From Halichondria panicea (lineage: Eukaryota; Porifera; Demospongiae; Suberitida; Halichondriidae), in contig NC_087377.1 of the NCBI RefSeq assembly GCF_963675165.1, positions 8,821,122-8,885,121 on the forward strand: a stretch of 64,000 nucleotides of DNA, given 5' to 3'. The notes under the pieces were generated by a model. It did not search any database. It was not told the origin of the DNA and saw only the letters and a list, made by a program, of their open reading frames with translations. This document shows, piece by piece, positions 1 to 64,000 of the stretch. The number at the start of each line of letters is the position of its first letter. The first letter of the stretch is position 1. Position numbers and translations under genes: made by a program.

Positions 1-94
1 GAACTGTCAGGGACATTATATATAAATATATACATAATTATGTACACATGCACACCCACATGCATGCATGCATGTATGTGTGATTGGCACACAT

Positions 95-560
95 TGTAAG
101 GAATTTATATTCATTTAAGGAACTTTTAGGACATGTATATACATGCATGTATACACAACAGACGCTGCATGTGTAAGGAATTTATCTCTACGTAAAGAAT
201 GCACATATACATGCAACCCATATAACCGCATGCACTCAACTCACAGTCTGCCATTCAGTGGCGTAGCCAGGATTTTGGAAAGGGCAGGGCCAGAGTATAA
301 TACTAAAAAAAGGTCATCACTTTTCCTCAGCAGTCAGTATGCGCATTAGATGGCCCTGCCCACATTTCCATTCAATGACATCATTCTAGTAACTATGCAT
401 ACAGTACAGTGCAGAATACATTGACAAATCGCGGTGATTTAAGCTGAGTTGGAGTTGATAAAGCACAAAAGGGGGGGGCTCTAGCCCCTCAGCCCCCCCT
501 CTGCCTACGCCACTGCCATTTGTAAGGAATTTACCTTGATGTAAGGAACTTTGTGGACAC
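95..560. repeat. Degenerate interspersed GTAAGGAATTTA repeats
   Basis: The phrase GTAAGGAATTTA followed by a degenerate copy of GTAAGGAAC recurs near 97, 174 and 530. It looks like an old tandem or microsatellite-associated repeat that was later split by the inverted-repeat element at 256-515. No coding signal was seen in 1-600. Confidence 0.4.
256..515. mobile_element. MITE with CAGTGGCGTAGCC inverted termini
   Basis: The left end reads CAGTGGCGTAGCCAGG and the right end CTGCCTACGCCACTG, an imperfect inverted repeat. The flanking bases CCATT are repeated directly at 251-255 and 516-520. Ends of this type are common on hAT-like non-autonomous elements of invertebrates, but hAT elements make 8-bp duplications, so the superfamily is uncertain. 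No coding capacity; the interior has poly-G and poly-C runs. Confidence 0.6.
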
Positions 561-583
561 ACACACACACACACACACACACA
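557..583. repeat. (CA)n microsatellite
   Basis: Thirteen or so uninterrupted AC dinucleotides. Confidence 0.95.
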
Positions 584-612
584 TGCATATCTACCTATAT
601 GGTACATGTATA

Positions 613-770
613 TGGCGGGTATAATCTTCGAGTGCTAATAATTATGTTTTGTCAATGTGCATTTCATAAATTGCACCAACCCGCGAAAATATCAACCGCA
701 AAAAGTGCCTGTTCATTATAGAGTCTACCCTTGAAAAATAATTACCCGCCAAAATTATAACACACTGTAC
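613..770. mobile_element. Degenerate foldback element, GGCGGGTA-type ends
   Basis: GGCGGGTATAATCTTCG at the left and an ATTACCCGCC-type right end, with internal CGCGAAAATAT phrases, match the style of the CCGTATAGCGGGTA foldback family seen cleanly at 10185, 20731 and 36104. The terminal CCGTATA is lost, so this is an old copy. No gene seen between 600 and 1950. Confidence 0.4.
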
Positions 771-1499
771 ATAGTCTTGCAAGCCAGAGGTTATAATATA
801 CCAGGGTCTCCAAGGGTCCGCGAGATTACACTGTACACGCGCAATAACTATCACTCCAAAAGCTGAGAGGTATACGTAAAGATCAACAGGCCTGGTCTCG
901 AGGCAAGGCATGGCTCAGCTCAGGGTATAAGTTATTTTACTTACGTCATCCCTTACCACGGAACACACACAATTCATGTGCTCTCAAATCATGCATTATA
1001 TCATGAAGCTACGCCCCCGCTTCCGGAAGCAATTAAAAGTTGGAGGCTAGTGATCCCAGCTAGCTAGCTAGCAAGGAACAGCTTGCAGCAATACTACAGT
1101 GCACTATCGTTCCTAAAAAGACACAGGAGTCTACTGCAATTTGAAACATGGCTGCAGGATAGAAACAGAAGTCAGGAGGACGAAGTTGACAAATGTTACA
1201 AGTTGAAGACGTGCTTTCATGCTTGTGACAATGGACCCAGAACTGTTAAAATCATTGGCTCTTAGTGTTCCTCGACAAGAAAAGATACTGGTGAACCCTA
1301 CCATCAACCCAGCGAACGCTATAGAAACTGGTAGTGAAAAAACTGAACAGCCATAGCTAATTGTCATGCAGCTACAGCTTTTTTATCATTTCTGTACATT
1401 CAAAAATAGTACTTGTACTTTATACCCTCAAGCTTATAATTCCCTGAGAAACTATGAGATTATGGCTCATAATTCCCTGCTAAACACACACAATTGGGA

Positions 1500-1700
1500 T
1501 CTAATAATAATTATTGGGGGGGCCTAAATTTTTAAGAGGGGGCCTAGAATGTTAAAATTCTAGGCCGGGGGGGGCCAATCTCATGGGGGCCTAAAATTTT
1601 ATGACACCGGTGTCAGAGAATGAATGACTCCCCAGTGGGAGTGACCCCCCCGGTCATTCCTGCCTAAGGTGTGAGGACTCCCCCAGGAGTGAATGACTCC
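1500..1700. repeat. Low-complexity G/C-rich hairpin region
   Basis: Runs of G (for example near 1516 and 1567), the paired phrases TAGAATGTTAAAATTCTA, and repeated GAATGACTCCC segments fold on themselves. No coding signal and no target duplication could be assigned. Confidence 0.3.
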
Positions 1701-1825
1701 CTATGCGCATGTTGTGCCACAAATCCGAAAATCCGAAATGCCTGAAAAATAGGAAATGAAGAGCATTATGGGTGTGGCACTGTGCCTGTGGGTGTGTCTG
1801 GAATGCGTGTGTGTGCGTGACACTA

Positions 1826-1922
1826 TTTTTTTTTTTTTTTTCGTGAAAGCTCTTCCATCTCGTACATGTACAAAAGAATAGTAATGAATAATAATAATAA
1901 TAGAATAATAATAATAATAATG
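1826..1922. repeat. Poly-T tract and (AAT)n microsatellite
   Basis: A 16-base T run at 1826-1841 is followed by AATAATAAT repeats at about 1885-1922. They lie just beyond the 3' end of the minus-strand LINE remnant, where a retrotransposed poly-A tail (poly-T on this strand) would be expected. Confidence 0.7.
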
Positions 1923-1959
1923 AGGAACCATGCAGGCAAATAAGTCATGTGTAGTTAGT

Positions 1960-3070
1960 TCATGGGTGTGGTGGGACCAGGGACTCGCTTGTCACTAGGT
2001 CGATAGGGGGCTGTCTGGTGGCGTGCCCTTGGCTTGATCGGGCCCCCCTAATGCACATGATGGCTGATCTGAGGAGAGAGAAGGACAGCCTGCATCTGAT
2101 CCATCCCATGGTGGTGCTGTAGGGCTGGTCCCATTTTGTTGACAGGAGAGACGCCAATCTCTTGTAGGTGGAGGTAGCGGTACGTCCAAGGCCCCCGGTA
2201 CTTGACAGGATGAGGGGAGTGAAGGTCGAGTTTTCTACATCTCTGATTCGTTGGTCATAGGCTCTCTTCTTTATGTTTTCATGCTTGCGGTAGGTTGTGG
2301 ATAGTTGCGGTTGCCTGTTTGAGGGAGCGTACGGGTTGAACACCCTAACATCAAAAAATGCTCTCTCAAACCTGCTTCCCCAAAAACCATCTGCTGCCAC
2401 GTCTAATCTGGCACCATCTTGTGTGTTGGCAGATGCACCTGATAGAATTTCGCCGGCGATGGGTTGTAGGTGTGGTTCTATGGCGACATTGTGGCAAACT
2501 TCTGACATGAGGTTGGCCGTGAAGTCTCTGATCTCGTTATGCCTTATGGAGGGATAGCCGCCTTTTGCACATGATAATGCATGTTCCACTCTGAAGTTGG
2601 TGCCACAAGCGCATGTGATTGGGGTGCCATTGGGTTGCCACCCATATCTGAGTGCTAGTGCGTCTCTGAAGGCACCTTTGTGCAGTGCTAGGCCAAATTC
2701 TTCCACTGGTAGTACTGTTAACCAGTTTGAGGCTCCCTTTTCCTGGGATAAGATCATAGCTCGTTGGAGGTTAGGTGGTAGGTTTGACTTGAGCTGGTTG
2801 GCAGAAGTGACGTTGAGCTCCCTTTTTCTTTTTTTGACCTCTAACTTTGCAGTAAACTGCTCTGTGAGAGCCGCGTGTGTGTAGTCCCTTTAGTATGAGA
2901 TTGTAGAGGGGCGCAGAGATTTGTTTGGAGGCAGAGTAGGCCGAGTCTGACAGAGTTGTTGGGTTGTCTATTCCACCTAGCCTAGCTGGAAGTGCCAGCA
3001 GGTCCCTTTCTGTGTCATTGGAGGCTGCTCTTCCACACAGGGCTGGTAGTAATTTTGTCCTTATGATGTC
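1960..3070 (-). pseudogene. LINE-type retroelement 3' part: C-terminal zinc-knuckle and endonuclease-like domain
   Basis: The minus-strand frame 2757-1960 (265 codons) reads as the C-terminal part of a retroelement polyprotein. It has a C-x-C-x(8)-H-x(4)-C knuckle (CACGTNFRVEHALSCAKGG), then an RHNEIRD motif, then ARLDVAADGFW and AFFDVRVF, whose spaced acidic residues resemble the restriction-like endonuclease region found after the CCHC motif in R2/NeSL-type LINEs. Upstream, 2885-3060 encodes more of the same protein (LPARLGGIDNPTTL...) but in another frame, so at least one frameshift separates the pieces. Reverse transcriptase itself is absent. The 3' end lies near a poly-T/AAT tract. Assignment to RLE LINEs rather than another cnidarian/sponge retroelement class is inference. 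Confidence 0.7.
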
Positions 3071-3357
3071 GTGACACTATAGTGTCGTCGAGCAATTAGT
3101 TCTATTCCGTATTCCAACACTTGTGCTGTATATGCTGCCCCAAGCTCCACTGAGTATATAGTTGATGAGCTGTCAGCCTGGTTTTTCATTATCGGCCAAT
3201 GTGAGCTGCATAATCCATTTCAGCCTGCTGTCAAGAAGGCCCATGTAAGTCCATGCACATTGATTTATACTTTAGCACTCTTCACAATCTTGCAGCTGTA
3301 GATCTGCAGAGATGAGTCATTATAATTTTATTACCGGATTTTCTGAATCTGAAGCTT

Positions 3358-3579
3358 TAGCCTCGAGACCAGCCTTTCGTATATGAAAGAACCTGGTCAA
3401 GTTCCAATGTGCAACTTGTTCAGCTGAGTCAGCGTTTTACAGTATCGTAATGAGTAATACACCTTGTGCGGGCAATTATCGGTCCAAAAAATTCCTGTAT
3501 TCTAATACACTAGAACGAGTGCTACATTGGAACTTGACCAGGCGTTCTTTCAGATAACAAACGGCTGGTCTCGAGGCTA
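3358..3579. mobile_element. TAG...CTA foldback element, 222 bp, 9-bp TSD
   Basis: The ends TAGCCTCGAGACCAGCC and GGCTGGTCTCGAGGCTA are inverted repeats that extend, with small gaps, for about 55 bp (AAGTTCCAATGT on both arms). The flanks CTGAAGCTT (3349-3357) and CTGAAGCTG (3580-3588) match at 8 of 9 bases. Same end motif and duplication length as the elements at 10543, 10629, 51252 and 54104. No coding capacity. Confidence 0.85.
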
Positions 3580-3885
3580 CTGAAGCTGGCCCACAGCAAA
3601 ATGTACCTATATCAACAACTGGAGAGTAGTAGATATATACACAGGCGCGCATGTTAGGCCACTAAACGACTAAAAGAGAAATACCGGAAGTGAAATTAAA
3701 TAATGGGCGTGGCAATAGGAGTGGCGCAGCGGGGTTCAATTTGCTAGCGGGTTCTGTACCGGCCAATAAATGCAGCCAACAGCCAGAGCCACAGCACTGC
3801 AGTGTGTGTCACTGTGTACTTTAATTGTCTATGCAATAAACCAACCTGAGTGTGAACACTGCTGCTGCTGATATCACTGAACTGA

Positions 3886-4575
3886 ATGCTATTCGGATGC
3901 ACTACCTTATATAGGGACACTACCATCACATTATCTCCGAGCACATCAATGGATGCAACATCACCTACCCACTATCTCTCCACAACTCTCAACTCCTCCT
4001 CAAACAGCGTCAACTATTCACTCCATTCCACGAAGTCAGGCATATTGTTTAATGCTAGGAGTGTTGCAAACAAACTACGAGATCTTCACGCAGGAGAAAA
4101 CATTGATATTATCGCTGTCACAGAAACACACAGATACAAAACTAATGGTCCCCAATCATTCTGTCTTCAGGAGAGAACTACGAGATCTTCACGCAGGAGA
4201 AAACATTGATATTATCGCTGTCACAGAAACACACAGATACAAAACTAATGGTCCCCAATCATTCTGTCTTCAGGAGAGACAGAAATTGGTAAGGGGGAGG
4301 GATTATAATATGCTTCTGGTTCGCAACAACATCCCTGCAACAAGGCTCCACGACCTTGAAACCGACTGTCAGAGTGAACTCCTATATATGGGTGGAAATA
4401 AGTCACCCTACACCATCAGCTAAAAGTGCTAGTGAGTCTTCTATCGACCTCCAAGCTCGTCCAACATCCACCTAACATTCCTCAGGAACTCTCTATCAAC
4501 GATTTTTTCATATTCAGAATCATGCCCATGCAGTGATCATTGGCGAAGACTTTAACATCCCGTCTATCAATTGGA
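3886..4575 (+). pseudogene. Non-LTR retrotransposon endonuclease (APE-type) fragment, 5' piece
   Basis: The plus frame contains NARSVANKLRDL and IDIIAVTETH, the typical N-terminal motifs of the exonuclease-endonuclease-phosphatase domain of CR1/L2/Jockey-like LINEs. Near 4533-4573 another frame gives VIIGEDFNIPSINW, the conserved GDFN motif. A 103-bp tandem duplication (4074-4279) is not a multiple of three and so shifts the frame. The domain is interrupted at 4606 by an inserted element and resumes at 6059 (see that entry). Dead copy. Confidence 0.75.
4074..4279. repeat. 103-bp exact tandem duplication inside LINE endonuclease
   Basis: 4074-4176 is repeated at 4177-4279, both beginning ACTACGAGATCTTCACGC and ending TTCAGGAGAG. 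By eye the copies are identical, so the duplication is young relative to the decay of the LINE. Confidence 0.9.
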
Positions 4576-4804
4576 GACTATACTTGCATCGAATCTATGT
4601 GACATACAGTGCACGTGCATCCAGTCTATATAGAGAGTACATATAAATTATATAGGATACCAAAATAGGTGAGTATAATTATAGTTGTATACTTATATAT
4701 CTGATCAACATTGGAACATTTCTAGAAATTGTGCTGATATAATTATATATATATATATATAATACCATTGTATATAGGTGAATGAATAAGCTACCATAAT
4801 AATT

Positions 4805-5493
4805 ACTAATTTATCGGACACTTCTAATTACCCCGGACACTCTTTTGGGCAATTTTCGTTGTTCTAATACAACGGACACTCCATGCAGTGCTTTAATATT
4901 CCCGACAATACCTTGAAAAGTTGAGTTACGGCCGCAGCAAATTTTTTTTACTGAAACTGCAGCTAAAAATGTCCTTAAAACTGCATCACAACGATTAACA
5001 ATCAATAGTATGGCTATATACTCGTGCAATAAGGGATTAATAGCACTCATAACAAGCACTGGCAAGGTTAATAGCACTCGGCTACGCCTTGTGCAATTAG
5101 TATATCCTTGCCATGCATTGCTTGTTACTTGTGCTATTAATCCCATATTGCACTCTTAGCCATACTATATTATATAGGAGCATAATCGGAACACCCATGC
5201 ATGCATTCTCGGAACATGCAGCCCTCGGGGTATACGCCCTCGTGCTTCAGTGCAATATATTCCATACATCCCTTGTGCCCGTGTTATAACTATATATAAC
5301 ATACTATATTAGCTATAGTGCAACTATTCAGTCGCTCACTGTTCTATTAAACTTAGCTAGCTCGCATGTAGCTGCTTGCTTAATTGTTCTAATTATTCCG
5401 GACACTTTGCATGCTCTATAAAAATCTGTTCCAATTATACAAGGACAATTTCCAAAATAATTATTTTTTGCTGTCCGATAAATTAAAAGATAT
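4805..5493. mobile_element. Foldback family B (TTTATCGGAC) copy nested in family A
   Basis: Begins TTTATCGGACACTTCTAATT and ends GCTGTCCGATAAATTAAAAG. The same interior phrases (CTTTTGGGCAATTTTCG, CCTTGAAAAGTTGAG, TTCCAATTATAC) occur in the intact copies at 37070-37468 and 52970-53346. Here the extreme CCGTATATC ends are eroded. It has itself been interrupted by the segment at 4921-5165. Confidence 0.8.
4921..5165. repeat. Unclassified repeat C inside family B copy
   Basis: The stretch from ACGGCCGCAGCAAATTTTT to CACTCTTAGCCATACTAT also appears at about 38570-38725 (ACGGCCGCGGCTAATTTTTT ... CACTCTTAGCCATACTAT). It is absent from the family B copies at 37070 and 52970, so it is a separate inserted repeat. 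TSD not resolved. Confidence 0.6.
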
Positions 5494-6058
5494 ATATACA
5501 AAAATACTTCCCCAAAAGTTGTTGTATAGTGGGAAATCATTTTAGGTGAAAAATGGGGGTGATGGTGTGTAGCATCAATTATCTCTGGAACTAAAGTTTC
5601 TGCATGGACAAACTTTTCTTATCAAAAGTTAGACAATTAATTTTATTCAAGCTTACTCGGTGTAATTTTTGGACCTTAGCTGTGAGATCTTCTTCAAATC
5701 TCTCCTTAACTGAAATGGCACTAAAAACTAGCAATTTTGAGCACTGCGGAGGATGTGTAGATATATTTAAGCAACATAGAACCTTTCACAAGATAGCCAA
5801 ACTATCTATAGATGTTGTGACAAAGTTCCAAACCGGCCTTATAACCGGAAACCTTATAGGCCTTTTCTCCCCCTAACTGATTACCCATGCATGGCCACTA
5901 TATATATATATATATATAACACTGTTTTATTAATCACCACAGCTTATTCATTTACCTACACGGATCAGTCGACTTTCTCCATATTTATACTTAAGTATAC
6001 CACTATACTCACACATTAATTTGTGGTATATTCTAACTCTTATAGATTGGATGCACTG

Positions 6059-6600
6059 TATAGTGAATGACAACTCCGGTCAGTGCATATTTCTACTCCC
6101 TCCACCAAATTGTAACAGCTCCGACAAGACAAAAAAACACACTCGACTTAGTGCTCACCGGCAACATTTCAAGTTATGGTAACTGAAAGAATCCATGGGA
6201 GTGATCACGAAGCTGTATCTTGTCCTAAAATCCACAAGACCCAACATTCCTATGTGTTTTACTTCGAGAGGGGACTTTGTCAAATTCCAAGGAATGCTGA
6301 GAATTATATTCCATGAAATAATTGTGTGGTTCATTTCCGAGCGATGCCTGGATGAAGTTCAAATACCTGCTGCTGATTGATGTCAGCAGACTAATGCATC
6401 CCTATAAGCTCACTCTCACAAACAAGAAACGCTCTATACCGGGTTAGCCCAAGAAACGGTACGAGTGATGATGATGATCAGACACAAGGGCAGGCACCCT
6501 GCAGGGCTTACCTAAAAGCAAAAAGAACACGAAACAATCTGACTGGTAGATACAATAACCATATAGCAGCACCGTGCAAGAATTCTAGAATAAACTCATG
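6059..6600 (+). pseudogene. LINE endonuclease fragment, 3' piece (continuation of 3886-4575)
   Basis: Directly after the right TA of the inserted element the endonuclease homology resumes: TRQKNTLDLVLTGN at about 6124-6165 and RIHGSDHEAV at about 6188-6217 are the classic TLDLVLT and SDH motifs that end the endonuclease domain in CR1/L2-like LINEs. Further on, AYLKAKRTRNNLTGRYNN (about 6508-6560) resembles the basic linker before reverse transcriptase. Frames change several times. No reverse transcriptase follows; 6600-7080 holds no recognisable feature. Confidence 0.7.
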
Positions 6601-7087
6601 CATATATATAATTATAGGCACTCTTTTTTATTAGAACACCTAAATTTCATGTGGAACACAATCTGCCTCTCTCAGTATGCTCTATAGTGCATCATACAAC
6701 TTTAAATTTTTAAAGGTGCTGTTTTAATTCCCATGCATAATTATAATTATTGTGAAACACAGCTAGCTCACAACCTCACGTTTTAGCTCATGCAATACTC
6801 TTATACTTTTACTATAATTATTGGGAAGTACATTTATAGGATTATAGCTATACGTGACTACCTATAAGTACAATTCCTTTTGAATAACATTGTTCAATAA
6901 AATTCAAACAAAATCCTGCATGGCTATAGCCTATAATTATATACACAGGATCACAGGCTTTTGTTTCACTTCCATGCAATGTCACTATTAAGACTAACAT
7001 GCAATAATATACGTGCATGCAGTCTCACAACAAGTATATGATCTCCTTTACATAATTATAGTTTAATTTTACCACGAAGGCAGTAAA

Positions 7088-7842
7088 AAACCTGTAAAGC
7101 TAAATTTCTCTTTTAGTGTGAACCCGCTGGACCTCACACTAAAAGATAATTTTACACCAGAGGTGTTTTGCATGTTCAGGCACTGTGTTACACACATTAT
7201 ACCACACTATTTTCAAGTACCACAGAATGTCAGAGACCAACAGCACCAGTAATAATTTGTACAGCTATACATTTCTCTTTTAGTGTGAACCTGCGGGCCT
7301 CACACTAAAAGAGAAATTTTACACCAGAGGTGTTTTGCATGTTCAGGCACTGTGTTACACATATCTACATCATTACCACACCATTTTTAAGTACCACAGA
7401 CGGTCAGAGACCAACAGCACAAGTAACAATTTGTACAGCTACATTTCTCTTTTAGTGTGAACCTGCGGGCCTCACACTAAAAGAGAAATTTTACACCAGA
7501 GGTGTTTTGCATGTTCAGGCACTGTGTTACACATACATCATTATACCATACCATTTTTAAGTACCACAGACGGTCAGAAACCAACAGCACAAGTAACAAT
7601 TTGTACAGCTATACATTTCTCTTTTAGTGTGAACCTGCAGACCTCACACTAAAAGAGAAATTTTCACTTGAGGGTGTTTTGCACGTTCAGGTACTGTGTT
7701 ACACACATCTACATCGTTGTTGCACTGTTTGAAAGTACCACAGAGACCATGCAGCAGCACATGAAGAATTCTTTTTTAGTGTGAGGTCACACGGTTCACA
7801 CTATTATAGTATATAGATCTATATATATAGCTTTACAGGTTT
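7088..7842. mobile_element. Element with internal tandem array of hairpin units
   Basis: The outer ends AAACCTGTAAAGCT (7088) and AGCTTTACAGGTTT (7842) are inverted repeats. Inside, four units of 167-172 bp start at about 7105, 7272, 7444 and 7616. Each opens with a palindrome whose arms are TTTCTCTTTTAGTGTGA and TCACACTAAAAGAGAAA around an 8-10 base loop, followed by GGTGTTTTGCATGTTCAGG. A decayed fifth hairpin is at 7769-7800. No coding capacity. It looks like a MITE whose core was tandemly amplified. Confidence 0.75.
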
Positions 7843-8243
7843 GTTGCTGTCTCTATAGCTCTGTATACTACTTTCAAACAGTGTAGTGATGTATAGACCC
7901 ATACAATTATAATGCAGTGCAATATATGGTTGCCATGGTAGTGATGCAACATGTCATATACTGAGCACTGGATTGCTTTGATCTGCCCGCTCACTGGGCA
8001 ACAAGGTACAACTATTACATGTACGTCACTCAGTAACACAACATTTTTGAGGTGTGAAATTTATATAGCACTTATAAATGAAGCGTAATCATTTATAAGT
8101 GGTATTTGTACAATCTAGATTTTCCTACTCCAATGTTCCCACTCTGACTAGTGGTACCATAAGTTTGCGGATCATTGTTCAGGTAAGGGCGTACAATCAC
8201 TCTGTGAGGTAATTATGCATGTGTGATACTATTATCTTATGCA

Positions 8244-9597
8244 GGAATCTGAGGTGCCTTCACGTACCTATCAGTACACTAGCGGTAATGGAGCTGTTTC
8301 CTCAATTATGAGTTTCACTGGTGTCTTTTTTGTGATCAACTTGCCTGAAGTGGAGGATAGTCAAATTATTCTCAAGTCACTGTGATGTTCGTGAATGGAG
8401 CGTGTAGCAGTTCTAATTCAGCCAATTACATTGGTGAGAATGCACATACGCTAAAATTCAGTTCCAAGCTTGGAAATCTCTAACGTAACTCAAGGCGTAA
8501 CTACTGCTACCAGTCACAGTGTCATAGTCACTCTACCCCCTAACGATGTACCCACCTGAGGCACTACTGATCATCTCGTCTGAAGGTGTTCCTATCAATA
8601 GCTAACTTTACAAGACCCTCGATAAACTATACAGTGACATTCAATAACCTGAAGCCAGCTACTGTCTACATCTTCAGCATAAGGATTATCCTTTGTACTG
8701 ACAATATAATGAATGTGGTTGCACCAGTGACTGGAACGTTCACCACAGCACCTAGTAAGTCAATCTATAATTATCACTACAACATGCACATACAGTTTTT
8801 TCTCCCCAGTTCCATCTGTAATGATCATCAGCAGTGCTGGACAGCAAACGTCAGCTCCAGTTTACACTGTCACTCTAACCCTACCTGTGATCAGTTATCC
8901 TCGCAGTGAACTCATTATCATCTCCACCCTTACCCCGGCTGATTCGGCACCAATCACCGATGACTATACCCGCTGTCCTCGCAATACTTTGTTACATTCC
9001 ATGGTATAAATGCCGGTGTGGAGTATTCGTATGTAATTAGGATTGTGCTACAAAGGAGCAACAGTATTAATGTGTCCATTCCATTGACAGGATCATTCAC
9101 AATAAGTAAGACTGAATTGCTGTGTTAAAATGTGTACATTATCATAATTATGGCATATCATTGTTTGTTCTGCTCCTTCTAACAATAATTATGAGCAGAT
9201 GTTTATAAATTAACTTTCACTTATTACTACAAGCTAGCACACATTAATACCTGTCCAGTATAATTATAATGTACAATCATACATGCATGATTAATTTTCG
9301 ATATCCATTATTGTCATATTGACTTGTTCATAACTTGTCTGCTTTTGTTCTGTACAGTGACATCCTTCTCAACTGGAGCTACTGTTGCCCTCACATTTGC
9401 CCTGTTGACTCTGGTTCTTGTAGTGTCCCTTGGTGTCCTCGATGTGCTGGCAGTTAACAAGTGTAGGAGGTCCGAGAAGGTAAATCTGCACTCTGAAACT
9501 GAAATGTGACCACCACCTGTGATATATGAAGAGCCTGAGGCCATTAAACCAGACCCCCTCACCCAGGGGAATGCTGCATATGGAGAAATAGTTTACT
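8244..9597 (+). pseudogene. Broken cell-surface receptor gene: FN3-like exons, TM and tyrosine tail
   Basis: Three exon-like blocks follow each other on the plus strand. 8244-8760 and 8809-9105 each end in a fibronectin-III-like strand pattern (YTVTFNNLKPATVYIFSI; FVTFHGINAGVEYSYVI, then PLTGSFTI). 9358-9597, after a TACAG acceptor, encodes a hydrophobic segment (TVALTFALLTLVLVVSLG), the stop-transfer NKCRRSEK and a tail ending PLTQGNAAYGEIVY before TGA. The first block needs frameshifts (near 8375) and has in-frame stops. The tail exon has TGA at 9507-9509 where the gene A paralogue has AGA. Exon 3 is a clear paralogue of 30325-30560. The 5' end and signal peptide are not visible. Confidence 0.65.
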
Positions 9598-10184
9598 GAA
9601 CATTTCATAACTGAATTAACTTCCCACAGATTACATGCATGATGCGCACTATGATTTTAGCTGAAGTATAGATTCACTCCTCCATATAAACACTGCACAT
9701 AATTATTAGCAAATAAATTCATGTACGATATGATCAATAGCTACACACCAACAATCATGTAAAAGCGATGTAATGACAAAAAAATCATTGTGTGTACAAT
9801 CAAATGCAGTTGTGTATATGTTAGTGTAGCTATACCTATGCACATCATGGATGAATAGGCACAATCAACATTGCGGGTCCATTAATTAAAGGTTTATATA
9901 GGGCCATTAGGCATTGAATTAATAGTCAATAAGATTCTAGACGATGGTCAATAGAGTGCGGCATGGCGATATGCATGATTGCATGACACAATAAAAGTAT
10001 AGTCCCAGATTCTCCAGTCTGAACCAAAGATACTTTGAGGGAGACACATCAATGTAGGAGAGGGAAAAGGGTCTTGACTTGTTTCTCTTACTCATCACTG
10101 GCCACCAGATATGCAAGTAACGTTGTAGAAAGAGGATTCCTGAGGTACAAAATAGTAACTCTCTAGTACATGGTCTAGGTCCTA

Positions 10185-10390
10185 CCGTATAGCGGGTAAT
10201 TTTCGGGGGACAAAATATTCGTGGTTCAGCAATATTGAGACATTTCGTGGGTAATATTTTCGTGGTTGCTGCTTGGATTGTAGGTAAAGGTAGGCAAGGT
10301 CGCTTCATTCGTGGGTAAAATATTCGTGGTCAGACCTCCAACTACGAAAACCACGAATATTTTGCCCCACAAAAATTACCCGCTATACGG
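10185..10390. mobile_element. CCGTATAGCGGGTA foldback MITE, 206 bp, TA flanks
   Basis: Ends CCGTATAGCGGGTAATTTTC and GAAAATTACCCGCTATACGG type, TA at 10183-10184 and 10391-10392. The interior carries repeated AATATTCGTGG phrases. One of at least eight family members in the window (20731, 27717, 36104, 44541, 55646, 61718 and degenerate ones). Non-coding. Confidence 0.85.
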
Positions 10391-10420
10391 TATCTCTCTG
10401 GTTCAAAATTACTGACTATT

Positions 10421-10542
10421 GCGCTATTATAGAGTCCTGGTCTATAGTCAAGCCTACACAGTATGCATGCTTTTGGTTGACCCTAAGACTACTATTAAGG
10501 CCGCGCTATTATAGAGTCCTGGTCTATAGTCAAGCCTACACA
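10421..10542. repeat. About 90-bp tandem duplication that preserves two empty insertion sites
   Basis: GCGCTATTATAGAGTCCTGG begins copies at about 10424 and 10504. In copy 1 the sequence runs uninterrupted through AAGCCTACACAGTATGCATG and CTTTTGGT. In copy 2 the same bases are split by the 60-bp and 668-bp elements that follow, each with a 9-bp duplication. Confidence 0.85.
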
Positions 10543-10602
10543 TAGCCTCGATTCAAGGCCGATTTTAAAATACGTATTTTAATCGGCCTGGAATCGAGGC
10601 TA
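10543..10602. mobile_element. TAG...CTA foldback element, 60 bp, 9-bp TSD
   Basis: A near-perfect palindrome: TAGCCTCGATTCAAGGCCG on one arm and CGGCCTGGAATCGAGGCTA on the other, meeting at TACGTA. The target duplication GCCTACACA is exact (10534-10542 and 10603-10611). A near-identical 58-bp sibling is at 51252-51309. Confidence 0.95.
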
Positions 10603-10628
10603 GCCTACACAGTATGCATGCTTTTGGT

Positions 10629-11296
10629 TAGCCTCGACCCCAGGCCGATCCGTCTCCAATTGAACGCTAGGTCGCCTACAGCAGGAAATACTTCCCAGAA
10701 GACACTTCTTTGGCAGTGGCAACCAAATCTTTGTCGATTCCTTTATTGCTACTGAGGATGGCAGCAGAAACACCTCTATTGTTTAGACTCCTGACCTGGT
10801 CAATCATGAGTCTCATGATGAGAGATACAAGGGGAGAGACAATTAACAAGAACAACACTTTTGTCAACAGGAGGAGCCTTGGTCCTACCTAGCTTGTAGT
10901 CCATTAAAAAGGGTAGCAACTGATATAGCAGAGAGACTTGCCATACCCCGTTGGGAACCAGATAAACACGTCCCTTCCCTCAAACAGGAGCTTGAGAGCC
11001 TGGGCCTGTTCTGCCATGAGAGTGAGGCCATCTTGCTTCAAACAAGACAACGCGTTGCATGCCATAGCTAGCTAGCTATAAATTGAGAACATGACACGGA
11101 GCTACATTACTGTAACTTTTACGGGAGTAAAATGCCTCTACGTACACCTTTAGTATTGCAGAAAAAAAGCAGGAAACAAAATGTAAAGAATCACTGCTTT
11201 TGTTTCCGGTTCCTGCCACGCCCAGATACAATCAATACCAGGCCGTATTTTTCAACTTCTTTCTATTAAAAAAAAATCGGCCTGGGACCGAGGCTA
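10629..11296. mobile_element. TAG...CTA foldback element, 668 bp, carrying a RecQ fragment
   Basis: Left end TAGCCTCGACCCCAGGCCGA, right end TCGGCCTGGGACCGAGGCTA. The 9-bp duplication GCTTTTGGT is exact (10620-10628 and 11297-11305). The interior holds minus-strand coding for the N-terminal lobe of a RecQ helicase (next entry) and a non-coding left part. It carries no transposase, so it must be mobilised from elsewhere. Confidence 0.9.
10676..11040 (-). pseudogene. RecQ-family helicase N-terminal fragment inside foldback element
   Basis: Read on the minus strand this segment gives LFEGRDVFIWFPTGYGKS, in which TGYGKS is a Walker A motif, followed after about 35 residues and a frame change by LLIVSPLVSL and DQVRSLNNRGVSAAIL, the motif Ia block of RecQ-type superfamily 2 helicases. 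The DEAH motif, later helicase motifs and the RQC region are absent. Frameshifts lie near 10850-10900. The fragment is bounded on both sides by the TAG...CTA ends and is therefore probably captured or retained transposon cargo rather than a host gene in place. Confidence 0.75.
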
Positions 11297-11411
11297 GCTT
11301 TTGGTAGTCATAAAATGGGGACGGGCATATGGCACGCCAAGTGTAACAAAAATAAATAGCGCTATAGGACGTCATAAAGTAAGGGAAAACGTCATGCATG
11401 CAAGACGTGCT

Positions 11412-12913
11412 GTTGGACACATTATTCATCACATCATCAAATGCCTTAGCAATTAACAGTTTGCTTTTCCTGCTATGCATAAACTCCACTTTAGCCGTCT
11501 TTGACTTTGATTCCAGTGATCCTGCTACAGTCTGCAGACACTGTTTCAGCTCAGCTAACGTCACTGTCAAGCCACCATACCACGTGGGTGTGCTATTATC
11601 TTGTACAAGTAGCTATGGTGATGAAGACACTCCAGCTGCCTTCTGCACTCGTTGTATTAGCATCAGTCTATCCAAACATGCGATAATTATAGATTAGATA
11701 CAGTCAGCACGCACATACCCATCTACGGTACACGGGTAATACTTGATTACAACACATAAACAACTATAGTACCTATAATAGAGCCTGGAAATAACATGTG
11801 AAGCCTGGTGATTCTACTAAACCACACCCAAACGTCATATCCGACCGTAATAAAACATACATTAAAAATATAGTTTGAGGCAGCCAGTACACGAATGGCC
11901 CATTTCAGGGCCACAGTATCTGTGCCAAACCAAATGGCCGGTATATCGAAATGGCCGTACTTTAGAGAGCTGGAATAGCGAGAGTTTACAGTATGTTATG
12001 TTATCGCTTCTATACTAATTAAAAAGCGAAACATAGATGAGATGAAAGTTCTTTTAAACAAGCAGAGCATATGCAATCCGTTCTTTCCTAGGTGCAGCGG
12101 GGTCGCGAGGGTAACAACGTTCATCTAGTGTGAGAGTGAATACTGTCCCCCGAACAAAATTCAGTAGTCGAATAATGTCCCTCCCTGCATGGTGAATTAT
12201 CAGCAGCAGAGATATTTGTTCCAACTGGTTTCTCCAACCAGAAAGAGTTGAATACTTTAAAGTGGAAAGAGGAAGTTTATTTAGACCCCTCAGGGCAGCA
12301 ACCATGCAGGAGTATAAAGCTGATGAGGATTGAGACTATTTCTCCAATTTCCCTGCATGGTTAATATTATGAGTGTAGTCAGTATAAACTTTGTTGCAGT
12401 CTGCAAATATTAACATCAATATTTACAACAGGACATGCACTGCTCACTATATAAGTTCGTATATCTTATAACCTCCGACGTTACAAATCTCTACATTCCA
12501 AGAACGGCACACTAAAATGCTGCAAGAGTCTCTCCCGGCAGATACGCTTTTCTCACTTCTTCCCCCCTCCCCCTGGGAAATGGTGTGGCTCCCAGACTAT
12601 TAAAAACGCCCGGATACGATCTAACCAATGGATACAATAGTATTTAAACTTAGCAATACCTGATTCTATTATCACACATGCACAGGTAACTCCAGGACAT
12701 CTCCCCTGCAGTATAATCTTGAAGGTGACCAGCAAGGTACAGCTAGCTAGCTTAGGAGCCAGACTGCACATAACAACAGGCCCTGCATGCACTGTGAGGG
12801 ACAAGTGGGGTCAAAGGTCACGCAGCCCGTTTGACATGCCCCCCGTGACGTCTTCATTTACTTCCTTTGTGTAATTAGACTGGTTGAATTTTGTTACAAA
12901 CGGCGTGCCATAG
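11412..12913. mobile_element. Insert in the left copy with an inverted CTATGGCACGCC terminus
   Basis: The right copy runs directly through the GACGTGCTG repeat region, whereas here 1.5 kb intervenes. The insert ends TTTGTTACAAACGGCGTGCC followed by ATAG, which is the transposon's own terminal motif in the opposite orientation, so it may be a non-autonomous relative. It contains exon-like minus-strand stretches at about 11403-11615 (LTVTLAELKQCLQTVAG..., AG acceptor before it) and 12054-12305 (GRDIIRLLNFVRGTVFTL). I do not recognise these proteins. 12306-12900 shows nothing else. Confidence 0.45.
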
Positions 12914-12999
12914 ACAAGACGTGCTGTAACGTTACAAGACGTGCTGTAATCGAGTGCGAGGCTCAAGGTCAAAAGGTGACTGGGTGTTCATTAATTAAA

Positions 13000-14695
13000 A
13001 TGGTTGATCAAAGAGCTGGAGCTGGAGATCGAGTGTGGGGATGGGAAACATTTCTCCAAGAAATGGAGACTTTCCTTACTACGGTAGATAGAGAAATCGA
13101 TTATACTCAGTCTACTAGTTATGCCCAGTTCGTTATTGAGAGGTTTGAGGTTTGTATACATGCTCTATCTTCCCTTCGTGTACAAATTGAAGATGATGGC
13201 GATGATGAGACGATTGAAGTTTGCACGGCATTGAAGGAAATAATGGACAGTTGTGTGTTGCTCAAGACAATGTGGTACACTCGACTTGATGAGTTGGATG
13301 CACACACAGACGGAGGCTACCAAGTTCCCCAGGTTGCTAGGAGAGTAGGACGTGGCCGTCCCCAGCTATTTATTTGTCAAGACCAGTTGGAATACCTATG
13401 TAGTTTAAATTTCACTTGGACTGAGATTAGTAAACTATTGGGTGTCTCTCGAATGACTATCTATAGAAGAAGAGGGGAGTTCGGCATTCTAGATGTTCAT
13501 AGTGCTGCAAGAAGTATAAGTGACAGTGATCTACGTACAAAGCTCCAACAGGTGCGTCGAGAAATGCCAAATATGGGAGAGACACTGGTGATTGGGCGAC
13601 TACGGTCATTGGGATATGCTGTCACTAGACAAAGGGTGCGTAATGCTATCCACGCAACCGATCCCCTGAATGCAGCTCTGAGATGGAGAGGAATCCTCAC
13701 TGCTCGGCGCCCTTACTCTGTTCCCTCGCCCAACTCTCTATGGCACATGGGTAAGTCATATATAGGTGTTGTGTGACCAGGTTTATGGTTAATGTGTGTC
13801 AATTAAGTTTTAGATAAAGGAGCCCAGATGTGTGTACATGCATGTATATAGGTTGGAGCCTTATTATTATAGTAGTAGCAAGACTTGTGTATACAATACA
13901 TGCATACTAATCATATCTTGTATTCGTACAGATGGCCACCACAAGCTTGTGAGATGGGGCATGGTAACGCACGGGGCTATTGACGGATATAGCAGACTCG
14001 TCGTGTTTCTTCGCTGTAGCAATAATAACACTGCCGAAACAGTTTATAATCTCTTCCTTTCAGCTGTCCAACGGTTTGGACTACCGTTAAGAATGCGATC
14101 TGACTACGGTGGTGAAAATTATCGTGTAGCAGCACATATGCTAGAGAGTAGAGGATATGACCGCAACAGCATGATAACTGGCAGTTCCGTGCACAACCAG
14201 CGGATTGAGCGCCTCTGGCGCGATATGCATCGTTGCGTAACAGTGATATTTTACAAGTTATTCTATTACCTAGAGCAACATGGTTACTTGGATCCTGATA
14301 ACATGTTTCATCGGTATTGTTTACAGTACGTCTATCTTCCACGTATCAACCAGTCACTGAAAGTATTTATGGAGGGTTGGAACTGTCATGGGGTTCGAAC
14401 GGAACACAATCTAACACCACATCAATTATTTGTGCGGGGAGCACTTCAAATGCAGAGAAGAGGACTTCAAGCCCTAGACTTTTTCGAACATATTGATGAA
14501 ATGTATGGTGTAGACGAAGAAATCAGTACGGGTGATGACGATTACACAGTTCGTATACCCCCAATTGGTCTTGCATTGTCTGATGAGAATATGGCTTTGT
14601 TGAAGGAAAGAGTAAATCCTCTGGCAGACAGCGATAATTTTGGGATAGAACTGTATGTTGAAACACTTACTTTTTTACGTACTTTGATTAACTGA
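13000..14695 (+). CDS. DDE integrase-core transposase, left copy (two exons: 13000-13750, 13932-14695)
   Basis: Predicted 504 residues, start MVDQRAGAG; an intron of 181 bp with GT-AG ends splits the codon for the first catalytic Asp. Residues about 1-120 are variable and partly helical. A helix-turn-helix follows (FTWTEISKLLGVSRMTIYRR), then the integrase core: D251 in DGHHKL, D308 in MRSDYGGEN and E343 in HNQRIERLW, giving DD35E-like spacing. This resembles the integrase core domain proteins (rve-like) that are abundant in sponges, cnidarians and fish. It would cut and join element ends in the nucleus. All catalytic residues and the frame are intact. It differs from the copy at 21424-23119 by about two residues. 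Convergent with the HECT-like gene. Exact transposon superfamily unknown. Confidence 0.85.
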
Positions 14696-14767
14696 GATTT
14701 GTTAATGAATGTGCAGTGCGTAATGCCAGTAATAATTACAAATTTATATCCAAGTTGAATGATGGTA

Positions 14768-14915
14768 CAGTGCATGGAACCCCTCTATAACGGACACCTT
14801 TAATTGGAGAACAAAAAGTTTTGGCCGTTGTTAAGGGGTTGTTTTGTATGCAAACTTTTGGGACCTGGGTGTCTGGCCGTTATGTCGCAGTTGGCCGTTA
14901 AGAGGGGTTCCACTG
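14768..14915. mobile_element. CAGTG...CACTG MITE between transposase and HECT genes, left copy
   Basis: Ends CAGTGCATGGAACCCCTCT and AGAGGGGTTCCACTG, TA flanks at 14766-14767 and 14916-14917. Internal phrases GGCCGTT repeat in inverted orientation. Present at the matching place in the right copy (21204-21351), so it was inserted before the duplication. Tc1/mariner-like by its ends. Confidence 0.8.
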
Positions 14916-15636
14916 TATATAATTTTTATCATTTATGTTAATGAATGTCTGTCAGATGCAGGTACACATAATTATATAGACACACTATAAAGAGTATGAC
15001 TAATATTATAGTAGTACTGCCAATACACAATGTTAGGACGTATATTATTATTATACTGGAATAGGTTGCAAGTACGTAGCCACTGTATATACACTTGGTA
15101 GATATTGTCATATAGTTTTACAGATGCTGTTTGTTAGTCTGAGTCAAATTTCTCATTGGCTTGTGGCACCGTCTTCAATTATACCTGAATCCGGATAGAA
15201 AAACATTTGCAATGTGAAAAATTGCTACAATCCTATGTACAACCTACTGATTCATATAGCATTTGAACGTGGAACATTTGTGGAACAATCATAATTATTA
15301 CATGCATGCTTGCAACATGATAATCATAAGCTCATGCAGATAACTATATAATTATATCTTCACTGTGACAAATGCAAGCACATGCATGTACTACTTGCAT
15401 GCATGTATAGAAGGTCTTGCTAATTTTGCATTCATAAGTTATAGGTGTTATATATAACAATTCTCCTGGGACCAAAGCTTGCATGCTTTTTATTGGACCT
15501 ATATACCTACATCACTCAGTAATACAAAAATCACAGCGATGAATGCTTTACAATACAATAACATCGTCATAAAGGTAATAATTATGGCCAAAAAACATTG
15601 ACAGACATGCATGCAGTGTTATCAATATTGCAAACG

Positions 15637-15913
15637 TCAATAGCTGTCCATTCTCCACAAGTACTCGCTTGACAAACAAGCTCGGAACTCAGAAACAAAC
15701 ACTTGGTATGAAGGGTATGTTGAGGATAGAATCAGGGATGGTGCACAGGTGAGGGCAATGGGTCTACGTGAAGAACCGGTAAGAGCATTAAATTCTAGAG
15801 ATATTTTCGAAGAGGAACACACCGAGCTGCCAGTAACGAAGCGCAGAAAAGTTCGCAATTCATCCAGTCCCATATTTCCTATAAATTGACGCAGATAACC
15901 TAAAACCCTATTC
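15637..15913 (-). pseudogene. HECT-like C-lobe fragment, left copy
   Basis: The minus frame encodes the same last ~90 residues as the gene at 19271-20164 (LGYLRQFIGNMGLDELRTFL to the stop after WRMDSY), with no amino-acid difference seen. It ends abruptly at about 15913 where CCCTAT continues into unrelated sequence instead of the rest of the HECT frame. It keeps the candidate catalytic Cys (ALTCAPSL) but lacks the N-lobe, so it cannot be functional alone. Confidence 0.75.
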
Positions 15914-15936
15914 ACATGTATTTTACACATAGTTAT

Positions 15937-16060
15937 GTGGAAGGTCTTGCTAATTTGATATGCTATCATTATAATAGCTGTTTTATAACAATTCTGCCTT
16001 TATACACATGTATATATACCAACCAAAGCTCACATGCACAGTATTTTGATTTTATAGGAC
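15937..16060. repeat. Diverged copy of the HECT 3'-flank sequence
   Basis: GAAGGTCTTGCTAATTTG, ATAACAATTCT and TATAGGACCTAC follow in the same order as at 15408-15500. The two are clearly related but diverged, so this is an older duplicate next to the young one. 16060-16400 shows nothing else. Confidence 0.5.
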
Positions 16061-16403
16061 CTACTGAGTGTTCTACGTAATTATATAACCAGCGTGCTGT
16101 CCACAAACTGTTCTCTTGCAGATGATATAAGGGGTTGTATGGGATAAATATGTAAGAGTGTATGGATTGGTAAGTGTATAAAAACATGATAGTGACGATC
16201 AAAACGGATGCAGTTAAATTGCAAATGGGTTGTTTTCCACAATAATTATCAACAATTTGAACGAACACTGGACAGTCTTGATCAAGTTTCTAAAGGATGA
16301 CGGCTGGCTTTTACCATCCACTCTTATCCAATTTGCTCTAATAGGAACAATTGTCGTGCAACAATATACATAACAAATTAAAAATTCCGATAATTAATAG
16401 TAT

Positions 16404-16609
16404 CAAGGGCTTATAAAAGAAGAGAGGGCATGCAACTCACTTAGCTAGCAGAGTTCAAACGTGGGCGGAGGAATGTGTGCATTTGCATGCAGTGCTAAAA
16501 ATAGAAATGTCTATTTTTAGTATTTCATGCACAGTCATGCACATTTATCCGCCCACGTTTGAATTCTGCTCTTGGAGTTGCATGCCCTCTCTTCTTTTAT
16601 ACGCCCTTG
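16404..16609. mobile_element. Foldback MITE, 206 bp, CAAGGGC ends, 7-bp TSD
   Basis: Ends CAAGGGCTTATAAAAGAAG and CTTCTTTTATACGCCCTTG. The flank ATAGTAT is repeated exactly at 16397-16403 and 16610-16616. The arms (GAGAGGGCATGCAACTC and an inverted match) surround a central hairpin with CTATTTTTAG. A related copy lies at about 33704-33890. Confidence 0.85.
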
Positions 16610-16619
16610 ATAGTATTAC

Positions 16620-17735
16620 GTACATAAGTACATAACAGCCAGCTGTATAGGTATAGTCTTCACAGTCATGTAATAACAACTTACCTACAGCTTCTTTTTG
16701 CAACTCCGGGCCTATACTCAGTGAGGCTACTGAATCACCCGGGGAGTATACACATGCACACAGTTATTCTTGCCCGTTGGTATGTGGTTAGGTATATATG
16801 CAGTGGTTTATAACTGTGCTACATGCAGAACCTGCTTTTACATAGGAATGATATATACGTCATGTATAGGGAATCATATACATGCATGTATAGGGAATCA
16901 TATATATACAGATCCCTGTGGTTAGGGATGTTGATGCATGCATGTATGTTTTTCACATGCTTTTCATGTATATATCACTTGTTTACATACGTAAAATCTA
17001 TTTTCTTGCCATGGCCATACATGCAGCTGCAATTTAAAACTTCTTTGTCATTGCAGCATATAGAGCTTGAGTAACACATTTAGAATGAGTTATATAGACT
17101 ATATCGATGTTTAGAAAGGACCCTTTTCATCAGAGAGGCACCTTCAGGGGCATGCATGCATGATCTCTCTTGAGTAGCCAACATGTATATAGTCTAGATT
17201 AAGAATTCATTCTCAACTCTATAACTTATGTATATACTCTTTGTTCTCAGTATGCCTTTTTATTGCTGTCATATAGCAACTGGCAATAAAATCATTATTG
17301 ACCAATCACTCGGTTTGTATGGATACACTGAATTCTACCCTCCGGTATCATGCACCTGGACTAACATCCAGACGCTCCTGCATGTCCAAAGTAATCCCCC
17401 ATGATGGAACATATATATAGCACTGCAGTAGCTGGTGACGTTTAACAAGAGTCCAACTGTAATTGCTGAACGAGTTTGAACGTACGTTTGGCCTAATATA
17501 TATAGCTATACACTGACCAAACCTATATACAAGAGCATGGTTACATTTACCCCACTTGATACCCCATGCATGCATGCAGGGAGTTGCAACTAACACTATA
17601 CAAGGATATAAAAATAATATACTGTCACAAAAAGCACATGCGTGCATGTCTTAACTATATCATGCAGGCATGCATGCATGCATGTATACATTATATACAT
17701 GCAGAGTATTTTACACCATAATTATATATAATTAT
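16620..17735. other. Intergenic stretch, no gene recognised
   Basis: AT-rich with many CATGCATG runs and short local palindromes (for example around 17083-17215, where ATAGTCTA-type phrases mirror each other). No splice-consistent coding or recognised domain on either strand. Confidence 0.5.
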
Positions 17736-18196
17736 AGCGGGTAAATTTGGCAATTTTCATTTGACGATGTTGCATGGAACAGCGCCCTATATAATATTAT
17801 ATGAACCTTGTGAGTTCGCATACACTCAATGCCTTTAATACTGCAAATCTTTGAGCATGCGCAATTAAAAAGGCTGCAGTAACACGCAGCGCGGGAACAA
17901 ATATCTGGACAGCGATTTAGTAAATCAGGACACCGATTTAGTAAAGCGTGAGACCGGTACGTGAGACCGCTTTAATTATAGTAGTGGGACACTGATATAG
18001 TGAAATAGTGAAGTGCATGACGTGGATTAGACATGCAGTTTTTACACATGGTGTTTTGACACAAACGACACTCCATAGTATACTACGGCACGGCATTATT
18101 AACCACGTGGGATATACTGGGCATTGGCGATTTTTAATTTTTGGTGACCCTCATGCATGCACCTTCATTCGCCAAATCGACAATTACCCACTATAA
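17736..18196. mobile_element. Degenerate foldback element, TAGCGGGTAAATTTGGC ends
   Basis: Left TAGCGGGTAAATTTGGCAAT and right CGCCAAATCGACAATTACCC with CACTATAATTATAT mark an eroded member of the CCGTATA family with a GGCAA subterminal type, like the intact element at 37045-37649. Interior non-coding. 18200-19250 has a few short open frames (for example 18413-18673) that I do not recognise. Confidence 0.45.
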
Positions 18197-19270
18197 TTAT
18201 ATATACAGTATATATGTATACATGTGCACACTTACTCAATGATCAGTCTTGGTGCATGCATGCATCAGATAGTGCATTTTGGGGGCATCAGTATATAGAG
18301 CTCACAAAAGGCTATTGAAGGGTTTTTGAGGTAAGCAACTTCATCTGAGTGTCGAGATCTGGGGAAAATAGATGGTCTGTGATTTCCAGCATGAGAAGGT
18401 AATTGCTCCAATGTGGGTTATCTTCAGGAACAAATTGGGCCACCATGCATGAAAGGAAACAGGCGGCTCAGTAACCATGCACGACTGCATGCTGAAGGTA
18501 AATGCAAATCAATACCTTTTCTTTTGTTTCAGCTACTGTGGAAAAACACTGACGACAAGGCGGTCTGTATATGCACTCGCTCCTTCCTTAAGCCTCCCAT
18601 AAATGAACTAGCAGGATTATCATTGCATGCTAGCAACCATTGGTCAACCACTTCAGAGTGCCAAAAACTCTGAGGGGTTCACTCCCATGTATACCCACCA
18701 CTTCTACTATACTGATTATCATTGACCCTGCATGCCCCACACTATTCCTACACTATTCGGAATTTCCAATATAATATTAATTGACTGAGTCCTATACACT
18801 ATTACTTTAATTCATCGTCCTAACACTATATATAATCTGCAGCTATAATAATTATTGCACGAGAACATAATTATAACATCAAATCTATATAAGGTATAGG
18901 GGTGGGCACATTATCATACTGGTATAATGATGGGCACACTTTCGACAGCACTGCCAAACATGATTCTACAGTTACTGTAGCACAGTGACATTCTGCACAC
19001 ATGCATGGTTGAGACGATTTTTGTAGATTCAATTGTAAGCATGTAGTGTAGTCACTCTGTGATGTTACATTATTTTTCATGGTTGAAATCACTGAAATGG
19101 GTTTGAGCATATAGCACTTTTTCAAAAGTATTGCAAAGCATAATTATATTGGGAACATTTCTGAACATAATAAATGATGGCCATTTCTGCAGCTTGCCAA
19201 TTGTTGGAGTAGCCTGACCACAGCATGCATTCCTTCCTCACTAAATTGTAACACTTTTTGCTTCTGCAAA

Positions 19271-20164
19271 TTGTCGAGGGACATGTATTCAGCATTTTAT
19301 GAATCTGCCTATGAGCGTCTCTTTGATGGTAGCTCACTCTTGTGTCCTGTAGTCCACCCTGAAATGGATAAAGCGTGTCTCTCCACCTTTGGTCTTGTAC
19401 TTTCACATTCGTACATAATGTCAGGAATTCTTCCGATTCGGATTGCCTTCCCTTGTTTAGTTCAATCTCTGCTAGGAACTTCCGTCTCATTAAGTGATAC
19501 TGTTCTTTTGGAGTCATTCATCGATAGTGTAAGTATTCACGAGGCAGGTATTCTTAAGGAAGCTATGGCTGTGGTTGGACAGCAAGTTCCTGTGTTTTCT
19601 TCTGAAATCAAATGCGAATTAATATCACTGTTCAGTCGATACAATAGCAGACAAGTGCCTACCCCAAATAGTTTAAAGCAGATGGTGGTAAACTTGGCTA
19701 GGTACGAGTTTGTTTCAAAGCCTGCTGCTGCTTTGTCTCTTATCCATTGCGGAGTGCCTGAGCAACACCAAGTGTTCTGGGATAACATGATGGTTGATGG
19801 TCTTCGAATGCTTTACTGGGCACTGAGTGTGTCTTCTGCCATGGTGTTGAAGATGCTCGAGGAAGCTGAAGGTGGTGATCAATCCCAAGATAGGGTTTTA
19901 GGTTATCTGCGTCAATTTATAGGAAATATGGGACTGGATGAATTGCGAACTTTTCTGCGCTTCGTTACTGGCAGCTCGGTGTGTTCCTCCTCAAAAATAT
20001 CTCTTGAATTTAACGCTCTTACGGGTTCTTCACGTAGACCCATTGCCCTCACCTGTGCACCATCCCTGATTCTATCCTCAACATACCCTTCATACCAAGT
20101 GTTTGTTTCTGAGTTCCGAGCTTGTTTGTCAAGCGAGTACTTATGGAGAATGGACAGCTATTGA
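19271..20164 (+). CDS. HECT-type E3 ubiquitin-ligase-like protein of the transposon, right copy (3' exon)
   Basis: An open frame of 297 codons that continues upstream of the first Met to a possible AG acceptor near 19256, so the true start probably lies in an earlier exon. The sequence reads as a HECT domain. An N-lobe-like part comes first (MYSAFYESAYERLFDG, LSHSYIMSGILPIRIAFP, LESFIDSVSIHE), then a C-lobe (LDELRTFLRFVTGSS) and RRPIALTCAPSLILSSTYPS with a Cys at the place of the catalytic thioester Cys. HECT ligases accept ubiquitin on this Cys and pass it to a substrate Lys. It lies tail-to-tail with the transposase gene, about 1.26 kb apart, and the pair is duplicated as a unit, so I infer it is transposon cargo. 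The hallmark FNRL-type context is weak, so activity is uncertain. Confidence 0.7.
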   Translation: MSRDMYSAFYESAYERLFDGSSLLCPVVHPEMDKACLSTFGLVLSHSYIMSGILPIRIAFPCLVQSLLGTSVSLSDTVLLESFIDSVSIHEAGILKEAMAVVGQQVPVFSSEIKCELISLFSRYNSRQVPTPNSLKQMVVNLARYEFVSKPAAALSLIHCGVPEQHQVFWDNMMVDGLRMLYWALSVSSAMVLKMLEEAEGGDQSQDRVLGYLRQFIGNMGLDELRTFLRFVTGSSVCSSSKISLEFNALTGSSRRPIALTCAPSLILSSTYPSYQVFVSEFRACLSSEYLWRMDSY

Positions 20165-20174
20165 CGTTTGCAAT

Positions 20175-20318
20175 ATTGATAACACTGCATGCATGTCTGT
20201 CAATGTTTTTTGGCCATAATTATTACCTTTATGACGATGTTATATTATTGATAACACTGCATGCATGTCTGTCAATGTTTTTTGGCCATAATTATTACCT
20301 TTATGACGATGTTATTGT
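20175..20318. repeat. 72-bp tandem duplication after the HECT gene
   Basis: ATTGATAACACTGCATGCAT begins copies at 20175 and 20247. The left transposon copy has this sequence once (15560-15635), so the duplication happened after the two copies separated. Confidence 0.85.
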
Positions 20319-20730
20319 ATTGTAAAGCATTCATCGCTGTGATTTTTGTATTACTGAGTGATGTAGGTATATAGGTACAATAAAAAGCATGCAAACTTTG
20401 GAGAATTGTTATATATAACACCTATAACTTATGAATGCAAAATTAGCAAGACCTTCTATACATGCATGTGCTTGCATTTGTCACAGTGAAGATATAATTA
20501 TATAGTTATCTGCATGAGCTTAACATGATTATCATGTTGCAAGCATGCATGTAATAATTATGATTGTTCCACAAATGTTCCACGTTCAAATGCTATATGG
20601 TTGTACATAGGATTGTAGCAATTTTTCACATTGCAAATGTTTTTCTATCCGGATTCAGGTATAATTGAAGACGGTGCCACAAGCCAATGAGAAATTTGAC
20701 TCAGACTAACAAACAGCATCTGTAAAACTA

Positions 20731-21000
20731 CCGTATAGCGGGTATATTTCGAGGGTATAAATTTTCGCGGATAGACCTCTACAAAGGATTTCGCGGATTT
20801 TATTTTCGTGGTCTGAGTTCCAGCCTTTTGGCGCATGCGCACATCAACATGCAGCTGTACCTCCACACCGTGGTCAATAATACTGAACACGCCTACATTT
20901 TAATAAGATGTAAATTTTCGTGGGTAAAAATTTTCGCGGTACAGGCTCAATCCGCGAAAACCGCGAACATTTATACCCTCGAAATATACCCGCTATACGG
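20731..21000. mobile_element. CCGTATAGCGGGTA MITE, 270 bp, with empty site in the left copy
   Basis: Ends CCGTATAGCGGGTATATTTC and GAAATATACCCGCTATACGG, with TA on both sides. In the left transposon copy the same position (15111-15114) reads TATA without the element, so the insertion duplicated TA and is younger than the duplication. Confidence 0.95.
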
Positions 21001-21203
21001 TATATGACAATATCTACCAAGTGTATATACAGTGGCTACGTACTTGCAACCTATTCCAGTATAATAATAATAATTATACGTCCTAACATTGTGTATTGGC
21101 AGTACTACTATAATATTAGTCATACTCTTTATAGTGTGTCTATATAATTATGTGTACCTGCATCTGACAGACATTCATTAACATAAATGATAAAAATTAT
21201 ATA

Positions 21204-21351
21204 CAGTGGAACCCCTCTTAACGGCCAACTGCGACATAACGGCCAGACACCCAGGTCCCAAAAGTTTGCATACAAAACAACCCCTTAACAACGGCCAAAA
21301 CTTTTTGTTCTCCAATTAAAGGTGTCCGTTATAGAGGGGTTCCATGCACTG
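21204..21351. mobile_element. CAGTG...CACTG MITE, right copy
   Basis: Inverted counterpart of 14768-14915 with TA flanks (21202-21203, 21352-21353). Same position relative to the transposase stop codon. Confidence 0.8.
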
Positions 21352-21423
21352 TACCATCATTCAACTTGGATATAAATTTGTAATTATTACTGGCATTACG
21401 CACTGCACATTCATTAACAAATC

Positions 21424-23119
21424 TCAGTTAATCAAAGTACGTAAAAAAGTAAGTGTTTCAACATACAGTTCTATCCCAAAATTATCGCTGTCTGCCAGAG
21501 GATTTACTCTTTCCTTCAACAAAGCCATATTCTCATCAGACAATGCAAGACCAATTGGGGGTATACGAACTGTGTAATCGTCATCACCCGTACTGATTTC
21601 TTCGTCTACACCATACATTTCATCAATATGTTCGAAAAAGTCTAGGGCTTGAAGTCCTCTTCTCTGCATTTGAAGTGCTCCCCGCACAAATAATTGATGT
21701 GGTGTTAGATTGTGTTCCGTTCGAACCCCATGACAGTTCCAACCCTCCATAAATACTTTCAGTGACTGGTTGATACGTGGAAGATAGACGTACTGTAAAC
21801 AATACCGATGAAACATGTTATCAGGATCCAAGTAACCATGTTGCTCTAGGTAATAGAATAACTTGTAAAATATCACTGTTACGCAACGATGCATATCGCG
21901 CCAGAGGCGCTCAATCCGCTGGTTGTGCACGGAACTGCCAGTTATCATGCTGTTGCGGTCATATCCTCTACTCTCTAGCATATGTGCTGCTACACGATAA
22001 TTTTCACCACCGTAGTCAGATCGCATTCTTGACGGTAGTCCAAACCGTTGGACAGCTGAAAGGAAGAGATTATAAACTGTTTCGGCAGTGTTATTATTGC
22101 TACAGCGAAGAAACACGACGAGTCTGCTATATCCGTCAATAGCCCCGTGCGTTACCATGCCCCATCTCACAAGCTTGTGGTGGCCATCTGTACGAATACA
22201 AGATATGATTAGTATGCATGTATTGTATACACAAGTCTTGCTACTACTATAATAATAAGGTTCCAACCTATATACATGCATGTACACACATCTGGGCTCC
22301 TTTATCTAAAACTTAATTGACACACATTAACCATAAACCTGGTCACACAACACCTATATATGACTTACCCATGTGCCATAGAGAGTTGGGCGAGGGAACA
22401 GAGTAAGGGCGCCGAGCAGTGAGGATTCCTCTCCATCTCAGAGCTGCATTCAGGGGATCGGTTGCGTGGATAGCATTACGCACCCTTTGTCTAGTGACAG
22501 CATATCCCAATGACCGTAGTCGCCCAATCACCAGTGTCTCTCCCATATTTGGCATTTCTCGACGCACCTGTTGGAGCTTTGTACGTAGATCACTGTCACT
22601 TATACTTCTTGCAGCACTATGAACATCTAGAATGCCGAACTCCCCTCTTCTTCTATAGATAGTCATTCGAGAGACACCCAATAGTTTACTAATCTCAGTC
22701 CAAGTGAAATTTAAACTACATAGGTATTCCAACTGGTCTTGACAAATAAATAGCTGGGGACGGCCACGTCCTACTCTCCTAGCAACCTGGGGAACTTGGT
22801 AGCCTCCGTCTGTGTGTGCATCCAACTCATCAAGTCGAGTGTACCACATTGTCTTGAGCAACACACAACTGTCCATTATTTCCTTCAATGCCGTGCAAAC
22901 TTCAATCGTCTCATCATCGCCATCATCTTCAATTTGTACACGAAGGGAAGATAGAGCATGTATACAAACCTCAAACCTCTCAATAACGAACTGGGCATAA
23001 CTAGTAGACTGAGTATAATCGATTTCTCTATCTACCGTAGTAAGGAAAGTCCCCATTTCTTGGAGAAATGTTTCCCATCCCCACACTCGATCTCCAGCTC
23101 CAGCTCTTTGATCAACCAT
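21424..23119 (-). CDS. DDE integrase-core transposase, right copy (exons 23119-22369 and 22187-21424)
   Basis: Same 504-residue, two-exon gene as at 13000-14695, on the opposite strand. The catalytic residues D251, D308 and E343 and the helix-turn-helix are conserved. Seen differences are Gly for Glu early (QEMGTFL) and Ser for Leu before the second Asp (GLPSRMRS). The frame stays open upstream of the chosen Met to 23221; I prefer MVDQRAG because the upstream part overlaps the subterminal repeats and reads as low-quality sequence. Being intact, this copy could supply transposase to non-autonomous relatives. Confidence 0.85.
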
Positions 23120-23314
23120 TTTAATTAATGAACACCCAGTCACCTTTTGACCTTGAGCCTCGCACTCGATTACAGCACGTCTTGTAACGTTACAGCACGT
23201 CTTGTAACGATTACAGCACATCTTGCATGCATGACGTTTTCCCTTACTTTATGACGTCCTATAGCGCTATTTATTTTTGTTACACTTGGCGTGCCATAGG
23301 ACCTAGGAGTCAAG

Positions 23315-23780
23315 AGTCACCTGCATCTGCAGCTTGAAAGAAAGACAATTGCAAGTTAGTCAGTGCTCATTGCTAAACTCAACTTATTGCCCAATACTCT
23401 CTTTCAGATTTTCTTAAAGAGTAGATAGTACCACCATCTCAAAGAAAAAAGTTAAGTTCCATTGCATGCTGTTGGCGCATGGCATGTACATGATCCCAAA
23501 ACTCTCTGAATTCACAGTTTACAAATCACTGCTATACCGTATCGGCGTATAACTCCACCATGTACCAGCTTCAAAGAAAAAGGATTTAAGTTATGTTGCT
23601 CATTGCTAAATAAATGTGTTTACGTGTTTCTTCCAGCTGCAGATTTTACCGTACCTCGGCCCCACATGTACAATGTGTACCAGCTAGGAGTCTACTTAAC
23701 CACCTTCATCGACTTCAAAGAAACGACTTGCAAGTTTAATATGTCAGATTCCATAAAACTATATAGCTAGCTAGAGGGCA
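23315..23780. repeat. Degenerate CTTCAAAGAAA-type repeats
   Basis: Phrases such as ACCATCTCAAAGAAAAAAGT, CAGCTTCAAAGAAAAAGG and GACTTCAAAGAAACGACTT recur at irregular spacing before the regular minisatellite. No gene seen. Confidence 0.4.
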
Positions 23781-23814
23781 ACTGTCCTTGGTTTCGACCT
23801 TCATCTGTAGCATA

Positions 23815-24520
23815 CTGATTTACGAGTTTGTGTCTTCATGTGTCAGTTACACTGGTTTCGACTGGTCAACTTCGTCCATGGGGTGATAGCTAGCATACTG
23901 ATTTACGAGTTTGTGTGTATGTGTCCTCATGTGTCAGTTACACTGGTTTCGACTGGTTAACTTCGTCCATGGGGTGATAGCTAGCATTGTAATTTACCAG
24001 TTTGTGTGTATGTGTCCTCACGTGTCAGTTACACTGGTTTCGACTGGTCAACTTCGTCCATGGGGTGATAGCTAGCATTGTAATTTACCAGTTTGTGTGT
24101 ATGTGTCCTCATGCGTCAGTTACACTGGTTTCAACTGGTCAACTTCGTCCATGGGGTCATAGCTAGCATACTGATTTACTATTTTGTGTGTATGTGTCCT
24201 CACGTGTCAGTTACACTGGTTTCGACTGGTCAACTTCGTCCATGGGGTGATAGCTAGCATACTGATTTACGAGTTTGTGTGTATGTGTCCTCATGTGTCA
24301 GTTACACTGGTTTCGACTGGTCAACTTCGTCCATGGGGTCATAGCTAGCATACTGATTTACGATTTTGTGTGTATGTGTCCTCACGTGTCAGTTACACTG
24401 GTTTCGACTGGTCAACTTTGTCCATGGGGTGATAGCTATAGCATACTGATTTACGAGTTTGTGTGTATATGTGTCCTCACGTGTCAGTTACACTGGTCAA
24501 CTTCGTCCATGGGGGTGATA
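23815..24520. repeat. 90-bp minisatellite, about 8 units
   Basis: Units of about 90 bp contain GTGTCAGTTACACTGGTTTC, GACTGGTCAACTTCGTCCAT and GGGGTGATAGCTAGCATACT. The copies differ at few positions (GTGATAG or GTCATAG; ACGAG or CCAG). Because 90 is a multiple of three a long frame runs through it, but the encoded peptide is simple repetition with no start context. 24520-25100 shows no gene. Confidence 0.9.
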
Positions 24521-25132
24521 GCTTATACTATTTACATTTTGCACTACATATGTGTTGGTAACTATAGTGACTTCAATCTTTTGTTCTGTAGGGGCTTATT
24601 GTGACGAAAATGATCTGAGGGATGTAGCGTTCATGAAACCAAACGAAACGCCTGCAGTTCACTGTACTGGAATTTCAAGAAACGCTAAGTGATGAACACT
24701 AAAAACAATTTACTGACAGAAGAAATGTATTGTGCTGCATGTCATGTGATCCAGTGATCTTATTCTATCATAAACTCATTGTTCTAATACCGTTTGACCT
24801 TCTGCATGTGCGTACGTGCGCGAGAAAACAACTAATTAAATGACAAAGGTATAGTGTTAATTTAACAAAGAAATTCACTTTATAGCAGTGTTAATTCAGC
24901 ATTCACTTTGCTATTTTGACATAGAAGTACAATAAATTGGTGAAATTCAGATGACATAATACTTTGTTGTTTTGACATAATTTCTTTGCTTGAATGACAA
25001 AACATTGTAGGTTGTTTTACCTTTGTCATTCTAACAAATATTATTCTGTCATGTGAGATTCATCACCGGGACAAACTTTTGTTTGTTAAATTAACAAAAG
25101 TGTTTTTGCAGTGATATGTACTGGCTAGACCT

Positions 25133-25215
25133 ATACTGTAGACCAGGAGTGCATGAATGTATATTGAAGTGCGTGGGTGTCAGATACTCCTATTCATGCA
25201 CTCCTGCGTAGACCT
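25133..25215. repeat. Imperfect palindrome
   Basis: CTGTAGACCAGGAGTGCATG is mirrored by CATGCACTCCTGCGTAGAC around a loop of about 45 bases. Possibly a small foldback element; no TSD assigned. Confidence 0.5.
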
Positions 25216-25463
25216 ATATATACTGTAGGCATAGGCCTCCATGCTCATACAACACGTACTGCAGACTATACAGGCAGTGTTGCCATTTTATCACTGACTC
25301 ATGAATTCTAAGCAATAATAGCAATTATGCGTTTATTCCAGTCCTGTCTTCTCTTCTTACCTTAAGGTGACATATATATTTTCACATGTAGATTTGTTTG
25401 CGTTTTCACTGTTTAGCTCATTTTTCTGGTATTAAATTCTGCTATTCATAGCGTTTCTAAATA

Positions 25464-25767
25464 CAGTAGAACCTCGCTAATCCGAATAGAGCCGGACTAG
25501 ACCCCATCCGAATACATAAAATTTCTGGAACAGATGTCATTGAATACATTAACAAAGACACTTTTGTACATGTATTATGATATTACTGTGCATGGCCAGA
25601 AGGGAAGCTGCTAGCTACTTTTATATCAACTTTCTCTCCAATACAGTGAGTCTTGTGAGCTCTCTCTTTGTTTTCTTTACAGTGGCCGTTGTCAGAGCAA
25701 GGATTGAGCAGTTTATTAATAAGAGTATTGCTGATTCAGCAAGATCCGGATTAGCGAGGTTCTACTG
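25464..25767. mobile_element. Tc1/mariner-type MITE, CAGTAGAACCTCGCTAATCC ends
   Basis: Left CAGTAGAACCTCGCTAATCC, right GGATTAGCGAGGTTCTACTG, TA on both sides (25462-25463, 25768-25769). 304 bp, no transposase. The open frame at 25577-25786 crosses the right end and is not a gene. Confidence 0.85.
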
Positions 25768-26082
25768 TACTCGAAAGTGGTTTTAATGAGATTCATTGCA
25801 TTTTCCAATTATCTGCAAGTACAATTTTTTACGATTTTACTATAATTCATAGAAATAACAGAAATTAATACTCGCGAAAATATGTCACCTGCTTCTTTAT
25901 GTTTCAGTTCCACTATCTATCTTTCATTATAACAGTACTGAGGCTAGAAAATAATTATTTGCAATGTAAAGGATTGGCCGGGGGAAACACCAAAAAGCGT
26001 GGAAGCAATAAGTCCGGTGAGAGCATAACTCCAATCCGTTACAACGTTCACATGTATATGTACAGCTAGTGTTGATACATTA

Positions 26083-26306
26083 TCGTATATATAGTGGGTA
26101 ATCTTTGTGGGGTAAAAAATTCGTTATTTTTGTGGGCAAGCTGACCTCAACGAACATTTTACTCGCAAAAACATAGGCGTAGTTTACCGGAACGCATGCA
26201 TGCAATGCAGTGCACGTAAGGAAGCAAATAAAATTTTGACTTATAAAAATCACCGCTGTGTTTAAGTTCAACGAATTTTTTTACCACACGAAAATTACCC
26301 GCTATA
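26083..26306. mobile_element. Degenerate CCGTATAGCG-family foldback element
   Basis: Begins near CGTATATATAGTGGGTAATC and ends ACACGAAAATTACCCGCTAT. Internal AAAATTCGTTATTTTTGTGG-type phrases match the family. End erosion indicates an older copy. Just right of it (26405-26450) TTGCAAATGTTTTTCTATCC matches sequence beside the HECT/transposase element (20630), a relic of that element family. Confidence 0.6.
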
Positions 26307-26901
26307 GATCACAATTGACATCATGTCACCATGCATAGATGGACTGCATGTGTGTTAATCCACGCTTTTAGGCTCTCGGCCAATAATTATCCTAGCAACT
26401 TTTTACAGAATTGCAAATGTTTTTCTATCCAGATCACTTTATAGTTTCAACTGTGCCCACAACAAGTTAAAGAATGACTCCTCGATGCCCATACAAGGTA
26501 AGGGTACACACTTAATTAGTAACCAAGGACCCACCTTGTGTTGCTATGAACTTTTTAGGCTTCTTGTACCCCTGAGAATAGAAATAATTGACATGAGCTG
26601 GTGGACCAGTATTGCATACAATGTGTGTGCCAGTATAGACAGTTCATATACATGTACACTGTATATTGCAGAGGCGTAGGAAATGCAGCGGCCATAACCG
26701 GTGCACTTCTTGAGCTGAGCTAGCTATTATTATCTTGCAAATATTACAAGGGCCAAAAATCCGCCCCCGTTGGCAATCATTGCAAATGTGCAGTATTCAG
26801 TGTAGGCACGGTCTCTAGTCTAGATTACAACCTTAACCATCCAAGATCTACCCTCTATTGCCTGCTCACTTGGGCTTCCTCACAATTCAAGGCACACTCA
26901 C

Positions 26902-29407
26902 GTCTACATAGCAGGCATTGATGTAGTCACTCTGGCAGTCCTCTTGGCTAGGGATGGGGTCTAGGATAATGAGGTTGTCATCATCTGTAGGAAACCAGTG
27001 TGAAAACACACACACGAACACACTTGCACAGTGCTAATAATGACCTCTTTGCTGGCCATCCGCCAGTACTGCATGTACATACATGTAGAACTGCTAACTC
27101 TCATGATATACACTCACAGACAGCAATGTTGCCAAATCTGTTGTTGAGTCTGTTCTCAGGAGTCACTGAAATAATCACTGGATGACCCCTCTCCCCACTG
27201 TCCAGATTCTGAGAGAGTGTGTGTGCATGTATGTGTGCGTGTGGTGTGTGTGTGTCTGTGTCCGTGTCTGGTTCCATTGCAATAGCATGACTGTGCTATC
27301 AACCGTGTGTGTGTAAAGTATAGTCACCTTTACCACTAATGATTGTGCAGGCTGTCTAATTGCTAATAGACACACTCTCACGCCCACACACACAGCCAGT
27401 ATAACATTACCTTGTAAAGATCTTTGAACTTCTTATTGCTGCCAGCATGGAGGTCAGCCACATACGCTCCAAACTCTGTCACAGGTATGGGGGCGTAGTC
27501 CACCCCCTCCACCCCCTCACTAGCCTTACCACCCTCACTCATCACTGTTACCGTGACGAGCTGTTGCGTTGTTGACCCTGAGGCTCCAGTAACCACCAGT
27601 TTATACACACCTACAGAGTACGAGTAAACATTCATCTCAATTTTCATTATGCACAGTAAACAACCACTGTTTTCTTATCAGAACCTCTGGTTATGTATAC
27701 ATTGCAATTGTACATACCGTATAGCGCGAAATTTTCGAGGGGCTTAATTTTCGTGGATTTCGTGGGTTAGCAATCCTACACGAAAATTAAGTCCACGAAA
27801 ATCGTTCTTTACCTGCTATAACGTGCAAGATTTAAAGGCGTGGCTTCCGGTAAGCAGTCATTCCGCGAACATTGTGCAACGAAATGGCTTTTAGAGGCCA
27901 ATCCACGAAATATAAGTGCCTCGAAAATTTCGCGCTATACGGTACACTAAAGGCTGTAGCTAGCCTAAACATCTTATGACATTGAAAGCATAATATAGCG
28001 TGTACTCACCAGTGGCAGGTGCATTATGTTATTAAAACAGTACATTAATTCCCATGACCAATACACAATCTTGAATAATAGCCTGTACATGTACAGTACT
28101 CACCAGCATGCTTAGCCTCCACACTAGAGAAGGATACTCCACCGTCCTGGTCCAGTTCTGTGGCATAGTCTGCAGTCACCTTCCTACCATCGTGGTACCA
28201 GGTGAGACTGGGTGGAGGGTGACCTCTCACCTTCACCCTCAGATACACCTCCTCCCCCTCCGTCGCATGAGTATCACTAGGAAACTCTACTATACTAGGC
28301 TCTGTATAGGACACAATAATAGTACAAAAATATTAAAAGTTGTTTTTCTTACCGTCGACTTTCTCAATGGCGGCTTTACTGTCTTGTCTGTTGCTCTTCT
28401 TGAGGGACGCTTGATAAGGGGTAGGGCGAGGGGGAGGGGTATGGCGTGGGGAGGGGCCGTACTTGGTCTGGTTGCCATGAAATTTCCTGTACACAAAGCA
28501 ACACATTATTACATGAACACATAATTATTCTGATGATAGTCTTACCTCCAGAAATAGACCCCAACAATGATACCCACCACAATGACAGCGGCTAGAATGA
28601 GTAACACGATGACTACACCTGCTACCACACCTACTGTGTTGCTAGCATCAGGGCCTGTGGGGAGGTTGCTAGTACATGGTCAAAAAATTGGTCACAATAC
28701 ACCTGAACCCACTTACCTAACTGCACACAGATTGGAGCTGACCCACTCCAGCTCCCACTCACACAGACCCTAGTGGTGTCCCCTCCAGTGAGAGTGTAGC
28801 CAGTGTTGCAGAAGTGTGTAGCGTTAGAGAGGAAAAGACTGTTATTAGTGGATCCATCACTATAGGTAATCATCCCGTTAGTCAGTGGGGGTAAGTCAGG
28901 GCAGTTCACTGTATGGGAGACGATACGCTCAACAAACAAGCAGTACAGAATCCATTCCACTTACGCAGACAAATTGGAGCTGACCCACTCCAGCTCCCAC
29001 TCACACAGACCCTAGTGGTGTCCCCTCCAGTGAGAGTGTAGCCAGTGTTGCAGAAGTGTGTAGCGTTAGAGAGGAAAAGTCTGTTATTAGTGGATCTATC
29101 ACTATAGGTAATCATCCCGTTAGTCAGTGGGGGTAAGTCAGGGCAGTTAGCTGTATGGGAGACGATACGCTCAACAAACAAACACTACAGAGTCCATTCC
29201 ACTTACCATTCCACTTACGCAGACAAGTTGGAGCTGACCCACTCCAGCTCCCTCCATTCACACAGATCCTGTTAGTGTCTCCTCCAGTGAGAGTATAGCC
29301 AGTGTTGCAGGAGTGCACAGCACTAGAGAGGAAAGGTTTGATGCCAGTGGATCCAGCACTGTACATAATCATCCCGTTGATCAGCGAGGGTAAGTCAGGG
29401 CAGTTAG
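26902..29407 (-). CDS. Gene B: sushi(x3)-TM-Ig-receptor tyrosine phosphatase, partial at both ends
   Basis: Nine exons in transcript order: 29407-29219, 29150-28965, 28908-28717 (three sushi domains, each phase 1 to 1), 28654-28546 (TM: VGVVAGVVIVLLILAAVIVV), 28486-28353 (basic/Pro-rich KYGPSPRHTPPPRPTP), 28301-28104 plus 27610-27411 (one I-set Ig domain, LRVKVRGHPPPSLTWYHDGR, then FGAYVADLHAG), 27208-27118 and 26984-26902 (start of a PTP domain: NRLNNRFGNIAVYDDN, then DYINACYVD). All junction phases agree, so the model is coherent. PTP domains remove phosphate from tyrosine. The catalytic HCSAGxGRTG exons were not found further left, where MITEs and the transposon lie. 5' exons and signal peptide are also missing: the 5' side meets an inverted repeat at 29415. 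The Ig domain falls on the cytoplasmic side of the TM. Confidence 0.75.
27717..27942. mobile_element. CCGTATAGCGCGAAA MITE, 226 bp, in a gene B intron
   Basis: Ends CCGTATAGCGCGAAATTTTC and GAAAATTTCGCGCTATACGG, TA flanks (27715-27716, 27943-27944). It is the exact reverse complement, base for base by eye, of the 226-bp element at 61718-61943. It sits in the intron between the two Ig exons. Confidence 0.95.
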
Positions 29408-29414
29408 CTGTATA

Positions 29415-29642
29415 AGGTATGATGTTCGCAGTAATTTAACATCACAATGCATGCTGCAAAAGGGCTGCTATTCGAATCCATGAAAACCTTTCTAACACTA
29501 TTTTCGAGAAACTGTATAGCCTAGAAACAGATAACATAACTATTACGACAGTGTTTATTGTCAAAGTGTGTACACAACATGCCGATGGCATGATAGTGTA
29601 CTATATAACAGTTAATCAGTTTCTGTGAGCACACTGATTGGT
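29415..29642. repeat. Left inverted repeat flanking gene A
   Basis: AGGTATGATGTTCGCAGTAA through CACTGATTGGT is repeated in inverse orientation at 32697-32910. The left repeat begins only 8 bp from the first gene B exon, so gene B's upstream half was probably lost at this junction. Confidence 0.85.
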
Positions 29643-29678
29643 ATTGAGCAAAATCAGCCAAGGTCTAATTTGCATAGC

Positions 29679-29738
29679 CTCGATGTCCCCATGCAGGCCG
29701 ATTTTAATTCTGAAAAATTGGCTTGGGAATAAGGCTAA
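29679..29738. mobile_element. Decayed TAG...CTA foldback element
   Basis: TAGCCTCGATG and a mirrored AAGGCTA with GGCCGATTTTAATTC between. No matching flanks remain, so it is an old copy. 29740-30320 shows no coding sequence. Confidence 0.5.
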
Positions 29739-30324
29739 TACATTATGATAAATGTTGGATTTGGAGAAAGTACATGTGTGCATGGCTCGTATCAGTATTT
29801 AATTTATCTGATTCGAATGGTCTCCAGTAGTTAGCGAGTGAGAGGTCGTCATGTGGTAAAGATGGACAATACACTGGGGATCTTTCAGCTCATATACACA
29901 TGCATGCACACATAATTATATACTGCAATGCAAACTGAAAGCATGTCAGAATGCAAACACACTGTACACTGAATGTATAGGGTAATGAATGATTCTAGTT
30001 TGTTTACTATCATTAAGCATCTGTATGTAAATAACTAATGTAGACCTCCACCCTATTATAGCGAGCATGCAAGTCATAAATTAAAGTAGACTTTCAGGTT
30101 TCACAAAAACCTCAGGAGAGTTTAAAAGTATCACACACCAGCCATGTATTCTGACAATAGTCTCAAATGAGTATAAATCATAGTCAGCCGTAAAAAAACA
30201 GAACACTTTTATACGTAAATTAATACAAGGGGGTGAAATTATGTATATATACTGGTTATCAAATAATTAGGTTGACTAAATACGATATTAACATACTGAC
30301 AGTGACTCACTGTTTGATTCGAAA

Positions 30325-32512
30325 CTAACTAAACTGTACATGTCCATAAGCGAGGTTTCCCTGAGTACAAGGGTCAGGTTTAACGACATCTGGGTCCTCG
30401 TATATTGCAACTGGTGGTTGTCTCATTTCAGTTTCAGTTCGCAGAGTTACCTTCTCAGACCTCCTCCACTTGTTCACTGCCAGTACAAGAAGGACACCAA
30501 TGGAGATTGCTAGAGCCAGGGTCAGCAGGAAAGTCACGATTACTGATATGGCAGTAGTTTCTGAAAAGCACATAATTAAATTAATATGACATTGTAATGT
30601 AAAATTACTTTCCCTGCACATGATCTAGAACACCACCGTATGCCCATGTTGTTCCACTGACCGTCAACACATGTCACCGCAGCTGCTCCAGATACTGAGG
30701 CAAAAGTTTCGGTACAGCTCAGAGTAGCAGTCGTAAGGTGAGACATGTTGCCGCTAGTGACTTCTCCGTCAAGCTGGTAGGAAACACCATCTGCCAGGAA
30801 AGAATCAAGGACACTTACAGCGCACCCAGCAAAGTCGAAATTAGCATAAGTTCCGATTATAATCCCATTATACATCAGAAATAATGAACATAATTATACA
30901 CTCAACAAATACAGTACAGAGTCCATTCCACTTACGCAGACAAATTGGAGCTGACCCACTCCAGCTCCCACTCACACAGACCCTAGTGGTGTTCCCTCCA
31001 GTGAGAGTGTAGCCAGTGTTGCAGAAGTGTGTAGCGTTAGAGAGGAAAAGTCTGTTATTAGTGGATCCATCACTATAGGTAATCATCCCGTTGGTCAGTG
31101 GGGATAAGTCAGGGCAGTTAGCTGTATGGGAGACGATACGCTCAACAAACAAACACTACAGAGTCCATTCCACTTACGCTGACAAGTTGGAGCTGACCCA
31201 TTCCAGCTCCCTCCATTCACACAGATCCTGTTAGTGTCTCCTCCAGTGAGAGTATAGCCAGTGTTGCAGGAGTGCACAGCACTAGAGAGGAAAGGTTTGA
31301 TGCCAGTGGATCCAGCACTGTACATAATTATCCCGTTGATCAGCGAGGGTAAGTCAGGGCAGTTAGCTGTATAAGAGACAATATACACTTAACAATAAAC
31401 AGTACGTGCAGAGTTTATTCCACTTACACAGACACACTGGAGCAAACCCAGTCCACACTCTATATATACCACTCCTACAAGTCCTAGTGGTATCTCCACC
31501 AATAGCGTAGCCAGGGTTACAGGTGTAGGTGGCCACAGTGTTCACTGGTCTTCTGTTATTGGATCCAGCACCACCATAGTCAATGGTCCCATTTGTCAGT
31601 AAGGGTAGGTCAAAGCAGATCACTATGGGAACAGGTACACACTTAACGTACACAATATTACACATTCAGTCATTCCTTACTCTCACACACTGGAGTTGTT
31701 GTTGAGCTCCACTCTCCATCCCTCCCACAAGTCCTCACTGACACTCCAACCAGAGTGTAGGGAGGGAAGCAGGTGTACCTGGCTATAGCACCCACTGGTC
31801 TGTTGTTAGTGGATCCACCAGTATAGGTTATGCTTCCATTAGCAATGCCCGGGAAATTATCAGAACACATAAATGTAACTGTAGGAGGGAATAAAGGTTA
31901 TGCAATGGAATAGGAGAGTTGTGATGGTTTCATAAACTCCTGAGGTGAACACATAAAGTCATACATATACCGGCTGACATAAAACAGGCAATGACAACAA
32001 TTTGATCCACTCACCCAGGTTAGCACAGATGGTTATATCTCCCAGTGTAGTTGGTATAGTACAACAGTAGGACCCGGTTGGAGTGAGAGGATTGTTAGCC
32101 TGTCTACGAGCCAGTCTGATGACCCGAGCAGCATTCCTCACAATGTAGAACTGCTGTCCAGCGACTGCACCATTGCCCATTATCACACTCCCATCAGGAT
32201 ACGTCCACTGTCCTAGTGCTCCATTACCATTGTTGTCAGACACATTTCTACAGCAGGTAGTGAGGTCACTGTGACAGGTGAGAAAAGGGAGACCACCATC
32301 AACATTTTCTCCAATAGCAGTGATCAAGATATATTGTTAGTGGTGATGTTACCAGATCCCAGTGCCAGGTAAACTGCATGGAATAAAACGCAATGTCACA
32401 TTAAAAGCCAGTACACATCTAATCAACCATAATGACCTTGCTGTTCCCCTGCCAGTACAGCGAGCCCAGAGAGCAGAACCACACACACTAGTCCACACAG
32501 CATGGAGGTCAT
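30325..32512 (-). CDS. Gene A: Ig-like/sushi cell-surface receptor with tyrosine tail
   Basis: Eight exons on the minus strand: 32512-32437 (signal peptide MTSMLCGLVCVVLLSGLAVL), 32373-32015 (Ig-like domain, LTCHSDLTTCCRNVSD to GSYCCTIP), 31878-31681, 31622-31428, 31366-31178, 31121-30936 (four sushi domains, all phase 1), about 30790-30609 (fifth sushi-like Cys block), 30560-30325 (TM segment IVTFLLTLALAISIGVLLVL, then NKWRRSEK and a tail with IYEDPDV and NLAYGHVQF, stop TAG). LAYGHV fits the ITIM pattern [ILVS]xYxx[ILV], a docking site for SH2 phosphatases in vertebrate receptors; that function is inferred. Two problems: exon 2 needs a single-base frame correction near 32330, and the last intron joins phase 0 to phase 1. 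The copy may be damaged, or the assembly may contain an error. Sushi exons 5 and 6 are near copies of gene B's. Confidence 0.7.
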
Positions 32513-32579
32513 GGGTATAGTCTTTCTTCAATGGTAGACAGTTAGTAGGTATCCCTAGCTAGCTTGCTATGTTGTTAGC

Positions 32580-33030
32580 TAAGTACAATACCTTGTGGCC
32601 TGTAATTATAAGTACAGTACTAGTATTGCTAGCCTTAAGGACATTGATTGAAACAGTTTTGCTTGCCTGTAGGTATATTGGATCCCTTACATGAGACCAA
32701 TCAGTGTGCTCATAGAAACTGATTAACTGTTATATAGTCATGCCATCGGCATGTTGTGTACACACTTTGACAATAGTCATAATAGTTATGTTATCTGTTT
32801 CTAGGCTATACAGTTTCTCGAAAATAGTGTTAGAAAGGTTTTCATGGATTCGAATAGCAGCCCTTTTGCAGCATGCATTGTGATGTTAAATTACTGCGAA
32901 CATCATACCTCGATAATCATTAAATTCAGGGTGATTAACAATAGCAGTGGAAATAAAGAACTCTATGATATTGTACAAAAAGGAAGTCAGTATCTCTAAG
33001 TACAATACCTTGTGGCCTGTAATTATAAGA
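32580..33030. repeat. Direct repeat pair AAGTACAATACCTTGTGGCC
   Basis: About 33 bp at 32580-32612 recur at 32998-33030, bracketing the right inverted repeat of gene A. It could be the target duplication or recombination footprint of the event that brought in the inverted repeat. Confidence 0.6.
32697..32910. repeat. Right inverted repeat flanking gene A
   Basis: Inverted partner of 29415-29642, ending GCGAACATCATACCT at 32910. Together they bracket 3.05 kb holding all of gene A. Confidence 0.85.
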
Positions 33031-33700
33031 TTGAGCAATTTCCAATTATCTAGTACAAATTTTTGCGATATTATTCTCATTCGCAGAAATTTAATACTCG
33101 CGAAAATATATCACTTTAAAGGTATACTCAACAGAGTTCATGCATACAATTTGTTCATTTCTTGTGTTAGTATAGTTGTACATGCATGCATGTACATCAT
33201 ATATTTTGGAAATTGGTATTTTTGTCAAAGGAGTCCAAGTAGCATCAAACAGATCCTTGTAGTTGTCTTGTGAAGGGGAGTGGAACCTCAATACCATTAC
33301 ACTAACTATATAGCTACACACTGACTGTCTGTGGTGTGTTATGGTAGATTATATAAACTATATATACACTGAAAATAACAACAATCAACAATACAGCTCC
33401 TACTAGTTGACTTAAAGCATTCACAATCTCTTGTGTTGGGGGAAACAACCTGGTACAGGCCCTACTAGGCTAGACTCACGAGCCGTCACCTTTGCACGTC
33501 AAAAATTAGACTGGTAAAACTCCGTGCTGCAATGTTTGCCACTAAATGATGTGGAAACTCAAGTGGCTAGACCGCATGCAGTTACCACAAGATAATTAAA
33601 TAGTGACGTTGAATGCATACCACCATATAGGCATAGCACACTCTGGGCATAGTATGCAAGTTGTCAACTTGAGTAGCTATAGCATCAACTTGAGTAGCTA
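33031..33700. other. Intergenic stretch, no gene recognised
   Basis: Contains a fragment shared with about 25808-25885 (CAATTTCCAATTATCT, ACTCGCGAAAATAT), probably an old repeat. No domain recognised. Confidence 0.4.
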
Positions 33701-33703
33701 TAG

Positions 33704-33890
33704 CAAGAGCGTGAAAAGAGGACATGCAACTCACAATCTAGTACACGTAGCGAGCAGAATTCATATCGTGGGCCGATGAATGTGCATTTGCATGAAGCTC
33801 TTTTTTTAGCACTTCATGCAAATTCATTCGCCTACGTGGTGGAATCAGCTGTTTTGCTGTTGCATGCCCTCTCTTCTTTACGCCCTGGGC
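33704..33890. mobile_element. Degenerate foldback MITE related to 16404-16609
   Basis: Shares GGACATGCAACTCAC on the left arm and GTTGCATGCCCTCTCTTC, TTTACGCCC on the right arm, with a central CATTTGCATGAAG hairpin. End bases are eroded; TSD not resolved. Confidence 0.6.
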
Positions 33891-34142
33891 TAATAGCACG
33901 TACTGGCACTAGAATACCTTTTGTGTAGCTAGTTTTGTGGTATATAGTCTAAGTCTAAGTATCACGTGCAGTAGACTGACGTCACGAAAACCTCGAGTCT
34001 TATCGGATATGTGGACTGTACTTTGACCAGTCTACTTTCCGCTGTGCAAAAGTGACGACTGGCAAGTCTATACTACTATAGGCAAGGTCTGGCTCTTGTA
34101 ATGGTACAAGCCTCCCACTATGTGAGCAGCAGATGAACTCAC

Positions 34143-34240
34143 GACTGAGGGTACTGCCCCTGGCTTGTGGACCCTGAGAGCCTTCACCACCTGCAACATA
34201 TCCACCACTCCCTCTGTTTTGCAACGATCAATGGTAGTAG
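34143..34240 (-). pseudogene. Orphan exon from the C-terminal part of a PTP domain
   Basis: Between a CTGTAG acceptor and a GTGAGT donor the minus strand reads TTIDRCKTEGVVDMLQVV then KALRVHKPGAVPSV, which matches the helix region after the signature loop in receptor tyrosine phosphatase domains (ID..K.EG..D.F..VK.LR). No other PTP exon is in phase nearby. Just upstream (34260-34300) the minus strand gives SSDTVTRSG, which could be a ruined CSAGVGRTG loop with Ser for the catalytic Cys, but it lies in another frame. Probably a relic of a tandem gene B relative. Confidence 0.6.
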
Positions 34241-34867
34241 CTACAGAGCAGTACATATACCAGAGCGGGTCACAGTGTCACTGGATAGGGGAGGTTATAT
34301 AAATTATTATTCAGAGACCTATTCAATTATGCATCCATTAGATTTTAATTCGAACACAAAATTAATTACAGGCTCTCAAAAGATAGCTACAAAATCGGCT
34401 GAAGTCTCTATAGGTTACAGCACTTGTACGTACTTTCAATGGATCAGTATATATACAGGCTTGTTTCCCGTCCTTCTTTGAACCTTTAAAACCTTGACGG
34501 CAGTTTACAGTCTTGAAGTTCTCACACTTTCCACTGCTCAATATGTGTGTACATAAATTAATGCAGTACTGTTCAATTGGTCTATTATTAGGAGATGTGA
34601 TCACATGTTATGTAATGCACGTGTACACACATACATAGCCAGAATACATACGCCCTACCCGGGAGCTTGTGGGAATGTCAAGAAAATGTAATTTCTGTCA
34701 AAAAAACTATCACATTAATATAATTTTTTGCAAAATGTCATTTTGTACTTTTCCTCTATAGAGTGATCATGTGTTGTGGTGTTCAGTCAGTTCACAACGA
34801 TGCTCAACATTTGAGGTGTTTCTGCAGCATAGTAGATGCAAATGATATATATGCTCTCATTTATTTC

Positions 34868-35234
34868 AGTTGCAACGTGGCTGATAGTGATCATTGTGCT
34901 AATCTTTGCATTCTCTGTTGGAGAATTATTGCGAGTTGTCATGGCTGCCACGTGCCTGAAGAAGCTAGTTACAGCATTTTAATTGTAAGTGTTCAGTGTA
35001 CTTTCAGCATAATAATAATTATTAGTTCTTTCCGTAGGGAGGTGCTGGGCAACAGTTTTGTTCTTGGTTCTCCTACTATAGGGGTGGGGGTAGGAACTCT
35101 TATTTATGCCTGGTACACTCGACAGAGAGGTAAGCTGCCATATTACGCTTTTATGATAATCTTCTTCACTTTATACTTGTCACTTGTATAGAAACTCAGA
35201 AGAAAAAGTCAAACAGGATCAGTCAAAGATAAGA
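34868..35234 (+). CDS. Putative small membrane protein exons, unrecognised
   Basis: After a TTTCAG acceptor at 34868 the plus strand encodes TWLIVIIVLIFAFSVGELL, a hydrophobic helix. After a CCGTAG acceptor at 35039, TIGVGVGTLIYAW followed by YTRQR and a GT donor, then after TATAG at 35191 ETQKKKSNRISQR and a stop. Exons 2 and 3 join in phase, but the hydrophobic frame of exon 1 meets TAA before its donor, so the model is uncertain. It could be the membrane end of the receptor whose tail lies at 35880, or a separate short gene. 35240-35870 shows nothing else. Confidence 0.3.
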
Positions 35235-35879
35235 TCCAAAGGGCTGAGAGTGAGTGAGAGTGAGTCTTAAAGACATTTTGCCAGACGCGCCCCATCTCTG
35301 ACCAACCAAATTGTTAGGACTAGCATAAGCCATTTTTCTATGTAAGAACTGTAGATTCTATGTATTTGGGAGGGCTTAGTACACGTGTGTAGTATATAGC
35401 AGTGTCACTGTGTGCGGTACTTAGTTTTCTTGAAAACGTATAGTTAGGCTACTCCAAATGAGGCCGTTGTTTCCCATCAGAGACTTCTATGAATTAGATG
35501 TGTGCTGGAGCATTATTATCATTATGCAATACCATGGGTATCATTATAAACGTGCGGCTTCATTGATGAATTTCATTAAACAAGCGAACATTAATTGCAC
35601 ATGCTTGAAACCCACGAAAACAGCAAAAATTGTTCGCTATATATATACGTTACTTGTGAGTGTCCTGTGTGTGGCATTTAATGTATAGTTAGCTGTTATT
35701 TATCTCCGTGTTCATCAACAGAAGCCTTACTGATTAGGCCATATTCCTGCCCACACATTTGACTATACTTGCTGTTTAGCATTGCACAAGAAAAGTTACA
35801 GTTTGTATTTAACAACTTTTGCAGGCATGTGATTGTCTGTGCATGTGAATAACTAATTGCAGGAGGTACGTCTGAGAAA

Positions 35880-36079
35880 TTAACTGGGTCTGAAATGTGA
35901 TCACTGCTACCTGTGATATACGAAGAGATTTTAGACCCCCTGGCTCAAGAAAACCTTGCGTACAGCTTGTTCAACAATTACAAACTCCACTTGAACAGAG
36001 AGGACCAGTATACGAGGACATTAAACCAGACCCCCACACTTACGGGAACCTCGCTTATGGACACGTGCAATTTCCTTAG
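35880..36079 (+). pseudogene. Receptor tyrosine-tail fragment, paralogue of the gene A last exon
   Basis: SEKLTGSEM, a TGA, then PVIYEE, and in a second frame GPVYEDIKPDPHTYG followed by NLAYGHVQFP and a stop correspond to gene A's SEKVTLRTETEM...IYEDPDVVKPDP...NLAYGHVQF. A TGA directly after EM is at the same place as in the 9.5-kb copy. The tail looks duplicated internally (ENLAYSL, then NLAYGHV) with a frameshift between. No TM exon in phase upstream. Confidence 0.6.
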
Positions 36080-36103
36080 TTCCAAGCGGCATACAATGAA
36101 TTA

Positions 36104-36322
36104 CCGTATAGCGGGAAATTTTGTGAGATGCAAAATTTCGCGTTTTTCGAGGGCAGAGCAGTTAACGCGCAAATTAAAATCGGAATAAACTCCCACACAC
36201 TGATATTTCACATGCAAAGCTATTAGTGGGTGTGGTTTCTTGGCATTGAAACGCGAATATTAGAACCCACGAACATTTTTGCAGGACTCTGAAACCAATA
36301 GCGAAAATTTCCCGCTATACGG
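36104..36322. mobile_element. CCGTATAGCGGGAAA MITE, 219 bp
   Basis: Ends CCGTATAGCGGGAAATTTTG and AAAATTTCCCGCTATACGG with TA flanks. Lies 25 bp after the receptor tail fragment. 36330-37040 has no gene. Confidence 0.9.
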
Positions 36323-37044
36323 TATGATGTTTTAGAGTAAATAATTGAAGTATGTGCTTTTTATCCTCCCTATGTTAATCTCAGAGGAGGTTGGACATGT
36401 GACATTCCTATAGTTTTTCTCACATTCCCATAGATACTGTAAAAAGTTATTGCTATATGTCCGACTATACTGAACCTGACTAGCTGTATCTGTTGCCTGG
36501 TTGGAGCAGGATTAGCTAACTATATAGGGTAGAGTGTAGTTTAGCGGTGCTTTATATCTTGCATTGTACTGGCTGGCAGGAATCTAGTAAACACTCTATG
36601 CACTGATAACTCGGTAAGAATGAAGAGGATATTTGGGGATAATTGGATGTCAGGGTAGCTATGTATTATACCCAAAGAAGCCAGGAAGTCAAAAATAGTC
36701 AGCTCTCAGTCTCTGATACGCTAAGCTAGAACTTTACATTGAAATCATTGTCAAGAATGTGAGCCAGGTCATCAAAATTTTTTTGCACGGGATCGTGTCC
36801 AACCTCCTCTGTTATAATGTCATGGTTCATATAAACTTATATTCATGCACATCATCAGGTATAAAGCTACAGTCAAAATGTACAGCAAATTCCTATTACA
36901 TGTGTGGGTCTCAAACACCTGACCGGCAGGACAATATTAGGAATGAGTGTGTACCTTCATGCATGGCTTTATAGCTTTAGTGACAAACTGTACCACCCAA
37001 GTACTGTGTTCGACCTAATACCCAGTTTGCCATGTGTATATATA

Positions 37045-37649
37045 CCGTATAACTGGAATTTGGCGGGTACCGTATATCTATCGGACACTTCTAATTACCC
37101 CAGACACTCTTTTGGGCAATTTTCGTTGTTCTAATACAGCAGACACTCCAGTGCTTTAATATTACATTCGTTAAATATCCAGACAACACCTTGAAAAGTT
37201 GAGTTTAATACATTCATAGACGGCAAGTAAAACTTAAGAGTGCTGCAGTTAGATAGATTTGAGTATATACGTAGCTAGTTTTAGATAGCTATAGTGCAAC
37301 TATTCAGTCACACACTGTTTTATTAGGACTTAGCTAGCTCACATGCAGCTGCTTGCTTGTTCTAATTATTCCGAATACTTGCATGCTCTATAAAAATCAG
37401 TTCCAATTATACCCGGACAATTTCCAAATAATTATTTTTTGCTGTCCGATAAATTAAAACATATACGGTATTATATTTGGCGAATAAGCCCACCATTTGC
37501 ATGCATGAACCCAACATGGCATTTTTAATTTGGCGTCTCAGGTGTGACTGCTATACAGCAATGAGATGTTGTGTCCACTGGAAACCTAAATTAATTTGGC
37601 GGTTATAAATTTGACGATCTTCAAATCGCCAAATTTTCCAGTTATACGG
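37045..37649. mobile_element. CCGTATAACTGGAA foldback element interrupted by a family B element
   Basis: Left CCGTATAACTGGAATTTGGC, right GCCAAATTTTCCAGTTATACGG, TA flanks at 37043-37044 and 37650-37651. The left arm is split after GGCGGG by the 399-bp element at 37070-37468. Original size about 205 bp. Confidence 0.85.
37070..37468. mobile_element. Foldback family B (CCGTATATC) copy, 399 bp, TA flanks
   Basis: Starts CCGTATATCTATCGGACAC and ends GTCCGATAAATTAAAAC then ATATACGG, with TA at 37068-37069 and 37469-37470. Interior matches 4805-5493 and 52970-53346. Confidence 0.85.
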
Positions 37650-38225
37650 TAATAATGTTGCAGTAGATTTAGAACATGATAAGACCTCCCTTTATCTGTT
37701 TTCTTGATAGTAATAATTGCAGTTTTCAACTCGTGACTCATAATCATTGCCGGCTCCCTTCATTTTGATCATAATTATAGGAATTACCGTTGTTTGGTAT
37801 CACAGCAGTGTCACCAAAGAAGTGAATTAAAGTGCCTATATAGCCATATTTGGCTATTATAAATTATGGATCAATGTGGAAACTTCTTGCTGTTATTCCA
37901 TATAAACAAAATCTGCTTTCTTTATGTTGAGGTTATATCCCATGCTATAAACCTATAGCACATTAGATACAGAACAACATAATTTATATGTAAAACATAG
38001 CTCTTTTAACAAGAAATTAAGAATTTTAGCACTGCAGATGTCCGTCCATTAGGACCGTTATCTCCTCCACTATGCAGTTGTCATTGATCGCCTTTGTCAT
38101 GCTTTATACAATAATTATATGATTATGTGCGCATGCATGTTCTACGTCTAGACCATTATAAATTATACTTGCCTGCATTGTCCCATGCAGTTTACATGTA
38201 TGAGTCAACACATTGCAGTTGCAGT

Positions 38226-38400
38226 AATACCGTGTAACAGGAAAATTTAACAATTGATGGATAAGCCAATTGATAAATTGGCTTGGCATCCACCGGTAAA
38301 GTTTAATTTGGCAGTTTTAAATTTGACGATTTTCGATAGAATCTGCCAAATTGTCAAATTTAAACACTTTTCAAATTCAGTTATCCGTTCGCTTGTGTAG
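38226..38400. mobile_element. Degenerate foldback element (CCGTGTAACAGGAAAA)
   Basis: Left TACCGTGTAACAGGAAAATT, internal TTGGCAGTTTTAAATTTGAC, right CAAATTCAGTTATCCG. An old relative of the CCGTATAACTGG element. Confidence 0.5.
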
Positions 38401-38569
38401 TAATGTGCAAATGCAGAGTCTATATGGAAGGCATTCAATGCTATTACATCTATAATCGCATGTTGTCCTATTATTCACTGGGATTCGTACAGTGATTAAT
38501 CGCGTATCAGTAATTGCACGTCGTCATTAACGACGTGCAATTACTGCCTTGACGACCGCACCTTCGAAT

Positions 38570-38725
38570 AACGGCCGCGGCTAATTTTTTTACTGAAACT
38601 GCAGCTAAAACCTTAAACTGCATCACAATAGTACTCGGCTTTGCCTCGTGCAATTAGTATCCTTACCATTGCTTGTTACTCGTGCTATTAATCCCATATT
38701 GCACTCTTAGCCATACTATTAATTA
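38570..38725. repeat. Second copy of repeat C
   Basis: Matches the insert at 4921-5165 (ACTGAAACTGCAGCTAAA, CTTGTTACTCGTGCTATTAA, CACTCTTAGCCATACTAT). 38730-39800 has no recognised feature. Confidence 0.6.
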
Positions 38726-39811
38726 TACTTTTACTTTTTGAATGCACTATTGTAATGTATATACACATCTATTATTCCCAAGTATTGCATGCACAGAGTC
38801 ACATTGTAATAATAATCTCCATTGATAGGTTCATAAATTGCATTGTATGTCGGTGTTGCGATTAGATTAGACTGTAATAATTATGATGTATAGTTCTATG
38901 ATTAGCACTGCATTAATTTGTACATTACCAACTGCTGCTGGCTGTCTGTAATCAGTGGACTGGACTGGACTGAACTGAACTTTGACCTGACTGTTGCAAC
39001 ACCAATTACATTCCTTTTCCTCATAACAAGACCACAATGACAAATGATGTGAACAAAAAACACAGCATAGATATCTAGCTATACATTACAAACATACCCA
39101 ATAATTAAGGATAAGCAGCATTCTTGCTTGCACACGACAATTGAACTGTTGTTTATAGGCTCAAAGTAGGGGAAATTACACCAACATAGAAAACGTTACA
39201 GGTAGATCTACAGTGAGTAAACAGTTCCCAAGTGTGTCTTTAAACATTCATGCCCTTTTTTCAAATACCTCCTGAAACATCACCTTAATTTTTCAAGTGA
39301 TTTCTCTTGTACAGGAACATCCTTTGTATCTACTACGACCGGATCTGATACAAATAGCGGGGGGGGTGCTCATCCGTCTTGTTTGTGGTTTATAGTTTAC
39401 TAGTAAATATAAGTGTGTATGTGCAACGGCTTCATGGAAAGTACGACAGGAGTATGCACACAGAGCATGCACATAGACTCGATCTTTGTACACTATGAGA
39501 AATGGCAAACATTCACTCTCCACGGCTCAACAGAGAAGCAGACACGCTTTATCGAAAGTGTTTACAATCAATGTACCATTTTCAATTTAACCTACGTTTG
39601 AGCCTAAAAACAACAGTTCTATATATAGATGCTCCAATTGTAGTTCAATTAAGCAAGAATGCATCATGGTCTCAACCAGCTAGGCCAGTTACCTGTCCTC
39701 CTATACAGAAAGCTAAACATGCTCTTCCATCATCATGCAAACCTAAAGACAAGCATTAATTTTTGTTCTTGCCACAGTAGGTGTTTTGTAATGTAGCTAG
39801 AGGTACGTACA

Positions 39812-40027
39812 TGTGTTATACAATCTTTTGTCATTGTGGTCTTGTGTAACACAGGCTATCTGGCCTGCTATTTAGTTAGATTCAACTAGATTACTCTCAC
39901 AGTAAATATTGACATTAACATGTGTTCTTATCACCATCATGTGTCCATCACATGACACTTACATAATACATAAGATAATTGAATAAGATTACAATGAATA
40001 ACATAACTAGAATAGGCTATCATCACA
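39812..40027 (-). mobile_element. Candidate 3' LTR of the gypsy element
   Basis: On the minus strand a purine tract (CTCAGGAGGGGAAAT, 40045-40028) is followed by TGTGATGATAGCC... and, about 215 bp on, by a sequence ending TATAACA or AACACA. A TG...CA segment directly after a polypurine tract is what a 3' LTR looks like. There is no second LTR to confirm the limits. Confidence 0.4.
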
Positions 40028-40129
40028 ATTTCCCCTCCTGAGAGAAAATCTCGTCCTCGAGATTGGCACAGTGAAGCCGAATGTAACTAATTACCAAACA
40101 AAAACAAACAAAAACAAAAACAAACACAG

Positions 40130-41267
40130 TTATATACCAGCCGAAGCTGTTCGAGATCTCGTCATCGGTCCAGTATGGGAATCGGGTACAACTTGAGGTA
40201 TAGTGCGGTGTTGCTGGTCACTAGCAATCTGGGCGTACTTGCGTGGAGTAGATCCTCGCCACGACTGATCAGGAAGTTCTTCATAACATTTTCGAACACG
40301 GTTTAGGGAAACAAAAATTGATTGAGACTTGGGTTCGTCTACAAGTCGAACTTCTGCATTCGTCAGTGTCAAACTCAAGACACGAAACGGTCCATGGAAT
40401 GGTCTTGCAAACTTCCAAGTTTTGCCTTGAACTTCGCTTGGCATGTGAACCATGACGCGTTGACCAACTTCGAGGTTAGGTTCTTTGGCTGACCTGTCAT
40501 ACATACTTTTGATGTTTCTGTTTGTCTGTAATGCACTCCTGGGCTGTTTGCCATGCACTGGACAGTCCTGCTACCAATTCTGTTTTATAATCGTCTAGAT
40601 CTACCACATAAGGTGAGCGCTCGCGCGAGAGAGCTTCTAGCACTGGCAACGTGGGGTCTCTACCGTAAAGCAAAAAGAAAGGCGACTCCCGAGTAGACTC
40701 TTGTACCGAAACACGGTAAGCATACAAAACATACGACAAATGCCGATCCCAGTCATGACCAAAGCGCTCAACTGTCTTTGCCAACATCTGAATGACATTG
40801 CTGTTAAACCGCTCACACAAGCCATTAGTTTGCGGATGGTACCCAGATGTGTTGAGTTTTTGCACATCAAACAATTTGCATACCTCAGCTACCAGCTCCG
40901 AAAGAAAGTTAGCACCACGATCAGAAAGAAGCTCGTGTGGTGCTCCATGCCGACAGACAACATACTCCACAAACATCCTCGCAACAGTTTCAGCTTTCTG
41001 ATCTGGAAGAGCAACAACTTCCACCCATTTGGTAAGATAATCAATGAATACCTATGCATATTGATTTCCATCAAGAGTTAAAGGCAACTGCAAAACATCA
41101 ACCCCAACTTTCAAAAACGGTCCTCCAACAGTAATAGGTTGTAGTGGTGGCTTGATAGACCGACTCTGACCCTTCCTAGAAGCACAAACCAAACATGACC
41201 GACAATAGTGCCCTGGCCACCTCATAGATTCTCTTTTCCGCAAAGTGCCCTGAAAATCTACCATCAT
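40130..41267 (-). pseudogene. Gypsy-type integrase, broken
   Basis: Minus-strand frames carry the zinc-finger end CRSCLVCASRKG (about 41190), core motifs LLSDRGANFLSEL and the third acidic residue in NGLCERFNSNV, and a C-terminal region with RVMVHMPSE and GPFRVLSL. Three breaks are visible: a frameshift before the zinc finger (about 41215), an in-frame TAG at about 41055, and a 4-bp TATG repeat near 40500 that shifts the frame before the C-terminal domain. The integrase is therefore inactive. Confidence 0.85.
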
Positions 41268-42930
41268 GTGCCTCCTGAATTAAACCCTCTCGTCTCTCCT
41301 GTGGAACAACTAGACACCACCTGCCAGGAGTATTAGCACACTCATGATAAAGAAGGCCATCTGTCAAATCAAAAGCCTCACTGTTAATAACCACCTTCCT
41401 CGCCTCTGCATCATCACCTGGCAACGTACCATCTTCAAGATAAGCAATAATTGGCTTGAACTGAGAATCTTTACGCTGTTCGAGTCTGACCCCCTCACTC
41501 TCTGCAACTACACATGATACCGATGCCACTGGATTCCTAGACAAAGCGTCTGCACAGCTATTTGTTTTCCCTGGCCGATATTTGATATCAAGGTCCATCT
41601 CCTGTATAATCAATGCCCAACGGGCCAATTTAGCAGAAGGGTTGCTAGTACTGAAAAGAGAAGTACAAGCTGCATGATCCGTGAGTACAAGACAATGATG
41701 TCCCAACAAGTACGACCGATAGTACTTCACTGCCCAAACAATTGCTAACGTTTCAAGCTCTGTGATGTGGTAATTCCGCTCATGCTTGTGAAGTGTCCGA
41801 GATGCATATGCCACTGGGTGTACCTGTACCTGACCCTTCTCGTCCTCCTGTGCCAAAACCGCACCTAACCCTGCCAAGCTAGCATCAGTTTCCAAAACAA
41901 AGGTATGTCCAGGGCCAAACTGAGGGTAGGCTAGAACTGGGGCAGTACAAAGCAAGTTCTTGAGCTTATCAAAAGCTCCCTGACAATGTGTTGTCCACTC
42001 AAACAAAACACCCTTCTTGGTGAGTGCAGTTAACGGTGACGAAACTGCTGCAAAATTCTTAATGAAGCGTCGGTAGTAAGAAGCTAACCCCAAAAACTGT
42101 CGAAGCGTGAGAACATCAGTTGGTACCGGAAAGTGCTGAACCTTCTCGACTTTGGACACATCTGGAGCAATCCCCTGCCTAGAGATAGTGTGACCCAAAT
42201 ACTTCACCTGTTCCTGCAAAAAGACACATTTTCCAACTTTCAGCTTCAAGTTAGCTGCCCGCAACCGCTCAAAAACAACCTGCAAATGCTCAAGATGCTC
42301 TTCAAATGTCCGTGAACACACCAAGATGTCGTCGATATAGACAAAACAACTCTTCCCATCAATCCCTCCAAGAACCGTCTGCATCAAACGCTGAAAGGTA
42401 GAAGGAGCGTTACATAAACCAAACGGCATCCGATTAAACTCAAAGAGTCCACAATGCGTGGTAAACGCTGTCTTTTCCTTGGCAGATGAGTCAAGTGGAA
42501 TCTGCCAAAACCCTGAAGAAAGATCAAGAGTGGAGAAAAATCTACCCCTACCTAGGGTGTCCAAGATATCTTCTATGCGAGGAATGGGGTAGACGTCCTT
42601 TTTAGTGATTGCATTTAACCTCCTAAAGTCTACACAAAACCGTGTTGTTCCATCCTTCTTGGGGACCAATACGATTGGACTAGCCCAAGGACTCACAGAA
42701 GGTAAGACCACACCCTTGGTCTCCATGTCGGCAACCATCCGTGCTATTCTTTCCCTATGCACAAAAGGAGTACGTCGGGGATACTGCTTGATTGGTGCAT
42801 GGTCCCCTGTGTCGATCTTGTGCTGAGCGACTGCAGTGCATCCCAACTCATCATCAGATAAAGCAAAGACATCTCTATAGGCAGCCACCAATGCCTTCAA
42901 CTTGTCATTGTTCCGTGGAGCTACGCTCAC
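41176..42930 (-). pseudogene. Gypsy-type reverse transcriptase and RNase H
   Basis: A 584-codon frame. RT: FCVDFRRLNAITKKDVYPIP, FFSTLDLSSGFWQI, MPFGLCNAPSTFQ and the catalytic FVYIDDILV. Tether and RNase H: FVLETDASLAGLGAVLAQ, YASRTLHKHERNY, ELETLAIVWA, LTDHAACTSL, then LDIKYRPGKTN and CADALSR. The frame is open through both domains, so this is the best-preserved part. It is disconnected from protease upstream (frame change near 42930) and integrase downstream. It would copy the element RNA into DNA. The layout PR-RT-RH-IN is that of Ty3/gypsy elements. Confidence 0.9.
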
Positions 42931-43545
42931 AGGTCACTGTATGATATCCAAGAGCTTCGTTCTCCTGTCACCACAGCAACGTGAGCAGCGTCCATACATG
43001 TTCCCTCACCCTCAGGGAGTCCAACAACATCGGCCAACTCGTGTTCAGCACTCTCCAAAAGAAGTTCAGCTTGACCTAGCAACGTTCCCTCCTCAAGATA
43101 CACATCTCTCTGGTGATAGTTCATTACTGGGATCAACACCTTTCCTTGACTGTTTACACTGACGAGAGACTCCAAGGCACCAAGTCCATGTGTCTCCAAA
43201 GAACATGGATCAGGCTCAAAAACAACACACTCACCCTCTTGCAACTCTATATCAACTGCTGCCTCAACAAACGACCTAGGGATAGCCTAATCAAATTCAC
43301 GGAAGCTGTAGTGACTGGGACTGAACCTGCCATCCTAAGAGGTATACCATTGCGATCAAGAAACAAAAGTCCCAGAGCTGGTGCTGCATTCATCCCTATC
43401 AAACAATCCTGACTGCTGTTTGGCTGCACAAAGAAAACAGTGGGCACCGATGTTCCACCTGCCTCTACTTGCAACGTCACTTGAGCTGTGACATTCAGCT
43501 CGTGTTGACCTGCCACTCCATCCTTACCATACAAACGTACTGTTG
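42927..43545 (-). pseudogene. Gypsy-type protease region, 5'-truncated
   Basis: Two minus-strand frames: one with CLIGMNAAPALGL and NVTAQVTLQVEAGG, resembling the C-terminal half of a retropepsin-like domain, and the other with LESLVSVNSQGKVLIPV and MNYHQRDVYLEEGTLLGQ, the spacer seen before RT in such elements. The DTG/DSG active site is not visible. gag and the 5' LTR are absent; element homology stops at about 43550. Confidence 0.7.
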
Positions 43546-43559
43546 CTTGGAAATTGGAT

Positions 43560-44530
43560 TACACTAGCATATAATTGTCATGATTTATTATCCTCGAGAC
43601 AGAACCGTAAAATTAGTCATTAGATTTGAGGCATGCAGGATGGCTATTTAGCTGCAAAATTCAGCCACCTCGCTATTGCGGCCAAACTGCACTGTCCCAA
43701 AGGTAACCAGATTAACAAAAGTCAAGAAAATTTAGCGATAGATGTGTCGAATTTTACCAAAGCTTCTAAGCAGCGAAGGCATGTCATTGATTAGCCTCCT
43801 TTACTGGCCTCCCCAAGAGAAGGCCTGCTACTGACTGCTTGCGCATGCGCAAAATTATTAGATATTTTTTCCCGTGAAATGTCCTATAATAACAGAAAAT
43901 ATCCTGACAAAGTGTATTGAAAGTCATACACAGAGCTATTATAGCTAGCTAGCTATCACAGCTGTAGGTTTCTTGTAGCACGGAGTGAAAGCTGACAATA
44001 GCCTAATGACAGGCCATGCCCATCTAATACTAACTTTGGTGAAAGTCTACTATACTATGCTCTTGTCAGCTTTCACTCCGTTCAGACGATTGTCCTTCAC
44101 ACTGTTGCTAGCTTTGAGGTATTTTGTTAGCATAGCAGGCTAGGAGTAGCTGTCAGAATACTATCAGATATGGGCTAGAAACCTTCAATCGAACTTTCTA
44201 TCTACTTCCTTCAATCCACTTCCGTTTGTTGTGATGTCACTGTTTTACTGACCATAAACGCAGTTATCCGGATCCGGCAAATGGTTAGCGCATGCGCAAG
44301 CAGTCGATACCAGGCCCACTTCCCTGATAAAATGCGGCCTGGCCCAAGCCGCCAAATTAAAGAACGCCAATTCGGTTTAATGCTGTTATTAAGGCGTCAT
44401 AGATATTTTGACTCAGATTTATCAATAAGTCATCAGTATATATATAGTGGTGAGTATACATGTGTCCTACAAATAAACGTTTAATTAGAGCACTGAAGTG
44501 CAAACCCTCGGCGTTAATTTGGGGTTCAAT
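43560..44530. other. Intergenic stretch with a palindrome
   Basis: ACGGAGTGAAAGCTGACA at about 43980 is mirrored by TGTCAGCTTTCACTCCGT at about 44064-44081. Otherwise no domain or exon recognised. Confidence 0.5.
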
Positions 44531-44540
44531 GAAGTCTATA

Positions 44541-44740
44541 CCGTATAGCGGGTAAGTTTCGTGGAGTAAAAATTCGTTCAACTCGAGAAATGGTAGTTTT
44601 CGTGAGTAAAAATTTCGTTTAGTCTCGTGGCTGCACGGCATTTCTACGTTCAGATAAGCCACGCCTACGATAACATTTCGTGGAGGTCAGCCTGCCCACG
44701 AAAATAACGAATATTTTACCCTACGAAAATTACCCGCGTT
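44541..44740. mobile_element. CCGTATAGCGGGTA MITE with eroded right end
   Basis: TA then CCGTATAGCGGGTAAGTTTC at the left and CGAAAATTACCCGCGTTAAA at the right. 44740-45240 has no gene, only the GCCGCGG repeat at 44936. Confidence 0.7.
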
Positions 44741-44935
44741 AAAGCCTCGTATACATCTATAGGCCAACGTGCAGGTTCAAGCTTCTTAGCTTCTTAGCTT
44801 TTACTCACTTTTATTTGACAACGAAACTTTACTGCCAAATTTAAAACTACTACCTATGAGGCTATATTCATGGTACAAACCCAGTGCTATCGCCTCCAAG
44901 TGAGCAGACTCAAATACACAGAACGACAGACAGAC

Positions 44936-44985
44936 TGACCGACTACTATAACCCGAGTCGCCGCGGCATGGCCTCAGGTTAACGG
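44936..44985. repeat. GACTACTATAACCCG...GCCGCGG repeat, single copy
   Basis: GACTACTATAACCCGAGTCG followed by CCGCGGCATGG and GGTTAACG. The same order of phrases occurs twice at 63866-63945. Confidence 0.6.
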
Positions 44986-45248
44986 TATCTTGAACAATGG
45001 CCCTATGTCTATCATCTAGTATGTCAGGAGTGAATAATCCACTGGATTCCAGTTCAAAGGTCGTGCACATGCACAATGAAAATAGTAATGCTAGTGAAGT
45101 CTGATTACCAAACATGCATGATTACTTGCATACAGTTTGTTTAATGTGTATAATGATGTTTGCATTCTTAAACGTATACAGTTTTGACTATAGATGGTAT
45201 ATAATACTAACGATCAATCGCAAGTGGCAATATATTGTTATCACTTAA

Positions 45249-46695
45249 CCCTTCACCTGCTATTGACTCAATATAGCGAGTCATAAACACGTGCCCTGCA
45301 CTGTGTCCATCAGAAACCTTAAAAGTTCAGAGCCAACCCTTAAAAAGCTGCTATTTCGCCCATGTTCGAGTATCTCACCAATGATCAAATTCCTCGCTAT
45401 ACAGAATCAGATGTCAGCGGACCAGCATAACAAGTCACCACAGCACCATTCAGTGACTGATCAACTGGCATTGCCGCGCAACACAAGAGTAGACATCCTT
45501 GTGGGTTGATTCAGAGCACTGATATATTAATGATAAATGCTTCACACATCTGAGTTGGTAGAGTGAGTAACAGTAGCAGTGCCAGAGCACCAATCACCCA
45601 ACGAGTCAGATCGCCAGTGCTGTCATGAGAACAGGTGAGGCTAGCTGACGGTAGTGTCTGGACATACTTGTAAGGCCCCATCAGTACAGTCTCACAGTAC
45701 CACCATCCACTGCTATACTGCATGCATATGACTTCTAAACTCTGCTCACAGCACCTGCAGATTATTTCAGTAAACATGCAGCTGTGTCATATGAATCTTT
45801 TAACTTGCGTGAATATGATTTTAGTGAACAGACCACAAAACCACAAACACTAGAGAGTCATTGAGTATGACAACTGTTCTGCAAACTGGTTTCCATACAC
45901 CTTGTACTGCAACCACAATGTTGTGATTAATTATCTGTCTGTGTTATTTTAGTCCACCCACACATCACAAAATTAAAGGTCAAAGGATATCTCAAAGTGG
46001 ATGTACATGCTGTATACTACGTACTGCACAGCATTTATCACTCCTGCTTCCGAAAAATCCAATCTCGAGCAACTCCTTGTTCAATTTTGGTTTACTATGC
46101 AGCGGTATATAGTTGTACCCAAATAAAAAGTAAATATATACATGCAGGATCGACCACAGTTAGCTCACATTATTTTGGCAAAATGAAGCAAGCAGCTGAG
46201 CTACCATCGCAACAGAGTGTGGTTACGCCTCGAGGCATAATAATGTTATATGATTGCAAATAACCACTCGTGTGTGATGATCAGCACAATTAACTTAGTA
46301 TAGTCTGGGGGCCAGACCTTTTCTCAGAGGGGGGAGGGGGAAGAGAGAAAGAGTAATCCTAGCTCTCTAGATTTTGCCTCCGAGCTGTATTAGGTCTGGC
46401 CCCCAGACTACAGCACAACTATTATAGTCAGCTCCACTCCCTCAACTCACTATGTAGATTTACACGTATAGCATAACGACATCGGTAACAGACAGAGGTA
46501 AGCACCGGGGTGGGGAAACCTGGATGAAGTTTAGTGAAATTGACCAGCGAACATTACAAATAAAATGTGGTGTACTCAACGGTTAAAGCTGATTACATCA
46601 TAGATACTAGAGGAGGAGGATTGGAAACGAGGTCACGTGCGCTATCAATCCTACACAATAGCTCTGGCTAATCTGCGCTATGGTGACAAGAGGGT
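45249..46695. mobile_element. Candidate ACCCT-ended element with TA flanks
   Basis: TTAACCCTTCACCTGCTATT on the left and GACAAGAGGGTTA on the right suggest loosely matched ends ACCCT...AGGGT flanked by TA, like the better example at 59701-61129. Inside lie a palindrome (46301-46410) and a CATAGATACTAGAGG...GGATTGGAAACG segment (46607) that resembles the left end of the CATAGAT family. No gene recognised. Confidence 0.3.
46301..46410. mobile_element. TAGTCTGGGGGCCAGACC palindromic element, 110 bp
   Basis: TAGTCTGGGGGCCAGACC and GGTCTGGCCCCCAGACTA are exact inverted ends. CAGCACAAC directly follows on the right; CAGCACAAT lies 10 bases before the left end, so a 9-bp duplication is possible only if ten extra bases were added. 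Probably in the TAG...CTA group. Confidence 0.6.
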
Positions 46696-46719
46696 TAAAT
46701 GAGTGGCAACGAAGGCATG

Positions 46720-47400
46720 TTTGAAGCTATTCTTCAACTACCAAGGTAAGCTAAGAGCATCACAGCATGCATCAATCACTGTTTATGATATCCTGGAGAC
46801 TAAAGCGTTACAAACCTTTTGTAAGCACACAAAGTAGGCTTTTTATATAATTATTCAGAACACTGCAGGAGGTAACTCACTTACAGTACTATTATAGAAC
46901 TTTAGAACTGTACAACTAACATTTTGCTGTATTGCTTCAGCTAGTTTTTATAATGTACATGCCTATCTTTGATCAATATAATTATCGGCGGAAAGCGGCA
47001 TATGAAAAGTGCTTAGACTGGTCAAAGTTAAATGTTGCATTTTATCAATTCTGCCTCGCAGGCAATGCAAAAAGGAACGCGGTCTGCAGAATTTGTTTAA
47101 GACACGACCACTAGACAGCTGACTGCAATGAAGTAGACAAAAACTACCAGAGGCCAGGGTATCCCACACCCGATATGGGATTCAGCAGACCGGTAAATTC
47201 AGGGGTGGAGATTTGCAGGCCGCTCTACAATGCAATGGGCGAATCCAAGTGTAAGTATAAAGAATGCAGATTCGCGCATTTATGCAAATTCTGCAAAAAG
47301 CCCCATCCAGCCTCGAAGTGCCAGGATCGTCTAGAGAGACAAACAAGCAAAAAAACTGAGAACTCAACGAACTATACTACTATACATTTCTATTGTGTGC
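46720..47400 (+). pseudogene. DIRS-type retroelement gag-like region
   Basis: The plus frames read YQFCLAGNAKRNAVCRIC...H with Cys/His spacing, then CKYKECRFAHLCKFCKKPH and PASKCQ, resembling the Cys-rich gag end of DIRS elements. An in-frame TAG splits it at 47112. 47400-47980 has no clear homology and may be an insert. Confidence 0.6.
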
Positions 47401-47989
47401 TTAGTCATTAATAATTATGCTATATATTTAATTATTACTCATATATATCAGTTTCAATCTTTTTATGCTTATCAGCTTGCTCATGTGCCGCCTGCTTGCG
47501 CATGCATGTGCTTGTCATCCAGACGGGGTAAACAGGTCAATAAGCATTTGTATTGTGTGCATGCAATGCCACATTTTAGCAGCATGCATGCATAGCGCAT
47601 GCAGGCAGTCTGTATCCAACAAGGTGGCTCTAAATCAGTTGTTCAGTTTATTTTTTTCTACCCTTGCGGCATGACCTTGAGAGCATTCAGTAGTGATACT
47701 GTTTGTTCTCACAGTTCCTGACAATGGCTTTCTTTATTTTGCTTGCTGCAGGCTATCAATACGCTGATTTTATATTAGTTGCCCTGGAGCAATTCAGCCA
47801 GTCTGAGCATACTGTTGTGACATCGGCTGAGTCGAATTGTCACACCGCTAAATGCCAAGGCCTGGGAAGCCTGTTTGCTGAACCATCCAGATAGGTTGAA
47901 TTGTTTGCTTATTATTCCAGCAATGGTGTGTTCGATGCGGTTTTCGTTTGCTACAATCGAGAGTCTAAGGTAGTCTCGGTAAGATCCAA

Positions 47990-48918
47990 CATGATCTCAG
48001 CTGCTGCACACCCCTCAATTTAGCGGATTATATTGCAAAAGAGTTTGTTAAGGGCCGTACTGTTCCTTGGCACTCATTACCGGCTCAAGTCAGTCGATTT
48101 GGAGTAATTCCGAAAAAGCATCAGCCAGGCGAATGGCAGTTGGTTGTTGATCTCTCAGCACCAGAGGGCTAAATGACGGTATTCAAAAACAACTTTGCTC
48201 ACGGGGTATCTACACGGCTGTAGGGGTTTATCCAAGCCTCATAAATGACGGTATTCAAAAACAACTTGCTCACGGGGTATCTACACGGCTGTAGGGGTTT
48301 GTTTATCCAAGCCTCATCACCTAAACAAGGCAGTTCGATCCGATTTAGCTTGGTGGTTAGCATTTATGGAGAAATGGAATGGCATCACCCTGTCTCTACC
48401 TGATGCACAACAATTCTGTCGGCGATTGTTACGTCGGATGCTTCAGGTTCCTGGGGCTGTGGTGCATATACCAGGCATCACTGGTTTCAGATCCCATGGG
48501 CTCTATCTATATGAAAGTTATGCCGCTGAAAATATCGCAACCAAAGAAATGCTCCCCATCATCATTGCAGCAGCTTTGTGGGGTAGTTGTTGGCAATAAT
48601 TATGGCAGTAGTTGCAGCACTTTCAAAACGGTTTTGCAGGGACAGACAGATGATGCATTTGCTCCGTTGTTTGCATTTTTCGAAACTTACTACAGGTTCA
48701 ATCTTATTTCTGAACATATTTGTGGTATTGATAATTTAACTGATGATCTGTCATGTGATAATCTCTCTGCTTTCTTACAGAAGTCCAACCTCTCGGCAAC
48801 AGCGGTATCAGCAATACCTTTCGAGCTGTTAGAAATGTTGATGGGCTCCAGGCCAGATTGGATATCACAACATTGGATCGAGGCGGATGTTCAACGCTAC
48901 TTTGAACAAGGTTTAGCT
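47990..48918 (+). pseudogene. DIRS-type RT and RNase H remnant
   Basis: VSRFGVIPKKHQPGEWQLVV then DLSAPEG is the N-terminal RT motif of DIRS elements. A 72-bp tandem duplication follows (48171-48312). The palm motifs are deleted. From 48330 the frames give SDLAWWLAFMEKWNG, ATKEMLPIIIAAALWG and then LSCDNLSAFLQK and FEQGLA, the RNase H end and the linker to the tyrosine recombinase. The linker is cut at codon GLA by the insertions at 48919 and 50141 and continues at 53595 with the recombinase. Confidence 0.75.
48171..48312. repeat. 72-bp tandem duplication in the DIRS RT
   Basis: AAATGACGGTATTCAAAAAC starts copies at 48171 and 48243, both running to AAGCCTCAT. The second copy has small length changes. 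Confidence 0.85.
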
Positions 48919-49149
48919 TAGTCTCGCGAGCAGCCGTCAAAGGGGGAAGGACGTCTGGTCGAAGTGGCCGGTTTTCCATGGGCCAATGTTGTCGCACCAA
49001 TCGGATTGCCAGAATACTAATAATTAAACATTGTGGGCGGGGTTGCAATGTGCTCTGACGTACCGTAAAAAAGGAAACACTTTATCATTATTGTTGCCAT
49101 GCATAGATGGAAGTATCTATTATAAACTGCTGCAATTCGTGTCGCTACT

Positions 49150-49425
49150 ATAAAGCTAGGATATAAGGAGCTGAAACCCAGTCAAGAGCTAGCTGTAAAA
49201 AGCTTAGTAGATGGTAGAGACGTGTTTGTCAGCTTACCTACTGGTAGTGGGAAATCTCTAGTGTCCTACCTGGAGTAATCGATGAGATCAGAAAATCACC
49301 TGGCTCTTCATTAGTCATTGTAGTGAGCCCTCTTGTGGCACTGATGAAAGATCAAGTGAAAGCCATGACTGACAGAGGTACTAGTGCAGTTTATGTGGGA
49401 TCCCCTACAATGTTTTCTGACGACG
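49150..49425 (+). pseudogene. RecQ-family helicase N-terminal fragment inside element X
   Basis: Plus-strand reading gives GYKELKPSQELAVKSLVDGR, then DVFVSLPTGSGKS (Walker A), and after a stop and frame change SSLVIVVSPLVALMKDQV and KAMTDRGTSAVYVG (motif Ia block). The order and spacing match the N-terminal lobe of RecQ helicases. The sequence clearly differs from the fragment at 10676-11040, so two separate RecQ pieces are carried by two members of the same element family. DEAH and C-terminal motifs are missing. Confidence 0.75.
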
Positions 49426-49527
49426 TTTGACGTTTTATGACAATTTTTATAATGATATTCATACATAATCACAAACATTCCTGAGCCCATGGAAAACCGG
49501 CCACTTCGACCAGACGTCCTTCCCCCT

Positions 49528-50101
49528 TAGACTCGCCAGCCAGCCCTTCCTCAGGGTAAGGACTGGTGGATTGCCTATCTGAGAGTTGTGCCGTTACCTG
49601 AATCTGGTAATGACCAATCAGAGTGCAGTATCAATGTCATGTGACATTCTTACGCCCACAGTATTGCTTAGTTAATTCTTTGTGGTAGAATGCATGATAA
49701 TAACAAAATAATGGATGAGCAAGACTGTGCTAGTGCAAGATTAAGCGACCAAGCAGAGCTTATCAATCAAGCTGCAATTGAGACAAATCCTCCAGTGACT
49801 TTAGTATGTAAATGAATTGCACCACTTGTCTTACATTGGAGAAAATCTTTCCAGTCTGGGGATGGAAAGGGCTTGACAGTAGCCTTCTACCACCAGTCTC
49901 AATGTTTCTCTGCCACAAACTAAGCAAGGGGAGCTTATTTGTAATTGTGTAGCTATTTGCAACCCACGCATATCAGACATTACAAACCACATGATGATGT
50001 CATACATGATGTCATGCAACTCATTAAAATTCCACCGGCACAACTCTCAGATAGCAATCCACCAGTCCCTTACCCCGAGGAAGGGCTGGCTGGCGAGTCT
50101 A
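49528..50101. mobile_element. TAG...CTA foldback element Y, 574 bp, nested in X
   Basis: Ends TAGACTCGCCAGCCAGCCC and GGGCTGGCTGGCGAGTCTA. Exact 9-bp duplication CTTCCCCCT (49519-49527, 50102-50110). The target lies in X's right arm, which reads continuously when Y is removed. Arms extend through GCAATCCACCAGTC. A stretch around 49700-49815 could encode DEQDCASARLSDQAELINQA, unrecognised. Confidence 0.9.
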
Positions 50102-50157
50102 CTTCCCCCTTTGACAGCTGCTCGCAAGACTAGGTTTAGCCATAGATAGTAAAGGAA

Positions 50158-51189
50158 AGGGTTGTTATAAAACAGGGAATGAGAAATGAGGAAATGAGGA
50201 AATGAGGAAATAAGAAATAGGAAATGAGGAAATGAAGAAATAAGAAATAGAAATGAGCTGTTAGGCAGAGCATATCTATGGGCAGAGCAAGTCTGAAGAC
50301 GAAGCTAACATCTACTGAGCTACAGGTACGTACCTCCTGGTGACAAGTCTCCTGGTGCTCTGCCACCATACAGAACTTATGTTCCTCTGGTACACGGTGT
50401 GACACTCCCTACCTCTATCTACTTGTGTGCCATGTACGACTGGCATGGTTCAGACATCAGATCTACCTACGTAACGGTACTTACATGTACTGTCCTACAG
50501 TCCCACAGTCTCAAACATTTACCTATGCGTGGCTATACTGGCAATACATTCACTGATTTCACAATCCGGTGGGCAAGTGATAGTCAATGGACTGGACTCA
50601 ATGTCAACATCTACATATAAGTAACAGCAAAGAAACCTCCAAAACTGTTTGTCAAACCAAGCAAATTCTAATGATCTGCCAGTCCTGTCGTAAAGCTGCA
50701 GGAAGTAATGACATTAGTACACTGTACTGGTATCATATCCAATCTCGCTACAGGGTGAAGAAAGCAATTCCCATTACCATTCTCACAAGCAATGCCTAGT
50801 GAAAGCTGATGCTACCTTTAAGGAAGAAAGCTCACTGTGCCATCTGAATCGATGGTAAAATTTAATTCTTACAATGTGTCCGACAACCTGTACTGTGTGG
50901 AGGTGCCACTATAATTATATATTTGATAACTAAATACTTAGTCACCTACTAGCTTCTTGGCTGATATCAGTCATTACTTTTGTGCAATTATTATTATAAT
51001 AATGTCATAATTATTGTGATGAAAATTAATGCCATGGTGATGATCGTAACCATGCATAAATATAATAATTATTATTATTATTCTATTTCTTATTTCTTCA
51101 TTTCCTCATTTCCTATTTCTTATATCCTCATTTCCTCATTTCTTATTTCTCATTTCCTCATTTCTCATTCCCTGTTTTATAACAACTCT
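50158..51189. mobile_element. Element Z1, 1.03 kb, purine-rich GAAATGAG arms
   Basis: Arms: GTTGTTATAAAACAGGGAATG followed by repeated GAAATGAGGAAATGAGG on the left, and the mirrored CATTTCCTCATTTC and ATTCCCTGTTTTATAACAAC on the right. AAAGGAA flanks both sides (50151-50157, 51190-51196). The interior 50390-50800 holds open frames (THSVY-free; GVTLPTSIYLCAMYDWHGSD, FTDFTIRWASDSQWTGLN) that look like exon pieces of an unrecognised protein. Confidence 0.75.
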
Positions 51190-51251
51190 AAAGGAAAGGG
51201 ATTGGAAACACATCACGTGCACCAATGTTTTCAACAGAGCTTGTGTGTCAC

Positions 51252-51309
51252 TAGCCTCGATTCAAGGCCGATTAAAATACGTATTTTAATCGGCCTGGAA
51301 TCGAGGCTA
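51252..51309. mobile_element. TAG...CTA foldback element, 58 bp, 9-bp TSD
   Basis: Two 29-base arms (TAGCCTCGATTCAAGGCCG and its mirror) meet at TACGTA. Exact TSD GTGTGTCAC at 51243-51251 and 51310-51318. Almost identical to the 60-bp element at 10543. 51320-51860 holds no gene. Confidence 0.95.
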
Positions 51310-51862
51310 GTGTGTCACCATCCTACTTACGATTTTTAATGTTATTCATTGCTAGTCAAAAGGTCATTTGCTGTTTTTAAAGCTATATTTTGGGGCCTCA
51401 AGATCATTCTTTCAGCGTTCAAGCCAATCAAGTGAGCTATTTGGGTACATAAAAACATAAGCTTTCCAATGGTAGTGGTACCATAAAGTTTGGATGTATA
51501 TTGTACCCAAAAAAGTGTTTTTCTACCTTGAAAGTTAGGGTGAGTTGTTTGCAGGCGCTTTATTACTCAATAGGAGGTAACAAGGATTGATTGCACGAAA
51601 GAATCTTTTTCTGGCATGATTGAGCTATAAGGTGGTATGTGATATAAGAGGCATGTTACATGGATTAGTGAGTTATACTTGGTTTTAATCAAAATTATTC
51701 TCGTTGTAGTGACAATTTTGTGGGCACCTTTTCTCAATAATGCTTTGGCAGATTTTTTTTATTTTATTCGTATGTTGTAGTACTCATGCTAGTAAATGAG
51801 GTGCAAATGATTTTTTGGAGTGATCAAGACACCCACTATTGATTTACAACAACTTTTACGTA

Positions 51863-52579
51863 CAGTGCATCCAGTCTAAAGAGTAGAATACCAAAAATGT
51901 GTGAGTAGTTGTACTTAAATGTAAATATGTTATGATTGGAACATTTCTAAGAAAATCTGCTGATATCATTGTGTAGGCGAATGAATAAGCTACAACATAT
52001 CCAAAATTGTTTCCATGACAACGTAAGGTGGTGGGTTTGTGGTGATTAATAAAACAGTACCCAATTGTTATAGTGGGTAATCGGTTAGGGAGAGAAAAGG
52101 CCAACGGTTTCCGGCTAAGGTTTGGAACTTTGTCACAACATCTATAGATAGTTTGGCTATCTTATGAAAGATTCGATGTTACTTAAATACCTACACATCC
52201 TTCGCAGTGCTCAAAATTGCTAGTTTTTAGTGCCGTTTTGGTTAGGGAGAGATTTGAAGAAAATCTCACGGCTAAGGTCTAAAAATTACACGGAGTACTT
52301 GAATAAATTGTCTAACTTTTGATAAGAAAAATTTTTCCAAAATTTCTTTAGTTCCAGAGATAATTGATGTTACGTACATTTTTTTACGATCACCCCCATT
52401 ATCTCCTAAAATTATTTCCCACTACAACAACTTTTGGGGAAATATTTTTGAATCATGTTGTAGCTTATTCTTTTACCTATACAATGGTATCAGCACAATT
52501 TCTTAGAAATGTTCCAATCTTGAGCTACATCTAAGTACAACTACTCACCAATTTTCTACTCTCTAGACTGGATGCACTG
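51863..52579. mobile_element. Family A MITE, copy 2 (intact), 717 bp, TA flanks
   Basis: Ends CAGTGCATCCAGTCTAAAG and CTAGACTGGATGCACTG, with TA at 51861-51862 and 52580-52581. The core (52085-52440) matches 5520-5870 in reverse orientation, including AACTATCTATAGATGTTGTG. This copy shows the pre-insertion structure of the one at 4607-6058. Confidence 0.9.
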
Positions 52580-52969
52580 TACATGTTTTTTAATGTGATT
52601 TATATAATTGTCTTTTTAGGATGTGAAGCAAAAAGCTCGTAAGAAAAAATTCAAGCCATCCTCGATCTCAACCAGATCCTACCCTCTCTCAACAAAACAA
52701 AAGCATCTAGGAAGATATAAATTCAACCATAAGACACTTAGTAACCTCACCTGTCACCTCATCATTAAGTATACATAATTATATACATGTTTATTTTTGC
52801 TTGTGTGTATACACTGTAGTTTTGCAACCACTTACTTTAAACATTATATAATATAATTTATTGACATCCCTTAGAGTACAGTATTACACTTATGATTAGT
52901 GTCAAGACTCACAAAGGGAGTTTAGTAAGATAATAAATACATTGTTGTCGTGCTTATATTATGTATATA

Positions 52970-53346
52970 CCGTATATCTTCTAATTTATCGGACAGCAAA
53001 AAATAATTATTTTGGAAATTGTCCGGGTATAATTGGAACAGATTTTTATAGAGCATGCAAAGTGTCCGGAATAATTAGAACAAGCAAGCAGCTGCATGCG
53101 AGCTAGCTAAGTTTAATAGAACAAGGTACAACTGAATAGTTGCAATAGCTATCTAAAACTAGCTCTCAAAGCTATCTAACTGCAGCACTCTTAAGTCTAA
53201 TACTTGCCGTCTATGAATGAAACTCAACTTTTCAAGGGTATTGTCCGGATATTTAGAACAAATGTAATATTAAAGCACTGGATTGTCCGTTGTATTAGAA
53301 CAATGAAAATTGCCCAAAAGAGTCCGATAAATTAGAAGATATACGG
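52970..53346. mobile_element. Foldback family B copy, 377 bp, TA flanks
   Basis: CCGTATATCTTCTAATTTAT and ATAAATTAGAAGATATACGG are exact inverted ends with TA at 52968-52969 and 53347-53348. This is the best-preserved family B copy. Confidence 0.95.
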
Positions 53347-53594
53347 TAACTAAAATAGATCTAGCTTTTTTTTACTGATATGGATACCATCATGAAGCCC
53401 TTATCCTTTAACTACACTGTCCACAGTATGAGCTTAGACATGCTTAGGGCTCCAGCTTGAGATACTCTCATAATTATACCATGTGGCTTCGATTTATGCC
53501 GCAATGGAGGGCCTGTAATCAAGGCTACAATCCGTAAGTAGGAGTGTGACATATGACGTAATGCGTTTCCAATCCCTTTCCTTTACTATCTATG

Positions 53595-54103
53595 GTTTAG
53601 CTCGGTCCACCCAAAAAACTTACAAAAGTGGAATTAATAAGTTTTGTGAGTTTTGTGCTACGTTACGTTTTCCCCCTCAGTTTGTGTCGCTCCCTATTAC
53701 TCAATCTATACTTTGGTTATATGTAGCTCGCAGTGGTCTATCATATTCCACTATCAATTCGTACCTCTCGGCATTGCATCACCTGCATATCCTTCATAAC
53801 TTGCCCGAACTTCAGCAAGTGGCTTGGCAAAAATTCATGCTATAGTCAAGAGAGGCATTAGAAAAGAGAAAGCAATCTCTCACCCCCAAAAATTTAGGCT
53901 GCCTATTACCCCAGACATTTTGAGGCAGATAAAAGCACTATGATCTGTTGAACCAATACAACCAGATGCAGTCATGCTTTGCAGGGCTGCGAGCTGTTGG
54001 TGCTTTTTCGGTTTCTTCAGGTTAGGAGAAATTACTTGCTTGTCCGCCAATGCAGTCAATCTTCACAAGGACCTGCTCCTTGCTGATCTGGCAGTCGATA
54101 GCC
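53595..54103 (+). pseudogene. DIRS-type tyrosine recombinase, N-terminal and first catalytic part
   Basis: Begins with the linker GLA then RSTQKTYKSGINKFCEFC, a SAM-like DNA-binding domain (LSYSTINSYLSALHHLHIL), and then MLCRAASCWCFFGFFRLGE, whose RLGE holds the first catalytic Arg. A frameshift near 53835 and a TGA near 53942 disable it. It is cut at 54103 by a 1,080-bp element and continues at 55184. The recombinase would integrate the circular DIRS cDNA by strand exchange. Confidence 0.8.
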
Positions 54104-55183
54104 TAGCCTCGATCCCAGGCCGAGTTTTCGCTTTTATAACGGTTAGGCGAACAACTGGGCCTGGTACTAGTTGTCTGCGCATGCGTCAGTCGTTCGTCAG
54201 ATTCTGACGAATGGATATTCTCGTTCACTTTTGTGACATTTATATTCGTGTACTATCGTGTACTAGAAGTCAGTTCCCGTTTTATCATTATTGGAATCGA
54301 TTGGAATGGCTCTTAGCTGAAGCTTCTCTCTTCTCTGAAGCTTATTCTGAAGACTGAACAACAAGGGAAGAGGTATAAAGCTTTGTCAAGCTTGTTAAGG
54401 TCAGATATTTTTGTGTGGGCCCTATGGCCGGCTATGCTATCAAGTCTTGTTCATGTTTGGCAAGAATGTAGGTAGACTATAGTTTCATCATTAATATGGT
54501 GGATCAAGTGAAGAGTGTGAGCTAGAGAACTTGGTGCTGCCATCATCAGCTCGTCGACAATGACACTATAACCGAGAAATTTAATATGTATAGATCTACA
54601 CGTATTTAAAATGTCTACTTCTCTGCAATGGCTAATATCCAGCTATCCCAACAGTGCTCCTCTTGGCTATACTAACGGACGAGACTGGACAGTTTGAGGT
54701 AAGGGTTTAACCGTCTTTGGTTTCTTTTAATATTGTCCTATACTCACAGACACAGGACTGGAGTATGACCTGCTCATTCGAGCGTTGCTGGGTAGCTCAG
54801 AGACATCAAGAGAATCTACATTTTCTCAAGCAATGAGTTACGAGTTGGGGCCTAGAATCAGAGAAGTCCAGCAGCCTGCTGAATCTTTTTGAAACGTAAT
54901 TTGAAGGCATTCAATCATCCTGAAGTTGCCCTGGGTCACTGTAATTGTGCTGCAGCACAACTGGCAACTCCCCAGGCCTTTGTGAAGCAGCTCCCTATGT
55001 GCATCTTTTGTGTACTCACTCTGTGCATTTTCTGTGTAGAAATTTCTATTATTGATTTATTAAATATTTTTGCCGACCACAAATATACAATGAAAATTTG
55101 ACGCATGCGCAGACAACTAGTACCAGGCCCAGTTGTTCGCCTAACCGTTATAAAAGCGAAAACTCGGCCTGGGATCGAGGCTA
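54104..55183. mobile_element. TAG...CTA foldback element, 1,080 bp, 9-bp TSD, in the recombinase
   Basis: About 100-bp arms: TAGCCTCGATCCCAGGCCGA, then TTTTCGCTTTTATAACGG and CTAGTTGTCTGCGCATGCG, mirrored at 55083-55183 with no mismatch noticed. Exact duplication TCGATAGCC (54095-54103, 55184-55192). The interior has exon-like plus-strand pieces (GLEYDLLIRALLGSSETSRE, MSYELGPRIREVQQP at about 54750-54885) preceded by an acceptor-like CACAG, perhaps captured host exons. No RecQ motif here. Confidence 0.95.
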
Positions 55184-55560
55184 TCGATAGCCATGCTGCA
55201 TCTCTGTCACCTTGAAGCAGTCCAAAACAGACCAATTCCGGAGAGGTGCGCGATTTATGCCTTGTAGCAGCCCTTTTACAATACATCGCGATTCGAGGTC
55301 CACATTCAGGACCCTTGTTTATTTACGCCGACGGGAAGTTCCTGACAAAACATAGCTTTGTTCCACGCATCAGGGAAGCCTTATCGGCTCTCGGTTTGAA
55401 TAATACTCACTACGCTGGTCACAGTTTTCATATCAGGGCAGCTTCAACCGCTGCCAAAGCGAATATTGAAAATTCAATGATAAAAACGTTAGGACAATGG
55501 GAAAGCAGTGCCTTCCTGACGTACATTCCTAGAGGGGCAATCAAGCGCTAAACCAGCACA
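55184..55560 (+). pseudogene. DIRS-type tyrosine recombinase, C-terminal catalytic part
   Basis: Frame with LFIYADGKFLTKHSFVPRIR, then HSFHIRAASTAA (catalytic H-x-x-R), LGQWESSAFLTYIP (nucleophile Tyr in TYIP) and a stop. With 53595-54103 it makes a complete set of recombinase motifs (R...HxxR...Y) once the insert is ignored. Confidence 0.8.
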
Positions 55561-55645
55561 TTCAACAGGATGTAGACCGTAGATTAACGATACAATCAAT
55601 ACTGCGACCTAGCGTGGGCCTGGGGTCGAGGCTACTACTGTACAT

Positions 55646-55846
55646 GTATAGCGGTTAATTTTCGTGGGGCAAAATATTCATGTACGTGGTTTTTGTGGTT
55701 GGAGCTCAGAACACAAATATTTTACCCACAAATGAAGCGACATTTACCTGCAGTGCAAGCAGCTACCACGGAAATATTACCCCCGAAATGTCTCAATATT
55801 GCTAAACCACGAATATTTTGTCCCCTGAAAATTACCCGCTATATAT
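55646..55846. mobile_element. CCGTATAGCG-family foldback element, eroded ends
   Basis: TATAGCGGTTAATTTTCGTG and CTGAAAATTACCCGCTATA with mirrored AAATATTC phrases; closest to 10185-10390. Just left, GGGCCTGGGGTCGAGGCTA (55616-55634) is a lone right end of a TAG...CTA element. 55850-56200 shows no gene. Confidence 0.6.
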
Positions 55847-56204
55847 ATGATATCAGGAAAAACGCACATTTGCCACAATAATTATAGCCACACACTAGGC
55901 GTGAAAACCACATAATTTATTACAGTGTAGCAACTACAATGTCAATGTAGCCTCATCGATCTAACAGAAGTGCTGGGCGTAAATTGCCTATCCCTCTCAG
56001 CTCTTTCGTTAACTATGAACAGATACAAACGTAAACATAAACAAAAATAATAGCCAGTCATGAAGTGACTGGACTATATACTGACAAAATTTGTTTGTAA
56101 ACATTCACACTATCAGAATCATTTCAGAATTTTTAAAACTGATGCTATAATTATACTCATAACGACAATTTGTGCTGTGCTGCATAAAGTTACAGGCTTT
56201 TAGG

Positions 56205-59200
56205 TCATTTTTTAATTGGCACAAGCATATTGCATGCATATGTGAGCATCCATGGTAGATGTTGAGTTCTCGATTTTAGATGACTCGGATTCGGATTCCA
56301 GCAACCACTATAATCAGATAATTTGTCATGCGGTGACCATAAGCAATTGACAACATCAGTTGCTCCCAAGAGTTTTTCACGCAGTTTTTCACAAGCTAAC
56401 GTTTTCTCTTGAAGTACAAAAGGTTTCACCAAGAATCTTACAATATCTTCTATGCACTTTGTCACCAAAATTCTGCAAACTAGTGTAGCGTCAGGGTGCA
56501 TAACGATCAGTGAAGACCCCCTCACGCAAGCTTTGCTCTTTAAACACATAATGCAAATTTGTGCTGTGTAGCATTTAAATTTGGATGTCTTGTAGTTGGC
56601 ACAAACATACATATACTTGTACACCTCCATGGTAAACGTTGAGTTTGTCAATATGAGGTGACGGTTAGGGCCTTGTTTTAATCTGCATTGTATTTTGTAG
56701 TTGCCACAAGCATACGTATACACCCTCATGGTAAATGTTGAGTTCTCGAAAGGTGTCAATACGAGGTTAGGGCATTGTTTTAATTTGCAATGAGTTTTGT
56801 AGTTGGCACAAACATACTTGTTCATTTCCATGGTAGACATTGAGTTCTCGAAAGGTGTCAATACGAGGTTAGGGCATTGTTTTAATTTGCAATGAGTTTT
56901 GTAGTTGGCACAAACATACTTGTTCATTTCCATGGTAGACATTGAGTTCTCGAAAGCAAAAAGTGTCGATTCGGGGTTAGGGCAGTTGGCATAAGCATAC
57001 ATACGTATACACACCTCCATGGTAGATGTTGAGTTCTCGAAAACGAAAAGTCTAAATTTGGGGTTAGGGCCTTGTTTTAATCTGCATTGGTTGGAACAAG
57101 CATGATACGTATACACCCTCATGGTAAACGTTGAGTTCTCGAAAAGTGTATTAGGGTTAGGGCCTTGTTTTAATCTGCATTGGTTGGAACAAGCATGATA
57201 CGTATACACCCTCATGGTAAACGTTGAGTTCTCGAAAAGTGTATTAGGGTTAGGGCATTGTTTTAATTTGCAACGAGTTTTTTTGTTGGCACAAACATAC
57301 TTGTTCATTTCCATGGTAGTTGTTGAGTTCTCGAAAACGAAAAGTGTCAATTCGGGGTTAGGCCCTTGTTTTAATTGGTTGGCATAAGCATGATACGTAT
57401 ACACCCTCATGGTAAACGTTGAGTTCTCGAAAAGTGTCAATACGGGATTAGGGTTAGGGCATTGTTTTAATTTGCATTGTGTTTTGCAGTTGGCACAAAC
57501 ATACTTGTTCATTTCCATGGTAGACGTTGAGTTCTCAAAAACGAAAAGTGTCAATTCGGGGTTAGGGCCTTGTTTTAATCTCCATCGTGTTTTGTAGTTG
57601 GCACAAGCATACGTGTTCATTTCCATGGTAGACGTTGAGTTCTCGAAAACGAAAAGTGTTAATTCGGGGTTAGGGCTTTGTTTTAATCTGCATTGTGTTT
57701 TGTAGTTGGCACAAGCACATGTGTTCACCTCTATGGTAGATGTTGCGTTCTTGAAAAGTGTCAATACGGGATTCAGATTGAATAACTTTGTCCACATACA
57801 GCAAGACTCAGAGAGATTGTTTGAACGGCAGTTCATATTTATAAAATGTATGAAAGGTATATTTATCCAATCGCAATAGAAAGGACTCGGTCGCAAGCTT
57901 ATAGAATGAGATTGAAGAACGCTTTCATTCAGTATGGACATAGTGTTTCCATGGCGTCTATCAGATGTACCAAGTTGAGCATGTAATATAATGAGTGCAG
58001 ATATCAGCAGAAAGAAACAAAGTTTCTTCAGAAAGCTGCAATCTGTAAAAGTATATTAACACAGATCCTTAGGAGTAAAAATGCTTACTTTCTATGATTC
58101 CTTCCTCATCACTTCGCTGAATAAGGGCTTGTGCGTCCCCTAATAACAAGTAATGAATACGTAAAAATATCAAGGCACATCATGCAGATACCAGGTAGAA
58201 CCAAAAACAATGTTAGCAGGGCACAGAATACGTACCAGAGATCTTGAGTTGATTCAACAAAGATGGAGTATTTGACAGTTTTGATTTGTGGTAGTCATAA
58301 ACATTTAGAGTAGGACCCACAAGTTTCTTCTCCGGAGTCTTACAAACACTGCAATGATCGACGTGTAGTAAGTGATCGACCTCACTGTATAATACTTACC
58401 AAGATGGCATTTCACTTGGACTTCTTTCATCAGGCAACTGGATGTCTGGATCTTCAAGTTCAGAAGGAGGATCTGTCTTTGGAGGCTGATATGGTGGACT
58501 TAGCCAGTTCCTAGCAATTGGACAGTAAGTTATCTATATTTATCCTATAATTATTATTATATTCACCTAAATTGCTTGATGCTTTGGTCAGTTTTTTCCT
58601 CAGTTCCAGCTGCTGTTGCTACAATTAAAGAAAAAGCTAAAAGTAATAATTTTTATAGCAGTGTGCACATGCAGGGTATGCATGGCGTACCAGAGTCCTC
58701 CCTCTGAAGCTGATCATCTTGAATGGAACTTTTTGCTGGCTGTAGTTTTCGATAGCCACTAGTATGTAACAGGACGTCTAGACTCTCTAGACTATCAAGT
58801 AGACTGGACGCCTGGCCGTCTGGACTATCAAGTTTAGGAAGATGTGTCTCAGGAGGCTGGCATGGTGGATTCACCCAGTTCCTAGAAACATTGTGTGATT
58901 AAGTGTGTGATCTCACCTTACGCATGCCATAAATATTACTACAGTGTGACAGGTAGACTTTGATTTTTGTAAATATTTTCTGAAGTAAAGGTGTTATGAT
59001 CCATTTGAATACAGGTATTGAAAGTTCAACTATTGGCGCTTACCTAGGTCCACCACCTGTTACATCATATTGCATCAATACTACAAAATGGCTGCCAAAA
59101 GATGTGTATACCTATCGAGGAATAGAACTAGCCTATAACTTTGTTGAGTTAAGAACCTGAAATTTTATGTGTATGAACTTGAGTACTCCTAACAGATTTT

Positions 59201-62200
59201 GGTAGGTACAGGCAGCCGTTTTGTAGTGATAATGCAATATGATGTAACAGGTGGTGGTCCCAGGTAAGCGCCAATAGTTGAACTTTAAATATACCTGTAT
59301 TCATAGCAGCCAGGGGGTACTAGGGGTGCTCGAGCACCCTCAACCAGCCTGCGTCAAGTATACAAATCACAGAGAAATGTATCTGATTATTCAGCTGCAT
59401 GAGCACCCACCCCTTCTCTTCCAGATCTTGCTGCAGTTAGGCTGTTATAGCTAGCTAGTATTTAAATCTATAAATTAGTTCTCTTTTGTGATCGTGGCCA
59501 GCCTTTCTATGCAAATAAAGATTCAGCCACGCCCAACTTGGCAGATAAGTTAATTATGACGTCATTAATAAGAGGTATGGCTTCCAGTCACCAAATTTCG
59601 GCGCTGCGCGGCTAAAAATGGGGCACTTTGTGCCCTCTTTCATTTATGATAGCATCCCTTTATCCAAAATCCTGGCTACACCCCTGACCTTTATACTATA
59701 ACCCTTTCCCGGCTTTAATCATAGATTGAAGAGTTAGAGGGATAGGAAACGGAGTGGTGCACGTGATGATTTTACATTGAATCTGCAGTGGAGCCTCGAA
59801 AATTATCCGCGCTACGCCCTATGAACGAGGCTATTAAGCACATTTTTGCCGGGTAACTCCCAAAGCTGTGTTTCCTCGAGACATCATCTCTTTCAGCAAT
59901 TTATAACACGCCTAGTCCATGAGCCACGTGTAGTACTTGCTAATGTCTGACCACACCCAGTAAAAAGAGACTTTCCAATAAAGTTATATGTTCCCAAGGC
60001 TATTTTAGAGCTATTGGAACATATAACATGTAAGAGTGCTGGTTATGACTACTACAATAGGTATAGACCTTGAAATATAAGTGAGTTGCACGGACTAAGC
60101 ACAGTTACTTGTAGTTTATTACGCACTGAGTGTAGAAATAGATATTGTTATGATGGCCTTGATTAAACCGCAGCGTAGCGCGGATGTTACTCGAGATACA
60201 AACCGTTTCCTATCCCTCTAACTCTTCAATCTATGCTTTAATTAAAAAAACAAAATACAGAATAAATACACATTTTTCTTTAAAAATACATATCTCATGA
60301 ACCATGCATTGTAATCACTTGCAACTATTTCCTACAGGTAGCCCATATCCTGGGGGTACCATGACATCATCATCGTTACCTAGCAACTGACCACCCCCCA
60401 CTAATTAACGATTTTTTTTCCACATTTCACAATTATGAACATAAACAATATTGTATGAAGGCATGAAGTAACTAAAGACACTAAATAAGTGTTCTCAATG
60501 TTCTCACGGTGACATGGTTCAATCAGGATCAGCAGAAACTTCTCTGCGAGGTCGTATCGGCAGACGCTTATTTCCCGGGAAATGTTTTCTTCACCTACAC
60601 ACAGGTCTACAAGTTCAATGGTGGCTCATGATGTCCACTTGTGTACTAACTAGACTAAGCATACCATACTGAAGCTATCCAGACTACATTATGATACTCC
60701 ATATAGTTACTTACAAGGTCCAGGACTTTGGTTCATGCTCAGGAGCTTCTTCCTCAGGTTCTTCAGGCTCTATATTTATAGCTTGACCTCTGAAAAGTAG
60801 TTTCCTCTCTTGGTATGATCCCAGTCACTGTCCTCTTACTCAACAAGGCTATAGGCATCGTTATTCTCACTGTCTAGCTGCCCTAGAACCTCGCTGAGGT
60901 TGTACTATGAAGATCTTGTAGCCATTATCAAACGGTCACTTTTCTTTCGACAGTACTGCACAAAGCGTACCTCGAGGCAATATATTAAAGATACCACGTG
61001 AAAGAGCAGCCCAATGCGCATGTGCTGGTACCTACAACGTGCGCATAGCTCCAACACAGCGCCCACAACGATTTTTTGAAAAATATCACTACCGCTGCCG
61101 TCATATGACGGCTAAAGCCGGGAAAGGGTTAAGATGCTCACAAAAAATAAAAAATTTACTCTCGTTGGTTGATGCACTGTAATTTTAATACTCACCTAAA
61201 TGGCTTGATGTGTGTATCACTTTTCTTCTTTTTAACTGTTCCTATATTATGGTTTGAAATGTAGAAATGCACTGGGTATTAACTCTATATATGTACATAC
61301 CCTTAAAATACGCAGTGTCCTTCGTATTCTCGATATTCATATTCCACACAAAAAAATTGGTAGTTGGTAACAATTTTTGTCCGATGTAGCCACCAGTATG
61401 TAACGGAATGTCTGAATTCCCAATTGCCCTCCTTTCGGGAGGATTTGTTATATTGTTCCCAAGACGCTCATGTGGTGGATTCAGCTCATTTTGGTCAACC
61501 CTATAGTAATTATGATCAAATACTATAATTATATTGACAACCTTTGCCACAGGTATACTCACCTAAAAGGCATTATCTTTTGATCAGTTTCCTCACTTTC
61601 AGCTGCTACCTTGAGTTCAGCACCACATGCATGTGTACATGTGTGATTCCCATTGCTACTCTCAACATTGAGTGTCTGCATACAAAATTAGAGGAACATT
61701 TAAAACCCTCATAGTTACCGTATAGCGCGAAATTTTCGAGGCACTTATATTTCGTGGATTGGCCTCTAAAAGCCATTTCGTTGCACAATGTTCGCGGAAT
61801 GACTGCTTACCGGAAGCCACGCCTTTAAATCTTGCACGTTATAGCAGGTAAAGAACGATTTTCGTGGACTTAATTTTCGTGTAGGATTGCTAACCCACGA
61901 AATCCACGAAAATTAAGCCCCTCGAAAATTTCGCGCTATACGGTATGTTACCGATAGTCGAGGAGCATGATTTTGAACATAGAATTTAAGTAGCGAAGTA
62001 ACATTTGGAGTCATCCAGTAGTGTAAATTAACCTCTATCGAAGGAAATCAGCATGCAGGCAACGGCAGTGCTATATAGTTTGTCAATAATTACATACACA
62101 TGCAGTATTCTATAAGCTTGCTTAAGCATTAGAGTGTTATAAGAGGGAGCTCAATGAAACAGAAATGTGATGGCTATACAGACGATGATCTTAGGGGAGG

Positions 62201-63722
62201 ATCTGCAGAGGGGTTAAAGTTCACAATGACTGCTGCTTCTGGCAGTGTACAGCTCTTTTCTTACTCGTACATAGGCTTTAGTGCAAGACTATAATTATAA
62301 CTCATATAAGTTGATGCTCCAAACAATTCTGAGGAGACTGCAACAGCCAAACTTAACTAAAAAAATAAGCTTACAAATCAAAATCCAAGAGAACGTGCCT
62401 ATAAAAGATTTTGCAACCATTTAAGCAGTATAAGCTGGAATACACAGACACAAACACATAATGAATATACATACTATGAAATATTTTCGAGGAAAAGGCT
62501 ATATATAGCGCATTTCCTTGTTTGTATTATAATTATTGCTGTGTACATTGAATAAGGATAGCGGTTTGACATACTTATATGACAATGTTTGTACATAGCA
62601 GGACGATATCATTTTTGCATGTATAGTAAACCTCTCATTTGCTCCTGAGGATACCATAATAATACCAAGAGTGTATGAAGAGGAGTATGTGCAAATTCCA
62701 TTCTACATCTAGGACTGAATTCGGCGCTAACACTAGTCTTGTAGTTGTGTAAACTGTTAGCCATGAATAAAATTAAATGTGGGCTGGAGGTACAAACCAC
62801 ACGTGTGTATGCTGATATCATTTTTAACTAATAAACCACTACACCTACGCACCCACTTAAGATGCGGTCTGGTAGTGCCGTGTTATGACATACTTGTACC
62901 GAAACCTGGTTTACACTACAACTGCTACAGTTGGATACTCCTCTTCATACACTTCTATAATACTAATAGCTTATAAGGGTATGCACTTAGCTATTCTCAG
63001 ACTAAGCAAAATTTAGACATTCTACCCCCGCGAAATGTTATTTTTAGACGCGGAACTTTGCCAGTATAATAATTATATTGGATTCTATTATTTTATGCTT
63101 CTGATATAAATTTTGCTGGGTATGTAAGATAGTTGCATGCATGCATGCCCTTTTCTCGCTTATATATATAAGCCTTGTGTTCTTATGTTTGACCACACCT
63201 TGGTAGTTTTGATTGTAACCATTATTTGACCAACACCTAGATAGGACATTACGTTGTAATATTACCTGTTCTGAGCATGGCAGTTGCTCAATATCAGAAT
63301 TATTGGAAGTAGAATAGCTGCTAGTACTTCTCTCACATTCGAGGGAGTGATACTATATTTATTGATGAAAGAACATGAGATACTGGCATGGCTTGCTATT
63401 TGTTTAGCACTAACCTCCATGAAGCAGCGTGGAAGCCGTACTCTACAGGAGAAACACGCTTCAATTGGGCACACATTTGCAATGCTTGCCTATGAAATTT
63501 AAATGTTATAGTATAAAGTTCGATAAAATACACGATAGAAAACCGAACCTGAGAGATGTATGGACAATCTGATGTATGTTCCTGGCTGCCATCTTCCACA
63601 TCTGTTTTATACAAATTAATTGTTTTGGTTCAGTGAACTATTGGCTTACCATCAAGTTCATCTTTTCGGTAGTCAGCTTGGCACACATCATCGTAAAGCT
63701 TTTTGATTGTATCCCTGCAGCT
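56205..63722 (-). CDS. Gene C: predicted type II membrane protein with repeated glycosylated ectodomain (14 exons, 5' partial)
   Basis: Minus-strand exons: 63722-63650, 63601-63549, 63489-63415, 63352-63266, 61675-61563, 61500-61301, 61241-61196, 60789-60715, 58881-58691, 58618-58567, 58510-58400, 58348-58236, 58139-58089, 58042-56205. All have GT-AG introns and consistent phase, for about 1,020 residues. The N-terminal half is hydrophilic and built of a duplicated exon pair (EETDQKIMPFR / EEKTDQSIKQFR plus a following Pro-rich exon with LHTGGY or LHTSGY). The last exon begins with a Lys-Lys and one membrane segment (LCFFLLISALIILHA), so the N-terminus should be cytosolic. The rest is about 12 repeats of roughly 35 residues with FENSTFTM / ENSTSTMEMN (N-glycosylation sequons) and YxCANYKTxCKLKQ, then a Cys-containing C-terminal region. 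I recognise no family. The gene continues past the right edge or starts just beyond it. Confidence 0.75.
56570..57770. repeat. Coding minisatellite of gene C
   Basis: Units of roughly 90-115 bp with CATGGTAAACGTTGAGTTCT, GTTAGGGC and TGTTTTAATTTGCA. Two adjacent units (57060-57150, 57155-57245) are identical. The plus strand shows AGGGTTAGGG in several units, which encodes Pro-Asn-Pro on the minus strand and is not a telomere array. Confidence 0.85.
59008..59302. mobile_element. Palindromic MITE in a gene C intron, GAATACAGGTAT ends
   Basis: GAATACAGGTATTGAAAGTTC and GAACTTTAAATATACCTG then TATTC mirror each other, continuing through ACTATTGGCGCTTACCT and CACCACCTGTTACATCATAT. 295 bp, non-coding; TSD not clear. 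Confidence 0.8.
59701..61129. mobile_element. ACCCTTTCCCGGCTTTA-ended element W, TA flanks, containing a gene C exon
   Basis: 17-bp inverted ends ACCCTTTCCCGGCTTTA with TA at 59699-59700 and 61130-61131. Contains element V near its left end and gene C exon 60789-60715. The exon encodes an acidic stretch (NIEPEEPEEEAPEHEPKSW) with no counterpart in the other two copies of the module. Confidence 0.6.
59720..60235. mobile_element. CATAGAT-family element V, 516 bp, 7-bp TSD
   Basis: Ends CATAGATTGAAGAGTTAGAG and CTCTAACTCTTCAATCTATG, continuing into GGGATAGGAAACGG on both arms. Exact duplication CTTTAAT (59713-59719, 60236-60242). Same style as element Z: CATAGAT...GGAAACG and 7-bp duplication. 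Confidence 0.85.
61718..61943. mobile_element. CCGTATAGCGCGAAA MITE, 226 bp, in a gene C intron
   Basis: TA flanks at 61716-61717 and 61944-61945. Exact reverse complement of 27717-27942 by eye. Confidence 0.95.
61950..63260. other. Gene C intron, no other gene recognised
   Basis: Lies between the exons ending at 63266 and starting at 61675. AT-rich, with an imperfect mirrored pair around 62630-62700 and 62850-62950 (AAACCTCTCATTTGCTCCTG, CTCTTCATACACT-type phrases) that may be another eroded foldback element. Confidence 0.5.
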
Positions 63723-63865
63723 CTATGAAAATTACCATGGTGCAGTTACAACTTATACTCCATGCACCTTTAAATAGCTCTCGGCCCACTTTCACACTCT
63801 TTATATACCAACGCTTCAAATGGATTGCATTTAGTGAGTAACCTTAGATACCACAAAAAAAAAAC

Positions 63866-63945
63866 CAACGGACTACTATAACCCGCTGGCCGCGGCACGA
63901 CCTTGGGTTAACGACTACTATAACCGCTGGCCGCGGCCATGGTTA
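63866..63945. repeat. Two copies of the GACTACTATAACC...GCCGCGG repeat
   Basis: GACTACTATAACCCGCTGGC then CGCGGCACGACC and GGTTAACG, followed directly by a second copy GACTACTATAACCGCTGGCC. Same phrase order as 44936-44985. 63730-64000 otherwise shows no exon. Confidence 0.6.
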
Positions 63946-64000
63946 ATTACCTTATCACTGAGCAGTTTTACGTTTCACCCATGTGAAAATCAGTAGCATT

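Follow-up and report, generated by a model that had tools for sequence, protein, structure and literature searches.

TAG...CTA-ended elements in the sponge Halichondria panicea are probably AcademH-kind DNA transposons and their non-autonomous remnants

The window analyzed here, a stretch of 64,000 nucleotides of the Halichondria panicea genome (contig NC_087377.1, positions 8,821,122 to 8,885,121), contains seven elements with the common ends TAGNCTCG...CGAGNCTA, most of them flanked by exact 9-bp duplications, and a further insertion beside one of them (element X):

3358-3579, plus strand: 222-bp non-autonomous element; duplication CTGAAGCTT/CTGAAGCTG, 8/9
10543-10602, plus strand: 60-bp end-only near-palindrome; duplication GCCTACACA, 9/9
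10629-11296, minus strand: 668-bp element; duplication GCTTTTGGT, 9/9
48919-50132, plus strand: element X, 631 bp once the nested insert is subtracted, with 65-bp terminal repeats; duplication 8/9 when read directly
49528-50101, plus strand: 574-bp element of the TAGACTCG subgroup; duplication CTTCCCCCT, 9/9
51252-51309, plus strand: 58-bp end-only near-palindrome; duplication GTGTGTCAC, 9/9
54104-55183, plus strand: 1,080-bp element with 85-bp perfect terminal repeats; duplication TCGATAGCC, 9/9
approximately 50142-53593: additional insertion bounded by ATAGATAGTAAAGG...CCTTTACTATCTAT and followed by GGTTTAGCT

The seven elements are all present where a sequence-only reading had placed them, and its account of the duplications (exact in five elements, 8/9 in the element at 3358) is borne out. 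For X, whose ends were read in locus L011 and whose right arm holds the nested element at 49528-50101, that reading had reconstructed a duplication: the left flank GGTTTAGCT and the directly adjoining right flank GGTTTAGCC agree at 8/9 positions, but GGTTTAGCT recurs after the insertion at approximately 50142-53593, and the duplication is therefore 9/9 with that insertion set aside. Terminal repeats are perfect over 85 bp in the element at 54104, 97% identical over 65 bp in X, 96% over 66 bp in the element at 49528, 90% over 21 bp in the element at 10629, and 85% over 64/67 bp in the element at 3358. Rfam gave no match in the window at gathering scores, and for a right end at 55634 no flank candidate of 9 or 10 bp adjoining a left end was found upstream within positions 50001-55640.

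Searching the 131-Mb genome with the 20-bp end TAGCCTCGATCCCAGGCCGA, allowing at most one mismatch, yielded 1,616 + 1,594 = 3,210 matches, compared with 0 + 0 for the reversed pattern. Duplications were then counted in 36 distinct end pairs, taken from all loci examined and the window, and were exact over 9 bp in 16 pairs, 10 bp in three and 8 bp in one, with no exact duplication of 4-7 or 11-13 bp in any of the 36. When the flanks of different pairs were combined as a control, agreement of at least 8/9 occurred in 7/1,260 combinations and of at least 9/10 in 4/1,260. The exact duplications differ in sequence from pair to pair. A duplication of 9 bp (at least 8/9) or 10 bp (at least 9/10) is absent from 13/36 pairs, one of which has the exact 8-bp duplication. 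The size range of 58 bp to 1.2 kb previously given is correct for the window, but members elsewhere extend from 43 bp (the smallest end pair, with an 8/9 duplication) to 5,349 bp and more. Ends and duplications support the proposal that near-palindromes and elements with coding pieces form one mobile group.

A full-length member, which had been named as something to look for, was found in a 5,349-bp family with window-type ends and two convergent genes, one for a DUF6589 protein (the probable transposase) and the other for a RecQ-type helicase. Three of its six copies, all containing DUF6589 and helicase matches, are flanked by exact 9-bp duplications (TCTAGTGCT, CTATGATAT, and TCCACAAAC); two copies, on contig C10, have no matching flanks of their own, and the sixth carries approximately 0.23 kb of extra sequence, the sequence covered having ended about 1 base before its end, with the flank outside. 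Compared with the copy on contig C1, pieces longer than 1 kb from the five remaining copies show 99.8-99.9% identity; of their 483-bp end pieces, four are identical to it and one is 98.5% identical. In all six copies the DUF6589 match includes one in-frame TAG, which reflects either an intron or a broken frame, so that DUF6589 may be disrupted in each copy of this family.

Ten proteins or protein pieces from full-length and helicase-bearing copies other than the 5,349-bp family itself were scanned against Pfam (E 0.01); DUF6589, zf-AD, or helicase domains were recognized in nine of them, and the tenth had no match. Matches in sister copies to DUF6589 (E = 1.2e-29 and 1.9e-11), to zf-AD (3.3e-7; a zinc finger in one subfamily), and to DEAD, Helicase_C, and RecQ_Zn_bind were all above the Pfam cut-offs, and a profile built from six helicase pieces, including the 5,349-bp family, matched WRN, RecQ1, BLM, and bacterial RecQ in PDB. 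The helicase genes sit inside elements bounded by ends and duplications. DUF6589, presumably the Academ transposase, had no PDB match by sequence, and its name was not found in the literature searched. All four DUF6589 pieces covering the respective stretches contain VGDN-DK and GD-LT (L039 and L040 being near-duplicates in both counts), and EH within a DL-MEH/DL-NEH stretch is present in 4/4 covering sequences; the conserved acidic residues may be read as a catalytic triad, and the protein is probably a DDE transposase.

Most of the larger window elements are shrunken copies of such an approximately 5-kb transposon with transposase-like and DNA-helicase genes. Positions 1-77 and 102-222 of the element at 3358 match the two ends of the 5,349-bp family at 88% and 89%, respectively, this element being an internal-deletion derivative of the family; the elements at 10629 and 54104 and X derive from its sister families. 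A helicase N-terminal piece with stops lies on the minus strand of the element at 10629 (approximately 10757-11023; match C1:8831878-8832144), which is 79-81% identical to the helicase region of loci L042, L033, and L034, and a RecQ-type helicase piece lies in two frames at approximately 49129-49400 in X, which is 92% identical to locus L009 over 477 aligned columns. The coding in both elements is the N-terminal helicase piece present in the longer relatives, and as both descend from helicase-bearing families, what had been described as captured coding is the transposon's own helicase. Pieces of the element at 54104 align with both ends of a relative bearing DUF6589 and helicase, at only 66% on the transposase side, and this element probably arose by deletion from the L039/L040 family; full-length copies among the loci examined are 97-99% or 88-89% identical. 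For the element at 49528, no longer relative was found among the loci examined, and it is tied to the other elements, like those at 10543 and 51252, by ends and duplication only.

The 30-bp core of the 58-bp near-palindrome at 51252 has 136 near-identical copies in the genome, and the cores of three other palindromes were found, at up to two mismatches, in 3, 4, and 2 places, so that only the 58-bp palindrome has demonstrably spread; no long parent was found for it. A 68-bp element resembles the outer part of the terminal repeat of X joined head to head, and a 100-bp element resembles that of the element at 54104 in the same arrangement. It is conceivable, although we consider it doubtful, that the transposons repeatedly become minimal end-only palindromes through a process of their own, in which the helicase would unwind the element, the single strand would fold back, and its loop and inner stem would be lost symmetrically. 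In that case transposition would need no more than approximately 29 bp per end. The 58-bp family itself suggests how little end DNA such a transposase requires.

Considering that duplications of 9 or 10 bp together with a helicase are the published mark of AcademH, we regard these elements as AcademH-type DNA transposons and non-autonomous remnants of such transposons, with a probability of roughly 0.84. A full-length element of about 5.3 kb, starting with TAG and ending with CTA, encodes the DUF6589 protein and the RecQ-type helicase in convergent genes; the transposase would recognize the terminal 20-30 bp and excise the element, and insertion through cuts staggered by 9 bp and occasionally by 10 bp would after repair leave the duplications. 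The window elements, having lost most or all of their interior, may have been moved by proteins from full-length copies. The helicase presumably aids transposition, movement appears to occur by excision rather than copying, and transposition may have been recent, the elements apparently having been active not long ago.

An origin outside Academ, either as KolobokH-like or other helicase-bearing transposons with 9-bp duplications by chance or as a superfamily without a name, seems unlikely. Its appeal is that Kolobok, according to PMC9587614, includes RecQ-helicase lineages, in one case (Kolobok-1_CCri) with the helicase on the complementary strand; these are DDE transposons with a RecQ helicase, as predicted here. 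However, the same source gives Kolobok 4-bp TTAA duplications and RR...YY ends, and describes KolobokH as reported only from fungi. The ends here are TAG...CTA, and an exact 4-bp duplication occurs in 0/36 pairs, the exact duplications being of 8-10 bp and varied in sequence.

Foldback, Rehavkus, and MuDR elements have 9-bp duplications and long inverted ends. Both are present here, and the sequence-only reading had leaned toward Mutator-like elements; that the elements are of one of these types, with a captured host RecQ helicase gene, is very unlikely. Duplications of the IS256/MuDR type span 4-10 bp (as given in PMC10045372), and the C/DxxH signature, which PMC9587614 describes as common to MuDR, hAT, P, Kolobok, and Dada, is readable in a single DUF6589 sequence (CDLH, L074) of the four aligned. 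However, the three remaining sequences lack it at this position, and the second histidine motif is ADWH or EDWH in 3/3, both being weak tests with few sequences. The Mutator (MULE-type transposase) domain was found in 0/10 proteins or pieces at the Pfam threshold above, and the 5,349-bp copies carry DUF6589. Of the 38 DUF6589 matches entered, 27 are followed downstream within 5.1 kb by a helicase match on the opposite strand (random placement within 6 kb would give 0.7%), so the helicase is a resident gene rather than a captured one; of the remaining matches, nine lack any entered helicase match at distances up to 6 kb and two have one on the same strand. Chance or assembly artefact is practically negligible, for although the bare octamer TAGNCTCG reaches about half its frequency in the reversed control and single ends can thus be chance, the 20-bp end gives 3,210 matches against 0 there, and exact 9- or 10-bp duplications in 19/36 pairs far exceed the cross-pair control, which allowed one mismatch.

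Because so many helicase-bearing transposons occur together in a single genome, where full-length copies are nearly identical and ends number in the thousands, AcademH-type transposition would become open to testing here. The elements also show that coding pieces found in such remnants need not be captured host genes but can belong to the transposon itself. A literature search on sponge foldback elements with terminal inverted repeats and 9-bp duplications returned nothing on the subject by title. The families are new but of a kind already known: the helicase and the 9-/10-bp duplications point to AcademH, and the transposase would be a putative relative of the Academ transposase. AcademH is described as encoding a helicase and producing duplications of 9 or 10 bp (PMC10045372), both of which are seen here, and its occurrence in animals and fungi is stated in the title of Kojima 2020 (Mob DNA 11:15, via PMC10045372 and PMC10799480). 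Fungal AcademH elements are low-copy in the account of PMC10799480, in contrast to the 3,210 matches to one end type in this sponge, whereas the full length of 5,349 bp is close to the mean of 5,565 bp that PMC10294476 gives for Academ elements in bivalves.

The seven TAG...CTA elements of the window (3358, 10543, 10629, 49528, 51252 and 54104, named by their starts, and X at 48919) were borne out at the positions proposed in the sequence-only reading, and the 9-bp target-site duplication described there is exact in five of the seven and agrees at 8 of 9 bases (8/9) in 3358. The duplication of X, which had been called reconstructed, stood in part: read directly it matches at 8/9, and it becomes 9/9 once an adjacent insertion is set aside. 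X and other features of the window are as follows.

48919-50132, element X, holding 49528-50101 nested in its right arm
~50142-53593, second inserted element adjoining X, with inverted ends ATAGATAGTAAAGGAAAGGG, inverted stretches rich in GAAATGAGG, and flanks GGTTTAGCC and GGTTTAGCT
48050-48918, 53594-54103 and 55184-55560, decayed gene, which we take to resemble a DIRS-like tyrosine recombinase, broken up by X, its neighboring insertion and 54104; the sole piece scanned (48361-48921) was without a Pfam match
12914-15911 and 19890-23205, large inverted repeat with 2.2-kb arms 99.7% identical and continuing at 93-98%; the two arms share their open frames, of which the left one encodes an integrase core (Pfam rva_4, E=1e-75), and HECT-domain coding lies at the right arm's inner end
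41176-42933 and 40497-41051, coding sequence of a presumably Gypsy-like retrotransposon on the minus strand, with reverse transcriptase, RNase H and integrase core

The 20-bp end TAGCCTCGATCCCAGGCCGA that had been singled out in the window recurs throughout the genome (131,455,214 bases in 39 contigs), with 1,616 + 1,594 matches at no more than one mismatch versus 0 + 0 for the reversed control, and the octamer TAGNCTCG occurs 10,276 + 10,350 times versus 5,377 + 5,623 for its reversed pattern. From the window and fetched genome loci, a non-random sample to which the beginning of contig C1 and the neighborhoods of helicase matches contribute many loci, 36 distinct end pairs were gathered (36-2500 bp, ends matching at 16/20 or better), some of which may combine ends from different elements. 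Exact duplications measured 9 bp in 16 pairs, 10 bp in three and 8 bp in one (a 294-bp pair in locus L008), with none of any other length from 4 to 13 bp; a threshold of 8/9 or 9/10 was passed by 23/36 pairs and failed by 13/36. When flanks were cross-paired between different pairs as a control, at least 8/9 was reached in 7/1,260 combinations and at least 9/10 in 4/1,260.

The helicase piece of X, spread across two frames, had 127 matches in the genome, including one on the minus strand inside window element 10629-11296, and helicase matches are also enclosed by elements of 2,060 bp (locus L033) and 1,451 bp (L034), both with exact 9-bp duplications. Five further ten-kilobase stretches around helicase matches were fetched; close to TAG...CTA-type ends, L039, L040 and L042 hold fragments of another protein together with a helicase convergent to it. 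A Pfam scan of ten pieces (L040 lay outside it) returned DUF6589, zf-AD (in L042), DEAD, Helicase_C and RecQ_Zn_bind for pieces from L039, L041, L042 and L043, one of the ten matching nothing. Against PDB, a profile built from six helicase pieces matched WRN, BLM, RecQ1 and bacterial RecQ, with RNA helicases weaker, and a profile of DUF6589, probably the transposase, had no match at E up to 1.

DUF6589 had 92 matches in this genome and 0 across 14 control genomes. Its linkage to the helicase was assessed with 38/92 of these, the stronger matches reaching the profile's C-terminal half (those dropped were N-terminal-only or weaker, some also near helicase matches), and with 76/127 helicase matches (the 51 omitted were for the most part the window's own matches and copies interrupted by in-frame stops). 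An opposite-strand helicase match lay within 5.1 kb downstream of 27/38 entered DUF6589 matches, a same-strand one within 6 kb of 2/38, and 9/38 had none; random placement would yield 0.7% within 6 kb. Open frames of 1,617-1,732 residues with DUF6589 matches occur at C3:3629098, C9:1650827 and C14:4797543; two of them have none of the entered helicase matches inside 6 kb, and the only entered one near the third is same-strand, 4.5 kb off. These long-frame matches possibly belong to another transposon type.

Full-length members with a putative transposase, which the sequence-only reading had suggested looking for, were found as 5,349-bp elements with ends TAGCCTCGAGACCAGCCGTTCGTT. Six genome places had equal DUF6589 scores, every match being reported with one in-frame TAG.

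C1:1329568-1334916, 5,349-bp copy, exact 9-bp duplication
C17:2205672-2211020, 5,349-bp copy, exact 9-bp duplication
C8:974724-980072, 5,349-bp copy, exact 9-bp duplication
C10:1593011-1598359, 5,349-bp copy, own duplication absent
C10:1620706-1626054, 5,349-bp copy, own duplication absent
C1:10683027, sixth copy, ~0.23 kb extra; the fetched stretch ended ~1 base before the second end

Pieces longer than 1 kb from the other five copies are 99.8-99.9% identical to the first C1 copy, and the 483-bp end pieces are identical to it in 4/5 and 98.5% identical in 1/5; the terminal repeat of the C17 copy is a perfect 69 bp. The C10 copies lie in inverted orientation, ~22 kb apart (C10:1593011-1626054), and the 9-bp flank TGGTTCTAT of the second recurs, turned round, beside the first, whose left flank had no partner. 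These flanks suggest inversion of the intervening DNA through recombination between the two inverted copies.

Several window elements can be related to longer ones: 3358-3579 aligns with both termini of the 5,349-bp family (88% and 89% identity), 10629-11296 contains the beginning of the helicase carried by the L042/L033/L034 group (79-81% identity), and X shares 92% identity with the helicase end in L009. Some full-length copies of 54104-55183 are 97-99% identical and others 88-89%; its pieces match the helicase-side end at 97% in L040 and 89% in L039, and the transposase side of L039 aligns with them more weakly, at 66%. For elements 49528, 10543 and 51252, the only ties to the group are their ends and duplication.

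Eight small elements from the window and fetched loci have duplications: two at 8/9 (43 and 53 bp), five at 9/9 (58, 60, 67, 68 and 100 bp) and one at 10/10 (103 bp). Read ungapped, four of them are palindromic across 93% or more of their length, and the remaining four less so. By eye, the outer X-type end recurs in the 68-bp element and the outer 54104-type end in the 100-bp element; no long parent was found for the 58-bp element. Its 30-bp core occurs at 136 genome places at no more than one mismatch (control 0), the palindromic pattern being counted once per strand and duplications examined in window copies only, and the cores of three other palindromes occur at 3, 4 and 2 places. Thus, palindromes arose more than once, and one of them spread.

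RecQ-bearing Kolobok lineages, according to PMC9587614, sit in a superfamily with TTAA duplications. PMC10045372 gives AcademH duplications as 9 or 10 bp and those of AcademX as 3 or 4 bp, a difference linked there to helicase versus nuclease. Compared with that published description, two AcademH features, duplications of 9 or 10 bp and an encoded helicase, are present here. Acidic residues recur among the aligned DUF6589 sequences (VGDN-DK and GD-LT, each in 4/4 covering pieces, L039 and L040 being near-duplicates), and these may or may not belong to a catalytic triad. We therefore set aside a Mutator identity and, by this likeness in duplications and predicted helicase, call the elements putative AcademH-type transposons, forming families that we call new within that type, newness being judged apart from Repbase end listings.
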